Shown: positions 1 through 64,000 of the stretch, piece after piece | How positions within the stretch are numbered: position 1 is the stretch's first letter | Layout: each line of letters starts with the position of its first letter | Virus record (IMG/VR): IMGVR_UViG_3300025012_000067 | Span: 1-64,000 of that record | Length of the DNA: 64,000 bases | Strand: one strand, 5' to 3' | DNA from: a virus | Position numbers and translations under genes: made by a program | The notes under the pieces: generated by a model | What the model was told of the DNA's origin: nothing | Database searches by the model: none | Seen by the model: only the letters and a program-made list of their open reading frames with translations

Positions 1-2019
1 ATGATGTTTTCAACCGGGATCCCGCTCAAAAACATCATCGTCGAAACCAACTACTACGAGGGGGCGGGGATGCTGGTCAACCTCTCGCAGCGGGGCGCTT
101 CTCTTAAAACCGGCATCCGGATCAAGGACAACGTGGCACCTAACACCACGGGACAGATTAACGCCACGGACCTCGATAATGGCGGGGCCATCGTCTCCGG
201 GTATGTGGCCACCTATCAGGACACGAGCGGGTCAACCATTCTGCCGGGGGTTGAGTTCGAGGGCTGGACCGCAGTCACTCCATCGGCTGGCGTGGTGACT
301 GTCAATGCTCCAGCGGTAGTCTACACACCGACCGGGGCGGGAGCGACAATCACCGGGTTTGCCCGCAAGAGCGGTGATAATAAGATTCCGCTCTTTGTGC
401 TGCGGAATGGGAGCGGGACCTATTCAATTACCCTGACCAACAACTCTTCTGTCCTGCGCACGATGACTGGCGCGGACGTGGTTATCCCGCCCTACGGCGG
501 AGCGGTTTTTACATTCGTCAACGGCACCATTACCCAGCATCTTGGCGGCGGCCCGACCGGGGCCGGAGCGACTGACCACGGCTCACTGACAGGTCTCGGC
601 GATGATGATCATGTGCAATATGCCCTGGCTGACGGCAGTCGTGGAACATTCGAGGAAGCAGGGGCTGTCGCGGGGCACGAATCCACCCATGACCATACCA
701 AGCTGCACGACCCGGTAACCGCTGGTACAGGGATATCTCTGGCAGGTCAGCAGGTAACCAACAGCGACACAGGGAGTGCCGCCGTGACTGCGCACAATGC
801 AGCATCCGACCCTCACGCCGGCTACATGCTGGAGAGCAATATTGGTACGGGAGCGAACCAATATCCGGCGATGGGGGCCGATGGAAAATTCAACCTGGGT
901 ACATGGAGTATCGACCCTGCTGGGGGCCTGCTCACATCCGTATCCCGGGCCTTGTCCAGAACCGCAACGGCGTGGGCCAATGGGCAGAGTGTCCAGTGGG
1001 GGAGTATCCGGGCAAACGGTGGCCGGGTGTATGTTTGTGGCAACGCCGCCGGGACAACGGCGACCGGGAGTGAACCGACCCATTCCAGTGCCTGCGTTAC
1101 CGGCGCGGACGGTGTGAAATGGTGTTACGCCTCGACAGGTGCGGCCTTTGACCTGATCGGGTTATATCAGGATGCGCTGGAATATCGTGGACCGATGCGG
1201 CTGTATGGCCAGAATAATATGCAATCCTACGTATCGGTGTTTGTCGGCCTGAACTCCCCCGAAGGTGCTGCTGCGGCTACCGTGGGGTCAATGTACCTTC
1301 GAATGAACCCGACAGACTCCAGCACGGTCCTTTACATCAAGGTCACCGGCACCGGCAACACCGGGTGGAAGGCGATTGGTGATTTTTCTGGCAACCTCAC
1401 CGTTGGCGGCACCGCCGACCTGCAAGGGGCCGTCAGTAACTCCACAGCCGCCAACAACGGAAACGTAGAGTATAACGACCATATCCAATTTGCCAACACT
1501 AAGGGTATTTGTGACGAAAATAATGCCTGTGCCGATGCCGCCAATATCAAAAGCGCCTCTGACACCGTGGCGGCCGCCGTTACCACCTCAGCTGGCGCCG
1601 GCGATAGCGGGAAGCTGGCGAAGTTGGACAGCAGCGGGAAATTTGATGCTTCGGTGCTACCTTCCGGTTCACCGACCTCCGGCACGTACACCCCGACCTT
1701 GACCAACGTAGGCAACATCAGCGTCTCAACTCCCTACACGGCTCAGTACATGCGGGTAGGTAATACCGTTACCGTCTCTGGCAAAGTGGACATGACCGTA
1801 ACCTCGACCACGACTACAACGCTGGGGATATCTCTGCCTATAGCTAGTGCACTAACGACAGAGGAACAATGCGCTGGTACAGCATTCAATCAGTCGGTTT
1901 CAGGTTTGGGTGCAGGGATTTCGGCGGATGCAACCAATGACCGGGCCACGCTGAAATGGAACAGCAACACCGCCGGTGGAGTTACCATGTTCTACACCTA
2001 CACCTATCTGGTGCAGTAA
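1..2019 (+). CDS. Tail fibre / adhesin-like protein (GC-rich)
   Basis: 672 residues, possibly starting upstream of the window. Gly, Thr, Ala and Asn-rich throughout, as in fibrous tail proteins. Around residues 190-220 it has the DHGSLTGLGDDDHVQY / LADGSR signature typical of phage tail fibres, and further H-x-H type turns follow (ATHDH-like, AHNAASDPHAGY). The C-terminal 120 residues look like a beta-rich receptor-binding tip. Inferred role: host recognition at the tail tip or baseplate. Codon use is strongly GC-rich, unlike every other gene in the window, so it is either a recent acquisition or belongs to a different molecule joined at about 2080. The fibre call is well supported by the repeats; the host target is unknown. 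Confidence 0.75.
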   Translation: MMFSTGIPLKNIIVETNYYEGAGMLVNLSQRGASLKTGIRIKDNVAPNTTGQINATDLDNGGAIVSGYVATYQDTSGSTILPGVEFEGWTAVTPSAGVVTVNAPAVVYTPTGAGATITGFARKSGDNKIPLFVLRNGSGTYSITLTNNSSVLRTMTGADVVIPPYGGAVFTFVNGTITQHLGGGPTGAGATDHGSLTGLGDDDHVQYALADGSRGTFEEAGAVAGHESTHDHTKLHDPVTAGTGISLAGQQVTNSDTGSAAVTAHNAASDPHAGYMLESNIGTGANQYPAMGADGKFNLGTWSIDPAGGLLTSVSRALSRTATAWANGQSVQWGSIRANGGRVYVCGNAAGTTATGSEPTHSSACVTGADGVKWCYASTGAAFDLIGLYQDALEYRGPMRLYGQNNMQSYVSVFVGLNSPEGAAAATVGSMYLRMNPTDSSTVLYIKVTGTGNTGWKAIGDFSGNLTVGGTADLQGAVSNSTAANNGNVEYNDHIQFANTKGICDENNACADAANIKSASDTVAAAVTTSAGAGDSGKLAKLDSSGKFDASVLPSGSPTSGTYTPTLTNVGNISVSTPYTAQYMRVGNTVTVSGKVDMTVTSTTTTTLGISLPIASALTTEEQCAGTAFNQSVSGLGAGISADATNDRATLKWNSNTAGGVTMFYTYTYLVQ

Positions 2020-2150
2020 TGGGGTAAAGCCGTACATCCTCTACATCCGCCACCGAGACCTCAAGGAGTGGGGGGGGGAGTTTAAAATGAAATAAAAGTA
2101 TTATAAATAATGAAAACAATAATATAACGAAAAGATTAGTATTTTATTAA

Positions 2151-2197
2151 AGACTCTGCTAGTATGGTTTTACAATTTAATCGTATTAGCAGAGTTT
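2151..2197 (+). terminator. Hairpin upstream of portal gene
   Basis: Arms ACTCTGCTA (2153-2161) and TAGCAGAGT (2187-2195) are exactly complementary and extend inward with two G-T pairs, leaving a 17-nt loop. TTTATT follows the 3' arm. It lies in the 200-bp non-coding spacer (2020-2219) that also holds the GC-to-AT transition and a G9 run (2070-2078). It could terminate upstream transcription or be a leader structure of the head operon. I see no convincing -35/-10 pair in this spacer. Confidence 0.45.
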
Positions 2198-2219
2198 ATT
2201 CATGTATAGGGAGGACACC

Positions 2220-4142
2220 TTGCGAATTGGACCATTCAAACTTGACATTGGAAAAAGTTATTCTGATTTAGTTCAGATAATTAATAGGGAAAAAGGTGCT
2301 TCCATTGAAAATTTAAAAGGAAGCACACAGGCACAATTATCTGAATATAAATCATGGGTATTTTCTTGTGTATCTCTTATTGAAAAACGAGTTTCTACAG
2401 TTCCTTATTTTTTCTATCGTTCTGATACGAATGAAGAAGTTACCAGTAAATCAAAAGCCTATAAAACATTTACCAAACCATTTTTTAAACCCAACGAATT
2501 AATGACGCTTAGATTTATCAAAGCCTTTTGTCAGATTCAGTTGGATTTGTGTGGTATGGCTTGTATTTATAAAGCCAGAAATCAATTAGGCCAAATTTGG
2601 GAACTTTGGCCCTTGAACATGAATGATTTTGTTAGTGTAGATATTGAAAATAATTTTTTACAACCAAAAATAACTTACACGTTTAATTTTGATGACAGGC
2701 AGATTAAGTTTGATTCAAGAGAATTGATTGTAATTAAATATCCCAACCCTAAAAATGTTTATTGGCCGATGAGTCCAATTCAGGCTCAGGCTTATTCAGT
2801 TGATATAGATTCTTACGTTGAGGTATATGAAAGAGATTTCTTTAAAAACTCAGCACGAATTGATATGGCTTTATATACTGATGCAGAAATTGACCAAGAA
2901 AAGGCAGACGAAATTAAAAATAGATGGAAGTCAAAATATACTGGAACATTCCACGATATAGCCGTTTTGTCTTCTGGATTGAAACCTGTACCGCTTAAAT
3001 TTACCAACAAGGATTTTGAATTTTTAAATTTGGCAGGATGGAGTAAATCCAAAATATTTTCTTGTTATGGTGTTCCTATTTCCAAAGCGGGGGGTGATAA
3101 TGAATCTAACCGTTCAGGAAGTGTAACGGCTGATATTTCATTTAATAGAGAATGTATTAAGTCTAGGCTGGTTTTGTGGGATGAAGCACTGACTTATGGT
3201 ATTTTGCATGAATTTGATGAAAAACTAGAAATCAGACACCATGACCCTATTCCAAGGGATAGGGATTTGGATGTAAAAGAAGCAAGGGTTTATTTGGCAG
3301 CACAACCAGTAATGGCTATAAATGAATTTAGAAGTGAAACATTAGATTTACCAAGGCAAGAAGGTGGAGATGAAATTTTAGTTAGTATAAAAGGTTCCTT
3401 GGTGCCATTAAGTAGAGCAAAAGATTTTGTTGATTTACTTTTGGAAGAAGCAAGGAATAGTGGTTCTGGAAATGGTGGTGGTGATAATGAAACAGACCCT
3501 ACCAGACATGATGACGATAAACCTAATTTAAATCCCGATGGAACGGATGATAGAGACGAAAATCCAACGGATGAAAGAACAATTGAGAACACAGATATTA
3601 ATTTAAAATTAACTCAATTTTCAGAATATGAATTTTCTTTCAGGGAAACATGGAATAAGCTGATTCTGGATATTTTGAAACAAACCAATAAAGAAGCAAT
3701 GAAAGAAGATTTATCCAAAGCACTTTCCATGATTATTAGCAAAACCATTGGGGTTCTTTTTCAACATATAGGCGTAAAACCAATTGATTATGATGAAAAA
3801 AATTGGGTATCTCCTATTTCCGAAAAACTGGCGTATGAGTATAAGGAATCCATTTTCAAGTACAACAATTCAGATAATAAAAATTGGGAACAATTGATTG
3901 ATGAACAATTCAACACAAACCCAAGAATGGCGAAAATAACCAACACTCTTTTGAGAGCAACAGTTAATTATACAAAATGGTTGATAATGACGAATAAAAA
4001 TATTACATTTGATTGGAAGGTAAATGGAAACGAATGTGGTCATAGAGGAAGACTTGAAAATATAAAAGGGAAACAATTGTTCCCCAATCAGATTCCTAAT
4101 TTTTCTTGTGATTGTTCAATAGAGCCTAAAAAGGAGATTTGA
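2220..4142 (+). CDS. Portal protein, HK97 family, with MuF-like C-terminus
   Basis: 640 residues from TTG at 2220. The in-frame ATG at 2202 is rejected because AGGGAGGA (2208-2215) ends four bases before the TTG and lies inside the longer reading frame. The first 420 residues have the HK97 portal pattern: a YKSWVFSCVSLI helix, a YGMA-like stretch (LDLCGMACIYKA), WPLNMNDF, VIKYPNP and SKSKIFSCYGVPISKAG. The portal is the dodecameric ring through which DNA is packaged. After an acidic Asn/Asp linker (about residues 425-465) the C-terminus ends in a Cys/His cluster, CGHRGRLENIKGKQLFP then CDCS, resembling the end of MuF/SPP1 gp7-type minor head proteins. Longer than a plain HK97 portal, so probably a portal-MuF fusion; the MuF part is inference. 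Confidence 0.9.
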   Translation: MRIGPFKLDIGKSYSDLVQIINREKGASIENLKGSTQAQLSEYKSWVFSCVSLIEKRVSTVPYFFYRSDTNEEVTSKSKAYKTFTKPFFKPNELMTLRFIKAFCQIQLDLCGMACIYKARNQLGQIWELWPLNMNDFVSVDIENNFLQPKITYTFNFDDRQIKFDSRELIVIKYPNPKNVYWPMSPIQAQAYSVDIDSYVEVYERDFFKNSARIDMALYTDAEIDQEKADEIKNRWKSKYTGTFHDIAVLSSGLKPVPLKFTNKDFEFLNLAGWSKSKIFSCYGVPISKAGGDNESNRSGSVTADISFNRECIKSRLVLWDEALTYGILHEFDEKLEIRHHDPIPRDRDLDVKEARVYLAAQPVMAINEFRSETLDLPRQEGGDEILVSIKGSLVPLSRAKDFVDLLLEEARNSGSGNGGGDNETDPTRHDDDKPNLNPDGTDDRDENPTDERTIENTDINLKLTQFSEYEFSFRETWNKLILDILKQTNKEAMKEDLSKALSMIISKTIGVLFQHIGVKPIDYDEKNWVSPISEKLAYEYKESIFKYNNSDNKNWEQLIDEQFNTNPRMAKITNTLLRATVNYTKWLIMTNKNITFDWKVNGNECGHRGRLENIKGKQLFPNQIPNFSCDCSIEPKKEI

Positions 4143-4143
4143 A

Positions 4144-5577
4144 ATGGCATATCGTATTAAGGGCAAAAATGGATTGCCTATTAAAAAGGATGGTCTTTTT
4201 TTAATGGGTTATGATATTCCAGAAGTTAAAATTGAACAATTGGATGACAAGAACCTAACCTTTCTTGCTGTTGGTTCTACAGAAGATGAAGACAGAGACA
4301 AGGATATTGTCAGGGTAGATGGTTGGAAACTACAAAATTTTATGAAAAATCCCGTTCTTCCTTGGAGTCATAATTATTATGAACTTCCTGTTGGTAAAGC
4401 AATTTCCATCAAAAAAGATAAAGTAAAAAAGAAACTTATTTTTAAACCCCAATTTGATGCTAATGATGAAAAAGCTAGAATGATTTTCAGCAAATATCAG
4501 AATGGATTTTTGAATACCTTTTCTGTTGGTTTTATGGGTTTGGAATTTTCTTGGAGAGATGAAGAAAACCGCTGGTATGGTGGTAGGGAATTTACCAAAC
4601 AAGAGTTGCTTGAAATTTCTCCGGTAACTGTTCCTGCAAACCCAAATGCCAATATGGATTGTCGGGGAATCAATGATGACCTTCCCCCTACTCTGGCAGC
4701 ACAAGGTTATAAGCAATTTACCTGCAAAATGGATTCTGGTTTATTTGTTCCTGTAACTGATACTGAAATTTATACTTCCCCCGCCATTCTGCAAATGACT
4801 AAAGGAATTAAAGGTATTTATGGTGTTGCCATTGATAATCCCGAAGCAGAAAAAGAATTGATTGGTTATTTGTTTAATTCTGATATGGATGAAAAAGAGG
4901 CTGGAAAATGGGTGAATGATAATGGTTTCACCATAGGAAAAGTTAAATATTTTGATATGGGTGAAAAACAAATTGGTGAAGAAGAATTTGAATTGGAAAT
5001 GGTTGAAGAAGAAATTGAATTAAATAAAGGTCTTGAAAATGAAGAGACTGATGAAAATGAGGAATTAGAAGAAGAATTGGAAATGGAGGAAAAAAATAAA
5101 GAAGTAGAAAATACTGAAGTCAAAGAAGAAAAAATTGAAACAGAGGAAGTGGAGGAAAAAGAAGAAAAAGAGGAAAATGAAGTTTTAAATGAAAATATTA
5201 GTTTAACACCTAAAGAAATCAATATTGATGAACTAGCTGAAAAAGTTTTTGACAAAGTAAAAGAACTTTTAACCACTTCTAAAATTTTGGTTGAAAAGGA
5301 AGAAGAAATAGACAATAATGAAAATGTCGATTCTGAGATTGAACTTGAAGAAGAAACTGAAGAATCTAAAAATGGTGAAATGATTGAATTTGATGCTTCA
5401 TTGCTCTCCCCTGTCAGTGAAGAAAAGAATTCAGAAGATTTCATCGAAGTAGATGATAAGGTTTTTGAAGAAGTTAAATCACAGATGAAAGCAAATGCAA
5501 AATCTACTTTGTGTGAAGCATTGGAGAAATCCATTAAACAAGTTATGCAGGATTTTTCTGGAAAATTGGACGATTAA
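4144..5577 (+). CDS. Prohead serine protease fused to acidic scaffold-like tail
   Basis: 477 residues, starting one base after the portal stop with AAGGAG upstream. Residues 1-175 match HK97 prohead proteases (S78/U35): STEDEDRDKDIVRVDGW, candidate catalytic His76 in LPWSHNY, candidate Ser127 in NTFSVGF and the ISPVTVPANPNA segment. The family matures the prohead by cutting scaffold and capsid precursors. After residue 270 the chain becomes almost entirely Glu/Lys with heptad character, then ends in a less biased region around 430-477. This tail is probably the internal scaffold, covalently joined to the protease. The adjacent capsid gene has no long N-terminal delta domain, which fits the scaffold residing here. 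Confidence 0.88.
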   Translation: MAYRIKGKNGLPIKKDGLFLMGYDIPEVKIEQLDDKNLTFLAVGSTEDEDRDKDIVRVDGWKLQNFMKNPVLPWSHNYYELPVGKAISIKKDKVKKKLIFKPQFDANDEKARMIFSKYQNGFLNTFSVGFMGLEFSWRDEENRWYGGREFTKQELLEISPVTVPANPNANMDCRGINDDLPPTLAAQGYKQFTCKMDSGLFVPVTDTEIYTSPAILQMTKGIKGIYGVAIDNPEAEKELIGYLFNSDMDEKEAGKWVNDNGFTIGKVKYFDMGEKQIGEEEFELEMVEEEIELNKGLENEETDENEELEEELEMEEKNKEVENTEVKEEKIETEEVEEKEEKEENEVLNENISLTPKEINIDELAEKVFDKVKELLTTSKILVEKEEEIDNNENVDSEIELEEETEESKNGEMIEFDASLLSPVSEEKNSEDFIEVDDKVFEEVKSQMKANAKSTLCEALEKSIKQVMQDFSGKLDD

Positions 5578-5605
5578 TTAAATAATTAAATGGAGGAAAA
5601 TTGAA

Positions 5606-6847
5606 ATGAAGATGACCAAAGAAGACCTTATTCAACTGTTGAAATCTCAAATGGATACACATTTTGAATCTGCTGATTTTGGTAATATGGTTAAGGGTGT
5701 TATTGGAAAACAAATTACTGATTTGCAGAATGACGTTGCCAATCCTTTTTCTGGTATGTCGGCTAAAACTCTGGCAAGTAATCTCCCGTTTGTTAAAATC
5801 GACGGTGATTATATGTCCACCAAACAGGGAAGTATTATTTCTCTGAAAAATAAACAGGCTCCTTGGGTTCAGGTTTCTGAAGAAGTTTCTGTGTGGGCCA
5901 AAGACTTTGCTCAATATCTGAAATCTGGTCAAGTTACCAAACTGCTTTCTGAAGGTGTGGATTCTTCAGGTGGTTATTTGGTTCCTGCTGAATTCCGTGC
6001 AATTATGATTATGTACGATGCACAGCCTACTCTTGTTTGGCAAAGGGCTACCGTTTGGCCTATGGCTGCTGAAAAACTGGCTTTCCCTAAACTGAATCAG
6101 AATCCTGATATTGAAGATGCAGCTTTTGACCATTTTGCAGGTGTTTCTTTTACTTGGACTGAAGAAGGTGGCGAAAAGGGTGCTACTGAGCCTTCCTTTG
6201 GTTTGATTGAAATGGTTGCTCATGAATTGGCTGGTTATACTGAAATTACCAATACTCTACTTGAATCGTCTGTTGTTAATCTGGTGAACTTCCTTACCCG
6301 CATGTTCCGCGAAGCGTGGTATTGGATTACTGATAAAGCGTTTATTCAGGGTACGGGTGGAAAACAACCCCTTGGTATTATCAATGACCCGTCTATTCTC
6401 ACTGTTAATCGGCAGACCGCTTCCACGGTTGAAGTTGATGATATTCTGAATATGGAAGCAAGAATGCCTGCCGTTTTTGATAATGGTGCCGTTTGGTTTA
6501 TTACTAAAAAGGCTCGTGCTGCCCTTCGTGGTCAGAAAGTTTCTGCACAGAGTAAAGAATTGGTTCTTCAGGAATCTTTTGCTAATATTTCTGATGGTTA
6601 TAATATGACCCTGCTTGGCCGTCCTGCAATTCTGGCTGATGGTAAAATTCCGGCTCTTGGCAACACTGGTGATGTTATTTATGCCAATTGCAGTAATTAC
6701 TATATTGGTTTCCCGCAAGATTTTTCGATGGATTCCAGTAAACATGCTCAGTTCCGTAAAAACCGTACCGCTCTCCGTTGTTCTGGTCGAGTAGATGGTC
6801 AATGTGCTATCCCACAGTCGTTTGTGGCCTTAAGTGACCCAAGTTAA
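5606..6847 (+). CDS. Major capsid protein, HK97 fold
   Basis: 413 residues, preceded by GGAGG at good spacing. The HK97-type shell pattern is visible: SSGGYLVPAEFRAIMI, the TVWPMAAEKLAFPK strand, FTWTEEGGEKGATEPSF, the ITNTLLESS helix, GTGGKQPLGI and the C-terminal GRPAILADG and YIGFPQDFSM strands. It forms the icosahedral head. The gene sits directly after the protease, as usual, and is followed by its own terminator at 6867-6892, which would let it be expressed at a high level separately from the genes behind it. Only about 75 residues precede the core, so the scaffold is likely carried by the protease gene. Confidence 0.95.
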   Translation: MKMTKEDLIQLLKSQMDTHFESADFGNMVKGVIGKQITDLQNDVANPFSGMSAKTLASNLPFVKIDGDYMSTKQGSIISLKNKQAPWVQVSEEVSVWAKDFAQYLKSGQVTKLLSEGVDSSGGYLVPAEFRAIMIMYDAQPTLVWQRATVWPMAAEKLAFPKLNQNPDIEDAAFDHFAGVSFTWTEEGGEKGATEPSFGLIEMVAHELAGYTEITNTLLESSVVNLVNFLTRMFREAWYWITDKAFIQGTGGKQPLGIINDPSILTVNRQTASTVEVDDILNMEARMPAVFDNGAVWFITKKARAALRGQKVSAQSKELVLQESFANISDGYNMTLLGRPAILADGKIPALGNTGDVIYANCSNYYIGFPQDFSMDSSKHAQFRKNRTALRCSGRVDGQCAIPQSFVALSDPS

Positions 6848-6866
6848 TTGTAATAGATGATTGATT

Positions 6867-6892
6867 CGGGGGATTTTGAAATATAAATCCCC
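6867..6892 (+). terminator. Terminator after capsid gene
   Basis: GGGGGATTT (6867-6875) pairs with AAATCCCCC (6884-6892) around an 8-nt loop, followed by ACTTTTAAA. Position just after the capsid stop fits intrinsic termination or mRNA 3'-end protection. Confidence 0.75.
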
Positions 6893-6931
6893 CACTTTTA
6901 AAAAATTAATAATAATGGAGGAAATATAAAA

Positions 6932-7375
6932 ATGTACGATATTCTGTCTAACCATAGGATTGCTCGTCTTCGTTCGGTAGCTGATGAAACTGCTGGTGCT
7001 GCTGCCAATTCCCCAGCAACCGAAATTGACCTTTTTACTGGTGGTCTTGCTAATCGTGCTCTTATTCTGATTGATGTAACTACTGTTGCTTCTGGTGGTA
7101 CTCTTGACATTGTTGTTCAGGATTCTTCTGACGATTCTACTTATGATACTGACTTTCTGACCATTCCCCAAATTACTGCTGCTGGTCTTTATCTGGTGGT
7201 TGTGGATGACCCAAATCGTTATCTTCGTCTGTTGCATGATGTTGATACCAATACGGTTACTTGGGGTGCTTATTTGATTACCTTTGAAGAACAACGCCGT
7301 CCGGTGACTCAGGCTGGTACGGTTCTCACTGGCACTTATGGTACTGGACGTAAACCCAAAGTAGCTACTGCTTAA
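6932..7375 (+). CDS. Small virion protein, possible capsid decoration protein
   Basis: 147 residues, strong GGAGG site. Beta-rich with no membrane segment: alternating strands such as RALILIDVTTVASGGTLDIVVQ and GLYLVVVDD. Bounded on both sides by terminators, like the capsid gene, so it is probably a highly expressed structural protein. Position between capsid and connectors and its size suggest a head decoration or cement protein. I do not recognise the family from motifs; the role is inferred from context. Confidence 0.6.
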   Translation: MYDILSNHRIARLRSVADETAGAAANSPATEIDLFTGGLANRALILIDVTTVASGGTLDIVVQDSSDDSTYDTDFLTIPQITAAGLYLVVVDDPNRYLRLLHDVDTNTVTWGAYLITFEEQRRPVTQAGTVLTGTYGTGRKPKVATA

Positions 7376-7407
7376 TAAATAAAATCAATTGTATTGTAAT
7401 AATGTAA

Positions 7408-7435
7408 GGGGTATGGGTATTTTGTCCCGTACCCC
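7408..7435 (+). terminator. Intrinsic terminator
   Basis: GGGGTATGGG (7408-7417) pairs with CCCGTACCCC (7426-7435), one G-T pair, 8-nt loop, followed by TTTTCTT. Located after the putative decoration gene. It also shows that the next gene should start at 7458 and not upstream of the hairpin. Confidence 0.85.
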
Positions 7436-7457
7436 TTTTCTTAAAAGAGAGGAAAAT

Positions 7458-7715
7458 ATGAAAGTTAAAATTCTGGACATTGAATTGATTAGACGATTTG
7501 GTGGTGCAATTATCGACATGCAGGAAAATCTTGCTATCAGGTATGAGGAACAAGGAAAAGTTAAAATTTTAAATAAAGAATTAGGAAAACATGAGTTTAT
7601 TGGTAATGAAACTGTTCTTGTTTTTTCTGATGAAAATAAAAATAAAGAAATAACAGATAAGAATAAAAGAGTACCGGGACCGGATGACCCTATTTTTCCC
7701 CAAATAAAGGTGTAG
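7458..7715 (+). CDS. Small head-module protein, unknown
   Basis: 85 residues from ATG 7458, chosen because GAGAGGAAAAT precedes it and an upstream in-frame ATG would put the terminator hairpin inside the gene. Lys/Glu-rich, soluble; the first half is hydrophobic-basic (KVKILDIELIRRFGG) and it ends in a Pro-rich PGPDDPIFPQ segment. It sits between the capsid/decoration genes and the connectors, so it may be a minor head protein. No family recognised. Confidence 0.6.
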   Translation: MKVKILDIELIRRFGGAIIDMQENLAIRYEEQGKVKILNKELGKHEFIGNETVLVFSDENKNKEITDKNKRVPGPDDPIFPQIKV

Positions 7716-7724
7716 GGGGTATAA

Positions 7725-8390
7725 ATGAAATTTTCAACTAATGCTTTAATAAATATTGAATATTATAGAAATATGATGGGAATTGATTCCCTTGAACAAG
7801 GAACTACTGAAAAGATAATTGGAACTATTAATTTTGTTTCCAATGTCTTTGAGAGATTTTGCAACAGAACTTTGAAAGCACAAGATTTTGATTATGCAGA
7901 AACTATTATAGTTGATGATGTTGTTATTGCTAATCCCGTTTATTCTGAAAAATATGCAATTTTTGATGGTGTGAATGGGAATGATTTTTATTTTCCAACT
8001 TACCCTGTAAATAGTGTCACCACATTTTTGCTTAATGGTGATGTAATTACTGAAGCAACAGATTATGATGATTTTGAAGGATATCATTTGTATAATAGCA
8101 GGGGTAAATTGATTTATTATGGTGGTTTCTATCCCGGTTATTATAGAAATATAAAATTTAAATGGAATGGTGGTTATAAAACCACTGACGCAGAAATGGA
8201 AGAACTGAAATTCCTTTGTTTCGATATGGTTAAAACTTTGATGAATACTCCCCTGAATTCAAATTTGGCTTCTGAAAGAATAGGTAATTATGCTTATACT
8301 AATTATTCTCCTTCTGCTTTAAAAGAATTACAAGGATTAAATGCAACTGTTTTTGCTGGTTTAAAAAGATATCGGAAAGAGGTAATATAA
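7725..8390 (+). CDS. Head-tail connector (adaptor, gp6/gp15-like)
   Basis: 221 residues. N-terminal helical bundle (residues 1-50) followed by a beta domain containing YPVNSVTTFLLNG, YNSRGKLIYYGG and KFKWNGGY, the layout of HK97 gp6 / SPP1 gp15-type adaptors that dock under the portal and extend the DNA channel. Its stop overlaps the start of the next gene (TAATG), indicating translational coupling. The order portal, protease, capsid, adaptor, stopper, tail completion agrees with this call. Confidence 0.75.
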   Translation: MKFSTNALINIEYYRNMMGIDSLEQGTTEKIIGTINFVSNVFERFCNRTLKAQDFDYAETIIVDDVVIANPVYSEKYAIFDGVNGNDFYFPTYPVNSVTTFLLNGDVITEATDYDDFEGYHLYNSRGKLIYYGGFYPGYYRNIKFKWNGGYKTTDAEMEELKFLCFDMVKTLMNTPLNSNLASERIGNYAYTNYSPSALKELQGLNATVFAGLKRYRKEVI

Positions 8391-8728
8391 TGAATCTATT
8401 AAATCAGAGATGCCAGCATGAACGAGTAACAATTACCAAGAATGCACAGAAACAATCTGTTAAAACGTGGAATGTTATTGAATCAAAGGTGAAGTGCAAT
8501 ATTCAATATGAAAGAATTTCTACAAACAATTATCAGCAAAAGGATACAGGTTTAAATACAAGTGGAACCCATATTGGTTTTTTTGAAAAAGATAAAGTGC
8601 TTTTAAAAGGCGATAAGATTATTTGGAATGGAATTAATTTATTTGTAAAAGGTATTCCTTTTCCTGTATTTGCTTCTGGCAATAGGGTTCATCATATAGA
8701 GGTTTTATTGTCTGTCGAGGAAACCTGA
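8390..8728 (+). CDS. Head closure / stopper-like protein
   Basis: 112 residues, start overlapping the preceding stop by one base. Short beta-barrel-like protein: VTITKNAQ, KCNIQYER, KDKVLLKGDKIIWNG, LFVKGIPFPVF, HHIEVLLS. Length and position match head closure proteins (SPP1 gp16 or HK97 gp7 type) that plug the portal after packaging. Motif support is modest; the assignment rests mainly on gene order. Confidence 0.6.
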   Translation: MNLLNQRCQHERVTITKNAQKQSVKTWNVIESKVKCNIQYERISTNNYQQKDTGLNTSGTHIGFFEKDKVLLKGDKIIWNGINLFVKGIPFPVFASGNRVHHIEVLLSVEET

Positions 8729-9477
8729 TGACAATTAAAAAGGATATAGCAGAAGAAAGAATACGAATTGGCAAAGCAGTACAGAAAAGCAAACTTGGTG
8801 CTGCTATTGCTGATAGAATTTTAAATCCAATTCTTGACTCTGTAGAAAAAGAAATGGAGGATGTAGCCCATTGGGTGGGTGAATTTGTTGTTGCCCATTT
8901 AAGAGAAAATATTTTAAATAATCAACCGGTAGGAAGAGAATATACAATTGTTTTGGTAGAAGGTGATGGTGAAAAAAATCAATATACTGAATTGGGAAAA
9001 TATACGGCTTCTGCTCCCGGCCAGCCTCCTGCTTCCTTTGATAGTGGTTTAGGTGTTCCCACAGGTACATTATTTAATTCAATTGATTTTGAAATAGATG
9101 GTACGGGTAGAATAAGGGTGGGTGTATTTAAATCAACGGGAACTGAATACACTTCTTTGTTTTATAGGGGTGGAAAAATATTTGTTTCAGAAGGTGGTGA
9201 AGGAAACAGAACTCCCGTTGAAGTATATGCAAATGCTTTAGATACAGGTGCTTCAGGTGGTGCATGGTCAGTTGAAGAACGTCCTTGGTTTAGAAATATA
9301 ATGGAAGAATTAAGGCCACAAATAAGAAAAACGATAAGAGATAGATTAAATAGAGCATTAAAAAGAAGAACAAGAAGCAAAGGCGGAAGAACAGCCATTT
9401 ATTTTCGTGTCTATTTTGATAATAAAAAAGCATTGGAATCTTCAAGTGGAAATGATGAAGAATGGTGGGAGGAATAG
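8728..9477 (+). CDS. Neck / tail-completion protein, HK97 gp10-like
   Basis: 249 residues, overlapping the previous stop (TGATG). N-terminal helix (about 10-65), an inserted glycine-rich central part (ASAPGQPPASFDSG) and the C-terminal ERPWFRNIMEELRPQIRKTI segment that is typical of gp10-like minor tail proteins. The C-terminus is basic, then acidic. Probably joins head and tail or completes the tail terminator ring. Longer than most family members because of the Gly-rich insert. Confidence 0.65.
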   Translation: MTIKKDIAEERIRIGKAVQKSKLGAAIADRILNPILDSVEKEMEDVAHWVGEFVVAHLRENILNNQPVGREYTIVLVEGDGEKNQYTELGKYTASAPGQPPASFDSGLGVPTGTLFNSIDFEIDGTGRIRVGVFKSTGTEYTSLFYRGGKIFVSEGGEGNRTPVEVYANALDTGASGGAWSVEERPWFRNIMEELRPQIRKTIRDRLNRALKRRTRSKGGRTAIYFRVYFDNKKALESSSGNDEEWWEE

Positions 9478-9915
9478 ATGTTAGAAACCAATGCAGAAAT
9501 CATTGATATAATTTTAGCTGACAATACAATTAAAACACTTCTTGGTCATACTTCTGATGATGAAAGAATTTATGCTTGGAATCCATCGGAAGATATTATA
9601 TACTCAAGTAGTAAAAAAGGTGCTATTCTTTATAAAGAAGCAACAGGAAAAAGACCTCCTAGATGGTCTTATCCTCACCAGTTTTCCAACTCAACCTTGT
9701 TTTTTAAGGTTGTTTCCATAGACCAAGAAACAACAGATAAAATAGGTGAAAGACTAATTGATTTATTTGATATTAAAAACATACAAACAACAAACTGGCA
9801 TATCAAACACATTGAGTTGGTTTCTTATAATGATTCTGTTCCAGAAGGAACACCACCTAATACACAATGGGTAAAAGTGGTAAGTTTTATGTTTTCAAAT
9901 GTATTTAGAAGATGA
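9478..9915 (+). CDS. Tail terminator-like protein
   Basis: 145 residues, starting immediately after the preceding stop. Pattern of short helices then strands: NAEIIDIILADNTIKTLLG, KGAILYKEA, STLFFKVVS, IGERLIDLFD, HIKHIELVS, VKVVSFMFSNVF. This resembles tail terminators (lambda gpU / SPP1 gp17 / DUF3168 group) that cap the tail tube. Position immediately before the tube gene supports this. Confidence 0.6.
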   Translation: MLETNAEIIDIILADNTIKTLLGHTSDDERIYAWNPSEDIIYSSSKKGAILYKEATGKRPPRWSYPHQFSNSTLFFKVVSIDQETTDKIGERLIDLFDIKNIQTTNWHIKHIELVSYNDSVPEGTPPNTQWVKVVSFMFSNVFRR

Positions 9916-9920
9916 TTTGA

Positions 9921-9960
9921 TTTTGATAAGAAAATGCTTTTAGCAAAAAACTTATCAAAA
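9921..9960. repeat. Perfect 10-bp inverted repeat before tail-tube gene
   Basis: TTTTGATAAG (9921-9930) and CTTATCAAAA (9951-9960), 20-nt spacer that itself contains GCTTTTAGC. No T-run follows, so a terminator is less likely than an mRNA-stabilising hairpin or operator. Confidence 0.5.
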
Positions 9961-10043
9961 GATAATCAAAAATAAGGGGAAGCAAGTTTACAGGGGATTC
10001 ACCGTAAAACAATTTAATTGAATTTAAAAAGGAGAATTAAACA

Positions 10044-10562
10044 ATGATGACTGTATATACCACTGCATTTGATTCTGATAATATCTCCATTGGTCCTGCG
10101 AATGTTTACTTTAAAGGGCGTCACGTTGGTCATACCTATGGTGGTGTGTCTATTTCCATTACGCAAAATGTTTATGAATTGAAATCTGACCAATATGGGG
10201 AAACCCCTGTAAAAATTCTTGATGCCGGTCTTGTTCTTGAAGTTACGGCAAATCTGACTGAAGCCACTTTTGAAAACCTTAAAATGCTTTTTTCTTCGGC
10301 TGAGGATAATACTACTTTCCTTACCTTTGGTAAACCTGTTGGTGGTGCAATTGAAACAGGTGAATTGGTCATTGAACCTACAGATGGAACCGATATTTTC
10401 CAGATTTACAAAGCTGCTGCAAACATTGGTGGTGCTATTGAAATTGGTTTCACCACAGATAATCAGCGTATTTACGCCTGTAAGTTTGTCGGGCTGATTG
10501 ACGACAGCCGGGTATCGGGGGACCAATTGTTCCGCATATCCGGCTATAGCAGTCCTACGTAA
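10044..10562 (+). CDS. Major tail (tube) protein
   Basis: 172 residues, AAGGAG upstream; two consecutive ATG codons, the first used here. The protein has the tail-tube pattern: an early FDSDNISIGPANVYFKG segment, GGVSISITQNVYELKSDQYG, VLEVTANLTEATFENLKM and the C-terminal KFVGLIDDSRVSGDQLFRI strands. It polymerises as stacked hexamers around the tape measure. Flanked by inverted repeats on both sides, as expected for a highly expressed late gene. No sheath gene follows, pointing to a non-contractile tail. Confidence 0.85.
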   Translation: MMTVYTTAFDSDNISIGPANVYFKGRHVGHTYGGVSISITQNVYELKSDQYGETPVKILDAGLVLEVTANLTEATFENLKMLFSSAEDNTTFLTFGKPVGGAIETGELVIEPTDGTDIFQIYKAAANIGGAIEIGFTTDNQRIYACKFVGLIDDSRVSGDQLFRISGYSSPT

Positions 10563-10577
10563 TTGCGGGTTGACTTC

Positions 10578-10649
10578 TTATCTTAATTTGTAGTACAAAG
10601 TATTAGGGGTAGGGCAAAACCTACCCCTAATACAAACTACAAAAGATAA
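10578..10649. repeat. Long inverted repeat between tail tube and homing endonuclease
   Basis: A perfect 14-bp stem, GTATTAGGGGTAGG (10600-10613) with CCTACCCCTAATAC (10620-10633), closes a 6-nt GCAAAA loop. It is extended by TTTGTAG (10587-10593) with CTACAAA (10637-10643) and TTATCTT (10578-10584) with AAGATAA (10643-10649). It may be the tail-tube terminator, although no clear T-run follows. The outermost 3' part touches the ribosome-binding site of the next gene. Confidence 0.8.
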
Positions 10650-10662
10650 GGAGAGAAAGACA

Positions 10663-11358
10663 ATGAGAGGCAAAAATGGAGGAAAAAGTCAATTTTTAGA
10701 AGATTTAACTGGAAGAGACTTTAATAGATTAACTGTAATTGAATGGTTGGGAAATGGTTATTGGCTGTGTAGATGTGCTTGTGGAAACAAAAACAGGGTA
10801 AAAACAAGTAAATTGAAATCAGGACATACAAAAAGTTGTGGTTGTCTCCATAAAGAAATTAACAAACAAACAAAGAATGTAAAGCATGGATTTTGGAATA
10901 ATAAATTTTCAAAAGGAACAATGAAGTTTTATCTAATGTGGCAAAATATAAAAGCAAGGTGTAATAACCCAAATCTTAAAGCATATAAGAATTACGGTGG
11001 TAGGGGTATAACATATGACCCCAGATGGAATGATTTTTTAGAATTCAAAAAGGACATGTATTTTCAGTATTTGGTAGCAATTAGAGTTAAAAAAATAAAA
11101 AATCCTTCCATTGAAAGAAAAGATGTAAACGGAAATTACTGTAAAGAAAATTGTACTTTTATTACTTTCACTGAACAATTAAAAAACCAAAGGACTACTC
11201 GTTCATTTATTGCTATTTCCCCTGAAGGAAAAGAATATAGTGGAAAAAATGTAAATGAGTTTTGTAAAAAGCATGGGCTTAATTCTTCTCATGTTTATTA
11301 TTGTTTAGATGGAAAAGAAAAGCAACACAAGGGTTGGAAATTTAAAAAGGTTGATTAG
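10663..11358 (+). CDS. Free-standing homing endonuclease-like protein
   Basis: 231 residues. Three parts: an N-terminal DNA-binding segment (LTGRDFNRLTVIEW, then CRCACG and SCGCL Cys pairs, residues 14-65); a central nuclease-like part with LMWQNIKARCNNP, YKNYGGRGI, DPRWNDFLEF and ERKDVNGNYCKENCTFI, common in phage HNH/AP2-type mobile nucleases; and a C-terminal modular DNA-binding repeat (NUMOD/IENR1-like: NVNEFCKKHGLNSSHVYYC, HKGWKF). It lies between tail tube and tail chaperone, where it does not belong functionally, so it is most likely a mobile intergenic gene. The catalytic mechanism is inferred from family resemblance. Confidence 0.8.
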   Translation: MRGKNGGKSQFLEDLTGRDFNRLTVIEWLGNGYWLCRCACGNKNRVKTSKLKSGHTKSCGCLHKEINKQTKNVKHGFWNNKFSKGTMKFYLMWQNIKARCNNPNLKAYKNYGGRGITYDPRWNDFLEFKKDMYFQYLVAIRVKKIKNPSIERKDVNGNYCKENCTFITFTEQLKNQRTTRSFIAISPEGKEYSGKNVNEFCKKHGLNSSHVYYCLDGKEKQHKGWKFKKVD

Positions 11359-11399
11359 TTTTGCAGTAATTATTTTAAAACTCTAAAGGAGATAAGAAA

Positions 11400-11762
11400 A
11401 TGTCTGAAATGATTTCTTTTGATGATTTGGCAAATGACACCAAGTTTACTTTTAAAGACCAGATTTATGTAATTCCTGCTATCACTAATGAAAAAGCAAT
11501 GGAATTGTTTAAGCAGGGAAAAGCAATGAAAAAAGACGGTTCTATTGATTCCCCTGATTTGGCTAAGCCGGAAGAAAGTGAAGATAATGTTTCTTTCCAA
11601 TTTGAATATATCAGTTCTGCCATTGTAAAAGAAAATGGAGAAAAAGTTACCCCCGAAGAAATTAAACAGTGGCCGATGAAAGTTAGTCTTGCTGTTATGA
11701 AATTGATTAATAAATGTATTTCCGGTATTGATGAGGATTCCCCTGAAGAAAAAAAGCAATAA
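11400..11762 (+). CDS. Tail assembly chaperone, short form (G-like)
   Basis: 120 residues, mostly helical with an acidic C-terminus (DEDSPEEKKQ). Located between tube and tape measure, where lambda gpG-type chaperones lie. Product of normal termination at TAA 11760-11762. The last codons before the stop contain the slippery sequence that makes the longer GT form. No enzymatic motif; it is expected to coat the tape measure during tail assembly. Confidence 0.8.
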   Translation: MSEMISFDDLANDTKFTFKDQIYVIPAITNEKAMELFKQGKAMKKDGSIDSPDLAKPEESEDNVSFQFEYISSAIVKENGEKVTPEEIKQWPMKVSLAVMKLINKCISGIDEDSPEEKKQ

Positions 11763-12067
11763 GTCAGGTTCGGGAATACATTCAAATTATCAAAGCAACT
11801 AAGGGCGGGATAAGCCTGAATGATATAAAAAAATTACCTTATTCTCAATATGTACTTATCAGAAAGGCGGCAGAATTAGAGGAAGTCAGGGAACGAATCT
11901 CTTTGATAACCGATATGAATGCCGCCTTTTCTGGTAATAAGGAGCATGTTAAGGATTTGGAAAAGAAATTTCAGAAAATATTTGGAAATAAAATCCTTGG
12001 GAATGCTTTGGAGAATGTAAAACCTGATTCTGACTGGAAATCAAGATTATCACGATTTAAGCGATAA
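11400..12067 (+). CDS. Tail assembly chaperone, long form (GT-like) by -1 frameshift
   Basis: An uninterrupted -1 frame runs past the G-form stop to TAA 12065-12067 and has no start codon near its beginning. Slipping at A-AAA-AAG (11750-11756) joins residue 119 of the short form to 103 residues beginning AISQVREYIQIIKATKGG and ending SRLSRFKR, giving 222 residues. This T-like part is coding in character (KLPYSQYVLIRKAAELEEVRERI) and ends 32 bases before the tape-measure start. Frameshifted G/GT pairs at this place are conserved in long-tailed phages. Confidence 0.85.
11750..11756 (+). promoter_or_regulatory. -1 ribosomal frameshift site A AAA AAG
   Basis: The heptamer is in the correct phase (0-frame codons AAA AAG) and is the same as the slippery site of E. 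coli dnaX. The 0-frame stop follows two codons later. I could not identify a convincing downstream pseudoknot by eye. Confidence 0.85.
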
Positions 12068-12099
12068 ATTTTTATTTATATAAATGAGGGAAATATATC

Positions 12100-15000
12100 A
12101 TGGCTGAAAATACTGGAAATGAAATAACTGAAGACATTGTTTTAGAACTAAAAACCAATTTTGAATCTGAATTGAGAAATGCTGCTGCCCAATATTCTTC
12201 TTTTCAGAAGAAAGCGGGTAACGTTTCCCGTTCTGTGGAACAGAATATCAATTCGATGTATAAACAGGTTTCCAGTAACCTGTCTTCCATGATGAGGGGG
12301 GTTCAATCAACTGTTGCTTCTTCTATTAATATGACTAGAGGGGCAATGCGGGAAACACAGAATGAAAGTATTAAATTAAGTAAGACGTATGAAACTTATG
12401 TTAATAGAATGCTGCAATTGCAAAATAAAGTCAGAAGTGTTGCTGATGATAAAATTATGCAACCTACTGGTAAAGCGGAAGCAATCAAAGGATTGGATAA
12501 AATAGCTAAGGAAGAAACTGTAAAAGCAGCAAATGATATGTTTTTGCAATTGGGTAGCATATCTAAAAATGCTTCTCAAACTATTTTTAAATCTGTAAAT
12601 GATTCTTTCAATTCAATTAAGCAATTGGCTAAAGGCACAAAAGATACTTTGGTTGATTTACAGGTTGCCATTAATAATAGTGGAAAAGCTGGTAATGTTT
12701 CTGTCGCAAAAGAAAGTATTTCTAAAATAGATGAACAATTAAAAGGTGCAAGAACGGCTTTAAAAGAACAAGCCAAACAAGTTGTTGCTGCTGAACAGGA
12801 AATGCAGAATGCCAGAACTGCAATGCAAGGTCAGACGGATGCTAAATTACTTGTTCAACAGGAACAATATTTTAAACAAACAGTTCAGAATGTAACCAGA
12901 ATTCAAAAGGCATATCATGATACGGAAAAACAAGTAGCCAAATTATCTGAAACAATTGCACAGGGAAAAAATAAAATAACCCAAGGTGCTGAAGGTGTAA
13001 AGAATAAAATTAAATTGGAAATTGATTCCACTAATGTTGATTCCCAATTTAAATCAATAATGTCCAATTTCAAAGAATCAATTTCTTTAGCTGCTTCTGG
13101 AATCAGTAAGGAGTTTAAAAATAGTGTTGACCAAGGACAAATTTTAAAAAGTACATTGAACGGAAATGTTAAAGCATTGGAAAATATGCTTTCTGAGGCT
13201 AAAAAACTTCACGCTACTGGATTGGTTGATGCTTCTGGTGAAATAAGTAAAATTGAAAGCATCCTGAATAAAACAAAAGAATTTAAAACTGAATTTAAAG
13301 AGATTCAAAAATTAGCCAATTTCTTTGATATTGCAAAATGGAATGAAAAAATAAATCAGGCTAAAAAATCTATCACTGATTTAAGGGCTAAAATTGATGA
13401 AACTTTAAACGCGGAACCAAAATTAAAACCAAAAAAATCAAATATTTATGATTTACAAAAAGCAAAAGAGAATTTAGACAATATTGCAAAACTTGAACAA
13501 CAAATGGTCAATGAAAGAAAAAAAGTAGAAAAAGATATTCAAGACATTGAAAAACAATCACAAAAAGTTAGGCTCCAAATAACTAAGCAAACTAATCAAG
13601 AAGTCATTGAATCTCTGAACGAAACACAGAACATTTTACAAAATAAAGCTAATGAATTAAGGAGTATTTTAAATTCAGCATTTTCACCTGATACAAGTAA
13701 ACTCCAAAAAGATGTTGCCAATACTGCTAAAAGAATGCACAAAGAAATTACTGATTCTTTAAAAAATATTAGTAAAGAACCAAAAGAAGAATTTGATAAA
13801 ATAAAGGCTATGTTTGTTGACTTGAACAATAAGTATGGAAAATTATCTACCAAAAAACTCATTGGTGATAAAACTGTTTCTGATTTTAAAGCAAAATCAG
13901 AGATAATAACCAATGCTGTTAAGAAATATGATGATGAAATTAAAATTTTAATGGCAAATATAGAAAAATTACAAAAATTACAAAAGATGGGTTTGGCCCC
14001 AAAATCTAGTGCTGATTTAGAACAAATGAAAGCACAATTAACAGAAATGAAAAGAAATGCTAGTGAATTAAACCAAATAAGAATGAAAGCAATTAATCAG
14101 TCTGAGGCACTTGCAAGGCAGGCGTCTAAAGGTTTGTTCCGTCACGGTTGGGAAATGATAAGAAATTTCCGGTGGCAAGTTGCCGGTTTGATTTACCTTG
14201 TTACCAAAGCAGTAAATGCAATCAAACAAACATTTGTTAAAACCTTGAGTGATGTTCAAAAATTCAGAATAGATGCAATGTCTATTGCTGCTTCTATGGT
14301 TTATTCAATAGTTGGCAACACAAAAGAATCTTTTGCTATTGCTTATGAATATTCAAAAGAGTTGCTTAGGAAAATGGAATTGGAGGCGGCAAGAACAATA
14401 TTGACGCTTGAAGATATGACCATGCTTGTTAAAACTTTCAGTCAAGCGGGCATGGTTCCTAAATCAGATGACGATGTTAGAAAAATTGCAACAATTGGTA
14501 CAGCCATTAAAACGCTCACTGAGGGTATGGCTAATGCTGGTGTTCAAATGCGTCAAGAATTATATGCTGTAATTCAGGGAAGACAAAGGGCAACAGACCA
14601 GTTGGCAATGATGTTTAAATTTGTTGGTGTGAATATTCAAAAGGTAATGGATGAAGCTAAAAAAGAGGGAAAATCAATAATTGAAGCATTGGCTAAAGCA
14701 CTAGAACCTTTTGAAGAAGTAAATAAAAAATTGGGGGATGAATACCAAACACAAATAAACAAGTTAAACATCATTTGGGACAGAATTAAACGTATTGGTG
14801 CTGATTCCACTTTAGATGCTCTTGCTAAAACTATAAAAGAACTGAATGCCTCTTTTATGGATTCAAAAGGGAATTTGACTGATGCAGGATTAGGTTTAGC
14901 CAAAGCACTCCAATTTGCTATGGAGATAATGAATTCTATTGTTGTTCAACTTGGTTCTGCTTTTGGTTCATTGGTTGACTTGGACCAAAAATCGACTGCA

Positions 15001-17097
15001 TGGGCTACAGCACTTAATGTTGTAAATGGTTTTCTTTTTGTTACTGCTGAATTAATTGATGAAATATTAACTGATTTAAGTCTGGTTGTTAATAAAACCA
15101 GAGGGTTTTATAATTATCTGCTTCTTGAATTTAAAGAAGCTAAAAAATTCATGGATGCTGCTGATAGTTCTGATGAAAAAAGAAATCAGAGAATGATTAA
15201 CAGATTAAATGCTTTAGCTGATGCAAATGATAGAATGCAGAAAACTTTTGAAAATGCAAAAAATGAAGCACTTAAATTAGGTGCTGTACTTCTTAATTTG
15301 CCTTTTTCTGATTTTGAAGCAATTGAAAAAATGTCTACTAAAATAAATGAGGCAAAAAGAAATGCTCTTTCTGAACCACAGAAAATTGAATTTGATTATA
15401 GTTTGGGAATTGAATCAACAAAGGCAATAAAAGAAGGTCTTATAAATAATTATAACACTATATTGAAAGCATATAATGCTGCCGTTGCTAAGGGTGTAAA
15501 ATTAGATGATGAACAAACAGAGAGTATAAAAAACAGAGTACAGGCACAAATTGATGGTTTGGCTATGATTAGGAATTATGAAAAGGCTTTGTATGATGAA
15601 AAAATGCACAAATTAGCTGAACTGAATAAAAAAGGAAGTAAAGAAGAAATTAATTGGACTTCTCAAATTGATTCGTTTAGAGAATCACTGAATAAAGCTG
15701 AAAGCCCCTTAGAAAAATTGGAAAAAAGATGGACCAAAATAAGTATTGAATTTAAAAATCTTTATGCAAAAGCACCGGAAGAATTTAAAAAGCAGTTAAA
15801 AGAAATTGAAAAAATAATGCCTGATATTTTTAAATTGGAATCAGACGTTATTTTTGATGACATGGAAGCAGAGTTTAATTCTGTAATGGAATCTATTAAA
15901 TCTCATGAAGTTCTTTCTCCGTTTGAAAGAATAAATAATGAGATGGATAAAATGATTTTGAATTTTTCAAAAAATGATAAACTTTCTGATGAGATGAAAA
16001 AAAATCTTCTGGAAGCTGCAAATATAGCAAAAGCAGAAAGAATGGAATTGGAAGGAATATCACTTGAATTGGAAAAGCAAAATGCAATTTTTAGGGCTAG
16101 GAATTCCTATGCTGATTTGGTTGGTACTGGCTACAGACCAAAAGATAAACAATTAGCTGATTTGTTGGCTCTTGAGGCACAATATAAGCAATCAGCTAAA
16201 AGTATTATGGCTGAAATTGATAAAATAAGTGACAAATGGGCAACTGATAAAAATGGGATACCTGAAAGTGAAAAACAAAGAATAAAAGCATTGGAACAGG
16301 AATTAACTAACCTTGGCAAATCTCTTGATTTCCATAAAAAACAAGTTCAGGAACCGTTTTGGAATGATTTAAGGGAAATGTCTAAAGGTTGGTTTGATGA
16401 TTTTGCTGATGTTTTAAATGAAGCAGCATTTAACCTTGATTCTTTTTCTGAAAATTTCAGGCAATTTATTACTGACATTGCAAGAGAAGCATCCAGAGCA
16501 TGGATTAAAAGAAACATTACTGATAATTTAATGAACTTACTTCCTGATTTAACAGGGGAGAAAAAAGAAGGTGAAAAAGGAGCAAAAGCAGAAATTTTTG
16601 ATGTTATGAAAAAGGGATGGGAAAAAACTTCTGAAATGTTTAAGGGTGGTTTTGATAAATTTGTTGAAATTTCAGGTAAAGGGTTTGATTTATTAAAAAG
16701 TGGTTTATCCAGTATTTTTGATACAATTATGAGTATGTTTTCCTCAGAGAATATAAGTGGTGCTTGGGATGCCCTTATTGGTATTGGTAGTTCCATTGCT
16801 GGCATGTTTGGTGTTGGTGGTGGAACTACTAAAATGGCTGATGGTGGAATTATTAAAGAGCCTATTATAGGTCGTGGTTTACGCTCAGGAACTACGTATA
16901 ACTTTGGGGAGGGTGGTAAGCCCGAGTTGGTTACGCCTTTAAGCCAACTGAAATCCAGTGGCACTAATAATCTTTCTATTAGTATTCCAGTAAGTGTTTC
17001 TGGTGGAATGGATAATAGAACCATTGCTAGACTTAAATCTGAATTGCAGAGGGTAACAGAGGAAACAACTCTGAGAATTATCAAGGAGCACAGCTAA
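12100..17097 (+). CDS. Tail tape measure protein
   Basis: 1665 residues, the largest protein here. Residues 1-650 are continuous coiled coil (Lys/Gln/Asn-rich, repeated KxxLxx heptads). A hydrophobic stretch FRWQVAGLIYLVTKAV lies at about 690, followed by more helical regions, and the C-terminus has Gly-rich hydrophobic segments (IGIGSSIAGMFGVGGG) and the ADGGIIKEPIIG / NFGEGGKPELVTPL pattern seen at the end of many tape measures. It sets tail length and probably leaves the tail during DNA injection. At the usual 1.5 angstrom per residue it would give a tail of roughly 250 nm (inference). No lytic domain recognised. Confidence 0.93.
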   Translation: MAENTGNEITEDIVLELKTNFESELRNAAAQYSSFQKKAGNVSRSVEQNINSMYKQVSSNLSSMMRGVQSTVASSINMTRGAMRETQNESIKLSKTYETYVNRMLQLQNKVRSVADDKIMQPTGKAEAIKGLDKIAKEETVKAANDMFLQLGSISKNASQTIFKSVNDSFNSIKQLAKGTKDTLVDLQVAINNSGKAGNVSVAKESISKIDEQLKGARTALKEQAKQVVAAEQEMQNARTAMQGQTDAKLLVQQEQYFKQTVQNVTRIQKAYHDTEKQVAKLSETIAQGKNKITQGAEGVKNKIKLEIDSTNVDSQFKSIMSNFKESISLAASGISKEFKNSVDQGQILKSTLNGNVKALENMLSEAKKLHATGLVDASGEISKIESILNKTKEFKTEFKEIQKLANFFDIAKWNEKINQAKKSITDLRAKIDETLNAEPKLKPKKSNIYDLQKAKENLDNIAKLEQQMVNERKKVEKDIQDIEKQSQKVRLQITKQTNQEVIESLNETQNILQNKANELRSILNSAFSPDTSKLQKDVANTAKRMHKEITDSLKNISKEPKEEFDKIKAMFVDLNNKYGKLSTKKLIGDKTVSDFKAKSEIITNAVKKYDDEIKILMANIEKLQKLQKMGLAPKSSADLEQMKAQLTEMKRNASELNQIRMKAINQSEALARQASKGLFRHGWEMIRNFRWQVAGLIYLVTKAVNAIKQTFVKTLSDVQKFRIDAMSIAASMVYSIVGNTKESFAIAYEYSKELLRKMELEAARTILTLEDMTMLVKTFSQAGMVPKSDDDVRKIATIGTAIKTLTEGMANAGVQMRQELYAVIQGRQRATDQLAMMFKFVGVNIQKVMDEAKKEGKSIIEALAKALEPFEEVNKKLGDEYQTQINKLNIIWDRIKRIGADSTLDALAKTIKELNASFMDSKGNLTDAGLGLAKALQFAMEIMNSIVVQLGSAFGSLVDLDQKSTAWATALNVVNGFLFVTAELIDEILTDLSLVVNKTRGFYNYLLLEFKEAKKFMDAADSSDEKRNQRMINRLNALADANDRMQKTFENAKNEALKLGAVLLNLPFSDFEAIEKMSTKINEAKRNALSEPQKIEFDYSLGIESTKAIKEGLINNYNTILKAYNAAVAKGVKLDDEQTESIKNRVQAQIDGLAMIRNYEKALYDEKMHKLAELNKKGSKEEINWTSQIDSFRESLNKAESPLEKLEKRWTKISIEFKNLYAKAPEEFKKQLKEIEKIMPDIFKLESDVIFDDMEAEFNSVMESIKSHEVLSPFERINNEMDKMILNFSKNDKLSDEMKKNLLEAANIAKAERMELEGISLELEKQNAIFRARNSYADLVGTGYRPKDKQLADLLALEAQYKQSAKSIMAEIDKISDKWATDKNGIPESEKQRIKALEQELTNLGKSLDFHKKQVQEPFWNDLREMSKGWFDDFADVLNEAAFNLDSFSENFRQFITDIAREASRAWIKRNITDNLMNLLPDLTGEKKEGEKGAKAEIFDVMKKGWEKTSEMFKGGFDKFVEISGKGFDLLKSGLSSIFDTIMSMFSSENISGAWDALIGIGSSIAGMFGVGGGTTKMADGGIIKEPIIGRGLRSGTTYNFGEGGKPELVTPLSQLKSSGTNNLSISIPVSVSGGMDNRTIARLKSELQRVTEETTLRIIKEHS

Positions 17098-17474
17098 TGA
17101 ATAAAATGATATTAGGTGGGGTGACATTTACATATAATTCAAAAATTAGTTTTCCAGTAATTAAACCAAGAAAAAGAAATTCAACGGTTGACACTTATGG
17201 TGGCATTGCTTATTTTGCTTTGGACCCTGTTATAGCAGGAGTAATTATTCCTTTGGAATGGGATTGGATGCCAGCAGCACAATTTAATTCTTTAAATACA
17301 TTATATCAAGCTGATGAATTGATTGTTTTTGACCCTTCAGGTGGTGAGGAAGCAGCAACAACGTACAATGTAATTATAAAAGAATTGGATGGAATTTATT
17401 GGTTGAATTTAGATACCAATGAATCTTATCGTGAAAAAGTTAAAATGGAATTATTGATAATAAGTCAGAATTAA
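17097..17474 (+). CDS. Small minor tail protein
   Basis: 125 residues, start overlapping the tape-measure stop by one base (TAATG). Beta-rich: MILGGVTFTYNSKISFPVI, GIAYFALDPVIAGVIIPLEWDW, then EKVKMELLIISQN. It lies between tape measure and hub protein, the slot of distal or minor tail proteins (lambda gpM/gpL region). No family recognised with certainty. Confidence 0.6.
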   Translation: MNKMILGGVTFTYNSKISFPVIKPRKRNSTVDTYGGIAYFALDPVIAGVIIPLEWDWMPAAQFNSLNTLYQADELIVFDPSGGEEAATTYNVIIKELDGIYWLNLDTNESYREKVKMELLIISQN

Positions 17475-17488
17475 AGAGGGAAAATATA

Positions 17489-20400
17489 ATGCTTACTTTA
17501 AATGAAAATCTTCAAACAGCACAAGATGGGGATATTCACCACCCAATTGTCAGGCTTTTATCGAATAAAGCCGTTGCAGATATTCCATTTATTGGGAATA
17601 TTTTTACGGCTAATACGACCGAGATGAAACCAAAATATCTTGTGCATTCTTCTGGTAGGATTATTGGGTTTAATTTGAAATATTATAACTCTGTTACTAA
17701 TCATTTGTATATGTTTTATACGGACGCAGATAGGGTTGAATTTACAATTGATATTCCGCTTATTATTAATACTGATATTGATGATTTTGCTTTGGTTGAA
17801 TTGGTAAATGGGGATATTGGTGTTTGCTACATCAGAAAAAGTGGCTCTAATTATGATGTCCGGGCTTTCGGGGTAAGCCCCGCTGGGGTAACAACTATTA
17901 GTGATTATTTAGTTATTAGCAATACTTATGTTAAGTATTCAATAGCAGCTATTAAATTGGCTGATAATACTTATGCGATGGTGTATAATAACTATACTTC
18001 AGGTACTCCTGCTTGGAATGTTTTTACTAGAACTTCTAGCAATTTTACTTCTTGGAGTTCTGCAGCAGATATTATTTCCTCGTTTGGATTATCCCCAATC
18101 AATACAATAGATAATAGGGCATCTACATTCTTTCTGCTGGAGACTGTTGCTGGGAATGAATTGTTGCTGTTTTTTTACTTTGTTGATGGATTGGATACTA
18201 ACCTAAACCCATTACGTAATATTTATTATTCTAAGTCAATAGACAACGGAGCTACTTGGGGGACTGCGGTTAAAATTACTAATTACACTGGATTTACAAC
18301 AATTGGGTATTCTCCTTCTGCTGTTCAGACTGCTGCGGAATCAATGTATTTATCATTTACAGAAGAATCCGGTGCGTTGTGGATGAGTAGTAGCACAAGC
18401 GGTTGGGTTGGTGCTACAGCAGATAGTATTAATACATTGACTTTTGATGTAGCTAATAGAAAGTTATACTTGGTGCTGTCTAATTTTGGCGCTGGCGATA
18501 AAGTCATTGCAAGTATATTAAAAATTGATGTTGACTCTTGGACAATAGAAAAATCTTGGAGTGCTTCGTCTACGCCAGCGATAAATAATATTTTTTACAA
18601 TGTTGCTTTAACTCAATATTACCGATATGCTGGAAACCAATTTGGTGATAAGGTTGTTTTTGGGTCTATGGAGCATATAGGTGTCCTAAATGGAACTACT
18701 GATTCAATCACCGAATATCATTTTGTTGCTAATGGTACTTATGGTGTAGAGGCTAATGTTACTGGTTATCCTTATACCTCGGCAATAGAAAATGGGTATA
18801 TTCAGTTAGATTCTGCATCTGATAGACTTTATATATTTAATACACATTTATTTGGTGTTAATGTTCGCTTGGTTGTTGGTTATATTGATTTAAATGATAC
18901 AGGACCGATGTTTACATTTAACCTATTGTTTAATAATGCAATAACCAGACCTAATGGGAATATTTATTGCCAGTTGTTTGACAGCCAACTTGTAGTTTGT
19001 AATGATTATCCTAATGGGCCTGGAAGATTAACAATATTTGACCTTGACGGAAACACAATAAAATATTACGACTCTACCACTATTGGTTTTCCTTACCACG
19101 GATTACAAAAGGCAGTTATTGTTGAAAATTATCTTTATGGAATTTTTGATTATTATGGTGGTGCAAGTTATGTAACTCAAAAAGGCCTATGCAAAGTGGA
19201 TTTAGCAAATGATAATTTTACATTTAGCATTCCAGCGTACAAGACAGCAGATGATTACGCATTTAATCATTTATTTTATAATCCAGAAAAACATGAAATT
19301 TATATAACATCAACTTATGATGGTTTGGTTATTTTTGATTGCAGTTCTGAATTTTTTACAAGATTAAGTGCAACAGAAATTCCAGGGATTACAGGTAATA
19401 ACACTGATACCTTTTGGGAAATGACTTGGGATAATGATTCAGGACAATTTTTCTGTGGTAGTTTTTATTCAAGTTGGAATGGACTTACTACATTTTTGCG
19501 TGATGGAAAATTTAGCCGTATTTTTTACAAAATAGGAACAAAAGATACAGATTGGTCTTTTGGTGATTCTGCTATATTAGTCAATGGTTTATCCGAGTCA
19601 AATGCTTGGTTAGGTATTGATGAAGATAACAAAGTATGGTCTTTCTGGCAAAAAGATAAATTAAATAATACTGAGCACTACCTTGCTTGGGATAACATTG
19701 AACCCTTTTTTGACATTACTGATTATGTTATTGTGGACAAGGATATTGAGTGGAAAAGAACTGTTGATGGAAAACCAAATGAATTAAGTTTTTCTTTATC
19801 TCATGGTCATTTGTTTGATTCTAGTAATCAGTTATCTTTGTTTTCCCCTTATGTTAAAAAAGGAAGAAAAATAACCCTTGAAGCAGGGGAAAAAGTATCT
19901 GATGTTGAATATTTTCATAATCAAGGGACATTTACGGTAACTGAAAATTCAATTAAATATTCCCCAAATGAATATCCTGAAATAAGAGTTAAAGCAGAAG
20001 ATAAAAGAACTTTATGGGAAGAAGATAATCAAATTTCTGTTGGGTATGTAAATGAATATCCTGAAAATATTTTGGATGATTTTTTAACAAACTATGTTGG
20101 TCTTTCTTCTGAAGAAATTAGTATTCCTACAACAATGCAGGGAAGTACAAGAATAGATGCACAATGGGCTGAGGGTAATGTTGCTGAAATTGTGAATACT
20201 ATTTGCAAACGGTTTGGTTATTTCCCAAAAATAGCAGTTGATGATGTTTTTACTTTAGAACTGATTTCTGATTCCAATTCTGTTGCTCATGTTTATTCTG
20301 ATAAAAGTAAAATTTTGGAATATACACCTGATGATAAATATTCTTCCTTTGTAAATAGAATCATTGTTACAGGAGAAGAAAGGGATGAAATTGAAGTTTT

Positions 20401-21157
20401 ATTTGCTGAAGAACGGGTTGAAAGTTTGTCAGGAACTATTGGTTGGTGGGGAGGAATAAAACATTATACTGTTTATTACTCAGAAGATCAAAGTAGAAGA
20501 GTCAGGTATCCTCGTTTGGAAGTTATATCATCAACTAGAAGTATCGCTTTTACTTTGGTTGGCAAAGTGCATGAGGAAATTTCTGAAATTGATATTAATG
20601 AACAATACTGTGTTGTTGAGGTTGATGTACCTGATTTGACTCCTGTGCTTGCTGGGGCGATTGCTACATTGGTTGCTGGGATGCTTATTGGAGATGTTGT
20701 TATTGGAGGAAAAACACAACCGGTTGGTTCTTATATTTGTAACGTGGCAATAATGACAGCATTAAATGTTTTGGGTTCTGTGGTTAATTTTCAGTATGAA
20801 ATTCACGGCAGACCACTTGGGTATGTCCGCCGAAGTGTGGAATATACTGAAAATGATACAGAATTCCAAGTAGAAATGGGAAAAATTATTTCTAATTTAA
20901 TGGAAGGCTTTGCGTGTTACACTGTTGGTGATTGTCGTTTTGTTGCTGAATTTGAAATGATGATTTTAAAAATGCAAAGAAGAAGGGTTTCTTTTAATAA
21001 AATATCCCATTTACAGGATGAAGAAGGAGACACAATTCAGATTCCTCATCTTTATACTGGTTTTCCTGTAAAATTGTTTATCAGTGATTTAAAAAGAAAA
21101 TGGAAGTTAGGAGAAAACGGTTATTGTATTGATGAAATAGAGGGTTGGAGAGTTTAA
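17489..21157 (+). CDS. Large tail-tip hub protein with propeller-like N-terminal part
   Basis: 1222 residues. The N-terminal 730 residues are a series of beta strands with at least one Asp-box, S-x-DNGATWG (about residues 250-258), the sialidase/BNR hallmark, and many YxxFD blades, so probably one or more beta-propellers. From about 745 the sequence changes to a hub-like part: ITDYVIVDKDIEWKRTVDGKPNELSFSL, then RVKAEDKRTLWEE, FLTNYVGLS, TICKRFGYFPKI and VNRIIVTGEERD, resembling gp27/Tal-type baseplate hubs. Residues 1040-1080 contain a hydrophobic LAGAIATLVAGMLIG segment. Inferred role: tail tip hub plus a carbohydrate-facing domain. Confidence 0.7.
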   Translation: MLTLNENLQTAQDGDIHHPIVRLLSNKAVADIPFIGNIFTANTTEMKPKYLVHSSGRIIGFNLKYYNSVTNHLYMFYTDADRVEFTIDIPLIINTDIDDFALVELVNGDIGVCYIRKSGSNYDVRAFGVSPAGVTTISDYLVISNTYVKYSIAAIKLADNTYAMVYNNYTSGTPAWNVFTRTSSNFTSWSSAADIISSFGLSPINTIDNRASTFFLLETVAGNELLLFFYFVDGLDTNLNPLRNIYYSKSIDNGATWGTAVKITNYTGFTTIGYSPSAVQTAAESMYLSFTEESGALWMSSSTSGWVGATADSINTLTFDVANRKLYLVLSNFGAGDKVIASILKIDVDSWTIEKSWSASSTPAINNIFYNVALTQYYRYAGNQFGDKVVFGSMEHIGVLNGTTDSITEYHFVANGTYGVEANVTGYPYTSAIENGYIQLDSASDRLYIFNTHLFGVNVRLVVGYIDLNDTGPMFTFNLLFNNAITRPNGNIYCQLFDSQLVVCNDYPNGPGRLTIFDLDGNTIKYYDSTTIGFPYHGLQKAVIVENYLYGIFDYYGGASYVTQKGLCKVDLANDNFTFSIPAYKTADDYAFNHLFYNPEKHEIYITSTYDGLVIFDCSSEFFTRLSATEIPGITGNNTDTFWEMTWDNDSGQFFCGSFYSSWNGLTTFLRDGKFSRIFYKIGTKDTDWSFGDSAILVNGLSESNAWLGIDEDNKVWSFWQKDKLNNTEHYLAWDNIEPFFDITDYVIVDKDIEWKRTVDGKPNELSFSLSHGHLFDSSNQLSLFSPYVKKGRKITLEAGEKVSDVEYFHNQGTFTVTENSIKYSPNEYPEIRVKAEDKRTLWEEDNQISVGYVNEYPENILDDFLTNYVGLSSEEISIPTTMQGSTRIDAQWAEGNVAEIVNTICKRFGYFPKIAVDDVFTLELISDSNSVAHVYSDKSKILEYTPDDKYSSFVNRIIVTGEERDEIEVLFAEERVESLSGTIGWWGGIKHYTVYYSEDQSRRVRYPRLEVISSTRSIAFTLVGKVHEEISEIDINEQYCVVEVDVPDLTPVLAGAIATLVAGMLIGDVVIGGKTQPVGSYICNVAIMTALNVLGSVVNFQYEIHGRPLGYVRRSVEYTENDTEFQVEMGKIISNLMEGFACYTVGDCRFVAEFEMMILKMQRRRVSFNKISHLQDEEGDTIQIPHLYTGFPVKLFISDLKRKWKLGENGYCIDEIEGWRV

Positions 21158-21158
21158 T

Positions 21159-22517
21159 ATGGGATTATTTAATAACAGAAAACTTATAAGAAAAAGTGCT
21201 TTTGAAATATCCAAATCAAGGCAGGAAACAAGGGATGCCATTGTTTGGGAAGTATTACCAGACCAACGAATTTGTAAAATAAAAATTCAAGGGTCTAATA
21301 ATTTTTTATACGCTAGATATCCTCAGAATTGGGAATCAACACCAGCGTATTTAAAAAGTGGCAATGCGGTAAGGGTGGCTCATAGAGGGGGTAATAGGAA
21401 TATACTTGAAATAGTTGGGCATGGAATGAATGTACCTACATTTCCTACAGGCACAACCTCACCTGTTGTTGAAGGTTCACCTAATAAGGTATTAACTGGG
21501 TTTAGTGTGTTGCCAACGGTTCCGGCTAGTATGTCGGTAAGTGTTGCTTCTGGCACTTTTAGGCTTAATGGTGTTGAGTATGAGATGGATGATATATTGC
21601 CCATAATGGGTGATAATTATACAATGGAAGCAGGCAGTAATATGTATATGGGAGTTGGTTTATTACATACTATTACTTTTGATGCGCCTCCTGCTGCTGG
21701 GTATACCAGAGTTGATTTGATTGTGGTTGGCGCTGATGGTGTTTTGGACGTTGTTAAAGGTTCTAATTTCTTGAATACTGCTGTTGATGCTAATTACCCT
21801 GTTGTGCCTTCAGGACATGTTAAGGTTGCTCATGTTTTTGTATTTGGTGGTAAAATCCAGACTAATGATGAATGGGTTGTTTATGAAACTTACTTTTTGT
21901 TAAACCTAAAAGGCTCTACTTATGTATCTACTATAGAAATGAATCAAATAAATAAAGAATGGGCACAAGCGATTCCTGCACAGATTTTCTTGTATAAACT
22001 TGAAAATGGTGGTTCTGCTTGTATGGGGCAATACAATAATTATCCCTATCTGTATTCACCAATAGTTTATGCTGATTTCCCGGGATTTCAAAGAATTAGG
22101 TGGAAATTATTAGATCAATACAGTAGGCAATATATACCAGTAAGTAATGAGACAGATGAGGTTATTTTTGAAATTAATAATGCTGGTGGGGATTTTTATC
22201 TCAGTAATGATGGTAGAGTTGGTAATGATGCAATAGGTTATCATTCTAGCAGCGGTGGTGTTCCTGGTTATTATGTTCAAATCTCTAAATGGCATTCGCC
22301 GGTTCTCTCTGAGAACATGGTGGCATTAACTATACAGCTTGATGAAGCTGGAAATGTGATAAATCATCCAGTTACATATTGCTATTTGAAATCATTAGGA
22401 ATAAATTTACCACTGTTTAGTTTTACATCCTTGGTTGGATTAAGTCCTTCAGGTGGTGTTGTTACTGGCAGTAATTGTGCTTTGGCACCTATCGGTGAGC
22501 CCCTGCCTACAGAATAA
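21159..22517 (+). CDS. Tail-tip / baseplate structural protein
   Basis: 452 residues, starting two bases after the hub stop. N-terminal about 85 residues look like an OB-fold (IVWEVLPDQRICKIKIQGS, YLKSGNAVRVAHRGG, NILEIVGHG). The remainder is beta-rich with tail-fibre style (GTFRLNGVEYEMDD, RVDLIVVGADGVLDVVKG, VPSGHVKVAHVFV). Likely a tip component linking the hub to receptor-binding proteins. No catalytic motif. Confidence 0.6.
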   Translation: MGLFNNRKLIRKSAFEISKSRQETRDAIVWEVLPDQRICKIKIQGSNNFLYARYPQNWESTPAYLKSGNAVRVAHRGGNRNILEIVGHGMNVPTFPTGTTSPVVEGSPNKVLTGFSVLPTVPASMSVSVASGTFRLNGVEYEMDDILPIMGDNYTMEAGSNMYMGVGLLHTITFDAPPAAGYTRVDLIVVGADGVLDVVKGSNFLNTAVDANYPVVPSGHVKVAHVFVFGGKIQTNDEWVVYETYFLLNLKGSTYVSTIEMNQINKEWAQAIPAQIFLYKLENGGSACMGQYNNYPYLYSPIVYADFPGFQRIRWKLLDQYSRQYIPVSNETDEVIFEINNAGGDFYLSNDGRVGNDAIGYHSSSGGVPGYYVQISKWHSPVLSENMVALTIQLDEAGNVINHPVTYCYLKSLGINLPLFSFTSLVGLSPSGGVVTGSNCALAPIGEPLPTE

Positions 22518-22540
22518 CCTTAATGCGAAAGGATTGTTAA

Positions 22541-22708
22541 ATGAATATGCAAGAACAAATTTTAAATGAGTTAAAAATGATTAGGTCATTGCTTGAAAGG
22601 CAACAAAATATTCAAGTAACCCAACGTGACCCAAAGGAAGTAATGAAAGAAGTTATGTCTATGCTTCCAGAAAGTATCAGTAAATATCTAACGCCGAAGG
22701 AGTCTTAA
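22541..22708 (+). CDS. 55-residue helical protein in tail operon
   Basis: ATG 22541 follows GAAAGGA and the gene ends directly against the next start (TAA 22706-22708, ATG 22709). The product is one amphipathic helix or coiled coil: NELKMIRSLLERQQN and DPKEVMKEVMSMLPESI. It could be a tail-fibre chaperone or small linker; no family recognised. Tight packing and good spacing support it being real. Confidence 0.6.
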   Translation: MNMQEQILNELKMIRSLLERQQNIQVTQRDPKEVMKEVMSMLPESISKYLTPKES

Positions 22709-23479
22709 ATGCCTAATTTTCATACTGCATGGATTAATGGTACAACACCATTTGATGCTGATGCACTAAATCCTGCATTAGCTAGTTTAGATAAGGCAAT
22801 TACTTATAAGCATAATTTTCTTTTTCATTGTGATGGGAATATTACTTGGTCAGGCGGCACCCTTACTTGGTCAGATAAAATGAGGATTATTTTTATATCT
22901 GCTGCTGGCCTTGCTATTGCAAATGAGATCGCTGCTGGAAATATTGCACTATCAGATAATGAATATGCCTATATTGATTTAAATGAAACAAATAATTCTG
23001 TTTTAACTGTTTCTAAAACTACCATTACAACTGGTTCTGCTGCTGGATATGTTGGTGTTGGTAGGGTTGTTTTGGGTTATAGAAACACAGCAAGCGATAA
23101 TTTTTATCCTGCTGCTATTCGGTCTAATTGGTTCACTCCTGTGACTGGTACTGGAATTGAACTCAGAGGGTATTCCGAGACTGAAGTTGGGCCTGTAGAT
23201 GCTTCTAGTGGAACAGCAAACATTGATTACGCTGCTGGAAATATACAAAGAGTAACAATAGGTGCTGGTGTTGATGCAGCACTTACTTTTACCAATCTTC
23301 CTATAGGTAAAAGTTGTTCTGCTACTTTAAGATTGGAATTAGCCGGGGCTGTTCCTTCTTCTATTACATTACAAGGAATAACAATTGATACAACTGGTGT
23401 TACTTCTTCTGGCGAATTATTAGTAGAAGCAATTAGAATAGACACAACTTGGTATACAGGAGTCCATCATGCCTCTTAG
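22709..23479 (+). CDS. Tail appendage protein
   Basis: 256 residues, GAAGGAG upstream. N-terminus NFHTAWINGTTPFDADALN resembles the start of phage tail/baseplate appendage proteins, with a following beta-rich body (EYAYIDLNETNNSVLTVSK) and a C-terminal Thr/Ala-rich beta domain (SATLRLELAGAVPSSITLQG). Overlaps the next gene by 11 bases. Probably part of the receptor-binding apparatus. Confidence 0.6.
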   Translation: MPNFHTAWINGTTPFDADALNPALASLDKAITYKHNFLFHCDGNITWSGGTLTWSDKMRIIFISAAGLAIANEIAAGNIALSDNEYAYIDLNETNNSVLTVSKTTITTGSAAGYVGVGRVVLGYRNTASDNFYPAAIRSNWFTPVTGTGIELRGYSETEVGPVDASSGTANIDYAAGNIQRVTIGAGVDAALTFTNLPIGKSCSATLRLELAGAVPSSITLQGITIDTTGVTSSGELLVEAIRIDTTWYTGVHHAS

Positions 23480-24152
23480 TATGCGTGGGAGAAGAATAGG
23501 TGTTAGTGGTGGTAGTGGAATTTCTCCCCCGCCTACCGATGGATTAATTGCTTATTGGACAATGGATAATATTAACGGGGCTACACTTGAAGATGAATTA
23601 AATACCTACGATGCTACTATTGTGGGGGCTATTCAGACTACTGGGAGCCTGGGGCATATTGGCGAAGCACTGAACTTTGATGGAACAGATGATTATTTTT
23701 ATGTTAATAATGCCGGATTAAATTTATCTGTTTTTTCAATCTCTATGTGGATTAAGTCTGATGATACTGCTTATACAAATGAAAGATGTTTGTTTTCTAC
23801 TACAAATGCCACAAATGTGAATGGTACATTATCTTTGCAGGTAGATGATTCATCTAATGCTTTGCAATGTCTACTTCATGCGGGTGCTGTGATTAATGGT
23901 ACAACACAAATAACTAATACTAATTGGCACCATGTCGTATTTACTCGGGCTAACGATGGCTCAGTTGTTATTTGGTTAGACAATACTAACGAGGTAACTG
24001 GGACACTGTCTGCTCCATCTGCGTATGTTCAGTTCCAAATAGGCAAAGGACATACTGCTTATGGCAGTTGGGATGGACTTATTGACCATGTACGTGTATA
24101 TAATCGTGTTGTGACTTTAGAGGAAGTAAATAGTTTATTTATGGAATCATAA
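23469..24152 (+). CDS. LamG / concanavalin-type lectin-domain tail protein
   Basis: 227 residues. After a short Arg/Gly-rich start it contains a single LamG-like jelly roll: DGLIAYWTMDNINGATLED, ALNFDGTDDYFYV, FSISMWIKSDD, NWHHVVFTRANDGSVVIWLDN and the closing YGSWDGLIDHVRVYNRVVTL. Such domains bind carbohydrates, so this is a good candidate receptor-binding protein. It is the last gene before a terminator. Confidence 0.8.
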   Translation: MPLSMRGRRIGVSGGSGISPPPTDGLIAYWTMDNINGATLEDELNTYDATIVGAIQTTGSLGHIGEALNFDGTDDYFYVNNAGLNLSVFSISMWIKSDDTAYTNERCLFSTTNATNVNGTLSLQVDDSSNALQCLLHAGAVINGTTQITNTNWHHVVFTRANDGSVVIWLDNTNEVTGTLSAPSAYVQFQIGKGHTAYGSWDGLIDHVRVYNRVVTLEEVNSLFMES

Positions 24153-24177
24153 GTTTTAAATTGAAAATTTAAATGAT

Positions 24178-24211
24178 AAAAGGTAATATGCTTCTAAAGG
24201 TATTGCCTTTT
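24178..24211 (+). terminator. Terminator after tail genes
   Basis: AAAAGGTAATA (24178-24188) pairs with TATTGCCTTTT (24201-24211) with one G-T pair, followed by ATTTTTATTT. It separates the tail genes from the glycosyltransferase/lysis group. Confidence 0.85.
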
Positions 24212-24235
24212 ATTTTTATTTAGGGAGAGGACTAA

Positions 24236-25114
24236 ATGGAAAAAATTATATTTTCAAATGCTTTAGCGATTGGTGATAATCTGGTTTTCACAGTAGCATT
24301 AAGGGAATTACATAAACAATATCCCGAAAAGTATCAGACTGGTATATTTTCTTATTATCCAGAAGTTTATGAAAATAATCCCTACATTGCAAAATTTGAT
24401 AAGGAAGAAGCAAAGAATATTTTGATTATAAACGTAAATTATGCCAAAGAATTTCAATATAAAAAATCATCGGGAAAACCTTTTGCACAGGGATATATTA
24501 CTTTTCTAAATGATACTTTAAATTTAAATATTCAATTAACGGATTGCAAACCAGAAATATTTTTATCTTCTGAAGAAATAGAAAATGCTTTAGATACTTT
24601 AGAAGAAAACAAAATTAAAAATGGCTTTTGGTTACTTTCTCCCGGTTACAAACAAGATATTGTCTTAAAGAATTATTCTGCTGCAAAATGGCAGGAATTT
24701 ATTAATGTGATGTATGAATATGGAATTGAAATTATTCAAACCGGAGATAATCACGCCATTAATCCACGATTCAAAAATATTAAATCATTGGTTGGAAAAA
24801 CAAAGAATTTAAGAAAATATTTTGCAATAGCATCTTTAAGTAAGGGGTTAATAGGATATCCTTCTTTGCAAATGCATTTGGCAGCGGCTTTAAATAAACC
24901 CTCCATCGTTGTTGCAGGTGGTAGAGAGGGAATTAATTGGAACTGTTACCAAAATCAACAATATTTACATTCTGTTGGTTATTTGAACTGCTGCAAAGAA
25001 ACTGCATGTTGGAAAGCAACAATTCAGGATTGTGAAAATTATAATAATGGAATAGCACATTGTATGGAATTGATTAGCGTCGATGAAATCATTAATTGTG
25101 TTTTGAAATATTAA
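24236..25114 (+). CDS. GT9-like glycosyltransferase
   Basis: 292 residues with the two-domain layout of heptosyltransferase-like (GT9) enzymes: an N-terminal NALAIGDNLVFTVALREL loop (the IGD motif), then WLLSPGYKQDIVLKNYSAAKWQEF and the C-terminal YPSLQMHLAAALNKPSIVVAGGREGINW acceptor/donor region. The C-terminus has six cysteines (CC, CWK, C, C), unusual for the family. Possible roles are glycosylating virion proteins or altering host surface glycans; the sequence does not decide. Confidence 0.7.
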   Translation: MEKIIFSNALAIGDNLVFTVALRELHKQYPEKYQTGIFSYYPEVYENNPYIAKFDKEEAKNILIINVNYAKEFQYKKSSGKPFAQGYITFLNDTLNLNIQLTDCKPEIFLSSEEIENALDTLEENKIKNGFWLLSPGYKQDIVLKNYSAAKWQEFINVMYEYGIEIIQTGDNHAINPRFKNIKSLVGKTKNLRKYFAIASLSKGLIGYPSLQMHLAAALNKPSIVVAGGREGINWNCYQNQQYLHSVGYLNCCKETACWKATIQDCENYNNGIAHCMELISVDEIINCVLKY

Positions 25115-25177
25115 ATCAATTTATTTTTTGTGGAACTATAAAGTCAATCATGTTATTATTTTATAGGAACAAACACC

Positions 25178-25999
25178 ATGAGTTTAATTGACAGAATTAA
25201 ATATGAACAAAGGACATTACTCTCATTTTGTCATGGACTTGGGGACACAATTTTATTTCTTCCTATCTATCATGAAATACAAAAACAAACAAATAAAAGA
25301 ATTGAATTAGGGGTACACAGTAAAAGACAGTTTCATTTGATTTATCCTGATGTTGTTTTGGTTGATAAAATAGGAAGCGATATAAAATCAAAATATTCAT
25401 TTTTTTATAGTGTGAGGTATGGAGAACCAAATGGAATATTATCTAAGCCTTATTTATGTGCTAAGAATGAATTTGGATTAGATGATTTCATTTGGGAACC
25501 ATATAGATTTAAAAATGATTATGATAATTCAAATAGTAAAAGAATTGGTGTTTGTTTTTTTGGTATAACTGGAAGCAACAAAGAAAGCAAATTTTGTCCA
25601 ACAAAAACAGCAGAAAGGATTTGGGGGGAAATTCAATCAGCAGGATATGAACCATTTGAATTGTATCAGGGGGTGAATTTTATAAAAGATTATTATATTG
25701 ATGGAAAAGTACCGGATGCTTTTAATTTAACAAATGAAAGTAACTCGTTAAGGTTTCAAGAGCCAAATTTACTTTTGTTATTTAATGAAATAAAGAAATG
25801 TAAAAAAGTAATATGTGTGGATAATGGTGTTTTATATTTAAGTTTATCTTTATTGGGAGAAAGGGGTATTATTGGGTTGGAGAATCAAAAACAGATTCAG
25901 AATTATTTACCAAGAAGTATAAACATTGTGAATGTAAAAAATTATAGGGAAGGTTCAATTTATAATTTATTAACAACAAATCAAAGGAGGTTAAATTGA
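25178..25999 (+). CDS. Second GT9-like glycosyltransferase
   Basis: 273 residues. N-terminal SFCHGLGDTILFLPIYHEIQ matches the GT9 start (GxGD followed by a P-x-x-x-x-[IL] helix). C-terminal KKVICVDNGVLYLSLSLLGERGIIGL matches the conserved 'seen on the shelf' region with Asn-Gly in place of the usual Ser-Gly. It is clearly related in design to the neighbouring enzyme, so the two may act one after the other. Its stop overlaps the TTG start of the next gene. Confidence 0.65.
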   Translation: MSLIDRIKYEQRTLLSFCHGLGDTILFLPIYHEIQKQTNKRIELGVHSKRQFHLIYPDVVLVDKIGSDIKSKYSFFYSVRYGEPNGILSKPYLCAKNEFGLDDFIWEPYRFKNDYDNSNSKRIGVCFFGITGSNKESKFCPTKTAERIWGEIQSAGYEPFELYQGVNFIKDYYIDGKVPDAFNLTNESNSLRFQEPNLLLLFNEIKKCKKVICVDNGVLYLSLSLLGERGIIGLENQKQIQNYLPRSINIVNVKNYREGSIYNLLTTNQRRLN

Positions 26000-26454
26000 A
26001 AAGGCTAATTGTTTTAACCATTTTGTTGTTGTTTGTTTTTGGTTGTGCTAAAAATAATTTATATGTTCCTCCTGATGTTTGTGTGAAAGATGCCAGTGGT
26101 AATTATGATTCAATTATTCTTCAAAGGATTCCTGACCCTGCTAGTGCCTCATTACTTCTTCAGCTTGCTAATTTGGAAGCAGTAAAAAACATTGCTGGTT
26201 ATACCGTAGATGAAGCACTAATTTCTCTTGATATCATTGAATCAATTCTTAGTAAAGATATTACATTTAATGGTTTAATTGATGAAGCAACAAAACAAGC
26301 AGGGATTGTAAATAATTCTTATGGTCTGGAGTTATTCTTGATTTCTCAATATGTAACCGTTCTTGATACCCCTGAAATTGTTTCTCCATGTGATAAAGCA
26401 CTTATTCTATTGCATTTGAATAAACAGCGTCAAATGCTTAAATTGATTAAATAG
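25996..26454 (+). CDS. Small lipoprotein
   Basis: 152 residues starting at TTG 25996 with AAAGGAGG five bases upstream; the start overlaps the preceding stop (TTGA). Residues 1-17 are a signal peptide, KRLIVLTILLLFVFGC, with a lipobox ending at Cys17, so it should be lipidated and anchored in a membrane facing the periplasm or outside. The rest is helical. Among phages such a protein near endolysin-type genes can be an outer spanin or a superinfection-exclusion lipoprotein; I cannot choose. Confidence 0.75.
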   Translation: MKRLIVLTILLLFVFGCAKNNLYVPPDVCVKDASGNYDSIILQRIPDPASASLLLQLANLEAVKNIAGYTVDEALISLDIIESILSKDITFNGLIDEATKQAGIVNNSYGLELFLISQYVTVLDTPEIVSPCDKALILLHLNKQRQMLKLIK

Positions 26455-26466
26455 GGGGATACTACA

Positions 26467-26841
26467 ATGGAAGTAATCAAAGAGTGGGTATCTAATCCTA
26501 TTTTGTTTGCCTTGGCACTACTTGTTCTTTATGCTGGAAAAAAACTCTTTGATTCATTGTTTGATTTTCTTATTAAAAAAACAAAAACGGAATATATTTC
26601 TAAACAAGAATTCGATGAATATATAAAAGAAAACAAATTAGAAAGGGAAACCCTTTGTAAAGCCAAAATGGATGCTTGTGGCGCTCATAGACACGAGTCA
26701 CTTTCTTGGTTGGAGCCATTTACAAAAAAGATTATAAAACAAAATGTGGAAATAAAAAAAATACTTCATTTAATTGGAACCAAACAGGGATTAGATGAAA
26801 CAATCCTTGCCTCTCTTATCAACGGTGACATGTCAGAATAG
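26467..26841 (+). CDS. Membrane-anchored small protein, possible spanin/holin-like
   Basis: 124 residues. One membrane segment near the N-terminus (PILFALALLVLYAGKKLF, residues 11-28), then a charged helical domain containing a Cys/His group (CKAKMDACGAHRHES). This one-TM plus periplasmic or cytosolic helix layout is common in lysis-cassette proteins. Located between the lipoprotein and a short Cys-rich gene. Confidence 0.55.
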   Translation: MEVIKEWVSNPILFALALLVLYAGKKLFDSLFDFLIKKTKTEYISKQEFDEYIKENKLERETLCKAKMDACGAHRHESLSWLEPFTKKIIKQNVEIKKILHLIGTKQGLDETILASLINGDMSE

Positions 26842-26856
26842 ATAAGGATGCTGATT

Positions 26857-27027
26857 ATGTGTGATAAAGATTGTTTTAAAGATACAACGTCAAAATGTAT
26901 TAATTCCCCTTCAGGCCTTTGTTCAAATAAAGGAAATTTAGACAAATGTGTTAAAGAAAAACGGTGTGTAAAGCCTGAATGCACTACAGTAGATAGACCC
27001 TTTGAAAGTAAAATAATCAAAAAGTAA
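26857..27027 (+). CDS. 56-residue Cys-rich protein
   Basis: ATG 26857 is chosen over ATG 26848 because AAGGAT (26844-26849) gives proper spacing. Seven cysteines (residues 2, 6, 14, 22, 31, 37, 42) in 56 residues, no membrane segment; either a metal-binding or disulfide-rich peptide. Packed tightly between its neighbours and followed by AAAGGAGG for the next gene. Family not recognised. Confidence 0.55.
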   Translation: MCDKDCFKDTTSKCINSPSGLCSNKGNLDKCVKEKRCVKPECTTVDRPFESKIIKK

Positions 27028-27040
27028 AGGAGGAAATGAA

Positions 27041-27229
27041 ATGGATGATTTTGTAACTTATTCTGTTGTAATTGTAACTGCTCTTTTTCTGGCTTCTGAA
27101 ACCCTAGCGCAAATTCCAGCAATTAAAGCTAATAGTGTTTTTCAAGTGATTCATAATGTACTTGGAAAATTGTATGGTCTTTTTGGAAAGAAACAAACCA
27201 ACGTGGAAGAAAATAAAAAGGAAAACTGA
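27041..27229 (+). CDS. Small membrane protein, possible holin
   Basis: 62 residues with AAAGGAGG upstream. One strong membrane helix (residues 4-24, FVTYSVVIVTALFLASETLA), a second weaker hydrophobic stretch (SVFQVIHNVLGKLYGLFG) and a charged Lys/Glu/Asn tail, as in small holins. It lies in the same group as the lipoprotein; the endolysin is just beyond the convergent terminator on the other strand. Confidence 0.55.
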   Translation: MDDFVTYSVVIVTALFLASETLAQIPAIKANSVFQVIHNVLGKLYGLFGKKQTNVEENKKEN

Positions 27230-27230
27230 T

Positions 27231-27452
27231 ATGTCTGAAAGTGTATTGGAAGAGAGGATTAAGAAATCATTGGCTTTGATGAAAAGCAAAGATGAAAAAG
27301 GAATGCGGTTTTGTAATTTCTACTTTGATTACTATATTGGATATGAGAAACATGATGGAAACGAAGCAAAATTTAGTTATACAGAAGTTTTTGATAGAAT
27401 GTTTGAGGAAAACATTTTAGAGGAAATAGGCTGTATTTGGCGACTTCGGTGA
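27231..27452 (+). CDS. Last plus-strand gene, unknown 73-residue protein
   Basis: Start ATG 27231, one base after the preceding stop, with AAAAAGGAAA upstream; a longer in-frame reading into the previous gene is rejected. Acidic, helical (EERIKKSLALMKSK, YTEVFDRMFEENILEEIG). It ends 28 bases before the convergent terminator. No family recognised. Confidence 0.55.
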   Translation: MSESVLEERIKKSLALMKSKDEKGMRFCNFYFDYYIGYEKHDGNEAKFSYTEVFDRMFEENILEEIGCIWRLR

Positions 27453-27480
27453 TAAAGCAGGATAAACACGGATAAACATA

Positions 27481-27516
27481 GAAAAGCCTTTGAGATTAAT
27501 TTCCCAAAGGCTTTTC
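27481..27516. terminator. Convergent terminator
   Basis: Perfect 12-bp stem GAAAAGCCTTTG (27481-27492) and CAAAGGCTTTTC (27505-27516), 12-nt loop, followed by TTTATTCTTTTT on the plus strand. It separates plus-strand late genes from the minus-strand array; the A/T ends of the stem suggest it can also work in the opposite direction. Confidence 0.92.
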
Positions 27517-27517
27517 T

Positions 27518-27676
27518 TTATTCTTTTTCACATTTACATTCTGTATATTTGTTTAATTTTCTACATATAACTTTTCCACATGATTCAAGATTATGGTGAT
27601 AAGAATGAGGACATTTAAAAGTATTATATTCATCGGTACATTCTTTTGTTCTGGAAGTACAAATAACATTATTCAT
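27518..27676 (-). CDS. 52-residue Cys-rich protein
   Basis: Minus-strand frame from ATG 27676 to TAA 27520-27518. Seven cysteines (6, 13, 22, 33, 38, 47, 49) and a His cluster (HSYHH) in 52 residues suggest a metal-binding or disulfide peptide. It begins two bases after the endolysin stop and ends exactly at the convergent terminator, which fits a real last gene, but no good Shine-Dalgarno site precedes it, so it would depend on coupling. Confidence 0.5.
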   Translation of the reverse strand: MNNVICTSRTKECTDEYNTFKCPHSYHHNLESCGKVICRKLNKYTECKCEKE

Positions 27677-27678
27677 AA

Positions 27679-28128
27679 TTATGAATAACAAAGAGGCTCA
27701 TTATCAGGCCAACGATAATCAAGTAAATCCACTTTAGAGTATTTTGCAATTCCTACCTTGTTCCCCTGATTTCCCCCCAAAACTAAAATACTATGTTCTG
27801 TTTCACCCATATAAAAAGCAACATGACCAGATGTTTTGCTTGTTCCCCTTTTAAATACCACAATACAACCAATTATAGGTTTATCCAGTTTTATTCTCCA
27901 ATTTAAATAAGACCTTGCTGCTGCTGACCTTGTACTTTTAATTCCAGCCTGTTCCAAACACCAACTAACAAAACTAGCACACCAAGCGGTTTCATCGTCT
28001 GTTGCTTTTAAAGAGGTAACACTATGGTATTCAATTACCCTTGGATTATTTCCAGAACCATCAATTTCTTTTACTCCAATTTCTCCTTCAGCAATAACCA
28101 ACCAACTTGGTTTATTTGTGATTCCCAT
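27679..28128 (-). CDS. Endolysin, NlpC/P60-CHAP-like (TIGR02594 type)
   Basis: 149 residues, AGGAGG upstream. Contains the thiol hydrolase layout: catalytic Cys in TAWCASFVSWCLEQAG (about residue 50), then PIIGCIVVFKRG, catalytic His in SGHVAFYMGE and the closing ILVLGGNQGNKVGIAKY / YRWP motifs typical of the TIGR02594 family. It should cut peptidoglycan peptide links during lysis. No signal peptide, so release depends on a holin. Confidence 0.85.
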   Translation of the reverse strand: MGITNKPSWLVIAEGEIGVKEIDGSGNNPRVIEYHSVTSLKATDDETAWCASFVSWCLEQAGIKSTRSAAARSYLNWRIKLDKPIIGCIVVFKRGTSKTSGHVAFYMGETEHSILVLGGNQGNKVGIAKYSKVDLLDYRWPDNEPLCYS

Positions 28129-28314
28129 TTAATCCTCCTGATAAAGGGTTGGTGCATGTCTACAATAATCTTCGTCACAACGGTGCTTTCTTACGTCTGA
28201 TTTTTTAATGGTAAACAGTGTTAAATGCTTTGGGCAGTAGTAAACATCATGTGTTTCTTTGCAGAATGTTTTTAATAGAAATTTATCCATTACACTTAAA
28301 TTTAATTTATTCAT
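28129..28314 (-). CDS. 61-residue Cys/His protein
   Basis: Starts inside the end of the primase gene (8-base overlap) with AGGAG ten bases upstream, and ends next to the endolysin start. Cys18, Cys27, Cys46, Cys51 with nearby His (YYCPKH, HRCDEDYCRH) suggest a small zinc-binding fold. Unknown role; co-transcribed with primase and endolysin. Confidence 0.6.
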   Translation of the reverse strand: MNKLNLSVMDKFLLKTFCKETHDVYYCPKHLTLFTIKKSDVRKHRCDEDYCRHAPTLYQED

Positions 28315-29314
28315 AACAAATCTGCTCCTGAAATAGTAATTTTAATTCCCTATAAGAAAGTGATGATGGGTCTTTTTCTTTACAACCATTATCTGGTATA
28401 GTAACAAAGGTAACATCAAATGGCAAATTATCTTTTAGTCTTTTATAATCCCACCATGCTTTTGAATCAAAAACTGTAATAAGATATTTTGGGTTTTTTT
28501 CAATTAATATTTTTATTTGTTCCGCTGATATTGATTTAACAAATCCAGTAGTTATACAAAATTGATTTTTATAAAACAAATCAACAAATGTTTTTATTCT
28601 TATTGCATCTAAATAACCTTCTACTATTATCAGTGGTTTCTTATTGGAAATTTCATCTTCCCATAGCAAATAATGACTGAGAAATTGAGGCACGTGATAT
28701 TGCTTTCTGTCAATTCGTCTTGATTGATAACTGACCAATTTATTGTCAACGTATATTGGAAAAATTAATTTGTTTTTGTTTATTCCTATTCTCAAATCAT
28801 ATTTATTTATTTCCCAAGATTTAATTCTCCTTTCTTTTAAAAAGAGTGAAAGTTGTTTGTCTCGCTTAATAATTGCCTTTGTAATAATTTTATTTTCGGG
28901 GAGAGGGTCAGTGCCACGATAGGAGTAATCTTTTTCTCTGTGATTTGTTTTTAAAACATTTCTTACTCTTTGTTCTATGTCTTCTTCATCACCTTCCCCC
29001 AATTCAATTAGATACTTTGCAGCATTATAAACATTTGTGTGTTTTAAATATGCTACCGTTTTGATTGGGGATAAATGACATTTACAAATAAAACACGTAA
29101 TGAAAAATTCATCTTTTTTTAGTGCTGCATGGAATCGAGTATCACCACACTCAGGGCAAGGGGAAATACCAATAAAACCGGAAGAAATGTTTCTACCCTC
29201 ATCTGAATACTCAAAACCACCTTCATCTAGTAATTCATAAATATCTAGTTGTTCTAATCCATTTTGTATTCTAATATCTTGGAAATCCATATCATTCTGA
29301 TACTTTTTCTTCAT
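28307..29314 (-). CDS. DnaG-type primase (zinc ribbon + Toprim)
   Basis: 335 residues. N-terminal zinc ribbon with Cys53, Cys56 (CPECGDTRFH) and Cys74, Cys77 (CFICKCH). A middle domain (about 140-215) has the IRIGINKNKLIFPIYVDNKLVSYQSR pattern of DnaG catalytic cores. Toprim acidic motif IIVEGYLDAI (about 225-235) and the VFDSKAWWDYKRLKD segment supply metal-binding acids. It would make RNA primers for lagging-strand synthesis with the DnaB-type helicase encoded at 32487-33914. Short compared with cellular DnaG because it lacks the C-terminal helicase-binding domain. Confidence 0.85.
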   Translation of the reverse strand: MKKKYQNDMDFQDIRIQNGLEQLDIYELLDEGGFEYSDEGRNISSGFIGISPCPECGDTRFHAALKKDEFFITCFICKCHLSPIKTVAYLKHTNVYNAAKYLIELGEGDEEDIEQRVRNVLKTNHREKDYSYRGTDPLPENKIITKAIIKRDKQLSLFLKERRIKSWEINKYDLRIGINKNKLIFPIYVDNKLVSYQSRRIDRKQYHVPQFLSHYLLWEDEISNKKPLIIVEGYLDAIRIKTFVDLFYKNQFCITTGFVKSISAEQIKILIEKNPKYLITVFDSKAWWDYKRLKDNLPFDVTFVTIPDNGCKEKDPSSLSYRELKLLFQEQICYE

Positions 29315-29579
29315 TTTGTTTTTCCAATTGTTGGTTTATCAATTTTTGTAACTCATCTTCTATTTTTAAATGTATTGCTGTGCCAATAGCAACATAATCA
29401 TACGATTTCCAACTAGGATAAAGCATCAGCAATTCTTGGTGTCTTTTTATTAATTCTTCTATTTTCCTCAGTTTCCTTATATCCTTTTCACCATATTTTA
29501 ATTGCAGAAGACCCCCTATATTCGATGATATGAAAATTGCGGCTTGTAAATCAGGCGGGATATGATGATAATTTGGCAT
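29292..29579 (-). CDS. 95-residue helical protein between helicase and primase
   Basis: Overlaps the primase start by 23 bases. Helical, with HHIPPDLQAAIFISSNIGGLL near the start and a charged C-terminal helix (QKLINQQLEKQNEEK). AAGGAAT upstream. Position suggests a helicase/primase accessory, but no motif supports a specific role. Confidence 0.55.
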   Translation of the reverse strand: MPNYHHIPPDLQAAIFISSNIGGLLQLKYGEKDIRKLRKIEELIKRHQELLMLYPSWKSYDYVAIGTAIHLKIEDELQKLINQQLEKQNEEKVSE

Positions 29580-29591
29580 TATTATTCCTTA

Positions 29592-30992
29592 TCAAATAAG
29601 TAATTTTTTCTTAAACCAGCCTTTCGATTTATACAATTCCAATCTACCTTCACTGTACTCAGAAAAATAATTGTGAAATTTTTTATTTCCTTTTATTATG
29701 TCAAAAGAATCAATGATAATAGCCTTATCCTTTCCTTCAAATGAACGTCTTGCCCTTCCTATGGCTTGCATATAGGATATTTCAGACTTCCTAGCAGAAC
29801 CCAAAACCAAACAATCCAAGGAAGGTAAATTCATACCAGTCTTAAATACGGCTGTTGCCACAACCAACTTTATTTTCTTATCATTCAGAGCACTTTTTAT
29901 TTTTTCATTTAATCCAGTTTTATTTTTACCATGAGCAACCCTACATTTTATTCCCATTACTTCAGCCAAATGTTTTACAAGTTCTGCTTGGCTGATTTCA
30001 TCAACAAGAAATAAAACAGATTTGCCTTTATCCAATGCCAACATTTTTGCTGCTTTTAGTAACTTGTTGTTTCTTTTTTCTGAACAACAAATATCTTGCC
30101 GAAATACCGAATGATAATTGTGTCCTTCTGGTTTATCACAGACATAAGTAATCATATAAGCATCACAATCAACAACTCTTGATTTAACAACATCGTCTTC
30201 AAGTTCTTCGATAATGGGTCCGATATTTCCAACCATCTCAAAATATTTTTGCTTATCATTTTTTATTTTATGCGGAGTTGCTGACAAACCGTAACGATAA
30301 TATGTTTTATTTAGTTGTCCCAAAATCTTGCCAATTGATTTTCCTGCTGAATGTACTTCATCTGAAATTAATAATTCAAGAATTTGTGAGTATTTCTTCA
30401 AATCAAATCTTGAGAGGGATTGATATAAAGCCACGGTTATATGAGAAACATCACAAATTCCATCTCCTATTCTTCCTATTTCAATATCTGGAAACCATTT
30501 TTCAAAGTCTTTAACCGTTTGATGAAATATGGTTTTATTTATAGTTACAAACAAAGTTATAGGTATATTCAATCGTGAAATAATACCAGCAGAAATAACC
30601 GTTTTTCCTGCGGCTGTTGGTGCGACAATAATTCCTCTTTTATTTTTATTGCCTATTTTTTTAAGCACTTTTCTTTGATAATCTTCCCATTTTATGTCAT
30701 TAACTTTTGGAAATAAATTGGTCTTTAATTTGAAATCTATTTCCTGAATTTCTACTTCATATCCTTTTTCATTTAATTTATCTGTTACATAGGAAACCAA
30801 ACCATAAGGGAACTTATTCCCTTTACGATTTAAAAAAGAAAAAGTCATTTTTTCAGGGTGGGATTTCCATTTTAGACGAACCATTTTTTCATAAGATAAT
30901 ATTTCCCATACAGCCAATATCTGTTCTTCCGAACCAATAACCTTGGCCCAATGTGCGTTTATTTGCTGAATTGTTATTGTTTTATTCTTCAT
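29592..30992 (-). CDS. SF2 DNA helicase (UvsW/RecG-like group)
   Basis: 466 residues from ATG 30992, preferred over TTG 31004, which lacks a ribosome site. Motifs in order: IVAPTAAGKTVISAGI (Walker A), ALYQSLSRFD (Ib), LLISDEVHSAG (Walker B, DEVH), GLSATP (III), VLFLVDEISQAELV (IV), VVATAVFKTGMNLPSLD (V), YMQAIGRARRSF (VI). The domain after the N-terminal 100 residues is of the type in T4 UvsW and restriction/repair helicases. Likely role: branch migration or R-loop/fork remodelling in phage recombination. Confidence 0.85.
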   Translation of the reverse strand: MKNKTITIQQINAHWAKVIGSEEQILAVWEILSYEKMVRLKWKSHPEKMTFSFLNRKGNKFPYGLVSYVTDKLNEKGYEVEIQEIDFKLKTNLFPKVNDIKWEDYQRKVLKKIGNKNKRGIIVAPTAAGKTVISAGIISRLNIPITLFVTINKTIFHQTVKDFEKWFPDIEIGRIGDGICDVSHITVALYQSLSRFDLKKYSQILELLISDEVHSAGKSIGKILGQLNKTYYRYGLSATPHKIKNDKQKYFEMVGNIGPIIEELEDDVVKSRVVDCDAYMITYVCDKPEGHNYHSVFRQDICCSEKRNNKLLKAAKMLALDKGKSVLFLVDEISQAELVKHLAEVMGIKCRVAHGKNKTGLNEKIKSALNDKKIKLVVATAVFKTGMNLPSLDCLVLGSARKSEISYMQAIGRARRSFEGKDKAIIIDSFDIIKGNKKFHNYFSEYSEGRLELYKSKGWFKKKLLI

Positions 30993-31007
30993 GAATAATT
31001 CCAATTG

Positions 31008-31238
31008 TTAATATTGTTCAAAGATTTCTTCTAATTTCTCCAATTGTTTTGCCGTCAATTCTTGACCATTATTTGTTTTCTTTTTCATATCCCAAATAAA
31101 ATTGGAAGCCCATTCATTATTTATATATCCTCTTTTATCTTGTTCAATCAGTTTATCCAGCATCATCTTTGTCCTTTGAAAATTTACATCAACAAATGGC
31201 TTTTGCATATATTGGTTGTTAAAATTATTATTTGTCAT
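31008..31238 (-). CDS. 76-residue hypothetical protein
   Basis: GGAGATAACCG upstream. Asn-rich start (TNNNFNNQYMQKPFVDVNFQ) followed by two charged helices (KMMLDKLIEQDK, TAKQLEKLEEIFEQY). No family recognised; lies just upstream of the SF2 helicase in the same direction. Confidence 0.5.
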   Translation of the reverse strand: MTNNNFNNQYMQKPFVDVNFQRTKMMLDKLIEQDKRGYINNEWASNFIWDMKKKTNNGQELTAKQLEKLEEIFEQY

Positions 31239-31269
31239 CGGTTATCTCCACTTCCTTTAATCATATCTC

Positions 31270-31566
31270 TTATAACATACCATGATATTCACCTTTAGCT
31301 TTTAACTCTTCTATGTGTTCTTCTCTTGTTTTGCCAAAATGAACTTCAGCGCATGCAGCACAAAACCAAAAACCACAATAAAGGCATTTGTAGGCAAAAT
31401 CTATTCTTACCCATTTTCCACAACCTTTATGTCCTTTTCCATCTGGTCTACTTGGTTGTGTACCATAACAACGCACTTTGGGATTTTTAGCTGAAAGCAT
31501 TATTTTTACAACTTGTGTGCATTGTTTTGAAAAGCGTTTATAAACAATTTCTTTATTATCATTCAA
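31270..31566 (-). CDS. Zinc-ribbon protein
   Basis: 98 residues, start overlapping the dUTPase stop. Contains CYGTQPSRPDGKGHKGCGKW and, after a strand, KCLYCGFWFCAACAEVHFG: eight cysteines arranged as paired knuckles, most likely binding two zinc ions. A basic N-terminal helix precedes it. Possible nucleic-acid-binding or adaptor protein. Confidence 0.65.
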   Translation of the reverse strand: MNDNKEIVYKRFSKQCTQVVKIMLSAKNPKVRCYGTQPSRPDGKGHKGCGKWVRIDFAYKCLYCGFWFCAACAEVHFGKTREEHIEELKAKGEYHGML

Positions 31567-32138
31567 TTGTTTGTACTCCCAAAACCATTTTTACCCCGTT
31601 CAGTTTTTTCAGGATAAAGTTCTTCCAAGGAATTAATTAATTCAACTTTAGAATAAAGTACAGGAATAAGAATAAATTGAATAATTTTTTCACCAGCATG
31701 AATCATTACTTTTTCATCAGAAGTATTAAATAAACAGATATTTATTTCTCCCATATAACCCTCATCAATAACACCACCAATATATTTTAGTCCTTTTTTA
31801 ATTCCCACTCCTGATTTATCTTCAGCTTTTAACATATAACCATGAGGAATTTTTGCATGAATCCCTGAAGGAATCATTCTTCTTTGTTGAGGGAACAAAG
31901 CAATTGGTTTCTCAAAATTAGGTATAAAGAAATCAATACCAGCATCCCATTTATATGCTCTTTCGGGTGTTTTGACACATTTACACTTTACTATTTGTAG
32001 ATTTGGAATAAGGTTATCAGTAAACCATGTCGGTCCTTTTTCATCATAATAATCTTCACAAGAATGTAATTGGTTTCTATGAGTTGGACATTCTCTTGTG
32101 GTCTCATCAAAACAAGTGCATTGTTTTTCTGGAAACAT
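31563..32138 (-). CDS. dut: dUTP diphosphatase (trimeric dUTPase)
   Basis: 191 residues. The five dUTPase motifs are readable in order: DAGIDF (1), EDKSGVG (2), GGVIDEGYMGEI (3), GEKIIQFILIP (4) and TERGKNGFGST (5). It hydrolyses dUTP to dUMP, keeping uracil out of DNA and feeding thymidylate synthesis by the ThyX at 38265-38987. About 45 extra N-terminal residues with CTC, C-x-TH and CEDYY look like an added metal-binding segment not normal for the family. AAAGGAAA upstream. Confidence 0.92.
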   Translation of the reverse strand: MFPEKQCTCFDETTRECPTHRNQLHSCEDYYDEKGPTWFTDNLIPNLQIVKCKCVKTPERAYKWDAGIDFFIPNFEKPIALFPQQRRMIPSGIHAKIPHGYMLKAEDKSGVGIKKGLKYIGGVIDEGYMGEINICLFNTSDEKVMIHAGEKIIQFILIPVLYSKVELINSLEELYPEKTERGKNGFGSTNN

Positions 32139-32139
32139 T

Positions 32140-32475
32140 TTATTTTCCTTTCAGTTGACGATAAATAACCAAGATTTCATTGATATTCATTTTTTCAAAT
32201 TTATCTCTAGGAATACAACTTGAATTATCATTGGTAATAAAATCAATCATTTTGTTTTTAGTTTCCTTTGCATGTTTGGAATGTTCAAAATAAATAATAT
32301 TTCCTTTCAGTAGTTCTTCGGTTGTAACCTTTCTTTCTTGAAAATGATTATGCCATTTATTATATAAACAACGAAAGCACAGTGGCTTTTGTTTTTTAAC
32401 ATATACCTGAATAAAATAATCACTTGTGGCAGTATTATCTATGTTTTCACACTGAGAGCATGTAAACAGGGGCAT
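32140..32475 (-). CDS. Zinc-finger protein, 111 residues
   Basis: N-terminal CSQCENIDNTATS followed by CFRCLYNKWHNHF gives a four-cysteine zinc site, as in small phage zinc-ribbon regulators. The C-terminal 60 residues are helical. Two bases from the dUTPase start, so co-expressed. Function unknown. Confidence 0.6.
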   Translation of the reverse strand: MPLFTCSQCENIDNTATSDYFIQVYVKKQKPLCFRCLYNKWHNHFQERKVTTEELLKGNIIYFEHSKHAKETKNKMIDFITNDNSSCIPRDKFEKMNINEILVIYRQLKGK

Positions 32476-32486
32476 TTAATTTATCC

Positions 32487-33914
32487 TTAATAATAATTTT
32501 CAGCTTCTTTTTCTTCTTCACCAGAATCTTTTTCTTCTTCAATATTGTACTCCCCTAAAACAGGCTGACCTATTGTTAAATCCCTTATCGTTCCAATTGT
32601 CCAGCCTTGGGGTCCATGCCTATTTATTGCACCATACAGCCTACACTTTCCTTCAGATTCTTCCCTTTTTGTTTGGCAAATACTTATTGCAATGTCAGAA
32701 TGGTGAATACAATCTATATCATCTGCAATGAAATGAGCATGAAACACCTTTGCTGTCATTGCCTTTCTGTTTCCTTGCATGGCGGTTAAACCAATCAGAT
32801 TTCTTTTTCCACACAATTCTTTTAAGCCTAGACAATTTTCACTTATTCTTTCTTTTTTGGATTGTTGTGGTGCTGTTTCACGCATAATTCCCAAATAATC
32901 AACAACCAAAACATCAGCAATAAACCCATCTCGTTCTTCTGCTTCATTTAAAACATTCTCAATATCAGTATAATTCATTCTACCACGATGATGTGCAATG
33001 ACTTTTAAACCACCACCACCAATTCTTTTAAAACGACTTCTATTTTTTTCAACAGCACCAATATCAAATATAGATGGAATAACTTCTTTATCTTTTACCC
33101 ATTGTTCCCTTTTATATTTCATTACCTCTTGTGGTTCATCTGTTTCCCTTGAAGACATAAAACCTATCATTTGGTCAAGTCTTCCTTCTATAACATTTTT
33201 ATCCATCTCAAGAGAAACAAAAATAACATTTAAACCCTGAAAAACAGCAGCAACAGCCAATTCTAATAGTATGTACGATTTTCCACCTTTTGGAATTCCT
33301 AATATTGTTACAAGCCAAGGAGCGTTGAATCCACCAATAATGTTATCTAATCCTTTTATTAGTGTTTTCATTTTGTGTTTGTTTTCCTTTAGTCTTGTTT
33401 CTATATAACTTTTATCTGTAAAATAATCAAAGTAATCAGATTCCTCCTCCCCCTCTGTTCTTTTCATTGCTTTTAAAATAACTGCCTTTGCATCATCATA
33501 TTTTCTTCTTTTTATTAATGATGCAAATTCTACTGCGCCTTCTTCAAGGTAATAGTGTTTTAAATTTTCTTGTATTCTATCAAGAATATACTGGCTGTTT
33601 TTCCCGCTGAAACCTTTTAGAATCCCAATCAAACCCATACATTTGTCATAATCTGAATCAGATAAATTCTTTTCCATCTCTTTGAACATATCGTAGAAAT
33701 GTGATTCTGGACTTTGCTGATAATCATCGAAGTATCGAAAAATTTCTCTCATGATTATTTTACGCTCTTTTGAACGAAAAACCTCAAGGGGGAAAATTCT
33801 ACGAATCTTTTTCAGGAAGTTAGTATCAAAGATGGAATAATAAATTACGTTATTTAAAAACTGGTTTGTACCAATCATTTCTGATAGAAATTCAGCTTTA
33901 TCATTCTTGGACAT
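32487..33914 (-). CDS. Replicative helicase, DnaB-like
   Basis: 475 residues from ATG 33914; the upstream in-frame TTG (33929) is rejected because it overlaps the GGAGG site itself. N-terminal helical domain (1-180), then the RecA-like motor: ILGIPKGGKSYILLELA (Walker A, about 200-216), IFVSLEMDKNVIEGRLDQ (H1a), IADVLVVDYLGIM (Walker B) and TAMQGNRKA (H3). The acidic C-terminus ends EEKEAENYY. It should unwind the fork and recruit the phage primase. Confidence 0.88.
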   Translation of the reverse strand: MSKNDKAEFLSEMIGTNQFLNNVIYYSIFDTNFLKKIRRIFPLEVFRSKERKIIMREIFRYFDDYQQSPESHFYDMFKEMEKNLSDSDYDKCMGLIGILKGFSGKNSQYILDRIQENLKHYYLEEGAVEFASLIKRRKYDDAKAVILKAMKRTEGEEESDYFDYFTDKSYIETRLKENKHKMKTLIKGLDNIIGGFNAPWLVTILGIPKGGKSYILLELAVAAVFQGLNVIFVSLEMDKNVIEGRLDQMIGFMSSRETDEPQEVMKYKREQWVKDKEVIPSIFDIGAVEKNRSRFKRIGGGGLKVIAHHRGRMNYTDIENVLNEAEERDGFIADVLVVDYLGIMRETAPQQSKKERISENCLGLKELCGKRNLIGLTAMQGNRKAMTAKVFHAHFIADDIDCIHHSDIAISICQTKREESEGKCRLYGAINRHGPQGWTIGTIRDLTIGQPVLGEYNIEEEKDSGEEEKEAENYY

Positions 33915-33939
33915 TCTTCTTACCTCCAAGATAAATTAA

Positions 33940-34848
33940 TTACATTTTATTTTTAGTGAAATATAGTTTAAAATCTGAAATATTATTTAAAAAATCTTTC
34001 ATTCCAAAGCGTTGACACCAACTGATAAATTTATCCACATCAATATTACTTTGAGTAAACCCAAATATAAAATCATTTTGCAAATCAGGATGAGGCAGAG
34101 TTACAACGGCTAAACATTCTTCTACAGTTTTCCAATTATCTTTTATTTTTTGTAATTGTTTTTCACTACATTCCTCTCTTAGATATTTTAATGCTGTTTT
34201 TTCACCAATGCCCTCTATTCCTTTTACATTGTCACTTGAACAACCACTTATTGCTTTCACCATATTCCAATCCAAAGGGTCAATTCCATATTCCTTTTGA
34301 AACCATTTATCAGTTTTTTTAATTTTATCGTCATTATTGTAAATAGTTACATGGTCATTTAAACATTGATACATATCCTCATCTTTTGTTGCCAAAAATA
34401 TTTCTTCGTTTGGATTTTGTAAACAATAAGCTGCCATTAAATCATCACTTTCATAACCCAAAATATAATTACCACCAAAACCTATTTCTTTACAGTATTC
34501 AACCAAATTTAAATATTCTTCTTTAAATTGTTTATTTAAATCTAATTCAAATTGAGTCAGTGGTTTTGTGTTTCTTTTTCTTTTATAATCAGGATAAACA
34601 TTTCTTCTTTTTGATTCATCACCAATATCCCAACAAATTATTGTTTTATTGGTATTTAGTTTTTTTGCAAGGGAAAGAATAGAACTGAAGAAACCATAGT
34701 AGACTCCCGTTTTAACATCATTATGAGTTAAAAAAGATTGCCCCTGAGAAAATCGACTTTTATATGCAAACCATTTACCGTCCACTACTAGAGTTCTCGT
34801 TCTTTCTTCTCGTTTAGGTATCTTCCTTTTTAATATTATTCGTTTCAT
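33940..34848 (-). CDS. 5'-3' exonuclease / FEN-type RNase H
   Basis: 302 residues. Acidic metal ligands in the family positions: TLVVDGKWFAY, IICWDIGDESKRR, YESDDLMAAY, ATKDEDMYQ, then the helix-hairpin-helix KGIEGIGEKTALKYL. It would remove RNA primers and 5' flaps and can act with the PolA-type polymerase, which lacks its own 5' nuclease. The N-terminus before the nuclease fold carries the basic tag KRIILKRK (residues 2-9) also seen on many other early proteins. Confidence 0.88.
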   Translation of the reverse strand: MKRIILKRKIPKREERTRTLVVDGKWFAYKSRFSQGQSFLTHNDVKTGVYYGFFSSILSLAKKLNTNKTIICWDIGDESKRRNVYPDYKRKRNTKPLTQFELDLNKQFKEEYLNLVEYCKEIGFGGNYILGYESDDLMAAYCLQNPNEEIFLATKDEDMYQCLNDHVTIYNNDDKIKKTDKWFQKEYGIDPLDWNMVKAISGCSSDNVKGIEGIGEKTALKYLREECSEKQLQKIKDNWKTVEECLAVVTLPHPDLQNDFIFGFTQSNIDVDKFISWCQRFGMKDFLNNISDFKLYFTKNKM

Positions 34849-35342
34849 TTTTTCCTCAATAGTAATTTTTTAGATTTCTTTTTCAATACTAATTTTTTAG
34901 GTTTTTCTTTTCTTTTCAATTGCATTTTTTGAACTGAAATTCTTTTAATTCCCAAAGTCAAAGTTCCAAGACCATCAACTTTCAATTTTTCATATAATTT
35001 AAAAATATAACCATCACAATCTTTTCCTTTTCCCTTTACTTCATCATATTCTTTTCTAAAAGTACTGTTGGGGTAGAATAAAGTCTCTTTGGTTCTTTTT
35101 CTTGTTAAAGAGTCAATAAAATAACGGTCAATGGTATAAAGGTCAATTCGTATATAAAATTCTTTGTTTTTCTTTTCTCCTTTTAACAAAGGAAAATCAG
35201 AACGTGTAAAAGGACCAATAGGTAAGACATTGTTTTTTATCAGTGCTCTATTATAAGTAACGTCATGTTGCTTTAACTCTGATAGTTCTTGGTCTGATAA
35301 TATTGGCCCATTACTTTTTTTCTTTAATTTCATTTTAATCAT
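34845..35342 (-). CDS. Hypothetical protein with basic tags at both ends
   Basis: 165 residues from ATG 35342 (AGAGG nine bases upstream; TTG 35348 rejected). Soluble beta/alpha body (FYIRIDLYTIDRYFIDSL, YIFKLYEKLKVDGLGTLTLG). The N-terminus is IKMKLKKK and the C-terminus is KPKKLVLKKKSKKLLLRKK, two copies of the recurrent basic-hydrophobic motif. Overlaps both neighbours, including the FEN exonuclease gene, so likely part of the replication machinery. Confidence 0.6.
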   Translation of the reverse strand: MIKMKLKKKSNGPILSDQELSELKQHDVTYNRALIKNNVLPIGPFTRSDFPLLKGEKKNKEFYIRIDLYTIDRYFIDSLTRKRTKETLFYPNSTFRKEYDEVKGKGKDCDGYIFKLYEKLKVDGLGTLTLGIKRISVQKMQLKRKEKPKKLVLKKKSKKLLLRKK

Positions 35343-35925
35343 TTTCAATTACCTCTTCTTCCATAACAAGTTCTGATATTTCCTTTTCCAATTTGTCATA
35401 ACAATTAATAATCATGGCATAATTCGCAACGCTTGCCCAATCTTCACGAATCATATTAACATTAAGTTTAGTAATCAAATCTTCTTTTGACAAAAAGGAA
35501 TTATCAAAGTCTTTACTCTGGTGCTCTTTCATAAAACGAAACTGCATGGAAAAAATAAATTCTTTCAAGTATTTAAAAATGATTTCCATTCTGTCTGTTT
35601 TAATATTTGTTTTTCTTTTTACATTAATATCATTATCAAGCATATCCTGAATTTGAATCAGGAAACCCAAATAATCCTGCCGTTTTTCATACTTGTCATT
35701 GGCAAAATCCCTGAAAATATCTCTTTTAATTTTATCCAACGAATCAAATACAAAACCCTCTTCGTGTTCTGTATATTGCAATTTCAGCTCTGTTCTTTCT
35801 GTTTGTTCAAAATAAATAATGGTTAATGCCAATCCAAGAGGGTGAAAGAAGGTTCTGTTGGCTTCCTGAAGGATTCCTTTGTCTTGTAATACACTCCTTA
35901 AATTTTCTTTTTCCAGATAAGCCAT
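35335..35925 (-). CDS. Hypothetical 196-residue helical protein
   Basis: AAAAGGAG upstream. Almost all helical, acidic at the C-terminus (ELVMEEEVIEND), with an FFHPLGLALTIIYFEQ hydrophobic helix near residue 30. The body is similar in style to phage small regulatory or structural replication proteins, but I recognise no family. It overlaps the following tagged gene. Confidence 0.5.
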   Translation of the reverse strand: MAYLEKENLRSVLQDKGILQEANRTFFHPLGLALTIIYFEQTERTELKLQYTEHEEGFVFDSLDKIKRDIFRDFANDKYEKRQDYLGFLIQIQDMLDNDINVKRKTNIKTDRMEIIFKYLKEFIFSMQFRFMKEHQSKDFDNSFLSKEDLITKLNVNMIREDWASVANYAMIINCYDKLEKEISELVMEEEVIEND

Positions 35926-35926
35926 T

Positions 35927-36226
35927 TCATCTTCTCCTTTTCAATTGAATTCGTTTAGGTTTCCTTTTCAATTCCACCCGTTTAATTTTGAACATTCTAA
36001 AATCTTTTCTACAAATTAAATCTTTAATGGTTTTTTTCTTTAATTTAAAAATATCTAAATCATATATTTTGTTTTCCTTTATTGATATTTTAGAACCTTG
36101 TTCACATTTATTGCAGAAAATTAATGACTCACAGAAGGACAGTGATTCTGATTGTGATTTAGCCTTTTCTTGCCTTTTTAAACATATTTCTGTTGAAAGC
36201 TGGCAATGATACCTTTCACACAGCAT
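35927..36226 (-). CDS. Cys-rich protein with tandem basic C-terminal tag
   Basis: 99 residues. N-terminal half has cysteines at 3, 8, 15, 32, 38 and 41 (CERYHC, CLKR, FCESLIFCNKC), a probable metal site. The C-terminus is KRVELKRKPKRIQLKRRR, two tandem copies of the recurring [KR][KR]-hydrophobic-x-L motif. This is one of the clearest tagged proteins. Function unknown. Confidence 0.6.
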   Translation of the reverse strand: MLCERYHCQLSTEICLKRQEKAKSQSESLSFCESLIFCNKCEQGSKISIKENKIYDLDIFKLKKKTIKDLICRKDFRMFKIKRVELKRKPKRIQLKRRR

Positions 36227-36294
36227 TTGTTTATCCCTTCACAAAAAGAGTCAATAAAATACGATTCCTTCCTATTGGTTATAGATAAATTGAA

Positions 36295-37044
36295 TTAAAT
36301 GTTTACTCCCTTTGCTTTGTTATAATCAATCATATTTTTTGAAATTGCATAAGGAGATAATGCACGTTTTTCTTTGCAAAGAGGACAATCAACAGAATCA
36401 ACGGGTACAAGAAAATTAATGGAACAACAAACACACTGTTTAAAAATATTTATTGGCATCACACCTTCAAAAATAATATCAAACTTTGGTCCTTTTCTGG
36501 TTTTACTTAAATCCCTTTTTATGGAATCAGCAATATTATCGGGACTAACACCATGAGTTTTAAATGACCAGCCACCCAATTTAAAAAGTAATTCTGCTGT
36601 TGCCTCACTACAAACAACCGATTGCCAGTGAATAATATGTGCCACATTTAAAGCGTGAAGAATAAGACGATGAACAGGATAAATTTGACCTTTGTATTTT
36701 TCAATTATTTTTTCACTGGCCTTTTCGCACTCAATATTATTGGTATCAAGGAAACGACCAATAAGAACTTTCTTTCCCTCATATTTCTCTGCAAAATTAA
36801 AACATCCTGCTTTCCAATCTATTTCAAAAGATATTCCTTTTAAATTAGTGAAAAATCCTGAATGAGAATGTTCCGATTCTTTGTCAGAACTTCTAAGACT
36901 GGAAAAGAAATTAATAATAGAATTTAATGTCATTGGATTAGCACTAGTAAAAATATCAGCAACTTGAATCTTATCGTATAATTCATGGGTTAATACTGCA
37001 TTGTAATAAATTTCCTTTTTGTATTTCTCCTTATAAATTCTCAT
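36295..37044 (-). CDS. Hypothetical 249-residue protein with C-terminal zinc site
   Basis: AAAAAGGAAG upstream. Mixed alpha/beta body with several His and Trp residues (PVHRLILHALNVAHIIHWQS). Near the end it has CVCCSINFLVPVDSVDCPLC, a CxC/CxxC zinc-ribbon-like site. No known family identified. Separated by a 68-bp non-coding gap from the next gene downstream. Confidence 0.5.
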   Translation of the reverse strand: MRIYKEKYKKEIYYNAVLTHELYDKIQVADIFTSANPMTLNSIINFFSSLRSSDKESEHSHSGFFTNLKGISFEIDWKAGCFNFAEKYEGKKVLIGRFLDTNNIECEKASEKIIEKYKGQIYPVHRLILHALNVAHIIHWQSVVCSEATAELLFKLGGWSFKTHGVSPDNIADSIKRDLSKTRKGPKFDIIFEGVMPINIFKQCVCCSINFLVPVDSVDCPLCKEKRALSPYAISKNMIDYNKAKGVNI

Positions 37045-37358
37045 TTGTTTTCTTCCTTTTTAAAAAGAGACATAACAGATTTAGTAATGCTTTTTGTTTT
37101 AATAAAAGGATATTCCACTTGAGGCAATAAAGGTTGCAAAGGTTTATGAAATGTCAAAACACTTAGCCACAATTTACCAACGAATAGAATTTTAAATCTT
37201 TCTTTCCAAGTTAATTGCCAACAGGAAATCAGTTGCCCCTCATCATTTTTGTAAACTGGTAGAGGAATATATTCGGGTTGGTCTTTGGCATAAACACCTG
37301 TTTGTTCAGGGTCTTTGGCATAAACACCTGTTTGTTCAGGAAATTCAATTGGTTTCAT
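37041..37358 (-). CDS. Conserved phage protein of PEQ-VYAKDQPEY-LPLP type
   Basis: 105 residues from ATG 37358 (AAAAAGGAG nine bases upstream; the TTG-led extension is rejected). The sequence KPIEFPEQTGVYAKD, DQPEYIPLPVYKNDEGQ, SCWQLTWKERFKILFVGKLWLSVLTF matches a widespread, uncharacterised family found in phages and mobile elements. The segment PEQTGVYAKD is duplicated exactly. The KERFKILFVGKLW stretch could be a membrane-surface helix. Confidence 0.7.
   Translation of the reverse strand: MKPIEFPEQTGVYAKDPEQTGVYAKDQPEYIPLPVYKNDEGQLISCWQLTWKERFKILFVGKLWLSVLTFHKPLQPLLPQVEYPFIKTKSITKSVMSLFKKEENK
37281..37340. repeat. Exact 30-bp tandem duplication
   Basis: Two identical 30-bp copies (37281-37310 and 37311-37340) inside the conserved phage gene at 37041-37358, in frame, giving two copies of a 10-residue segment. 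Zero divergence between copies suggests a recent event or an assembly artefact. Confidence 0.95.
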
Positions 37359-37374
37359 TGTACTATTCTCCTTT

Positions 37375-37947
37375 TTAAATCTCAATAATATTATCGGCTA
37401 TATCTATCATTTCTGAAATATGTGTAACCATAATTAATTGTATATTCATAGATGAAATTAAATTTTTTACCATTTCTGCAACTTTATCCAGATGTTCTTT
37501 TGAAACATTTTTAAATTGCGGCTCATCCATTATTAATATCGGTGGTGTTTTTTCCAAAGTTAAAATCAGAATGTGCATTGCAAAAGCTACTACATCGGCA
37601 ATACCTCCTCCCTGCACATTTAAACGTGGCTCCAATAACAATCCATCCTTTTCAACAAAGAACTTACATTCTGTCTGGTCCCGCTTTATTTCAAATTCAA
37701 TTTTAAAATCATATTCCTCCCCAAATATTCCTTTAATGGCAAGACCAACAGTTGACGTAATATATTCAACAATATCTTTTTGACTTTTTTGACCAACATC
37801 AATTATCAGGTTTTTTAATTTATCAAGTTTTAGTAGATTATCTTTTTCCTTTCTTATCTGTTCATTCGTTTTTGTATAGGTATCTATGGCAATATTTAAT
37901 TCAGTATTTTTTGCCTCCAATAATTTAATAGTTCTATTTATATCCAT
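37375..37947 (-). CDS. Rad50/SbcC-type ATPase, C-terminal half
   Basis: 190 residues. A short coiled coil (1-75) precedes the C-terminal ATPase lobe: LNVQGGGIADVVAFAMHILI (ABC signature position), PPILIMDEPQFKNVS (Walker B) and VTHISEMIDIADNIIEI (D/H-loop region). It has no Walker A, which is supplied by the separate gene 40378-41415. Together with the Mre11-like protein these make the recombination nuclease complex (T4 gp46/47 equivalent). Start overlaps the preceding stop (TAATG). Confidence 0.82.
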   Translation of the reverse strand: MDINRTIKLLEAKNTELNIAIDTYTKTNEQIRKEKDNLLKLDKLKNLIIDVGQKSQKDIVEYITSTVGLAIKGIFGEEYDFKIEFEIKRDQTECKFFVEKDGLLLEPRLNVQGGGIADVVAFAMHILILTLEKTPPILIMDEPQFKNVSKEHLDKVAEMVKNLISSMNIQLIMVTHISEMIDIADNIIEI

Positions 37948-38210
37948 TACATCAGTCCTTCAGCTTTCATATCACTAATCAGTTTTTCATTTCTTTTATT
38001 TATTTCTTTTTCTTTTTCTTCCTTTTCTTCTTCCAGTTCTTCCAACAGTGTTTCAGCTTCTTTTATGTTAGAACACCCATAATCATCTTTTAACTTCTTC
38101 ATTAGCATTTTCTTTTCTGCTTCTGTTTCCCTTTGCTTTTCTTTCAATTTTTCTAATTGTTCTTTGATATTTTCTAATCTTTTTCTCTCTTTAATAGTAT
38201 TTATTCCCAT
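37947..38210 (-). CDS. Coiled-coil protein upstream of Rad50 C-half
   Basis: 87 residues from ATG 38210, with GGAG eight bases upstream. Nearly all coiled coil (RLENIKEQLEKLKEKQRE, LLEELEEEKEEKEKE) with one Cys (YGCSNIKEAE). Its stop overlaps the start of the Rad50 C-half. Size and place suggest it provides part of the coiled-coil arm missing from that half (inference). Confidence 0.6.
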   Translation of the reverse strand: MGINTIKERKRLENIKEQLEKLKEKQRETEAEKKMLMKKLKDDYGCSNIKEAETLLEELEEEKEEKEKEINKRNEKLISDMKAEGLM

Positions 38211-38241
38211 ATATGGTACTCCATAATCCAAAGAAATACAA

Positions 38242-38271
38242 GAATTAATAATATGATTTTATTATTAATTC
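38242..38271. repeat. 12-bp perfect inverted repeat at end of thyX
   Basis: GAATTAATAATA (38242-38253) and TATTATTAATTC (38260-38271), 6-nt loop, overlapping the ThyX stop codon. All A/T except the end pairs, so a weak hairpin; may be an attenuator or a chance AT palindrome. Confidence 0.4.
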
Positions 38272-38987
38272 ACAATTAAGTCTTCAAAGAATACAGGGTA
38301 ATCTTTTTTGAGTTGATTAAGTAGAGGCACCATTACTTCAACCATCTGTGGATGTGGTTTGCCTGTAGTCCCAATTGCTCTTAAATTAAGAATATGAATC
38401 CATTCACGAATGTTTGCAGTAACTCTTATTTTTGTAGCAAGGGAATTAGGTAATACGGAACGTGCTTCTTGAGGGTTAGCACCCATTTCCAATAAGGTCA
38501 AATATGCCCATTCAGAATAAAGACAAGCAATATACCAAACATCAAATTTATTCAGAGTGCAAATATCACAACCAGTATCATCAATTAAATTCCATGAAGT
38601 GTTTTCTTCATAAAATACAGGAAATGGAAGTGCTATATCTTTGGTTTTATCAGAGGGATTAAAAAAGAAGGGATTTATTACAGTAATTTCTTTTCCAAAT
38701 TTATCTTTGGAAAAATTGCAATAACGTGTACTTGATTGTGAAAATGCTGCTAAGCGGTGTCTGACTACTTCGTGGCTTATTCCTCGGTCAAAAGAAAAAT
38801 CAACGGTAATTGAGCAATGCTCCAATGGGCTATAATGTTTCAATTTCATTTTGGAACGAATAAATTCTTCGGAATCTCCTTTAGGTTCTGAAGCATAACA
38901 GATACGATAAGCACCTTCAACAATTTGAAGCATTTGTTGATAGGATAATCCTTCAATAATTTCAAAAGATGGTTCGATGACTTTCAT
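38265..38987 (-). CDS. thyX: Flavin-dependent thymidylate synthase
   Basis: 240 residues. The ThyX motif is present as RHRLAAFSQSSTRY (residues 76-89), a variant of RHRxxSxNExSxRY, with the family's KHYSPLEHCSITVDFSFDRG before it and NIREWIHILNLRAIGTTGKPH at the substrate-binding helix. It makes dTMP from dUMP using FADH2 and folate, complementing the phage dUTPase. Inserted between the coiled-coil/Rad50 C-half genes and the Mre11-like group. The FSQSS part differs from the usual SxNE, which may affect activity but is seen in other divergent members. Confidence 0.92.
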   Translation of the reverse strand: MKVIEPSFEIIEGLSYQQMLQIVEGAYRICYASEPKGDSEEFIRSKMKLKHYSPLEHCSITVDFSFDRGISHEVVRHRLAAFSQSSTRYCNFSKDKFGKEITVINPFFFNPSDKTKDIALPFPVFYEENTSWNLIDDTGCDICTLNKFDVWYIACLYSEWAYLTLLEMGANPQEARSVLPNSLATKIRVTANIREWIHILNLRAIGTTGKPHPQMVEVMVPLLNQLKKDYPVFFEDLIVN

Positions 38988-39025
38988 TGTAACAATTTCT
39001 CCTTTTTAATTATTTATTTTAGCAA

Positions 39026-39298
39026 TTAGTCAAAGTAAAGTTTTCTTCCATTTCTTTTTCCAGTTTCTTCAATCTCAAGAACAAAACTTTCACATTCCAT
39101 TCCTAATGGTACTTCTGGAAAACTAGGATGTTCAATAACTATTCCCCAACACCTTGAAAAATCCCTAGGAAAAGCCTCACGCAGTTTTGTATATTCTGGA
39201 ATATTCTTAATTCGTATTTCTCCTGTCATAAGTTTAAGCATGTTTTCGTTTGAAATTGTCATTACTTTAAATCTTCTACTGTTGTTTCCATCATTCAT
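39026..39298 (-). CDS. 90-residue hypothetical protein
   Basis: AAAGGAAA upstream of ATG 39298; overlaps the Mre11-like stop. Contains NIPEYTKLREAFPRDFSRCWGIVIEHPSFPEVPLGMECESF, a pattern of short strands typical of small replisome accessories. It ends RKLYFD, a loose match to the RRFHFD/RKFDF C-terminal tags of other early proteins. No family recognised. Confidence 0.5.
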   Translation of the reverse strand: MNDGNNSRRFKVMTISNENMLKLMTGEIRIKNIPEYTKLREAFPRDFSRCWGIVIEHPSFPEVPLGMECESFVLEIEETGKRNGRKLYFD

Positions 39299-40215
39299 TT
39301 GTTTTTCCTTTCTTTTGTTTTAGCTAGAATATTAACCAATAATTCCTCCATGTCTTTATCTAACTCATGGTTATCAACAATTTCCATTAAATAATCCATA
39401 AATGCTGAATCATAATTACTTCTTTTTTTATTAATTGCGGAAATAAACTTTTTAATATTTTCTGAATTATTCTCCTTTCTGATAATATGTTTGGCAGAGA
39501 TGATTTCATCGAATGGTTTTGCAGATTCTAAGTAGTGTCTTTTAAAAATACCTGTTTCTAAATTAAGTAAAACAACAGATGGTTGCAGATTATCTTCTAT
39601 GGTCAAGCGATTAATTGGACCACTATTGATTATCAGTGTTTTATTGTGTTTGAAACGGTATGAGATATGCCAATGTCCACATATAATTATTTTATATTTG
39701 TCAGACCATTTTCCAACTTGTTTTGCAAAGGTTTCATCTTTCTCAATCCAGAAATTTGACTTGGATTGTTTTTCAGAAATTATAGCCTTATGAGATAAAA
39801 GAAACTTTGAATTATTTTCCTTTGTTGGTGTATCCCAATCGGTATAATCGAAGGAAACGCCATAATCATTTTTAAACTTTGTTATATGTTTTATCTTTGG
39901 ATGATTTGTCAATAATACCCCAAGACTTGTACGATTGGCTAACTCAACTGAATGATAAAGTGTGTCATGATTGCCCCAACAAGTATACCAAGGGTTATCT
40001 AATTGATTTAAAATTTCTCCAACTCTATTAAGAATACTATTAGCAATTATAGGAACGTGAAAAAAATCACCAACAGAAACAATGGGGCAATTATGTTTAT
40101 TTGCAAAATCTTTAATCTCATTTAATTTTAAAAATTGTGTCTCAGTTAAATCATCCAATCGGCTTATTGGGTTTTTACCCGTTATATGGAAGTCACCACA
40201 AATAAGAATTAACAT
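39295..40215 (-). CDS. Mre11/SbcD-like nuclease (calcineurin-type phosphoesterase)
   Basis: 306 residues. Metal-binding motifs in order: ILICGDFHITG, VSVGDFFH, CWGNHDTLYH, LLSHKA and IICGHWHISYRF, as in Mre11, SbcD and T4 gp47. It forms the nuclease half of the recombination complex with the Rad50-type proteins encoded on both sides of it (37375-37947 and 40378-41415). Helical C-terminus 220-306 probably binds the Rad50 coiled coil. Confidence 0.9.
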   Translation of the reverse strand: MLILICGDFHITGKNPISRLDDLTETQFLKLNEIKDFANKHNCPIVSVGDFFHVPIIANSILNRVGEILNQLDNPWYTCWGNHDTLYHSVELANRTSLGVLLTNHPKIKHITKFKNDYGVSFDYTDWDTPTKENNSKFLLSHKAIISEKQSKSNFWIEKDETFAKQVGKWSDKYKIIICGHWHISYRFKHNKTLIINSGPINRLTIEDNLQPSVVLLNLETGIFKRHYLESAKPFDEIISAKHIIRKENNSENIKKFISAINKKRSNYDSAFMDYLMEIVDNHELDKDMEELLVNILAKTKERKNK

Positions 40216-40217
40216 AA

Positions 40218-40361
40218 TTAATCATTTTCTGTATGTTTTGTACTGCCGCAATGAGCACATTTGGTATTTCCTAATTTGTCCTCAACCAATTGTTCTGCTG
40301 GAAAAGTTTTACCACAGTCATAACAATAAACATAATAGGTTACAATTGTACTATCCTCCAT
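40218..40361 (-). CDS. 47-residue zinc-ribbon protein
   Basis: Minus-strand gene from ATG 40361 with AAGGAG at about nine bases. CYDCG (residues 13-17) and CAHCG (35-39) form a minimal four-cysteine zinc ribbon. It fills the gap between the Mre11-like and Rad50 N-half genes, ending three bases before the former. Function unknown. Confidence 0.7.
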   Translation of the reverse strand: MEDSTIVTYYVYCYDCGKTFPAEQLVEDKLGNTKCAHCGSTKHTEND

Positions 40362-40377
40362 TTAAAATATCTCCTTT

Positions 40378-41415
40378 TTAGAATAATGGACAATTTTCAC
40401 AAACACCTAATTCTTTCACCAGACTATTAAATTCTTTTTCTTTTTCCTTTATTTCTTTTTCATTATTTTTTAAATCATTATCAAAATTTTGGAGTGTATC
40501 TAGGATTTGCTGAATAGCATTATAGGAAGATTCATCGTTTGATAGGGCGGGGAGTAGTTTATTGATGTTGTTTATTTCTCCTATAAAATAAGAAATACGT
40601 TCAACAGGAATAACGGCTTCAGTGTCTTTCAGATGACCCAAAATGTCAACTAAAAGTTCATGTTCTTCTGCAACTTTTTCAAGTTCTTTCAGTAAATCAA
40701 TGGTTTTGGTTATATCTGACAAATATTGTTCTATATTGTATTTTCTGATTTTTTTCTCAATTTCATTAGATTTAACAACTAAAGTTTCTATTTCCTCCAT
40801 TTCCACTTGAATTTTATCTAATTCGCCTTGTTTTGATTTAATAGACCTAGCTTGCATTAAGTGTTTAACAACAGGTCTAAGTTTTTTCATCCTTTCTTTA
40901 GCTTCATTGTTATTAACATGTAGTCTTTTTATTTCTGATTTACAGTCAGATAATCTATCTTTTATTTCTTTTACAATTTCTTCCTGTTCTTCCAATCCAG
41001 TAGAAGCACTGAGAACCTTAGCTGCTGCTCCCGGTGTAGACATAATAAGAAAATGAGGGTCAAATTGATTGTGCCAGTTAATGGATTTAAGTGGAAATAA
41101 TTCTCTAATTGGTTGTGGGACTTCTTTATTGAACGCTTTGAAAGCAACACCATTCAAAGAATATTTCTTTTTAGTTCTTTTTATGATATTTCCTTTATTA
41201 TCTTCTAATTCAATTTCTATTGGTGTTTTTGCTCCTTTCCTATGGAAAATCTTTTCTGCACTTCTTGGTTGGTTTTCAAGAAGCATGGTTAAGGCATAGA
41301 TAATAGCAGTTTTACCTTTGGCAGTTTCTCCAACGATAGCATTAATTCCATTGGTAAACTCAATTTCTTTATTTTTGTGTATTAGAAATTCCTTTATTGA
41401 TAATTTTTTAATCAT
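40378..41415 (-). CDS. Rad50/SbcC-type ATPase, N-terminal half with zinc-hook end
   Basis: 345 residues. IKEFLIHKNKEIEFTNGINAIVG, ETAKGKTAIIYALTMLL is the Rad50 N-terminal lobe with Walker A (GETAKGKT, residues 30-37), followed by a Q-loop region (NWHNQFDPHFLIMSTPG) and long coiled coil (150-330). It ends with CENCPLF, exactly a zinc-hook CxxC, so the protein stops at the hook instead of returning. The matching C-terminal lobe is a separate gene at 37375-37947. Normally one polypeptide. Confidence 0.85.
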   Translation of the reverse strand: MIKKLSIKEFLIHKNKEIEFTNGINAIVGETAKGKTAIIYALTMLLENQPRSAEKIFHRKGAKTPIEIELEDNKGNIIKRTKKKYSLNGVAFKAFNKEVPQPIRELFPLKSINWHNQFDPHFLIMSTPGAAAKVLSASTGLEEQEEIVKEIKDRLSDCKSEIKRLHVNNNEAKERMKKLRPVVKHLMQARSIKSKQGELDKIQVEMEEIETLVVKSNEIEKKIRKYNIEQYLSDITKTIDLLKELEKVAEEHELLVDILGHLKDTEAVIPVERISYFIGEINNINKLLPALSNDESSYNAIQQILDTLQNFDNDLKNNEKEIKEKEKEFNSLVKELGVCENCPLF

Positions 41416-41561
41416 GGCAAAATATCATCCAAAAAATCTTCAGGTGGATTTTTTATTTCATATATCATTCGTGCTACTCTTTCTCTTTCTTTTTCCTCTT
41501 TTGCATATCTTTTATTTCTTTCTGCTTTGCATTCAGTACACAAACAAAATGGACCACCCAT
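41412..41561 (-). CDS. 49-residue Cys-containing protein
   Basis: ATG 41561, preceded by AAAAGGAGG; its stop overlaps the Rad50 N-half start (ATGA). CLCTEC at residues 6-11 then a charged helix (KEEKERERVARMIYEIK). Likely a small zinc-binding peptide; co-translation with the Rad50 half suggests a related role. Confidence 0.6.
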   Translation of the reverse strand: MGGPFCLCTECKAERNKRYAKEEKERERVARMIYEIKNPPEDFLDDILP

Positions 41562-41576
41562 GTTATTTACCTCCTT

Positions 41577-41708
41577 TTATTTTTGGGAAAGATTATTTGC
41601 AAAAAGGCAGAGAAATAATGCCACTGTTGTTTCTGCATTAGTACAAAAACCAAACCAGATAATGGATGGAATACCAATAATCAAACCAATGTAATGATTT
41701 GTAGTCAT
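41577..41708 (-). CDS. 43-residue membrane protein
   Basis: ATG 41708 with TAGGAGATAAATAAA upstream. Two hydrophobic stretches (HYIGLIIGIPSIIWFGF, TVALFLCLFANNL) separated by a short polar turn, so probably a tiny two-helix membrane protein. Typical of early phage genes that act on the host membrane; function unknown. Confidence 0.55.
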   Translation of the reverse strand: MTTNHYIGLIIGIPSIIWFGFCTNAETTVALFLCLFANNLSQK

Positions 41709-41713
41709 TTTAT

Positions 41714-41953
41714 TTATCTCCTAATAGGAATAATATTACTCTCAAATTCTTCCTTTTGCTTTTCTTCAAATACTTTAAATGATTCTGAATCAGAACAACC
41801 ACAATCAGTACAAACCAAACCAACCATTCTGGCAATACTTTCTTTTCCTTCTGGATTCTGTAAAGCAGATACATATTTAAGTCTGGTGATTTGAGTAAAA
41901 AACAAAGAACCACATTTACCGCAAGGAATGTCTTTCAAATCTTTAATATCCAT
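41714..41953 (-). CDS. Zinc-ribbon protein, 79 residues
   Basis: CGKCG (residues 11-15) and CTDCGC (48-53) form a zinc ribbon with a strand pair between. AAAGGAGAAAT upstream. Tightly packed with neighbouring small genes. A nucleic-acid or protein adaptor is possible. Confidence 0.65.
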   Translation of the reverse strand: MDIKDLKDIPCGKCGSLFFTQITRLKYVSALQNPEGKESIARMVGLVCTDCGCSDSESFKVFEEKQKEEFESNIIPIRR

Positions 41954-41958
41954 TTTAT

Positions 41959-42147
41959 TTATTTCTCCTTTTTAATCCAAATTTTACCATCTCTTCCTGT
42001 TTCTTGAATATAACCCTCATTTACAAAATTTTGTACTGTTTCTGCTTCCTTATTGTTTGCATTAATTTGACACTGTGATAAGGAAAAAATTACAAAAGCA
42101 ACGCAAGCAAATAAACCAACAAAAGTAAAACTTTCAGGCCATTCCAT
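41959..42147 (-). CDS. Small single-pass membrane protein
   Basis: 62 residues from ATG 42147 (AAAGGAGAAATAAAA upstream; the longer in-frame reading overlaps that site). One membrane helix, FTFVGLFACVAFVIFSLSQC (residues 6-25), then a soluble C-terminal part (EGYIQETGRDGKIWIKKEK). Unknown role. Confidence 0.6.
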   Translation of the reverse strand: MEWPESFTFVGLFACVAFVIFSLSQCQINANNKEAETVQNFVNEGYIQETGRDGKIWIKKEK

Positions 42148-42149
42148 TT

Positions 42150-42533
42150 TTATTTCTCCTTTTGTTTTGGAATTAGTGTCCATTTTGGGTATCTTGGTTT
42201 TCTATCACAACAAAAAACGTCAGAAATATAATGTTGTAGCATAACCGCTGATTTATGTGCTTCTATATTTTCTTGTTCTGATTCAACAGCAATCCATTGG
42301 TTGAAGTCATTAGGGGGAAATCTTTCTTTATAATTGTACCATTTACCAATTTCTGGTTTTCCTAAAGTTTTATTCCTTTCTTCTGATAACTTTATATTTC
42401 TATCAAGTGTATTATGAAATTGTTCAACCTTTTTACTTGGATATGTGTCATTACTTGGTTGTCTGTCTTTATTATTTTCTTTTTTCTTTAATTCAACTTT
42501 CTTTGGTTTCTTTTTCAGGATTATTTTTTTCAT
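42150..42533 (-). CDS. Hypothetical protein with tandem N-terminal tag
   Basis: 127 residues. The first 18 residues are KKIILKKKPKKVELKKK after Met, two copies of the recurring basic-hydrophobic motif. The body is soluble, with KPEIGKWYNYKERFPPND and a late CCDRKPRYPKW segment. It overlaps the preceding gene by 41 bases with no strong ribosome site, indicating coupled translation. No family recognised. Confidence 0.55.
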   Translation of the reverse strand: MKKIILKKKPKKVELKKKENNKDRQPSNDTYPSKKVEQFHNTLDRNIKLSEERNKTLGKPEIGKWYNYKERFPPNDFNQWIAVESEQENIEAHKSAVMLQHYISDVFCCDRKPRYPKWTLIPKQKEK

Positions 42534-42969
42534 ATTTTTCCCATGCTTTTAAAATAATTGGTTCAAAGTCAGAATTGTTGTATTCAATATATTCGTACAT
42601 GAAATTTGCATATTGATATTTTTTTATTTTGTTCAAAGTTGATGGATTATTTGTTTCTAAAAAACAATCAGGGTAAAAATCAACAATATAATAATTTATT
42701 AAATTATGAATGGGAATTTCAATTTTATAAATATCTTTCCACGGCAAAATTGTTACAATTTCTTTTTTCCTTTTATTTATGATAGCTTTTACAATATTAT
42801 CATTTGGCAGATGAATATAAACCATTGACCTCCCTTCGGTCAGTCTTTTGATATATTCAACATTACTTGGATGTTGTAATGCTTTGACAATATCTTTCTT
42901 GGATGCAGTATCAGGATGTACTCTTTCAAAATATCTTTGATTAGCATGTGGATTCTTAAATAGACTCAT
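42493..42969 (-). CDS. DUF4258-like protein
   Basis: 158 residues, AAAGGAG upstream. The first 85 residues (NPHANQRYFERVHPDTASKKDI, then GRSMVYIHLPNDNIVKAII and KEIVTILP) look like the small alpha/beta RNase-toxin-like fold of DUF4258 and related mobile-element proteins. The C-terminal half is helical and acidic-basic mixed. No partner antitoxin recognised next to it. The family match is from pattern only. Confidence 0.5.
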   Translation of the reverse strand: MSLFKNPHANQRYFERVHPDTASKKDIVKALQHPSNVEYIKRLTEGRSMVYIHLPNDNIVKAIINKRKKEIVTILPWKDIYKIEIPIHNLINYYIVDFYPDCFLETNNPSTLNKIKKYQYANFMYEYIEYNNSDFEPIILKAWEKYEKNNPEKETKES

Positions 42970-42984
42970 ATATCACTCCTTTCA

Positions 42985-43179
42985 TTATTTAAATACTGTT
43001 CTTCCATCAATCTTTAAATTGGTTCTAGTATATTGAATACTACCAAAACAACCAAAACTGTCTTCTTCTGTTAATACTGGTGTTGGAAGAATCAAAATGT
43101 TACATTTTTTAGAAACTGTAAAAATTCTTTGTTCTGTTGGTGATTTTATTAAAATTATTTCTTCTCTATCATTATCCAT
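42985..43179 (-). CDS. 64-residue hypothetical protein
   Basis: AAAGGAATAAAAT upstream of ATG 43179. Beta-rich (EEIILIKSPTEQRIFTVSKKCNILILPTP), soluble. Four bases from its upstream neighbour. No family recognised. Confidence 0.5.
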   Translation of the reverse strand: MDNDREEIILIKSPTEQRIFTVSKKCNILILPTPVLTEEDSFGCFGSIQYTRTNLKIDGRTVFK

Positions 43180-43182
43180 ATT

Positions 43183-43872
43183 TTATTCCTTTCCTCTGTT
43201 CCTGTTAAATAAAACCCGTTTTAAATTAAAATCAATAAAGTTGCATTTATAATTTCCACCATCACCTAATGACGGTTTTATTTTTCCTTTAGTCCACTCA
43301 AAGAACTTGTAAAGATTACAAATAGTAATTGGAGGAAAACACAAATGTTCAGAACAGAAATTTATTGTAATATATTCAAATTCTGGATGATTACATTTTC
43401 TAATAATGGCATTGAATATATCAGAATACATTGCAATACTTGATTGCTTGTTATTCCTTCTAAAAATAAGTAATGGTTCCTTTTTTGCTTCTTGAGAGTC
43501 TTTTTCCGCTTGCTCCCAAAAGGAAGCAAATTGGCATTTACTCTGTGAAGAATCAATAAGGTCAAGAATATCCCAATTGACAATTTTTAAAACTTCTTTT
43601 CCTTCATGCTTTTTTGCTTTTGATTTGGATTTTTTAGCATAACCTGTTTTTAATTCAAGTGAAAAGAAATTGGTAAATGGCTTTCCTATATCTGCTTCTG
43701 CTTTTAAATCTCCAAAATCATCCTTTTGAACATCTTTATTTGTTTTCCTTCTTGATGTTGCCCTTGCTCCTGAAGAAGATGTACGCCAAAAAACAGATTC
43801 TTCTTTATCTTCCGTCCACCACAATGATAATTTCTTACTGACTTCACCTTCAAATAAACCGCCTTTTGCCAT
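43183..43872 (-). CDS. PD-(D/E)xK-type nuclease-like protein
   Basis: 229 residues. N-terminal SFE-type DNA-binding start GGLFEGEVSKKLSLWWTED, then WRTSSSGARATSRRKT and FGDLKAEADIG followed by FFSLELKTGY, the D...ExK arrangement of restriction-endonuclease-fold enzymes and Holliday junction resolvases. Probable role: DNA branch or host-DNA cleavage in recombination. C-terminus has LKRVLFNRNRGKE, a loose match to the terminal tag. Exact specificity cannot be read. Confidence 0.65.
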   Translation of the reverse strand: MAKGGLFEGEVSKKLSLWWTEDKEESVFWRTSSSGARATSRRKTNKDVQKDDFGDLKAEADIGKPFTNFFSLELKTGYAKKSKSKAKKHEGKEVLKIVNWDILDLIDSSQSKCQFASFWEQAEKDSQEAKKEPLLIFRRNNKQSSIAMYSDIFNAIIRKCNHPEFEYITINFCSEHLCFPPITICNLYKFFEWTKGKIKPSLGDGGNYKCNFIDFNLKRVLFNRNRGKE

Positions 43873-43885
43873 TTTAATTACTCCA

Positions 43886-44425
43886 TTAAATTTTTACATA
43901 CATGGCTTTTCCATTTTCCAATATGATTCTATCAGGACAAAATTTATCAATTGCTTTTGTTGTCCCTTCCAAACAACCATAATCATCAAAGTACATAATT
44001 CCATCAGTAACCAGAAATGGTATAAGATATCTTATGCAATTCTTAATACTTTCATACTGGTCACAATCAATATGTGCAAAGGCAATTGGATTCATTCCAT
44101 ATTTAAAAGTGAAATCAAAGAATGTTTTGGGGAATACACCCGCAAATATTCTTGCTTCAGGAATTAATTTTTTAACCACTTCATAAGAACAATCAGCAAA
44201 ATCACCAACCAAGTGAGAATCAATTCCCGGTGTACTTTCTGGCATTCCTTCAAATGTATCAAACAACCATAATTCATTTCCTCTTTCTTTAGCCAATTGA
44301 TTCAAGTAATATGCTGTGCCACCCTTATAAACCCCAACCTCCACAAAAATACCTGTAGGGGTTTTTCTAGCTTGCTCAATAAGAAAAGAAACATTTTGTG
44401 GAGATACCAAAGTATGGACATTCAT
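43886..44425 (-). CDS. TylF-like SAM-dependent methyltransferase
   Basis: 179 residues. Class I methyltransferase features: FVEVGVYKGGTAYYLNQLA (SAM motif I), LWLFDTFEGMPE, FAHIDCDQYESIKNCI and MYFDDYGCLEGTTKAIDKF, the acidic metal-binding cluster of TylF/macrocin O-methyltransferases. These usually methylate sugar hydroxyls. With two GT9-like enzymes encoded elsewhere in the window, a sugar-modification role is attractive, although it lies in the early array. Start overlaps the preceding stop. Confidence 0.78.
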   Translation of the reverse strand: MNVHTLVSPQNVSFLIEQARKTPTGIFVEVGVYKGGTAYYLNQLAKERGNELWLFDTFEGMPESTPGIDSHLVGDFADCSYEVVKKLIPEARIFAGVFPKTFFDFTFKYGMNPIAFAHIDCDQYESIKNCIRYLIPFLVTDGIMYFDDYGCLEGTTKAIDKFCPDRIILENGKAMYVKI

Positions 44426-44754
44426 TTTGACCTCATGTGAAGTTTTCCATTATTATAAATAACCCATTTTAATTCAGTTTTATATTCAAATCCAAATACA
44501 AAATCACAGGCTTTTTCTGGTGTTTCAAATTCAACAAAAGTATACTCTGATTGGATACCTTCAAGGTAGACAGGCAACCTATCCCTTTTCAGAATATTCA
44601 GAAAAGGAATGGATTCAAATGCTTTGTAAGAGTCATAAAGAACAACTACGACTTTATCTTTATAATATTGGTTAATCCATAAATTTATTAAATCATCTCT
44701 TTTACAAAATTGATAATTTCCATATTTTGATTCCTTCAATTTAATCTTCATCAT
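44422..44754 (-). CDS. Hypothetical protein with N-terminal tag
   Basis: 110 residues from ATG 44754 (AGAGGA five bases upstream; a longer reading runs into the neighbouring gene). Begins MMKIKLKESKYG, a match to the recurring basic-hydrophobic tag. The body has short strands (KVVVVLYDSYKAFESI, YTFVEFETPEKACDF). It overlaps the C-terminus of the upstream exported protein. No family recognised. Confidence 0.55.
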   Translation of the reverse strand: MMKIKLKESKYGNYQFCKRDDLINLWINQYYKDKVVVVLYDSYKAFESIPFLNILKRDRLPVYLEGIQSEYTFVEFETPEKACDFVFGFEYKTELKWVIYNNGKLHMRSK

Positions 44755-45046
44755 GGTTTTCCTCTTCCATGAAATATTGATTATCATATCCTCTGTAAAT
44801 TTCAATTCCCTCGTTTGTTCTTAATGGTTCATCATTTTCTTTTAAATTATCCAAGTCTTCAGTATTAATTATTTCATCATTAGGTAAGACAATAATTTCT
44901 TGTTTACTGTAATCCAAAAAGAAATAAGAATCATCATAAGTATGAATCACAGCATCCTTAGCATGAGAAGAAGGAACGTGAATTAGAAGAAAAGCAAAAA
45001 AGGCATAAATAAGAATGATTATGATTGTTTGTTTTATTGTCTCCAT
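44741..45046 (-). CDS. Exported or membrane-anchored acidic protein
   Basis: 101 residues. Signal/anchor sequence at residues 5-24 (KQTIIIILIYAFFAFLLIHV) followed by SSHAKD, a plausible cleavage site after SHA. The remainder is acidic with repeated LPNDEIINTEDLDNLKEND. GGGGGTG upstream. Possibly a periplasmic or surface early protein; function unknown. Confidence 0.55.
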   Translation of the reverse strand: METIKQTIIIILIYAFFAFLLIHVPSSHAKDAVIHTYDDSYFFLDYSKQEIIVLPNDEIINTEDLDNLKENDEPLRTNEGIEIYRGYDNQYFMEEENHDED

Positions 45047-45059
45047 ATCACCCCCTCTT

Positions 45060-45296
45060 TCATTCTTTTAAAATATAAAGGTTATATAGGCTTCTATCAT
45101 CCGAAGGAAGTTTTTTAAGCATATTATTCAGAAACAACTTATTTATTGAATTTTTATTTATTCTTTCCGCTTCACTTAATTCTTCATTCTTGATTTGCCA
45201 CATAAGAGTAACCAAATCACATTGAAGATACCAGCCCATTTTAAGTTTGCCAATAATTGCAATTTGGGATTTGGAAAGATAATTTTTCTTAGACAT
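45060..45296 (-). CDS. Small winged-helix-like protein
   Basis: 78 residues from ATG 45296 (the GTG three codons upstream overlaps the AGGTGGGA site). Helical pattern SKSQIAIIGKLKMGWYLQCDLVTL then KNSINKLFLNNML resembles a helix-turn-helix/winged-helix DNA-binding domain. It starts at the end of recA. A regulator role is inference. Confidence 0.45.
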   Translation of the reverse strand: MSKKNYLSKSQIAIIGKLKMGWYLQCDLVTLMWQIKNEELSEAERINKNSINKLFLNNMLKKLPSDDRSLYNLYILKE

Positions 45297-46429
45297 TATT
45301 CCCACCTGTTTTTTCTATCTGGTTTAATTGCGTCCTCAATTTCAGCCCAATCTTTTTCTATCTTATCCACCAATTTTTCATATTCTTTTTTATTGTTTTC
45401 AATCAAATCAATAAATTCATCCCGTTTATACTTCTCATCATTCCATTCAATAACTTTAACTTGTGGCCCAAACAAATAATCTGTCATGGAACCGATATTA
45501 TCCAAACCGTAATCAAATAGAATAGTAAATTCTGCTTCCCTGAAGGGTTTTGCACATTTATTCTTTTTGAAAAGTGCATGGTCACGAACACCAAAGATTT
45601 TATCATGCCCTCTAAATGTTTTTTTCAATTTATCTTTTACCCGCAACCAACAAACTTGGTGAGAATAAAAATCCAATGCTTTTCCACCTGTTCTTTTATA
45701 TTTTTCTGCAAACATTCCACCACCAATATTTTCTCTCAATTGAGAAATCATAAAAATGGTAGCATCTTTCCCCTGTTGTTTTTCACAAAGGTTATTGAAA
45801 AATGCACCAGAAAAATATTTGGCTTTTTCAGCACCATAAGCGGCATCTTCATCCTTGTCTGTCTTCAATGCTTTTTCTGTTCTTTCCTTTTGTGCTGAAG
45901 AAACCATTGCATCCAAAGAATCAACAACGTATAAAAGACAATCACCCTGTTTTAAAGCATCAACTCTTCTTTGAACATCTCTACCAAATTCTTCACAGGT
46001 TTTAGAAGAAACCCATTCAATTGCTTTTACAAAATCTTCACCATAAAGGGACTCCAAGGGAAAATCCATAATCCCTTCTACATTATTATAAACCATAATC
46101 AGATTCTTAACCTTTGGGAAAACATAAGAAGGAAGGTTATTTTCTTTTTTAAATGTATGAAAAGCATTTGCTAACATTTCTAAATTACAAAGCGACTTGC
46201 CACTTGACTCATTTCCGACTATATTAATAACCCTACCCCTTGCCCATCCTCCCCTTCTTCCTTTTTGAGAAGCAGCAAGATTTAAAACAATGGAACCAGT
46301 ATTAAGAAAATCAATTCTTTCATTTTCCTTTTTTTCTTCTGGTTCTTCTGTCAATGCTTTTTTCAGAGATATTTTCTTTTTTGGTTTTTCTTCTTCAATA
46401 TGTTTATTACTCAATTTAAGACGGCTCAT
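45296..46429 (-). CDS. RecA/UvsX-type recombinase
   Basis: 377 residues. RecA core: INIVGNESSGKSLCNLEML (Walker A, GNESSGKS 72-79), DCLLYVVDSLDAM (Walker B) and a loop-2 region with FMISQLRENIGGGMFAEKYKRTGGKALDF. It would catalyse strand exchange with the SSB-like protein and Rad50/Mre11 proteins. The first 27 residues, SRLKLSNKHIEEEKPKKKISLKKAL, contain two copies of the recurrent tag before the ATPase core starts and are not part of a normal RecA. Confidence 0.9.
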   Translation of the reverse strand: MSRLKLSNKHIEEEKPKKKISLKKALTEEPEEKKENERIDFLNTGSIVLNLAASQKGRRGGWARGRVINIVGNESSGKSLCNLEMLANAFHTFKKENNLPSYVFPKVKNLIMVYNNVEGIMDFPLESLYGEDFVKAIEWVSSKTCEEFGRDVQRRVDALKQGDCLLYVVDSLDAMVSSAQKERTEKALKTDKDEDAAYGAEKAKYFSGAFFNNLCEKQQGKDATIFMISQLRENIGGGMFAEKYKRTGGKALDFYSHQVCWLRVKDKLKKTFRGHDKIFGVRDHALFKKNKCAKPFREAEFTILFDYGLDNIGSMTDYLFGPQVKVIEWNDEKYKRDEFIDLIENNKKEYEKLVDKIEKDWAEIEDAIKPDRKNRWE

Positions 46430-46933
46430 TTATGCTTCTCCTTTTCCTATCCAAATGATTTCAACTTTTCTGGTTCCAAATAATTGTGCTGCTTTTAAAT
46501 TTCCATGTAATATATCAATTCGTCTTTTCCATCTTGAATTCATTCTATCTTCTATTTTAAATAATCCATATCCCTCAATTAAAACAAATTGACCAAGGGA
46601 TAAACCTATTTCCTTTTCCAAATCTCTTGAAATAGCAATTACGCCTACTCTTGAAGGAGTGCCGTTTGCTGTTGTTTCGGGGTTATCATCACATTCTTCC
46701 TTTCTTGCTGTATAACCTGTTGCCGTAACCTGCAATGATAATATGGGTTTATTTCCTATTCTTTCACCAAATACTTTTTTTAACAATTCTGATTTTTTAT
46801 CTTTTTGTTCTTTTATATAATTGATTTTTTCTTCAAATAATTTTGTTACCTCATTTACTTTATACTCTGCAATTTTATGTCCACAATAAAGAATAAAACA
46901 AAAGCACAGAATAAATATAATAAGGTATTTCAT
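46430..46933 (-). CDS. Membrane-anchored 3D-domain (MltA/RPF-like) lytic protein
   Basis: 167 residues. N-terminal membrane/signal segment (YLIIFILCFCFILYCGHKIA), coiled linker to about 50, then the 3D domain: LQVTATGYTARKEECDD, TANGTPSRVGVIAISRD, LSLGQFVLIEGYGLFKIEDRM. The family binds or cuts peptidoglycan through conserved aspartates. It is encoded in the replication array directly behind recA, away from the other lysis genes, so it may act during entry or as an early cell-wall modifier. Confidence 0.78.
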   Translation of the reverse strand: MKYLIIFILCFCFILYCGHKIAEYKVNEVTKLFEEKINYIKEQKDKKSELLKKVFGERIGNKPILSLQVTATGYTARKEECDDNPETTANGTPSRVGVIAISRDLEKEIGLSLGQFVLIEGYGLFKIEDRMNSRWKRRIDILHGNLKAAQLFGTRKVEIIWIGKGEA

Positions 46934-46936
46934 TAT

Positions 46937-47455
46937 TTACTCCTTTTCAATTAAACCCAATGATACTTTCTTCCAATAAATATCATCTTCAATTTCCCTT
47001 AATTTCTTCCTTGCGTGTTCTATTTCATTTAAAATTGTTCTTAATTTATTTGCTGCATCTGGCAGTAATTTTTTAATCTCACGTTCAATTACACCATGGG
47101 GATAATTTTTAACATCACCATCAAAAATGGAGTCATCTGTTTCTTTAAATTCCCTATAAGATTGTATAAAATTTATTAATTCTTTATCCAAATCTGATGC
47201 AGAGAATGTTGGATTTTTTTCTATTTCTTTTATTAAGTTTGGGGAATCAAAATAAATCAGTTTATACATTTGGTTTCGACTATGCCAAAAAGCACCCAAA
47301 CCATTTTCTTCATTTTTATTAAATGAATCACAAAAATTATCAAGTAATTGTTTTGCATCTTTATTTAATTTATGTCCTAGAATAAGAATTTCTATGTGTA
47401 AATATAACCCCATTAATAATGATTCAATTGCTACTAAATTTTTTGTTTCTTTCAT
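46937..47455 (-). CDS. Hypothetical 172-residue helical protein
   Basis: GAAAGGAATAAATA upstream. All-helical, mixed charge (LHIEILILGHKLNKDAKQLLDNF; KLRTILNEIEHARKKLREIEDD). Lies next to the putative structured RNA at 47478-47663, whose end is 23 bases from its start codon. No family recognised. Confidence 0.5.
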   Translation of the reverse strand: MKETKNLVAIESLLMGLYLHIEILILGHKLNKDAKQLLDNFCDSFNKNEENGLGAFWHSRNQMYKLIYFDSPNLIKEIEKNPTFSASDLDKELINFIQSYREFKETDDSIFDGDVKNYPHGVIEREIKKLLPDAANKLRTILNEIEHARKKLREIEDDIYWKKVSLGLIEKE

Positions 47456-47477
47456 TATTTATTCCTTTCTTTTTAAA

Positions 47478-47663
47478 AATTCATAGTGGGCCGGTGAGGT
47501 ATTAAAGATTTGCTTCATCGAAACCGAATCAGGTCGCTCCAAGAAATAAACAGTGTCCTCTTTTGCTGGCTAGCCAAGGTATATTCATTTCTCAGCCCTC
47601 AATGACGGCAACTGACAAACCTTTTTCCATTCTCCGTTTTACTTTTCTTACCCACTATGAATT
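47478..47663 (-). ncRNA. Putative structured RNA closed by a 13-bp stem
   Basis: AATTCATAGTGGG (47478-47490) and CCCACTATGAATT (47651-47663) are exactly complementary and enclose 160 nt that are clearly richer in G+C than the genes on both sides, with internal palindromes (TGGCTAGCCA) and short pairing segments such as CAGT..CC with GG..CTG. No long open frame crosses it. It lies 11 bases after the SSB-like gene stop and 23 bases before the next start, in the operon, so minus strand is preferred, but the strand is not proven. No known RNA family recognised; a replication origin or mobile remnant remains possible. Confidence 0.6.
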
Positions 47664-47673
47664 CATTTAAATA

Positions 47674-48810
47674 CTAAAATGGAATTGCCCCAATTGTTTT
47701 GTCCAGCATTTTTGAGTATAAGTCATCAACAATGGCTTCAATGGCTTCTTCTTTATCCATTTCAGCCGCATCTTCATAATCATTTTCTTCGCACCATTTT
47801 TTAAACTTAAATCTATTCATATCCCCAAGTTTTTCTTTAAGCCCCTCAAGTTTTTCAAGAAGGGCATCCTCATCAATTTCTTCCTCTTCATCTTTCTTTT
47901 TATCTTTATCCTTTCCAAACTTTTTCTTTTTATCCTTTGGTTTGTCTTCTTCTTCCTCTTCATCACTTTCACCACCCCCTTCAGTCAGCATGGATTCCTT
48001 GACTTCTTTATATTCAGGAATATGCAAAAACATTTCCAGAGGATGTTTATAATTGCATTCTTCTGCTGCTTCAATGATTTCTTTCAATTGGGAAAGAACT
48101 TCATCAGGGATAGGTTCATCCCTTCCCAAAAGTGAAAATCCTTTATATTCGGGAAAATCATCTTTATTTTTCTGAATCTTTTCAAAATTAACCGTTCTGC
48201 CTTCTCCATCTTCATCAACGTCAGAAATATCAAGAGTGGTTTTCTTTTTCTTATCCCTGACAAGAATCTGGATTTCAGCATGTACTTTTGTTTTCGGAGC
48301 ACCCCAAAGATACAATTGATATTCGGGGTCTTTATTTTCTGCCAATTCTTCTGTTCTATCCCAAAGCAGATAAATTTCCCTGTCTGTGGGATAAAGTTTT
48401 TTGATTTCATCCGTAGGTTTAGCACCTTTAGGGTGTTCCCTGTATTTCAATTGCTGTTGTTCACAACGATAGCAGGGTTTTCCATTATACCGAAGCAAAC
48501 AAAGAAAAATATCATTGGCAATGCCTGTACCAAAATGGACGGAACAACCAAAATGATAGGGAATATCCGATTCATAAGAAACCGGGAGAATTTCAAAGTA
48601 ATTATCCCCCTTGTGAGGTTGATATTCTTTGATATTGAATTCTTCCAATTTTTCCTGATTGAAATAAGATTTTCCACCACCACCTGCTTTACTTCTATCC
48701 TCCCTTTCATTGTACGTTTTTTCAAGAATAGTTTTATCCCTCTTTTTGAATTTTCCGCGGATATCAGAATCAGACGATTTACCTTTTCCCAATTTCTTTT
48801 TCAAAGCCAT
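47674..48810 (-). CDS. Single-stranded DNA-binding protein (gp32-like)
   Basis: 378 residues. Core with FEILPVSYESDIPYHFGCSVHFG, FLCLLRYNGKPCYRCEQQ (zinc-site Cys pair) and YLLWDRTEELAENKDPEYQLYLWG, matching phage zinc-containing ssDNA-binding proteins. A long acidic/basic disordered segment (about 280-320) precedes a helical end, and the last residues are IGAIPF, like the IPF end of bacterial SSB that recruits partners. It would coat ssDNA at replication forks. N-terminus MALKKKLGKGK is a weak match to the tag. AGGAGG upstream. Confidence 0.72.
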   Translation of the reverse strand: MALKKKLGKGKSSDSDIRGKFKKRDKTILEKTYNEREDRSKAGGGGKSYFNQEKLEEFNIKEYQPHKGDNYFEILPVSYESDIPYHFGCSVHFGTGIANDIFLCLLRYNGKPCYRCEQQQLKYREHPKGAKPTDEIKKLYPTDREIYLLWDRTEELAENKDPEYQLYLWGAPKTKVHAEIQILVRDKKKKTTLDISDVDEDGEGRTVNFEKIQKNKDDFPEYKGFSLLGRDEPIPDEVLSQLKEIIEAAEECNYKHPLEMFLHIPEYKEVKESMLTEGGGESDEEEEEDKPKDKKKKFGKDKDKKKDEEEEIDEDALLEKLEGLKEKLGDMNRFKFKKWCEENDYEDAAEMDKEEAIEAIVDDLYSKMLDKTIGAIPF

Positions 48811-48826
48811 TTGTTTGTTCCTCCTG

Positions 48827-49342
48827 TTAGTAATCCTCTGTTGTTTTTAATGGGTGCTTTTTCTTTGTTACAAATTGGTGATTATCAACATAGTAACTAT
48901 TAACCCACATATCATAAAGCAGTTTTATCATTCTTCCCCTTTCTTGAATATTGTTTAATGTAATAGAAAACTCATCTTCTTTTGCTTTTGCAAAACAATA
49001 AGCTGAAAATGCCCGTTTATATGTATCTTGATTCTTTACCTCCTTTGTGATTACGGTATCACTTGTTTTATCCAAACCGTACAATTTTGGATTTTTTCTC
49101 ATTTCTTTTGATAATTCTGATTCAATGATTTCTAACCTATTTTTTGCCCTTAATGCTGCCTCTCTTGCTTTTGGCAGAATTTTGGATATTTTGTTAAATA
49201 ATTCAATTTGTTTAACAGCAGCATCATCCAGTTTGAATTTATCTATTTGCAGATTATTAATAATGAATTCTAAATCACTTTCTGATTTATTACTCCTTTC
49301 TTCCTCTGAATTTTCTTTTGATTTCAAGGATAGTTTTTTCAT
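48827..49342 (-). CDS. Tagged helical protein upstream of SSB-like gene
   Basis: 171 residues. Starts MKKLSLKSKENSEEE, a clear copy of the recurrent N-terminal tag followed by an acidic linker. The remainder is helical, with KAREAALRAKNRLEIIESELSKEMRK. Sits directly before the SSB-like gene. No family recognised; possible replication accessory. Confidence 0.55.
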   Translation of the reverse strand: MKKLSLKSKENSEEERSNKSESDLEFIINNLQIDKFKLDDAAVKQIELFNKISKILPKAREAALRAKNRLEIIESELSKEMRKNPKLYGLDKTSDTVITKEVKNQDTYKRAFSAYCFAKAKEDEFSITLNNIQERGRMIKLLYDMWVNSYYVDNHQFVTKKKHPLKTTEDY

Positions 49343-49569
49343 TTTGTTTCCTTTGTCATGTACTTAATAAGGAAACGAGCAGAAATATAAGGCCAAATGA
49401 AAGGAGTTGTAATAACTGACAAAACAAAGAAAACAATTGTTACAAAAATACTTTGTTTTTGTTGTTTAAATTTCTGAATACAGAAATGAATAAGATATAC
49501 CCAAAAACAAATTGTAAAAAACAAATAAACACAGAGAGTATAGTTTTTAAATATTTCAATGTAATCCAT
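49339..49569 (-). CDS. Small two-helix membrane protein
   Basis: 76 residues from ATG 49569, with AAGGAAGGATAAT upstream (a longer in-frame reading is rejected). Two strong hydrophobic segments, TLCVYLFFTICFWVYLIHFC and SIFVTIVFFVLSVITTPFIW, separated by a basic loop. Overlaps the start of the tagged protein at 48827-49342. Unknown function. Confidence 0.6.
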   Translation of the reverse strand: MDYIEIFKNYTLCVYLFFTICFWVYLIHFCIQKFKQQKQSIFVTIVFFVLSVITTPFIWPYISARFLIKYMTKETK

Positions 49570-49570
49570 A

Positions 49571-49771
49571 TTATCCTTCCTTGGCTTCAAAATAGGCACC
49601 GAGCATAAAATCAATCCAATTATTTTCCCAATCATCAGTATGTTCTAAGTTAATTCCCCTTTCATCTGCTATAGAACAAAAGGAATCAAAGTGTTTTAAT
49701 GTTCTCTCTTGACTAAAACCAAAGTTACAGTCAAGGGCAATTTTCAAAGCATGTTTTTGATTCTTTGTCAT
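49571..49771 (-). CDS. 66-residue hypothetical protein
   Basis: GGAGGATAAAGAAA upstream. Helical: KNQKHALKIALDCNFGFSQERTL, then IDFMLGAYFEAKEG. No membrane segment. Ends one base before the next start. Unknown. Confidence 0.5.
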   Translation of the reverse strand: MTKNQKHALKIALDCNFGFSQERTLKHFDSFCSIADERGINLEHTDDWENNWIDFMLGAYFEAKEG

Positions 49772-49788
49772 TTTCTTTATCCTCCCAT

Positions 49789-50736
49789 TTAAAAAGTGAA
49801 ACGTCTACGAATGGTTTCCGTGGAATTATCCAACTGTTCTTTGATTTCCCCCAATTGATTATGAATCAATTTAACCAAAGAATTATCATCTCTCAAATCT
49901 TTGGGAGAAACACCCCTGACTACCTCTTTCGCTTTCTTAATCAACAATTCTAATTCACTATCTTTAAATACGTTTTTAGATTGGAACTCATTGAAAAATT
50001 CAGATACTTTTTCAAGGGATGTTGCCCTAATTCTCCTTTCTTCTCCATCAATCTTTCCCGAAAGAGTATCAGTCAAATGATTTACGATTTCTGCAAACCC
50101 TTCCCGCAATGCAATAACAGCTTCCGTCTTAGCCTGTTGCATCAAATCATTAAACCGTTTTGTTTCTTCTTCTTTGATTTCATTGGTGATGGAAGAGGGA
50201 ACAGTCATTTCAAAGAATCTCCAATAAATACCAAACCTAGATTTAATATTAATTGGATAATCTGCTTCATTGAAAGATTCCTCCCCCAATTCTTCCTTAG
50301 CTTCCAAAATGTATTCAGAGTATTGTTGGGAAAATTCTTCTACTCTGACTCCCATTTCATCAGCAATGGTTCTCAGACCACTATTGATTTTTTCAACAGC
50401 ATTATTGGGAATAAAGTAAATACCTTTGATTGGAAAAGGAAGGGCATAGGAATTAATCATTTTTCTGGATTCAGAAATATAAGATTGAATGTCTTCCAAT
50501 TTTTTCCTATTAATCAGGTTTTTATTGGCTTTCATCCAACCCTTTTCAAAATCCTTACCATATTTTTTAGCTTTATCTTTGGGAATTCTTTTTACCGCTT
50601 GCCAACAATGGGATTCAAACTGAAGAAGGGTTCCAAGGTTAAAGATATTAATCTCATTCGATTTACCCGTTGCGATTTTTGGTCTTTCTTTTCCTCTCAA
50701 TTTTAGCCTTTTAATTTTACCCGTTTTCTCATTCAT
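49789..50736 (-). CDS. DUF3150-like protein with tags at both ends
   Basis: 315 residues, GGAGGAAGTA upstream. N-terminus contains GKIKRLKLRGKERPK (residues 6-20), C-terminus ends IRRRFTF: both match the recurrent tag. The centre, YALPFPIKGIYFIPNNAVEKI, FSQQYSEYILEAKEEL and FGIYWRFFEM, resembles DUF3150 proteins, which are found next to AAA+ ATPases. A Ycf46-like AAA+ gene lies a few kb upstream. Family match moderate; the functional link is inference. Confidence 0.6.
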   Translation of the reverse strand: MNEKTGKIKRLKLRGKERPKIATGKSNEINIFNLGTLLQFESHCWQAVKRIPKDKAKKYGKDFEKGWMKANKNLINRKKLEDIQSYISESRKMINSYALPFPIKGIYFIPNNAVEKINSGLRTIADEMGVRVEEFSQQYSEYILEAKEELGEESFNEADYPINIKSRFGIYWRFFEMTVPSSITNEIKEEETKRFNDLMQQAKTEAVIALREGFAEIVNHLTDTLSGKIDGEERRIRATSLEKVSEFFNEFQSKNVFKDSELELLIKKAKEVVRGVSPKDLRDDNSLVKLIHNQLGEIKEQLDNSTETIRRRFTF

Positions 50737-50789
50737 TACTTCCTCCTCTCTTTATTTGTTGTTTAGTAGTTTTTAATAGTTCTAAAATT

Positions 50790-50960
50790 TTAAAATGAAC
50801 ATTCATCAATGAAAAAATTGTGTTTATCTATAAGTTTTTTAATACTTCTTTTACTTACCTTTCCAATAATCTTTTTCTTGGCTTCAGCCATGTTTTTTGC
50901 AGAAACATAGATCACAAGAGAATCAAATTCAACGTGGGCTATAAATTTTTTATTCTTCAT
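50790..50960 (-). CDS. 56-residue hypothetical protein
   Basis: ATG 50960 preferred over TTG 50981 because GAAAGGGCAC lies before it. Begins MKNKKFIAHVEFDSLVIYVS, then a basic helix (AEAKKKIIGKVSKRSIKKLI). Soluble. No family recognised. Confidence 0.5.
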   Translation of the reverse strand: MKNKKFIAHVEFDSLVIYVSAKNMAEAKKKIIGKVSKRSIKKLIDKHNFFIDECSF

Positions 50961-51014
50961 AAATTGTGCCCTTTCAATCAAGAAGTTCCATTGTAGCCAA
51001 TGGATTTTTTCTCG

Positions 51015-51506
51015 TCAATCAAAATGAAATCGCCTATTTATTTTTCTTATTGTTTTCTTAATTTCTTCTTCGTTCTTTGTATCCATAAAATATGTACCAA
51101 GCACACCAACAAATTTAAATTCAAGACAAACGTAATTGCTACCTACTTTCTGACTTATCTTTGTATCCTTTATATATCCATAAATTAAACCATATTGTTT
51201 GTTTTTAAAACTTAAACAAACTTCATTTTTAATATCATTTGAATCAAAGAATGTTCCACTTGTAACTATATCAATTTCAATTGTTGTTGGTGATTGTCCA
51301 ATTATTTCTCCAGAATTGCCTAATAATTTTCTAGTCACCACATTGAATTTAAGTGGTTCTACAATACTAAATATTTTGTATTTGGTTTTTACAGTGTTAA
51401 ATTGAATATCTATAGGTAAAAATTCCCTTTGTGCTGTTTCAATGTCTACTTCTATTTTATATTCATCATATTTTTCTTTTATATCAAATGAATCACTTAA
51501 ACTCAT
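51015..51506 (-). CDS. Hypothetical protein with C-terminal RRFHFD tag
   Basis: 163 residues, AAAGGAGG upstream. Beta-rich body with FLPIDIQFNTVKTKYKIFSIV, TTIEIDIVTSG and NYVCLEFKFVGVLGTYF. The last residues, RKINRRFHFD, are nearly identical to the end of the next gene upstream (RKINRRFHF), though the rest differs. No family recognised; the shared end points to a common partner. Confidence 0.6.
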   Translation of the reverse strand: MSLSDSFDIKEKYDEYKIEVDIETAQREFLPIDIQFNTVKTKYKIFSIVEPLKFNVVTRKLLGNSGEIIGQSPTTIEIDIVTSGTFFDSNDIKNEVCLSFKNKQYGLIYGYIKDTKISQKVGSNYVCLEFKFVGVLGTYFMDTKNEEEIKKTIRKINRRFHFD

Positions 51507-51521
51507 TATTTCCTCCTTTCT

Positions 51522-52313
51522 TTAAAAATGAAATCGCCTATTTATTTTTCTATTAGCCAGCATTTCCTTTTTCTTTTCTTCTTCCAATCTCTTTAAAATA
51601 AATTCTTTTCTATCAGCCATATATTTTAAAAAATCCCCATTTAAACTTTTACCAATAAATTCAATAAAAACCTCAGTATTATCAATAGATAATACTTTTA
51701 GCAACCCCTCATAACTATACTGTCTATTGTAATTATTGTTTGTATAATTATAAACCATTCTTTCTATATAATTTGGTGTTTCTTCTTTTTTATTTTCATC
51801 CAACACATTAAATGCAAATGTTCCCTTTACATATTTTACATCTTTAAATTCATTTTTATTGTTACAAAATATGGAGAATACTATTTCATCTCTAGAATTT
51901 TTTTCTACAGAAGAAAATATTACATTACTTAGTGCCTTTGTTGGTGTATATCTGTCATTATACCCAATCCTCTTTTGTTTAAATATGGCATTGGTTACTT
52001 CAATTCCAAGGCTTACTTTTTCTTTCTTTTTAAATTTTCCCCTTACACTTTTTATTTCTTTTTCCCTTATTCTACTTTCAATTTCTTTTAATTTATTTTG
52101 TACTTTATTTTCAATGAATTTATTTACATCAGTGAATTTTCTCACATTTACCAAATCAACCGTAATAGTATTTTCAACTATTCCAATAATTGCTTCTACA
52201 ATATCATCAAAATCATATCCATCAATTTGATTATCATTTTTTCCTTCAAACCAAGTATCAATTCTTTCTTCAATTTCAACTCTTTCATAAGTTGTCAGTC
52301 CATCTTTTCTCAT
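51522..52313 (-). CDS. Hypothetical protein with C-terminal RRFHF tag
   Basis: 263 residues. N-terminal half acidic/helical (TTYERVEIEERIDTWFEG), middle contains RIGYNDRYTPTKALSNV, also found in part in the protein at 59223-59597, and the C-terminal 20 residues after KKKEMLAN are RKINRRFHF. Its ribosome-binding site GGGAGG lies in the 3' arm of a hairpin (52324-52354), suggesting translational control. No family recognised. Confidence 0.6.
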   Translation of the reverse strand: MRKDGLTTYERVEIEERIDTWFEGKNDNQIDGYDFDDIVEAIIGIVENTITVDLVNVRKFTDVNKFIENKVQNKLKEIESRIREKEIKSVRGKFKKKEKVSLGIEVTNAIFKQKRIGYNDRYTPTKALSNVIFSSVEKNSRDEIVFSIFCNNKNEFKDVKYVKGTFAFNVLDENKKEETPNYIERMVYNYTNNNYNRQYSYEGLLKVLSIDNTEVFIEFIGKSLNGDFLKYMADRKEFILKRLEEEKKKEMLANRKINRRFHF

Positions 52314-52323
52314 AATTAAATCA

Positions 52324-52354
52324 GCCTCCCTTACTTATTTATTTTCAGGGAGGC
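52324..52354 (-). promoter_or_regulatory. Hairpin hiding the ribosome-binding site of the next gene
   Basis: On the minus strand GCCTCCCT (52354-52347) can pair with AGGGAGGC (52331-52324). The second arm is the Shine-Dalgarno sequence for the start at 52313. It may act as a translational switch or as a weak terminator between the DUF2997 gene and its downstream neighbour; U-run is short. Confidence 0.55.
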
Positions 52355-52370
52355 AACTCCCCGAATTGTT

Positions 52371-52559
52371 TTATTTAATCTTGATTGTTGTTCCTACACG
52401 TTCTGTTTCATAATACTCAGGCTTCAACTTATCAGAAGCAACTTTACCCAATGCCTTTTCAATTTCTTTTGTTGCGTCTTTACAACTTGTTCCTTTGAAT
52501 CCAAAAGCCTCTACGCTTGAACTGCCGTCTGGTTTAATTATTACCACAATTTCCTTCAT
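52371..52559 (-). CDS. DUF2997 protein
   Basis: 62 residues, AAAGGAG upstream. KEIVVIIKPDGSSSVEAFGFKG, then CKDATKEIEKALGKV and ETERVGTTIKIK match DUF2997, a small alpha/beta protein usually next to DUF1257 and Ycf46-type AAA+ genes. All three are within 4 kb here. Biochemical role unknown. Confidence 0.8.
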   Translation of the reverse strand: MKEIVVIIKPDGSSSVEAFGFKGTSCKDATKEIEKALGKVASDKLKPEYYETERVGTTIKIK

Positions 52560-52577
52560 TTTATTTACTCCTTTCTT

Positions 52578-52829
52578 TTAATTGAATAATTCCTGATTAA
52601 AGAATTCAATTTCTGCGTTAATGGCTTCCTGTCTCTTGTTAAACAATCTTGGCAAGCAGCACCCTTTATAATTGCCAATTAGAATTGTAACAATCCAATT
52701 TTGCATATCATCAGAAAATTCCACTTCGCTTGCTCTCTGGATTTCTTTATTTCCTTCAAAGTCAGACAAGAAATCATTATACAATGATTCAATTGTACCA
52801 TCTGGATTTATTTTAAGATTAAGTTCCAT
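52578..52829 (-). CDS. 83-residue protein in DUF1257/DUF2997 cluster
   Basis: GAAGGGAAAACAAT upstream. LNLKINPDGTIESLYNDFL opens like a DUF2997 strand pair, followed by FSDDMQNWIVTILIGNY and a Cys pair (GCCLPRLF). Lies between DUF2997 and DUF1257 genes and is probably part of the same module. Confidence 0.6.
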   Translation of the reverse strand: MELNLKINPDGTIESLYNDFLSDFEGNKEIQRASEVEFSDDMQNWIVTILIGNYKGCCLPRLFNKRQEAINAEIEFFNQELFN

Positions 52830-52841
52830 ATTGTTTTCCCT

Positions 52842-53279
52842 TCAACTTACACTGATTACCAATTTAACAGAACCATCTTTTTCTTTTCTCTCTGTTGTAG
52901 TATATCCAGATAACAGTGCTTGCGTTTTTGCTGCTTCAATTCCATAAGCCTGTTTAAGCAAACCGGCATTTTGACCAACAACCTGATTCAAACCACCTGA
53001 TTGCCAATAATCATAAAGCAACTCATAATTTTTTGGTTTTGTTTTTGATTTAACAACGCCAATCTCATATTGTGCTTTGCCGGGAAATGAGATTGCATGG
53101 TCACATTTCCCCAAATCGTTTACAGTCAATCCTTCAGGCAATGGGGAATCACCCATATATCTCCCCCACCATTTATAACTTGTTTGATTTTCCCTGAATT
53201 CCCCACCAAGTCTCTTAACTGCTTTTTTCAAACAATTCAAATCAGTAATTTTTAGGTCAATACGGCTAAAGTGACTCAT
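52842..53279 (-). CDS. DUF1257 (Ycf35-like) protein
   Basis: 145 residues, AAAGGAGG upstream. MSHFSRIDLKITDLNCLKKAV and the later ISFPGKAQYEIGVV, YELLYDYWQSGG, LKQAYGIEAAKTQALLSGY are characteristic of DUF1257/Ycf35. In bacteria and plastids this family travels with DUF2997 and the Ycf46 AAA+ protein. Function unknown; a substrate adaptor for the ATPase is a reasonable guess. Confidence 0.85.
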   Translation of the reverse strand: MSHFSRIDLKITDLNCLKKAVKRLGGEFRENQTSYKWWGRYMGDSPLPEGLTVNDLGKCDHAISFPGKAQYEIGVVKSKTKPKNYELLYDYWQSGGLNQVVGQNAGLLKQAYGIEAAKTQALLSGYTTTERKEKDGSVKLVISVS

Positions 53280-53281
53280 AA

Positions 53282-53485
53282 TTATACCTCCTTTAATGCT
53301 TGTCTGATGTTTTTAACCAGTAGCCTTTCATTCAAAATTTCTTGGGTAACAATTTTACTCATTCTTTGTACTTTAAATTTTTTACAATAAATTGAATTGG
53401 GAATACTTTTATGTTCTTCTCCCGTACATTTTTCTTCATTATTCAAAAGACATTCCTGAAACACACAATCAATTAAAGTTTCCAT
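53282..53485 (-). CDS. 67-residue Cys-containing protein
   Basis: AAAGGAGAAAATAA upstream. CVFQECLLNNEEKCTGEE followed by IYCKKFKVQRMS, four cysteines in the first half, then a helix rich in Leu/Lys. Three bases from the DUF1257 start. Possibly a zinc-binding accessory of the AAA+ module. Confidence 0.55.
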   Translation of the reverse strand: METLIDCVFQECLLNNEEKCTGEEHKSIPNSIYCKKFKVQRMSKIVTQEILNERLLVKNIRQALKEV

Positions 53486-53502
53486 TTATTTTCTCCTTTC
53501 CT

Positions 53503-53757
53503 TTATTCAATAATTTTCCAACCCATTTTTTTGCATAATTTGATAGCTTCTTCCTTCGTTTCTTTTGCATCCATCCAAAATAGAGGGTATTCTGAAACAC
53601 AAATGGAATATTGCCAAAAACCAACATCACAATTAAAAGCAAGAAAAACTTCTAAATTTTCCTGCAAAGCATATTTAATTCCTTTTTCATAACTAATAGG
53701 AGAATCAGCTTTAAATTCCTTTGCCCAATCAGTATTTTCAATCTCTTCCCTTGTCAT
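53503..53757 (-). CDS. 84-residue hypothetical protein downstream of AAA+ gene
   Basis: ATG 53757 chosen (AAAGGAGAAAAT before it; the TTG five codons upstream contains that site). Soluble alpha/beta: YEKGIKYALQENLEVFLAFN, WQYSICVSEYPLFWMDAKE, EAIKLCKKMGWKI. Directly after the second AAA+ exon. No family recognised. Confidence 0.5.
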   Translation of the reverse strand: MTREEIENTDWAKEFKADSPISYEKGIKYALQENLEVFLAFNCDVGFWQYSICVSEYPLFWMDAKETKEEAIKLCKKMGWKIIE

Positions 53758-53768
53758 ATTTTCTCCTT

Positions 53769-54305
53769 TCAATGAAGATTCAGTTTTCTACCGGCAGCAA
53801 CAGGTTTTGTTTTCAATTGAATTTTCTTTCTGATTGGTTCTCCTTTACTACTGGCAGCACGAAACATTTTAGCTTTCTTCCTGATTTCATCCATTTCTTC
53901 TTTTCTGAAACTGGATAGCAAAGGAATATTATTCATTGCCGTATCCAAATCATCGAAATGGGAATCTTTAGCCAATTGTTCAATTTCAGCACCAGTCCAT
54001 TGTTGTTCAGCCAATTCTTTACAGAAATTGGAATCGGTAGGAAGTTTTGAATGATACCGCCTATTCATAATTTCAATGATAACTTTTACTTCATTTTCAT
54101 TTGGCGTATCAACGAACCAAATACAATCCCACCTACCAGCACGAAGAAATTCTGGAGGTAATTTTGATAAATCATTTGCAGTAGCAATAACAATTCCTTC
54201 TGATTTACGCTCTTGCATCCATGTTAAAAAATAACCCAACATCCCTTGACTTACACCAGAATCAAGATTTTGACCGGACGCACCTGCAAAGGCTTTTTCA
54301 ATCTC
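53769..54305 (-). CDS. AAA+ ATPase (Ycf46-like), exon 2
   Basis: 178 residues after splicing, starting EIEKAFAGASG, which completes the Walker B motif begun in exon 1 (CIVILD-EIEK). Contains sensor 1 in IVIATANDLSKLP and the arginine-finger region FLRAGRWDCIWFVDTP, then a helical lid. The C-terminus, KKIQLKTKPVAAGRKLNLH, carries two copies of the recurrent terminal tag. The frame is open upstream to an ATG in the intron, but the natural product is the spliced 496-residue protein. Confidence 0.85.
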   Translation of the reverse strand, partial: EIEKAFAGASGQNLDSGVSQGMLGYFLTWMQERKSEGIVIATANDLSKLPPEFLRAGRWDCIWFVDTPNENEVKVIIEIMNRRYHSKLPTDSNFCKELAEQQWTGAEIEQLAKDSHFDDLDTAMNNIPLLSSFRKEEMDEIRKKAKMFRAASSKGEPIRKKIQLKTKPVAAGRKLNLH

Positions 54306-55240
54306 CTTTTTTGTTTTGGAATAATCGTTTCCATTATTCCTCTTATGATTTCTCATAAGTTCGGACTATATCTTCAAATAACAAGCCTTCCTTTTTGGCT
54401 TTTCTAACTACCCTTTTGTAGCATAAGACACAAAGGCCCAAAGCATAATGTTTTCTTTCGGTTGTTTCGCAAACTTTGCATAAATCATGGTGTTTGCTCC
54501 AAAATCCACTTTTTATTGTTCTTCTTCCTTTTACTAAATCATACTTGTGGATTTTAATGTGACATGTTCTGCATAAAGTTTGCAAATTACTAAGTTTATT
54601 GTTTGGTGTTTTATGCTTTCTACCATTACCATCAATATGATGCACAGTTAATTTAGGAATATCTTTTTCCCCACATTTTTGACAAGTATAATTATCTCTT
54701 TCTAAAGCTAATTCTCTTTTACCACCAAAATGTAGTTGTTCTCTACGCATTTTGCCATATTCTTTTGGTTGTTTTTTAAGCCATTCACTTTTGTGTTTCT
54801 TGCTTTTTTCTTTGTTTTGTGGGTTATTACGATATTTTTCTAAATAACATTTTGTGCATAATCCCTTTGCTTGATGACGGTAACGAATAGAACGGCACCC
54901 TTTGCATCTACCACGTTTCTTGGACCACATAATAAAATCTCCCTTGTCCTATTTTGTGCTGAAAACTTATTTTAAGAATATAGGATAGAGAATTTATGAA
55001 GTCAAGAAAATAAAGGAATTTTTGTTATTTGTCCCCCATTTCGGATTCACTTGAATCCTACTCCCTTACGGGATAGTCTCTGAACCTTCACCATTTTAAA
55101 GGCACTTGGCTGCTGATTGCCCAATCCAATTGATTTTCAAACATTCACGCTTGCCGTTTCCAGCTACGTTGTAGTTCAATTGGCTCTAAGGGGTTTCCAG
55201 CAATTAAGGGGATTTATACTGAACAAGATTAGATTTGTTT
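54306..55240 (-). other. Group I intron (IA2-like) in AAA+ gene
   Basis: 935 nt. The 5' exon end ATACTGGAT (55249-55241) pairs with the internal guide GTTCAGTAT (55224-55216) as a 9-bp P1 with the required U-G pair at the splice site; the last intron base (54306) is G. Core elements are readable: TTGCTGGAAACCCCTTAGAGCC-type P3/P4 region (55182-55203), CAATCAGCAGCCAAG Q segment (about 55106-55120), GTTCAGAGACTA S segment (about 55073-55084) and a GGATTCAAGTGAATCC P9 hairpin (55043-55058). Removing it restores LD-EIEK and an intact frame. The HNH gene lies in its 3' half. Confidence 0.92.
54343..54930 (-). CDS. Intron-encoded HNH homing endonuclease
   Basis: 195 residues wholly inside the intron, AGGGAG upstream. 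Central HNH: YTCQKCGEKDIPKLTVHHIDGN then LSNLQTLCRTCHIKIHK (zinc Cys pairs, catalytic HH, Asn and His). It is flanked by two similar zinc-knuckle arms, CKGC...GLCTKCYLEKY near the N-terminus and CKVC...GLCVLCYKRV near the C-terminus, likely for DNA recognition. It should cut intron-less AAA+ alleles and spread the intron. Confidence 0.9.
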   Translation of the reverse strand: MWSKKRGRCKGCRSIRYRHQAKGLCTKCYLEKYRNNPQNKEKSKKHKSEWLKKQPKEYGKMRREQLHFGGKRELALERDNYTCQKCGEKDIPKLTVHHIDGNGRKHKTPNNKLSNLQTLCRTCHIKIHKYDLVKGRRTIKSGFWSKHHDLCKVCETTERKHYALGLCVLCYKRVVRKAKKEGLLFEDIVRTYEKS

Positions 55241-56194
55241 ATCCAGTATTACAATACATCTTCCAAAAGCGTCAATTGTTTTGCAGGCATGTCTTACATT
55301 TTTTTCTGTTTCACCAACGATTCCACCTTTTAAAGAACCTACGTCAAGAATTATTCCTGGCCAATCAAAAATAGAAATAATTGCCTTTGCGGCCATCGTT
55401 TTACCTGTTCCGGGAAAACCGGCCATCACCATTGATTTTATTTTTGGTTTTATACTTCCCTCAATAAACGCTTCTTTTCTTTTAAAAATATACTCTTTTA
55501 ATTTATCTAACCCTCCTAAATTTTCTATTGGTTCTGGGTTTATAAAATCCATAAATCCAGTTTGTCTTATTACTTGCCTTTTTCTTTCTAAGACTGTTTT
55601 TGTATCCAATTTTTTATGTTCAATGAGCGACAGGGCTAAAATGCTTTCAACCTCTTCATGACTTAATCCTAGACAAGCGGAAATCAATTCTTCAGATACA
55701 TGGAAATCGAATTCCTTTTTATTCTTATCATAATCTTTGGATTGTTTAAAATCTTCTTCCGCTGTGGTGGAAATAATTTCTGCAATCTTCCTGATTTCTT
55801 CTTTATTGGGAAGATTGAACTCAATTACAGGAATCAGTTCTTTTAAAATAACGGGAATCTTGGATGAGGAATTTCCTACCATTACCAAACAAACCTGATT
55901 GGATTTATATGTTTCATAATTATTCAGGAATGTTTGCATAATAATGGGGTTTTCCAGAAACAAATCAAAGTTTTCCAGAATGATTGCCTTTTGTTGTAAT
56001 TCAGTTGCCTTGTTAAGAATTTCAACTTGATTGGCTTCTTCCTTTTGTTTATTAACTTCCAATCCTGTTACAAAGTCCCATTCCAATTTCTCAAATGGCA
56101 AATCAACTGAAATGGATTTAACACAGCGTTTAATTTCAATTGCCTCACAAAAAACAGAAGCATAACCAGCCCTAAGATAGTTTGTAATTTGCAT
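55241..56194 (-). CDS. AAA+ ATPase (Ycf46-like), exon 1
   Basis: 318 residues up to the splice site. N-terminal alpha/beta domain (ITNYLRAGYASVFCEAIE, QQKAIILENFDLFLENP) as in Ycf46, then NPEPIENLGGLDKLKEYIFKRK linker and Walker A GFPGTGKT (residues 259-266), GETEKNVRHA and the first half of Walker B, CIVILD. Without splicing translation stops after three more codons, removing the second half of Walker B and the arginine finger. GAAAGGAG upstream. Partner genes DUF1257 and DUF2997 lie just downstream. Confidence 0.88.
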
Positions 56195-56211
56195 TTTCTA
56201 TTCTCCTTTCT

Positions 56212-56277
56212 TTATTTAGTTGTGTCAATCCACAAAAGAAAAATTACCTCCAAAATTAACAAAACACAAAGAATCAT
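56212..56277 (-). CDS. 21-residue membrane peptide
   Basis: ATG 56277 with AAAGGATGAAT upstream; product MILCVLLILEVIFLLWIDTTK is a single hydrophobic helix, followed at once by the ribosome site of the AAA+ gene. It fills an otherwise empty 96-bp gap and its start context equals that of the next upstream gene. Could also be a leader peptide. Small size limits certainty. Confidence 0.4.
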   Translation of the reverse strand: MILCVLLILEVIFLLWIDTTK

Positions 56278-56290
56278 ATTCATCCTTTCT

Positions 56291-56467
56291 TTAGTCAGTT
56301 TCATGGATTAGTTTATATCCTAGATTACCACAACAAAAACCACAAAGAATTAGAATATTATTTCCTAATTTAATACTCCACAATTGTTCTGCCTCATTTC
56401 CATTATTGCAAAGTAAACAAACATCACTTTTATTGTTTACTTTTTTTATTATAATATTTTTTTTCAT
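56291..56467 (-). CDS. 58-residue zinc-ribbon protein
   Basis: Second ATG (56467) is chosen because AAAGG lies one base from the first. CLLCNNGNEAEQLW and CGFCCGN give a four- or five-cysteine zinc ribbon. Start overlaps the upstream stop. Function unknown. Confidence 0.6.
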   Translation of the reverse strand: MKKNIIIKKVNNKSDVCLLCNNGNEAEQLWSIKLGNNILILCGFCCGNLGYKLIHETD

Positions 56468-56469
56468 AT

Positions 56470-56787
56470 TCATCCTTTCAAATAAGATTTAAAACTCTTC
56501 AATTCCCCTGATTCAATGCCATTATACAAAATGAATTTATCCAATTTTCTTTTTAATTCTGCATCTTTATTTATTGCTTCCATTTCATTTTCCAATACCT
56601 TGATAAATCTTTCATCATTTGTTTTCAAGGAATGATAAATATTATGCCATACAATTTCTTCTGACATTTTAAAACTGAAATCAGCACCAACTATAGTCAT
56701 ATAACAAAGTTGCCTTGCCGTTGAAATTGGTATTTGAAAATAATCTGAAATACATTCATAAATCAAATGCCTTGTTTTATGATTCAT
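56470..56787 (-). CDS. 105-residue hypothetical protein
   Basis: AAGGAAGGAGAAA upstream. Helical with an early hydrophobic-aromatic part (RHLIYECISDYFQIPISTARQLCYM), then an acidic/basic helix (KVLENEMEAINKDAELKRKLDKF). Overlaps its upstream neighbour by 11 bases. No family recognised. Confidence 0.5.
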   Translation of the reverse strand: MNHKTRHLIYECISDYFQIPISTARQLCYMTIVGADFSFKMSEEIVWHNIYHSLKTNDERFIKVLENEMEAINKDAELKRKLDKFILYNGIESGELKSFKSYLKG

Positions 56788-57022
56788 ATTTTTTCTCCTT
56801 CCTTTTCATTTTTTCCAATTTAACTTTTGTTTGTGAATCCAATATTTTTCCATCATCATAAAGTTTATCCATTATTTTTTGTATTTCTTGATGTTCCTTT
56901 TCATAATCCTTTATCCGTTTATAAAGTTCTTCATTGATTTCAACAACAGATGTTAAATAATCAGGTTCATCTTCCAAGTAATTTTCATATTCACCTGAAT
57001 AAATATAAACTCTTTTTTTCAT
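56777..57022 (-). CDS. First gene after the palindromic promoter, 81 residues
   Basis: AAAGGAGAAAACAA upstream of ATG 57022, about 25 bases downstream of the predicted transcription start. KKRVYIYSGEYENYLEDEPDY then highly charged helix (RIKDYEKEHQEIQKIMDKL, KVKLEKMKRKEKKYES). No family recognised. Begins the transcription unit that includes the AAA+ module. Confidence 0.55.
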   Translation of the reverse strand: MKKRVYIYSGEYENYLEDEPDYLTSVVEINEELYKRIKDYEKEHQEIQKIMDKLYDDGKILDSQTKVKLEKMKRKEKKYES

Positions 57023-57046
57023 TTGTTTTCTCCTTTCCGTTAAATG

Positions 57047-57091
57047 TTTGGTAAATATACATCTTGAATTACTAATCTGTCAAGTACCAAA
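57047..57091 (-). promoter_or_regulatory. Sigma-70-like promoter inside an operator palindrome
   Basis: On the minus strand: perfect -35 TTGACA (57083-57078), 18-bp spacer, -10 TATATT (57059-57054). TTTGGTA (57091-57085) and TACCAAA (57053-57047) flank it as an inverted repeat, with a second inner pair CTTGA/TCAAG. It occupies one of the few larger gaps (57023-57094) of the early array and points into 56777-57022. Confidence 0.7.
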
Positions 57092-57094
57092 AAA

Positions 57095-57298
57095 TTATTT
57101 ATTTCCTGATAGTTTATACTGACAAGCAGCATAAAATCCTGACATAAACAACATAAATTCTTTTTCATTTTCTGTTGCCTTATCCAAATGTTGTTTATTT
57201 AATCTCATGTACATTTGAAATTTTCCTTTACCAACAGCATAATCATCAAAATTTGTTTGAAAATCTTTTGTTGTTCCTTTTAATTTAATTCTTTTCAT
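57095..57298 (-). CDS. Tagged small protein, paralogue A
   Basis: 67 residues, AAAGGGGAATAGT upstream. Begins MKRIKLKGTTKD; body MYMRLNKQHLDKATENEKEFMLFMSGFYAACQYK aligns (in shorter pieces) with the next gene. Helical, one Cys. The tag and body are both shared with the neighbour, so the pair arose by duplication. Confidence 0.6.
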   Translation of the reverse strand: MKRIKLKGTTKDFQTNFDDYAVGKGKFQMYMRLNKQHLDKATENEKEFMLFMSGFYAACQYKLSGNK

Positions 57299-57301
57299 AT
57301 A

Positions 57302-57478
57302 CTATTCCCCTTTATCCCTTTTACATTTGGCATAATAGCCAGCAAGGAACAGATACATTTCTTTTCCTTCATCCTTCATTTTATCAATATGAACCCTATT
57401 CATTTTTATAAATCTGTCAAAACATTTTACCCCTTCTGAATATGTTTTATTTTTTTCCTTCAGTTTAATTCTTTTCAT
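57302..57478 (-). CDS. Tagged small protein, paralogue B
   Basis: 58 residues from ATG 57478 (GGAG six bases upstream; the longer in-frame reading contains that site). Begins MKRIKLKEKNKTY; body FIKMNRVHIDKMKDEGKEMYLFLAGYYAKCK matches paralogue A in pattern. Unknown function; both probably bind the same partner through the KRIKLK start. Confidence 0.6.
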   Translation of the reverse strand: MKRIKLKEKNKTYSEGVKCFDRFIKMNRVHIDKMKDEGKEMYLFLAGYYAKCKRDKGE

Positions 57479-57479
57479 A

Positions 57480-57791
57480 TTATCTCCATTTCCTTTTTCC
57501 ACGTTTCATTTTGTAATTGAATTTCTCAAAATGTTTTTCTTTTGTTTCTTTAATTTTTGGCAATTCAATAAGTGTTTTTGCTGTTAATTCTGCAATTGCT
57601 AAATTAAAGTTTTTGGCTGCTTCTTCAGCCTCTTTATGTGCTTTCCCCATTGCTTCTGACAACAACTCAATTTTAAATTTTAATTCTCCAAACGTTGCTG
57701 ATGTTGATTTACATTTTAGTAAACCTGTGGGCATTTTTGAAATCTTGTCCACAATAAGAATTCTTTTTCCACCCTTATAAATTTCAGACAT
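57480..57791 (-). CDS. 103-residue hypothetical helical protein
   Basis: AAAGGAATTAAT upstream. Starts GGKRILIVDKISKMPTGLLKCKS, then a long helix (SEAMGKAHKEAEEAAKNFNLAI) and a basic end (KMKRGKRKWR). Lies between the polymerase half and the paralogue pair. No family recognised. Confidence 0.5.
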   Translation of the reverse strand: MSEIYKGGKRILIVDKISKMPTGLLKCKSTSATFGELKFKIELLSEAMGKAHKEAEEAAKNFNLAIAELTAKTLIELPKIKETKEKHFEKFNYKMKRGKRKWR

Positions 57792-57804
57792 ATTAATTCC
57801 TTTC

Positions 57805-59216
57805 TCAAATATAGGAAAAAGACCAATTTTCTAGTTTATACAGATTACCTTCCTTGTCCTTTTTCCCTGCCAGAATCTTTGCAATTAAATCAACATCCAT
57901 TCCTATATCAGTTGTAAATCCATGCAGGAATTTTTCTCTAAATACTTCTTCTGATTTAATATGTTTTGCTTCAAACCATTTATTTTCCAATTTCAAATTG
58001 TACCAGCTATCATCAGACAACTCGAATTCAGCTTCTAGGTTAATTTTTTTAAGCCAATCAAATGATTTGTGAGTCATTTCATATTCAATTAAATCCATAA
58101 CCTGTTCTGCTTCTCTTCTCACAATATTAAAAAATCCAGAGTCATGAATCTGACCAACCAATTTAGATTGTAAATCCAATTGTTCCATTTTCTTTTCAAT
58201 TTCAATCAATGAATGAAGGAGTAAATGAAAACTTGTTGACTGTATTGGAAAATTAATTATTTCATTACGCTTCATTGGGTATCTTCTTCTAAACCCAAAT
58301 TTGTTCTCTACATAGCCAACGTCATAATATTTTTTTACTACCCATTCTTGCCATGCTTTTACATCTTTATATCGGTCATAAAAAACATTTTGACATTCCT
58401 GAATATGTTGTTCCGAATACTCTTTAAAAAAATCATTCCATGAGGATTTAAACCCCTTTGATTGTCTTGCTTTTTCAAATGCTTTTCTTACAAATTCAAC
58501 GTAAATTCACTTTTACGCATTTCCTCCGCAATTGAAGTATTGCCAGCACCAAAGAGATTGGCAAAGGTAAAGTTATTCTTTGCAAGGAATCTTTCTTCAG
58601 TGTGTATCTTTTTTATTTCCTCAATTGCTTTATTGATTCCGAATAAAACGCCAGCCCAATGTGAGTGTTGGTCGAATCCATTATTTAAATCAGTAATCAA
58701 TTGTTCATCGTCTGCTTCAGCGGCGGCAACTTTAACTTCAGCACCAACATAGTCAACTTCACCAATGAATCCATTTTGAATTGTAAATTCTATTTCTCCA
58801 GCTTTTATCTTTTCAATTAATAATTTTCTGGTGAATATTTTACGAATCGTTTGCCACTCAATACCGGGAATAATTTCACCGTGTTTTGGCAAATTCTGAA
58901 AATTTGGGTTTGATGAAGAACTCCGATAAGTTTTTGTTGTGTTAAGCCAAAAATCAGGATGAATCATTCCTTCCAATTCATCCTTATATCTTCTAAATCC
59001 CCTTGCATAAGTATTTCTTGCTTTTTTCAATTTACGTATATTCAACAGTAATTTGCAGAATTCAACTTCATCTTTCTCTGCATGATGAATTAATATTTCT
59101 TCTGCTACCGAATAATTACCTTTATCATTCTTTGCCCTTGGTGGTTTCAATTCTAGGAATTCATATAAAAACTCCTGAAGCTGCATATTACTTTGGGTAT
59201 TGAATAACATATCCAT
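57805..59216 (-). CDS. PolA-type DNA polymerase, polymerase half, with one frameshift
   Basis: Begins ATG 59216 with its own GGAG and encodes FNTQSNMQLQEFLYEFL (fingers/thumb junction), the TYRSSSSNPNFQNLP strand, motif A (GEVDYVGAEVKVAAAEADD), and the O-helix region RFLAKNNFTFANLFGAG. The frame then stops at 58490-58488, but coding continues in another frame (EFVRKAFEKARQSKGF ... RRRYPMKRNEIINFPIQ, motif C QIHDSG) to 57805. One extra base near 58497 would give a 470-residue protein. Motif C has HDS where HDE is usual. The exonuclease half is the separate gene 60037-61701. Confidence 0.85.
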
Positions 59217-59222
59217 TTTATT

Positions 59223-59597
59223 CTATACTCCATGAATTGCTTCACTAATTTTATTAACCTGTTTACCATAATTCTTTGCAAAATTTTTATTCTTTTCTTT
59301 TTCTCTTTGTTCCCTCAATTTCTCTCTACTCATAAGCAATGCTTTCAAGGCATTCCATTTATAAAATCCATATTCATTCCAAGAAATATGTTCTAACAAT
59401 TGACCACGTTTAAATTGTTTTGTATTATTGGGGAGATTTTTATTTATTTCTTTTACCATTACATCTGCTCTTGCATAAACATCTTCAATTTTCAAATCAA
59501 TTGGAACTTTATGATTTTTCAATAATTCTTCAATTTTTGCCAAACCCAAATGGGTATATCTGTCATTATATCCTTTTACATATTTGCTCTTGTTCAT
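59223..59597 (-). CDS. 124-residue protein with GYNDRYT motif
   Basis: ATG 59597 chosen (GGGAG eight bases upstream); a longer in-frame reading starts in the neighbour. Begins NKSKYVKGYNDRYTHLGLAK, a motif shared with 51522-52313 (GYNDRYTPTKAL). C-terminal half is a charged helix (SREKLREQREKEKNKNF). It lies between the two DNA polymerase gene parts. No family recognised. Confidence 0.55.
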   Translation of the reverse strand: MNKSKYVKGYNDRYTHLGLAKIEELLKNHKVPIDLKIEDVYARADVMVKEINKNLPNNTKQFKRGQLLEHISWNEYGFYKWNALKALLMSREKLREQREKEKNKNFAKNYGKQVNKISEAIHGV

Positions 59598-59799
59598 TTC
59601 TTTTCTCCCTAAAATATCTAATTGATTGCAAATTATCCAGTGTGTGAAATAAATCACAAAAAACCAAATCATAACGTATTCCAAGACATTTAATAGAATC
59701 ACATAAATTAGAATAAAAATTTATTGCTTTATTTAATTCTTCATCTGTAAAACCTTCACCAATAATAATTTTTTCAGTAATATCTTTACTAATTATCAT
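59566..59799 (-). CDS. 77-residue hypothetical protein
   Basis: AAAGGAGAAGAGAA upstream. IISKDITEKIIIGEGFTDEELN, helical with three Cys (LCDSIKC, FCDLF). Overlaps both neighbours. No family recognised. Confidence 0.5.
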   Translation of the reverse strand: MIISKDITEKIIIGEGFTDEELNKAINFYSNLCDSIKCLGIRYDLVFCDLFHTLDNLQSIRYFREKRNEQEQICKRI

Positions 59800-60040
59800 T
59801 TCTCTTCTCCTTTAATTTTGCATCCATTCTATTAAGAGCTTCATTTAATTCTTTATAGGGTGTGCTTTCTTTTTTGTCATTGTTTTCCTTTTCTACAAAA
59901 TACCAATTTCCTTTATGCCTGTGAGGTACATTATATTTTGCATACCAACGCCATTCTCTATTGCAAAAAACCCAACCAATACAGTAACCAAAAACAAAGA
60001 TGGTAAAAACGATAACCAATATATTCATAATTAATATCAT
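59789..60040 (-). CDS. 83-residue membrane-anchored protein
   Basis: AAGGAGAAGAGAA upstream, identical to the next gene's site; the start overlaps the UDG-exonuclease stop (ATGA). N-terminal membrane helix ILVIVFTIFVFGYCIGWVF (about residues 7-25), then a soluble basic part (CNREWRWYAKYNVPHRHKGNWYFVEK). Unknown function; first of three small genes separating the polymerase parts. Confidence 0.55.
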   Translation of the reverse strand: MILIMNILVIVFTIFVFGYCIGWVFCNREWRWYAKYNVPHRHKGNWYFVEKENNDKKESTPYKELNEALNRMDAKLKEKRNDN

Positions 60041-61701
60041 TTCTCTTCTCCTTCCGTAAAATCAAATTTTCTATTAATCAACCGAATCTTTTTAGGTTTA
60101 GAAAAACATAAATCTTCCAATTGCTTATCATTCTTTTTCTTCTTTGTCTTTGAACTTTTTGATTCCAAATGCTTGTTATATTCTTGAATTTCCGGTATCT
60201 CCATTATTTTCTTTTCTATTCTTTCAATTTCTTTTTCCAAGAACAATTCAAAATCTTTTAATTCCTGTTCACCAATATTAACTCCTCTTTGACTCATTCT
60301 GGCAAACAACCAATGACCTTCATTCAAGAATTCGTAATTCTCTCTGGCTTTAGGATAGGAATCCAACAAATCTTTTTCAAATAAAACCCACTGATTAAAT
60401 GCTGTAATAACGTCAAGGCCGTTGTATTGAATCATATCTTGTTTTGGTGCTTCTCTGATTTTATTTACTTTCTGAAACGTATATGCTTTTGCTTCATCCA
60501 ATTCAATGATTTCTTCCATCTCATCTTCTGAATCATCCGATTCAATTTCCTTGGCTTTCTTATCCGTTATCAAATATTTCTTTATGGTTTCATTATAAGG
60601 AGGAATTCCAAACCGTATTAAATTCTGGAAATCCAATGAAGTACATCCTTCTCTTTCATCAATTACGTGTTGCGCCAGCATGGTACAAAATGAATTCTTT
60701 ATTTCTTTTATTCCATAAACAAACCTAGAACATAAATCTTCAAACTTGCTGTTCTGAACTACTTTCAATACTTTCTGATTAACCAGAATCCTTTGCATTT
60801 GACGTTTGAACCAAATCTTTACGAATGGATTATCTTTCCAAAAATCTTCATGGAAAACCCAAGCATTTGTTTTATTTCCAAAGGCAGCATAAACAATTTC
60901 AAAATGATTATCATAAGGAAACAAATTAGTGGTTTCATAGTCAAGGCAAATGGCTTTAGATTTATTCCAAAGTCTGAATAATTCCTTGGCTTCATGGAAA
61001 TCAGTTACTTCTTTTATTTCAATATTCTCAAGAATTTTTCTTTCTTTCAGAACTTTGTTGACCTCCGTTCTTTTATGAAATTTCTTATCCCATAATTCAA
61101 ATATTCTTTGTAAGTCCCATTTATAAGCATGTTCGTAATAATAACTTAGTTCTTCCTCTTCTTTTCTGGTGTTATACATTTCATAATTATAAGGGTCGTA
61201 AACAGGAAAAACCAGACAGTTGTATTGGTAATTAGGAATGATTCTGTTTCTTAATTTTGAAATGGCATATTTGTTTTTCAACCCAAAAATATATTTAAAA
61301 GCCAATTCACCACAACAGATAATCAATTTAGGACGTAATTCTTTAAGACGTGCATCTAAAATACTTTGACAGCATTTAAAATGTGTATCAGAAGTTTTCT
61401 TTTTGGTAGGGTTATAGCAGGAAACAGCATGAAGCATTGCGGCTTGTTTTGATAAATTAATTCTGAATTTTGCGGCTGTACTTCTCAATATTTTTGAACG
61501 GGAATCAGCAAAAGGAAATCCCTTTTCATCATCATGTTTTGATGCTTTGTTTCCTAAAATAATTAATCCTTCGTATTGTTCTCCAACATACATTTGCATT
61601 TCTGGGGATTGAATTTTATTATTCTTTAAAGTGCATTTGTTGCAATCAAAATTAGTTTTTGATTTTCTTTCTATGGAGGGAAATTCAAAATAGAAAGACA
61701 T
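60037..61701 (-). CDS. UDG-like domain fused to 3'-5' exonuclease (N-terminal half of PolA-type polymerase)
   Basis: 554 residues. Residues 1-200: uracil-DNA-glycosylase superfamily (CNKCTLKNNKI, GLIILGNKASKHDDEKGFPF, CYNPTKKKTSDTHFKCC, RPKLIICCGELAFKY), with Cys residues placed as for a Fe-S type. Residues 240-450: DnaQ-like exonuclease (AICLDYETTNLFPY, VVQNSKFEDLCSRF, MIQYNGLDVITAFNQW). Then the polymerase thumb begins (LFARMSQRGVNIGEQELKD) but stops; the rest is 57805-59216. UDG-exo-PolA order is known in some phages such as SPO1. It ends KKIRLINRKFDFTEGEEK, two copies of the recurrent tag. Confidence 0.85.
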   Translation of the reverse strand: MSFYFEFPSIERKSKTNFDCNKCTLKNNKIQSPEMQMYVGEQYEGLIILGNKASKHDDEKGFPFADSRSKILRSTAAKFRINLSKQAAMLHAVSCYNPTKKKTSDTHFKCCQSILDARLKELRPKLIICCGELAFKYIFGLKNKYAISKLRNRIIPNYQYNCLVFPVYDPYNYEMYNTRKEEEELSYYYEHAYKWDLQRIFELWDKKFHKRTEVNKVLKERKILENIEIKEVTDFHEAKELFRLWNKSKAICLDYETTNLFPYDNHFEIVYAAFGNKTNAWVFHEDFWKDNPFVKIWFKRQMQRILVNQKVLKVVQNSKFEDLCSRFVYGIKEIKNSFCTMLAQHVIDEREGCTSLDFQNLIRFGIPPYNETIKKYLITDKKAKEIESDDSEDEMEEIIELDEAKAYTFQKVNKIREAPKQDMIQYNGLDVITAFNQWVLFEKDLLDSYPKARENYEFLNEGHWLFARMSQRGVNIGEQELKDFELFLEKEIERIEKKIMEIPEIQEYNKHLESKSSKTKKKKNDKQLEDLCFSKPKKIRLINRKFDFTEGEEK

Positions 61702-61705
61702 AATC

Positions 61706-61875
61706 TTATTCCTTTAATTGTGACAAATAAATCCAATCAGAACAAATGACTTCATCATCGAATTTAATTTTTATTTCAAAACCATTACTTTCATAGCAAA
61801 TGTTTTTGTATTTAACTCAATTGATAGATGTTCTTGCAATACTTCTTTTAACTCATTTAATGCTTTCCATTTCAT
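61706..61875 (-). pseudogene. Small gene with one frameshift, 56 residues if repaired
   Basis: ATG 61875 (GGAGAAAATAA upstream) encodes MKWKALNELKEVLQEHLSIE, then the frame becomes non-coding in character. Moving back one base at 61816 restores VKYKNICYESNGFEIKIKF, DDEVICSDWIYLSQLKE and a stop at 61708-61706, just before the next ribosome site. Either a single-base deletion (natural or sequencing) or, less likely, programmed frameshifting. Function unknown. Confidence 0.55.
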
Positions 61876-62156
61876 TTATTTTCTCCTTTCTTTTTATACA
61901 ATTCAGCCTTAAATAAATTATCTTCGTAATAACAATTCATTCTTGCTGTTTCATTTAGCACCATAAATAAATCAATAAATCTGTAGATAGTTTCTTCTTT
62001 TAGAAATATTTCCTGTATTTCAATTTTTCTATTTTCCTTCAAAACTTTTGTTACAAGACAATATTCATTTTTATTTGTTTCTGGGTTTATACTTTTATAC
62101 AATAGGATTCTTTTATTCTTTTCTCTAAAGCCTTTTCCAATTGATTCTCTTTCCAT
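61872..62156 (-). CDS. 94-residue hypothetical protein
   Basis: AAAGGATAAAATGA upstream. Beta/alpha (KRILLYKSINPETNKNEYCLVTKV, KIEIQEIFLKEETIYRFIDLF), ends KAELYKKKGENK. Overlaps the start of the frameshifted gene. No family recognised. Confidence 0.5.
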   Translation of the reverse strand: MERESIGKGFREKNKRILLYKSINPETNKNEYCLVTKVLKENRKIEIQEIFLKEETIYRFIDLFMVLNETARMNCYYEDNLFKAELYKKKGENK

Positions 62157-62174
62157 TCATTTTATCCTTTCTTT

Positions 62175-62351
62175 TTAATTATTCCAATTGTCTAAAATAA
62201 ATACTGTTATTACAATAGTAAGAATAGCTGATGATGCAATTGGAAAAAATACCAAGCCATTTTTCAAATTACCTTCACCAAACACAAAGAAAACCCAAAA
62301 AGAACTTGAAAAAAGCAATCCAAAAATAAAGGCACAAAGAGTTTTACCCAT
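62175..62351 (-). CDS. 58-residue membrane protein
   Basis: ATG 62351 with AAAGGAGAAAATAAA upstream, about 25 bases after the tRNA. Two membrane helices: LCAFIFGLLFSSSFWVFFVF (5-24) and LVFFPIASSAILTIVITVFI. Unknown; likely an early membrane-acting protein. Confidence 0.6.
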   Translation of the reverse strand: MGKTLCAFIFGLLFSSSFWVFFVFGEGNLKNGLVFFPIASSAILTIVITVFILDNWNN

Positions 62352-62375
62352 TTTATTTTCTCCTTTCTTTTTAAT

Positions 62376-62467
62376 TGGTGGGGTAGGTCGGAATCGAACC
62401 GACGGTGTGAACTTATCAGTAACGGTTTTTAAGACCGTTGCGTTTCAACCAGCTTCGCCACTACCCC
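62376..62467 (-). tRNA. tRNA-Leu(UAA)
   Basis: 92 nt. Acceptor stem GGGGTAG (62467-62461) with CTACCCC (62386-62380), discriminator A and an encoded CCA end (62378-62376). Anticodon stem AACGGT/ACCGTT with loop CTTAAAA, anticodon TAA; T-arm GTCGG-TTCGATT-CCGAC; a long variable arm as in class II (Leu) tRNAs. It would read the UUA codon, which is frequent in this AT-rich genome. Confidence 0.92.
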
Positions 62468-62480
62468 ACAAGAATAATAA

Positions 62481-62562
62481 AAATGGGATTGCCTTTCATT
62501 GTCCATTAACCCACTCAAAAGGAGGAATCCTTTTAACCAATAAAAGAAGGGCAACCCCATTT
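62481..62562 (-). terminator. Nested hairpin terminator upstream of tRNA
   Basis: Outer stem AAATGGGATTGCC (62481-62493) with GGCAACCCCATTT (62550-62562), one mismatch; inner stem AAAAGGA (62517-62523) with TCCTTTT (62528-62534). On the minus strand a TTTTTATTATT tract follows. It lies between the gene at 62576 and the tRNA, and may also be a tRNA processing element. Confidence 0.7.
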
Positions 62563-62575
62563 ATTCAGAAATCAA

Positions 62576-62890
62576 TTATGCTTCTTCTATTTCTTCTGAA
62601 AACAACCCAATTAAAACATTATCCCCATCATGGTTTTCCAACCATTTAACTGCCTCATATTTTGTCATTACAGTAATTCCATCCCCACCAGTTTGACCAT
62701 TGTTTCCTACTGGTCTTGAATATTTACTCATTGCACCACCCTCACCATACAAAAAGTAATTGCCTTTCTTTGTTTTATAAAGTGTTTCTTCACAGTAACC
62801 AAAATCATTTCTGTAATAATGATTAGACCAATTATGAACTTCCTCTGCCGTTTCAGTATTATAAACTTTACCATCAATAACCTTTTTCAT
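62576..62890 (-). CDS. Conserved mobile-element protein of FLYGEGG type
   Basis: 104 residues from ATG 62890; the in-frame ATG 62908 is rejected because the AAAGGAG site lies inside that extension. KKVIDGKVYNTETAEEVHNW, YCEETLYKTKKGNYFLYGEGG, AMSKYSRPVG and YEAVKWLENHDGDN match a small protein family common on phages, plasmids and other mobile elements. Function unknown. Followed by the nested terminator. Confidence 0.7.
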   Translation of the reverse strand: MKKVIDGKVYNTETAEEVHNWSNHYYRNDFGYCEETLYKTKKGNYFLYGEGGAMSKYSRPVGNNGQTGGDGITVMTKYEAVKWLENHDGDNVLIGLFSEEIEEA

Positions 62891-62928
62891 TTTGTTTTCT
62901 CCTTTCATTTATTATTTATTTTAGATGT

Positions 62929-62973
62929 GGGGGATTAGGTTATATTGACAAAAATTATATAACCTAATCCCCC
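62929..62973. repeat. Perfect 17-bp hairpin
   Basis: GGGGGATTAGGTTATAT (62929-62945) and ATATAACCTAATCCCCC (62957-62973) with an 11-nt loop. It follows the stop of the acidic AT-hook gene (minus strand) and precedes the next gene. No T-run on the minus side, so a terminator is possible but not typical; mRNA stabiliser or operator are alternatives. Confidence 0.8.
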
Positions 62974-62982
62974 TTTAACCAA

Positions 62983-64000
62983 CTAATCTTCAAGAGATTC
63001 AACAATGGCAATCAAAGATTTAACAAACTTTGCTACAAAGAGTTTTTTCTTTCCTCTTTCAGCGAGAATAGGTTCACACGCTGCAACGATATCTTTTTCT
63101 TTGGCACCATCATTTACCATTTGTTCAACCAAAGCGAAAACAGATTGTTTTTCTCCTTTTTCTTCTGCAACCTCTTCTACTTTTTCTTTTTTGTCTTTCC
63201 CTTTCAATCCGCGTTTCCCCGGTTTTTCTTTGGGAAGTTTTTCAACAATCTTTTCAGCCATTTTCTTAGCAGACCTTTTCATCAAAGGTTTCAATTCAAT
63301 TTCCAATTGCTCACACATTGCAACCAGAGTTTCCTTATCATCTGCTTCAACTGCATCATTTACGGATTCAGCGGTGATTTCCAATTCCGTTTCAGTTTCT
63401 TCTTCCTCTTCTTTTTCTTCTACTTCAGCGCCCAATTTTTCAAGCATTTCTGCCTGAACTTCTTCCAATTCACGATAAGGGGATTTGCCCCGACCAGAAC
63501 GGAAAGCAATACCTTTAAACAATTCGGGATAATCTTCTTTTACCGAATCAGCTACTTCTTTCAGGTCTTCAGTAGAATCAGCTTCATTGATTGCAGTAAC
63601 CAATTCTTCCTTGGCTTCGTCATCCAATTCAACTTCTTCCACTTCTTCTTTTTCTTTGGCAGGACGGCCACGTTTCTTTTCTTCTTTAATGGGTTCTTCC
63701 TTTTTGCCTTTTTCTTTTACTTCAGGTTTTTCTTCTTCCACTTCAGGTTCATAATCTTCAATTGCTTTAAGCATTGCTTTTTTCAGTTTCTTAACCAATT
63801 TGGTATCAGTATCCACCTCAGCAAAAATTTCTTCAAAATCTTCATCTTGGGCAATCTCTACCAATTCATCAATTTCCGTACATTCTTCAATTGCTCCAAT
63901 CAATTCAGAGAAATCATTTTCTTCTTCCTCTTCCTTCTCTACTTCTTTTTCCTTCTTGCCTTTGCCCTTGGGTTTCTCTTCATCAATTGCGTCAGCCTCA
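62983..64000 (-). CDS. Acidic protein with AT-hook and SAP/HeH-like segments (5' end outside window)
   Basis: The frame is open to the window edge, so the start lies beyond 64000; at least 338 residues are present. Very rich in Glu/Lys. It has an AT-hook core, KKRGRPAKEK, and later KKEKVEE/GKRGLKGK basic patches, between helical pairs such as DEAKEELVTAINEADSTED and ADDKETLVAMCEQLEIELKPL that resemble small helix-extended-helix (SAP/HeH) modules. Likely a DNA-binding or nucleoid-type early protein; the modular acidic linkers fit a flexible bridge. The 17-bp hairpin follows its stop. Confidence 0.65.
   Translation of the reverse strand, partial: EADAIDEEKPKGKGKKEKEVEKEEEEENDFSELIGAIEECTEIDELVEIAQDEDFEEIFAEVDTDTKLVKKLKKAMLKAIEDYEPEVEEEKPEVKEKGKKEEPIKEEKKRGRPAKEKEEVEEVELDDEAKEELVTAINEADSTEDLKEVADSVKEDYPELFKGIAFRSGRGKSPYRELEEVQAEMLEKLGAEVEEKEEEEETETELEITAESVNDAVEADDKETLVAMCEQLEIELKPLMKRSAKKMAEKIVEKLPKEKPGKRGLKGKDKKEKVEEVAEEKGEKQSVFALVEQMVNDGAKEKDIVAACEPILAERGKKKLFVAKFVKSLIAIVESLED

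Follow-up and report, generated by a model that had tools for sequence, protein, structure and literature searches.

The clamp-binding motif QLxLF and the PIP box are short motifs that use sliding clamps as toolbelt hubs (PMC11139829, PMC9690074). Single-stranded DNA-binding proteins also recruit many DNA enzymes, through the C-terminal tail in the bacterial SSB interactome (PMC10143822, PMC7913777) and through the C-terminal region in T4 gp32 (PMC11551737). In T4, UvsX-gp32 condensates unite the phage recombinase and a gp32-type SSB in one assembly (PMC11951158), and in the Chimalliviridae jumbo phages nuclear protein import gathers selected proteins at the phage DNA (PMC11087766). In the open-access literature we found no account of a terminal motif shared by the replication proteins of a phage.

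The tag described here resembles the β-clamp motif and the PIP box in that it is short, often terminal, built on a hydrophobic-x-hydrophobic core and carried by unrelated replication and repair proteins that would share one hub. However, it has neither the anchor glutamine nor the trailing aromatic pair, and its flanks are basic: a glutamine stands ahead of the basic residue in 6% of the tags (family-weighted), and the L/F is followed by K or by the chain end. The SSB tail interactome matches our proposal in the use of the SSB C-terminal part as recruiter and in its acid-base complementarity, and a gp32-type protein with an acidic C-terminal part is encoded here. There, however, the SSB supplies the peptide and each client the pocket, whereas here the clients carry the peptide, so that the geometry would be reversed. 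For the T4 condensates no shared terminal tag has been described, and condensation in the present phage is hypothetical. Chimalliviridae import is likewise a phage-encoded recognition that collects proteins at the phage DNA, but the genomes considered here are far smaller, the tag is an explicit linear one and no shell or import protein was recognised among the annotated proteins. AT-hook and SPKK motifs, defined by an R-G-R-P or S/T-P-K/R-K/R core, do not fit: the aligned tags read K/R-K/R-hydrophobic-polar-L/F and lack a G-R-P core. Binding to DNA through basic charge in general is possible. What the tag shares with short linear motifs in general is that it is short, terminal, located on unrelated proteins and independently gained.

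The window, the stretch of DNA analysed here, comprises 64 kb of an uncultured phage contig of 74,877 b (32% GC). Rightward genes are structural (portal, protease, capsid, tape measure), while leftward genes serve DNA metabolism; we refer to minus-strand proteins as early and to plus-strand proteins as late, in both cases for the whole 74,877-b contig. No nucleotide-level relative of the contig was found among named phages, and Rfam models of group I introns gave no match within 28-64 kb. Relatives were collected from IMG/VR, where a DnaB query gave 15, whereas a single-protein RecA query gave no match; RecA and SSB alignments added more. Large contigs were taken whole, and the per-family counts below refer to about 25 related, deduplicated contigs. 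The genomes are AT-rich.

The pattern [KR][KR][ILVF]x[LF] had been noticed in the initial annotation at the ends of unrelated early proteins, and we tested it as it stood, counting the first and last 25 residues as ends. Early proteins contain 25 terminal matches in 18 genes and 3 internal ones, which corresponds to 6.15 versus 0.31 matches per 1000 positions, a difference of about 20-fold. Shuffled termini gave a mean of 4.9 matches, and none of 2000 shuffles attained 25. In late proteins there are no terminal and 5 internal matches. Because the pattern had been picked after looking at the sequences, we went on to rank 5375 class patterns of five residues on equal terms, and bbhxL came out at the top (18 genes, 3 internal matches, nominal p 3e-14). 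This value lies outside the range of a rotated-protein null, whose best p in 12 draws fell between 8e-4 and 5e-10; nominal p-values of this kind overstate significance, and lone scan values of about 1e-8 in other genomes are not trustworthy by themselves. The recurrence at protein ends is thus stronger than was originally claimed, and the 20-fold difference speaks against the objection that the motif might be no commoner at termini than inside the same proteins.

Over ten families, the consensus is K/R (71% at the first basic position), K/R, L/I (82%), a polar residue x (K, T, Q, S or N) and finally L (71%) or F (29%), after which comes K or the chain end. The search fixes the classes of the second basic, the hydrophobic and the L/F positions and leaves the first basic residue, the polar x and the following position free. 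The F variant is confined to copies that lie at the C-terminus or close to it, and acidic residues often follow the tag directly (KPKRINLKED, RIQLECK). The alternation of polar and hydrophobic positions suggests that the tag is bound as an extended strand.

The tag peptides quoted in the initial annotation were found at the genes it named, all tags within the window lying on the minus strand. The FEN-type exonuclease (gene 33940-34848; phrog_107, E 5e-28) begins with KRIIL (34831..34845), and its homologues begin MQRLKL, MQRINL, MKKLNL and MPKLKL. Gene 34845-35348 ends in a tandem of KMQL, KKLVL and KKLLL (34857..34928) and has, beyond this previously listed tag, a relaxed N-terminal KMKL (35325..35336; the protein starts MKLKKK and its relatives MARLKLK and MPRIQLK). 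Tandem copies also occur at the C-terminus of gene 35927-36226 (KRVEL and KRIQL, 35942..35983) and at the N-terminus of gene 42150-42533 (KKIIL and KKVEL, 42489..42530), whose syntenic L051 gene starts MKKLILKKKPKRIKL. RecA (gene 45296-46429; UvsX-like, phrog_97) carries RLKL and KKISL at its N-terminus (46364..46423), and the neighbour of the SSB gene, 48827-49342, carries KKLSL (49325..49339). The DUF3150 protein (gene 49789-50736; Pfam E 2e-7) is tagged at both ends, with N-terminal KRLKL (50698..50712) and with RRFTF at the exact chain end (49792..49806). C-terminal RRFHF is found in gene 51015-51506 (51021..51035) and in gene 51522-52313 (51525..51539), the syntenic L051 genes ending NRKFTF and TRRIHFD, respectively. 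The downstream piece of the AAA+ ATPase (53769-54356) ends with KKIQL and RKLNL (53775..53828), compared to KPRKLKLN in relatives. Genes 57095-57298 and 57302-57502, which resemble paralogues, both have N-terminal KRIKL (57281..57295 and 57461..57475). The UDG-exonuclease part of the split DNA polymerase (60037-61701; phrog_17) has C-terminal KKIRL and RKFDF (60058..60093), and 11/12 of its homologues are tagged, usually with RRKLSF at the end.

The list of carriers given earlier was incomplete. We add gene 39026-39298 with C-terminal RKLYF (39032..39046; RKLTF in relative G004, family tagged 3/3), gene 61872-62156 with N-terminal KRILL (62100..62114) and, outside the window, gene 64693-65106 with C-terminal PRRFNL and gene 66821-67012 with N-terminal TKLNL, a relaxed motif. 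Gene 44422-44805, with a relaxed N-terminal KIKL (44737..44748), is doubtful and was rejected as a certain carrier, since just 1/21 of its homologues is tagged. A KKLSL in 43183-43872 lies inside the protein body in a conserved KxLSLW/Y stretch and is probably coincidental, so this gene, too, was dropped as a certain carrier.

The tag is conserved in related contigs, so that an absence from homologues, which would have counted against it, was not seen. The pattern, set beforehand, is enriched at the ends of DnaB-strand (or RecA-strand) proteins in G000, G003, G004, G005, G007, G008, G010 and G028 (p 3e-14 to 8e-4). In G002, a contig without an assigned orthologue of RecA, SSB or polymerase, end enrichment is not significant (p 0.1). 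In the DUF3150 family all 26/26 members are tagged at the C-terminus, mainly with KRKLTF or KRKLSF, and the tag is equally invariant in the 78301 (15/15) and 34845 (13/13) families. It is present in 7/8 members of the cysteine-rich and probably zinc-binding 83017 family, often in tandem, in 21/24 of the 48827 family and in 15/21 AAA+ proteins, two of the remainder being the upstream parts of split genes that have the tag on their downstream part. For RecA the strict pattern gives 17/23, and several others have I for L (MKRINIK). DnaB (1/16), the polymerase body (1/18) and SSB (3/25) are mostly untagged, and no tag is found in primase (0/11), SbcC (0/16), 37375 (0/10) or 35335 (0/10). The claim that no late structural protein has the tag holds for this contig, on which no gene for the terminase small subunit (phrog_4102) was seen, and fails in relatives G002, G003 and G008, where this subunit is tagged at the N-terminus. 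The carriers are therefore better termed DNA-transaction proteins than early proteins.

Three observations speak for a function of the tag. In the window, L050 and G010 the 48827 protein is tagged N-terminally, whereas 18 relatives have the tag on its C-terminus. For RecA, we calculated a maximum-likelihood tree with the first 30 residues left out, in which the window-type RecAs (G000, G010, L050) are nested in a supported untagged group (100/99 at its base), while the other 20 tagged RecAs group separately (100/99). Forcing all tagged RecAs into one clade is rejected by the AU test (dlnL 80.2, p-AU 2.6e-61). Since the window-type RecA is tagged although it is nested among untagged RecAs, and since a single clade is rejected, an independent gain is indicated: judged from the tree, the RecA of the window is a foreign (xenologous) type, and the replaced gene gained the local tag independently.

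The third observation is that sister phages (L065-L086, G016, G017, G019, G021) have a different tag on some of the corresponding proteins. RKIKRR-like tags are found at the N-terminus of RecA (13/13) and at the C-termini of 48827 (at least 10/11), the resolvase (5/5) and 37375 (7/7), and where the genes were found, DUF3150 (3/3) and AAA+ (2/3) end in KRKLD[IVT] or KRKIDT. A third type, RRRR, is carried by RecA, the 48827 homologue, the RuvC-like resolvase and SSB in L057/G013 and in a cultivated phage, Vibrio phage SD2. Tested across whole genomes, the RKIKRR type has strong support in G016 and G021 and weak support in G017 and G019; for the RKIKRR and RRRR types alike, orthology counts for more than scan p-values. 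Tunturiibacter phage Tunturi_3, which has a DUF3150 homologue, and Edwardsiella phage ZHS were considered as tag bearers and have no convincing tag.

Because the tag is conserved specifically at ends, switches from one end to the other, was gained independently by a xenologous RecA, keeps x polar and is replaced by another tag in the sister phages, we consider it highly probable, from sequence comparison, that it is a selected, lineage-specific docking element; that the docking partner is a protein is our inference. That it has no function at all, being a product of lysine-rich, AT-rich coding ends or of one terminal sequence spread by duplication, is hardly credible. The AT-richness of the genomes and the paralogue-like pair 57095/57302 would suit such an origin, but composition-matched shuffles and internal controls, distant conservation, the end swap and the independent gain disfavour it in the window's clade. 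The tags might instead be nucleic-acid-binding tails that raise the affinity for DNA and have no protein partner. They are basic and sit on DNA-transaction proteins, and such a role would fit the RKIKRR and above all the RRRR types of other lineages; the window type, however, keeps two hydrophobic positions as well as the basic ones, x is polar, acidic residues often come right after the tag, and DnaB, primase, the polymerase body and SbcCD do without it. We regard this reading as improbable. A membrane or compartment targeting signal would suit the basic-hydrophobic composition but is very improbable, as each copy offers two hydrophobic residues, either end is used, including the exact C-terminus, and no shell or membrane organiser was recognised among the annotated proteins.

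If the tag docks, to what does it dock? The initial annotation had proposed one hub for all carriers; conservation, swap, gain and replacement support the docking element, while that the hub is single is something we infer. From the analysis, the gp32-like SSB and the 62983 protein appear to be better candidates than a membrane or a shell, and our best, still tentative, candidate is the acidic SAP-like modules of these two proteins. The SSB (47674..48810, minus strand) is itself untagged. Its fold matches RB69 gp32 (Foldseek, E 2e-5), and in its AlphaFold2 model an OB core is followed by a disordered acidic linker and, at the C-terminus, by a helical module. The second candidate hub or scaffold, 62983 (62983..64000 in the window, gene to 64485, minus strand), is an acidic multidomain protein of 500 aa that is all-helical in the predicted model and contains a homologous repeat pair (97.6%); neither its sequence nor its fold gave a significant match in the PDB, and no viral protein matched its fold. 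In most tagged genomes, SSB and 62983 rank with the most acidic of the large early proteins. In sister phages, an HMM of the SSB C-terminal module detects it again next to DnaB, in linker-rich acidic proteins of G021 (E 9e-7) and G016 (E 1e-7); within SSB itself, G016 gave no significant copy. More basic tags pair with a more acidic SSB end (+5.9/-11.4 versus +2.5/-7.2), the sister phages being the more extreme on average. The 62983 protein is present in 2/30 records searched, exactly the two tagged, window-type ones, a restriction that may reflect shared descent and make it a mere clade marker. When SSB type was compared with tags, 10/11 versus 14/31 were without a Zn-type end (Fisher p 0.012), a modest association that is confounded by descent. 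In the window's clade (clade A), the SSB C-terminal domain and the 62983 modules share no significant sequence similarity, and in the RRRR-type phages the basic tail is on SSB itself, which is ill-suited to an SSB hub there. The motif [ST]L[KRQ]x[RK]L, which recurs in SSB and 62983, was rejected as part of the same system because it is present in too few proteins.

The tag may instead dock to some other hub, either a further phage protein (DnaB, 37375, DUF1257 or a clamp that escaped recognition) or a replication factor of the host; we consider this somewhat less likely than the acidic modules. Several conserved proteins without a tag exist that could serve, and by our own reading the sister phages have a putative two-domain clamp beside an acidic protein (G017_4007, G016_14659, G021_68902). 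The clamp models PF02768 and PF09116, on the other hand, have no match in tagged genomes, a weak argument since the same models also miss an annotated Vibrio phage clamp. A polymerase-bound hub is made less likely by the sister phages, which tag the corresponding proteins despite a different polymerase family.

Returning to the acidic modules, the mechanism we propose is as follows. The sequence [KR]-[KR]-[ILVF]-(polar)-[LF] would be a short linear docking motif on flexible ends, bound as a short extended strand whose two alternating hydrophobic side chains enter a groove while the basic residues face acidic rims. Avidity would be adjusted by copy number, which ranges from one to four in a protein. 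The groove, and this is the least certain step, may lie on the acidic SAP-like helical modules of the gp32-like SSB C-terminus and of 62983 or its sister-phage counterpart. The clients, which would be RecA, the flap exonuclease, the UDG-exonuclease part of the split polymerase, the AAA+ ATPase, DUF3150, 48827 and, in relatives, the small terminase subunit, act on replicating or recombining DNA, and many of them would thereby be collected on SSB-coated DNA. As a whole, this explanation has a little less than an even chance of being right. More speculatively, several lineages could each have their own interchangeable tag (KRIxL, RKIKRR, RRRR), read by their own acidic modules on SSB and a multivalent scaffold, such that replication, recombination and packaging-initiation proteins are held in one DNA-centred assembly or condensate, which a foreign gene such as the window RecA joins by gaining the local tag.

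While the principle of a motif and a hub is already known from clamp motifs and the SSB interactome, the motif itself, its lineage-specific replacement and the reversed geometry have no match in the open literature searched. The finding points to a modular wiring of viral DNA metabolism, in which labels are gained, moved between ends and swapped between lineages on overlapping sets of enzymes. It groups the unknown 78301, 48827 and 34845 families and DUF3150 in one functional network and may provide a short recruitment tag for engineering. The RRRR-type tail in a cultivated Vibrio phage brings part of the system to the bench, and the integration of foreign replication genes into mosaic phage genomes becomes testable.

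The AAA+ ATPase gene of this phage is split (window 53769-56194), whereas in relatives it is a single gene encoding 500 amino acids. The two AAA+ ORFs match adjacent parts of the PHROG family phrog_8638 (147-371 and 372-494), and a further ORF, 54343-54930, sits between them. The arrangement suggests an intron or a homing insertion; a search with Rfam models over 28-64 kb of the window, including the AAA+ region, returned no group I intron match.

The DNA polymerase (window 57805-61701) is likewise split, with its UDG-exonuclease and polymerase parts encoded by separate genes both here and in relatives. In the window, the polymerase part is broken once more, into 58488-59216 and 57805-58275.

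At the left end, the first ORF (window 1-2019) has a GC content of 58%, compared to 32% for the phage, and has no PHROG match. It is possible that this ORF represents a chimeric assembly end or a recent insertion. In relatives, the portal gene is preceded by the large terminase. Beyond the window, contig positions 72010-72741 encode a 243-residue protein consisting largely of Cys-Ser-Asp/Asn-Cys repeats.

Besides the terminal tag there is a second recurring short element, [ST]L[KRQ]x[RK]L, present in the N-terminus and linker of the gp32-like SSB (window 47674-48810) and in the acidic helical protein 62983 of several relatives (in contig G003 at 70991 and 80204). In RecA, the terminal tag is followed by an LRERLK-like stretch.

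In sister phages (L065-L086, L071, G016, G017, G019 and G021), whose polymerase family differs from that of the window, four proteins bear a terminal tag of the RKIKRR type: RecA, the resolvase, the conserved protein 37375 and the homologue of 48827, the SSB neighbour. In the cultivated Vibrio phage SD2 (L005), RRRR-type tails are found at the N-terminus of RecA and at the C-termini of the 48827 homologue, the RuvC-like resolvase and SSB.
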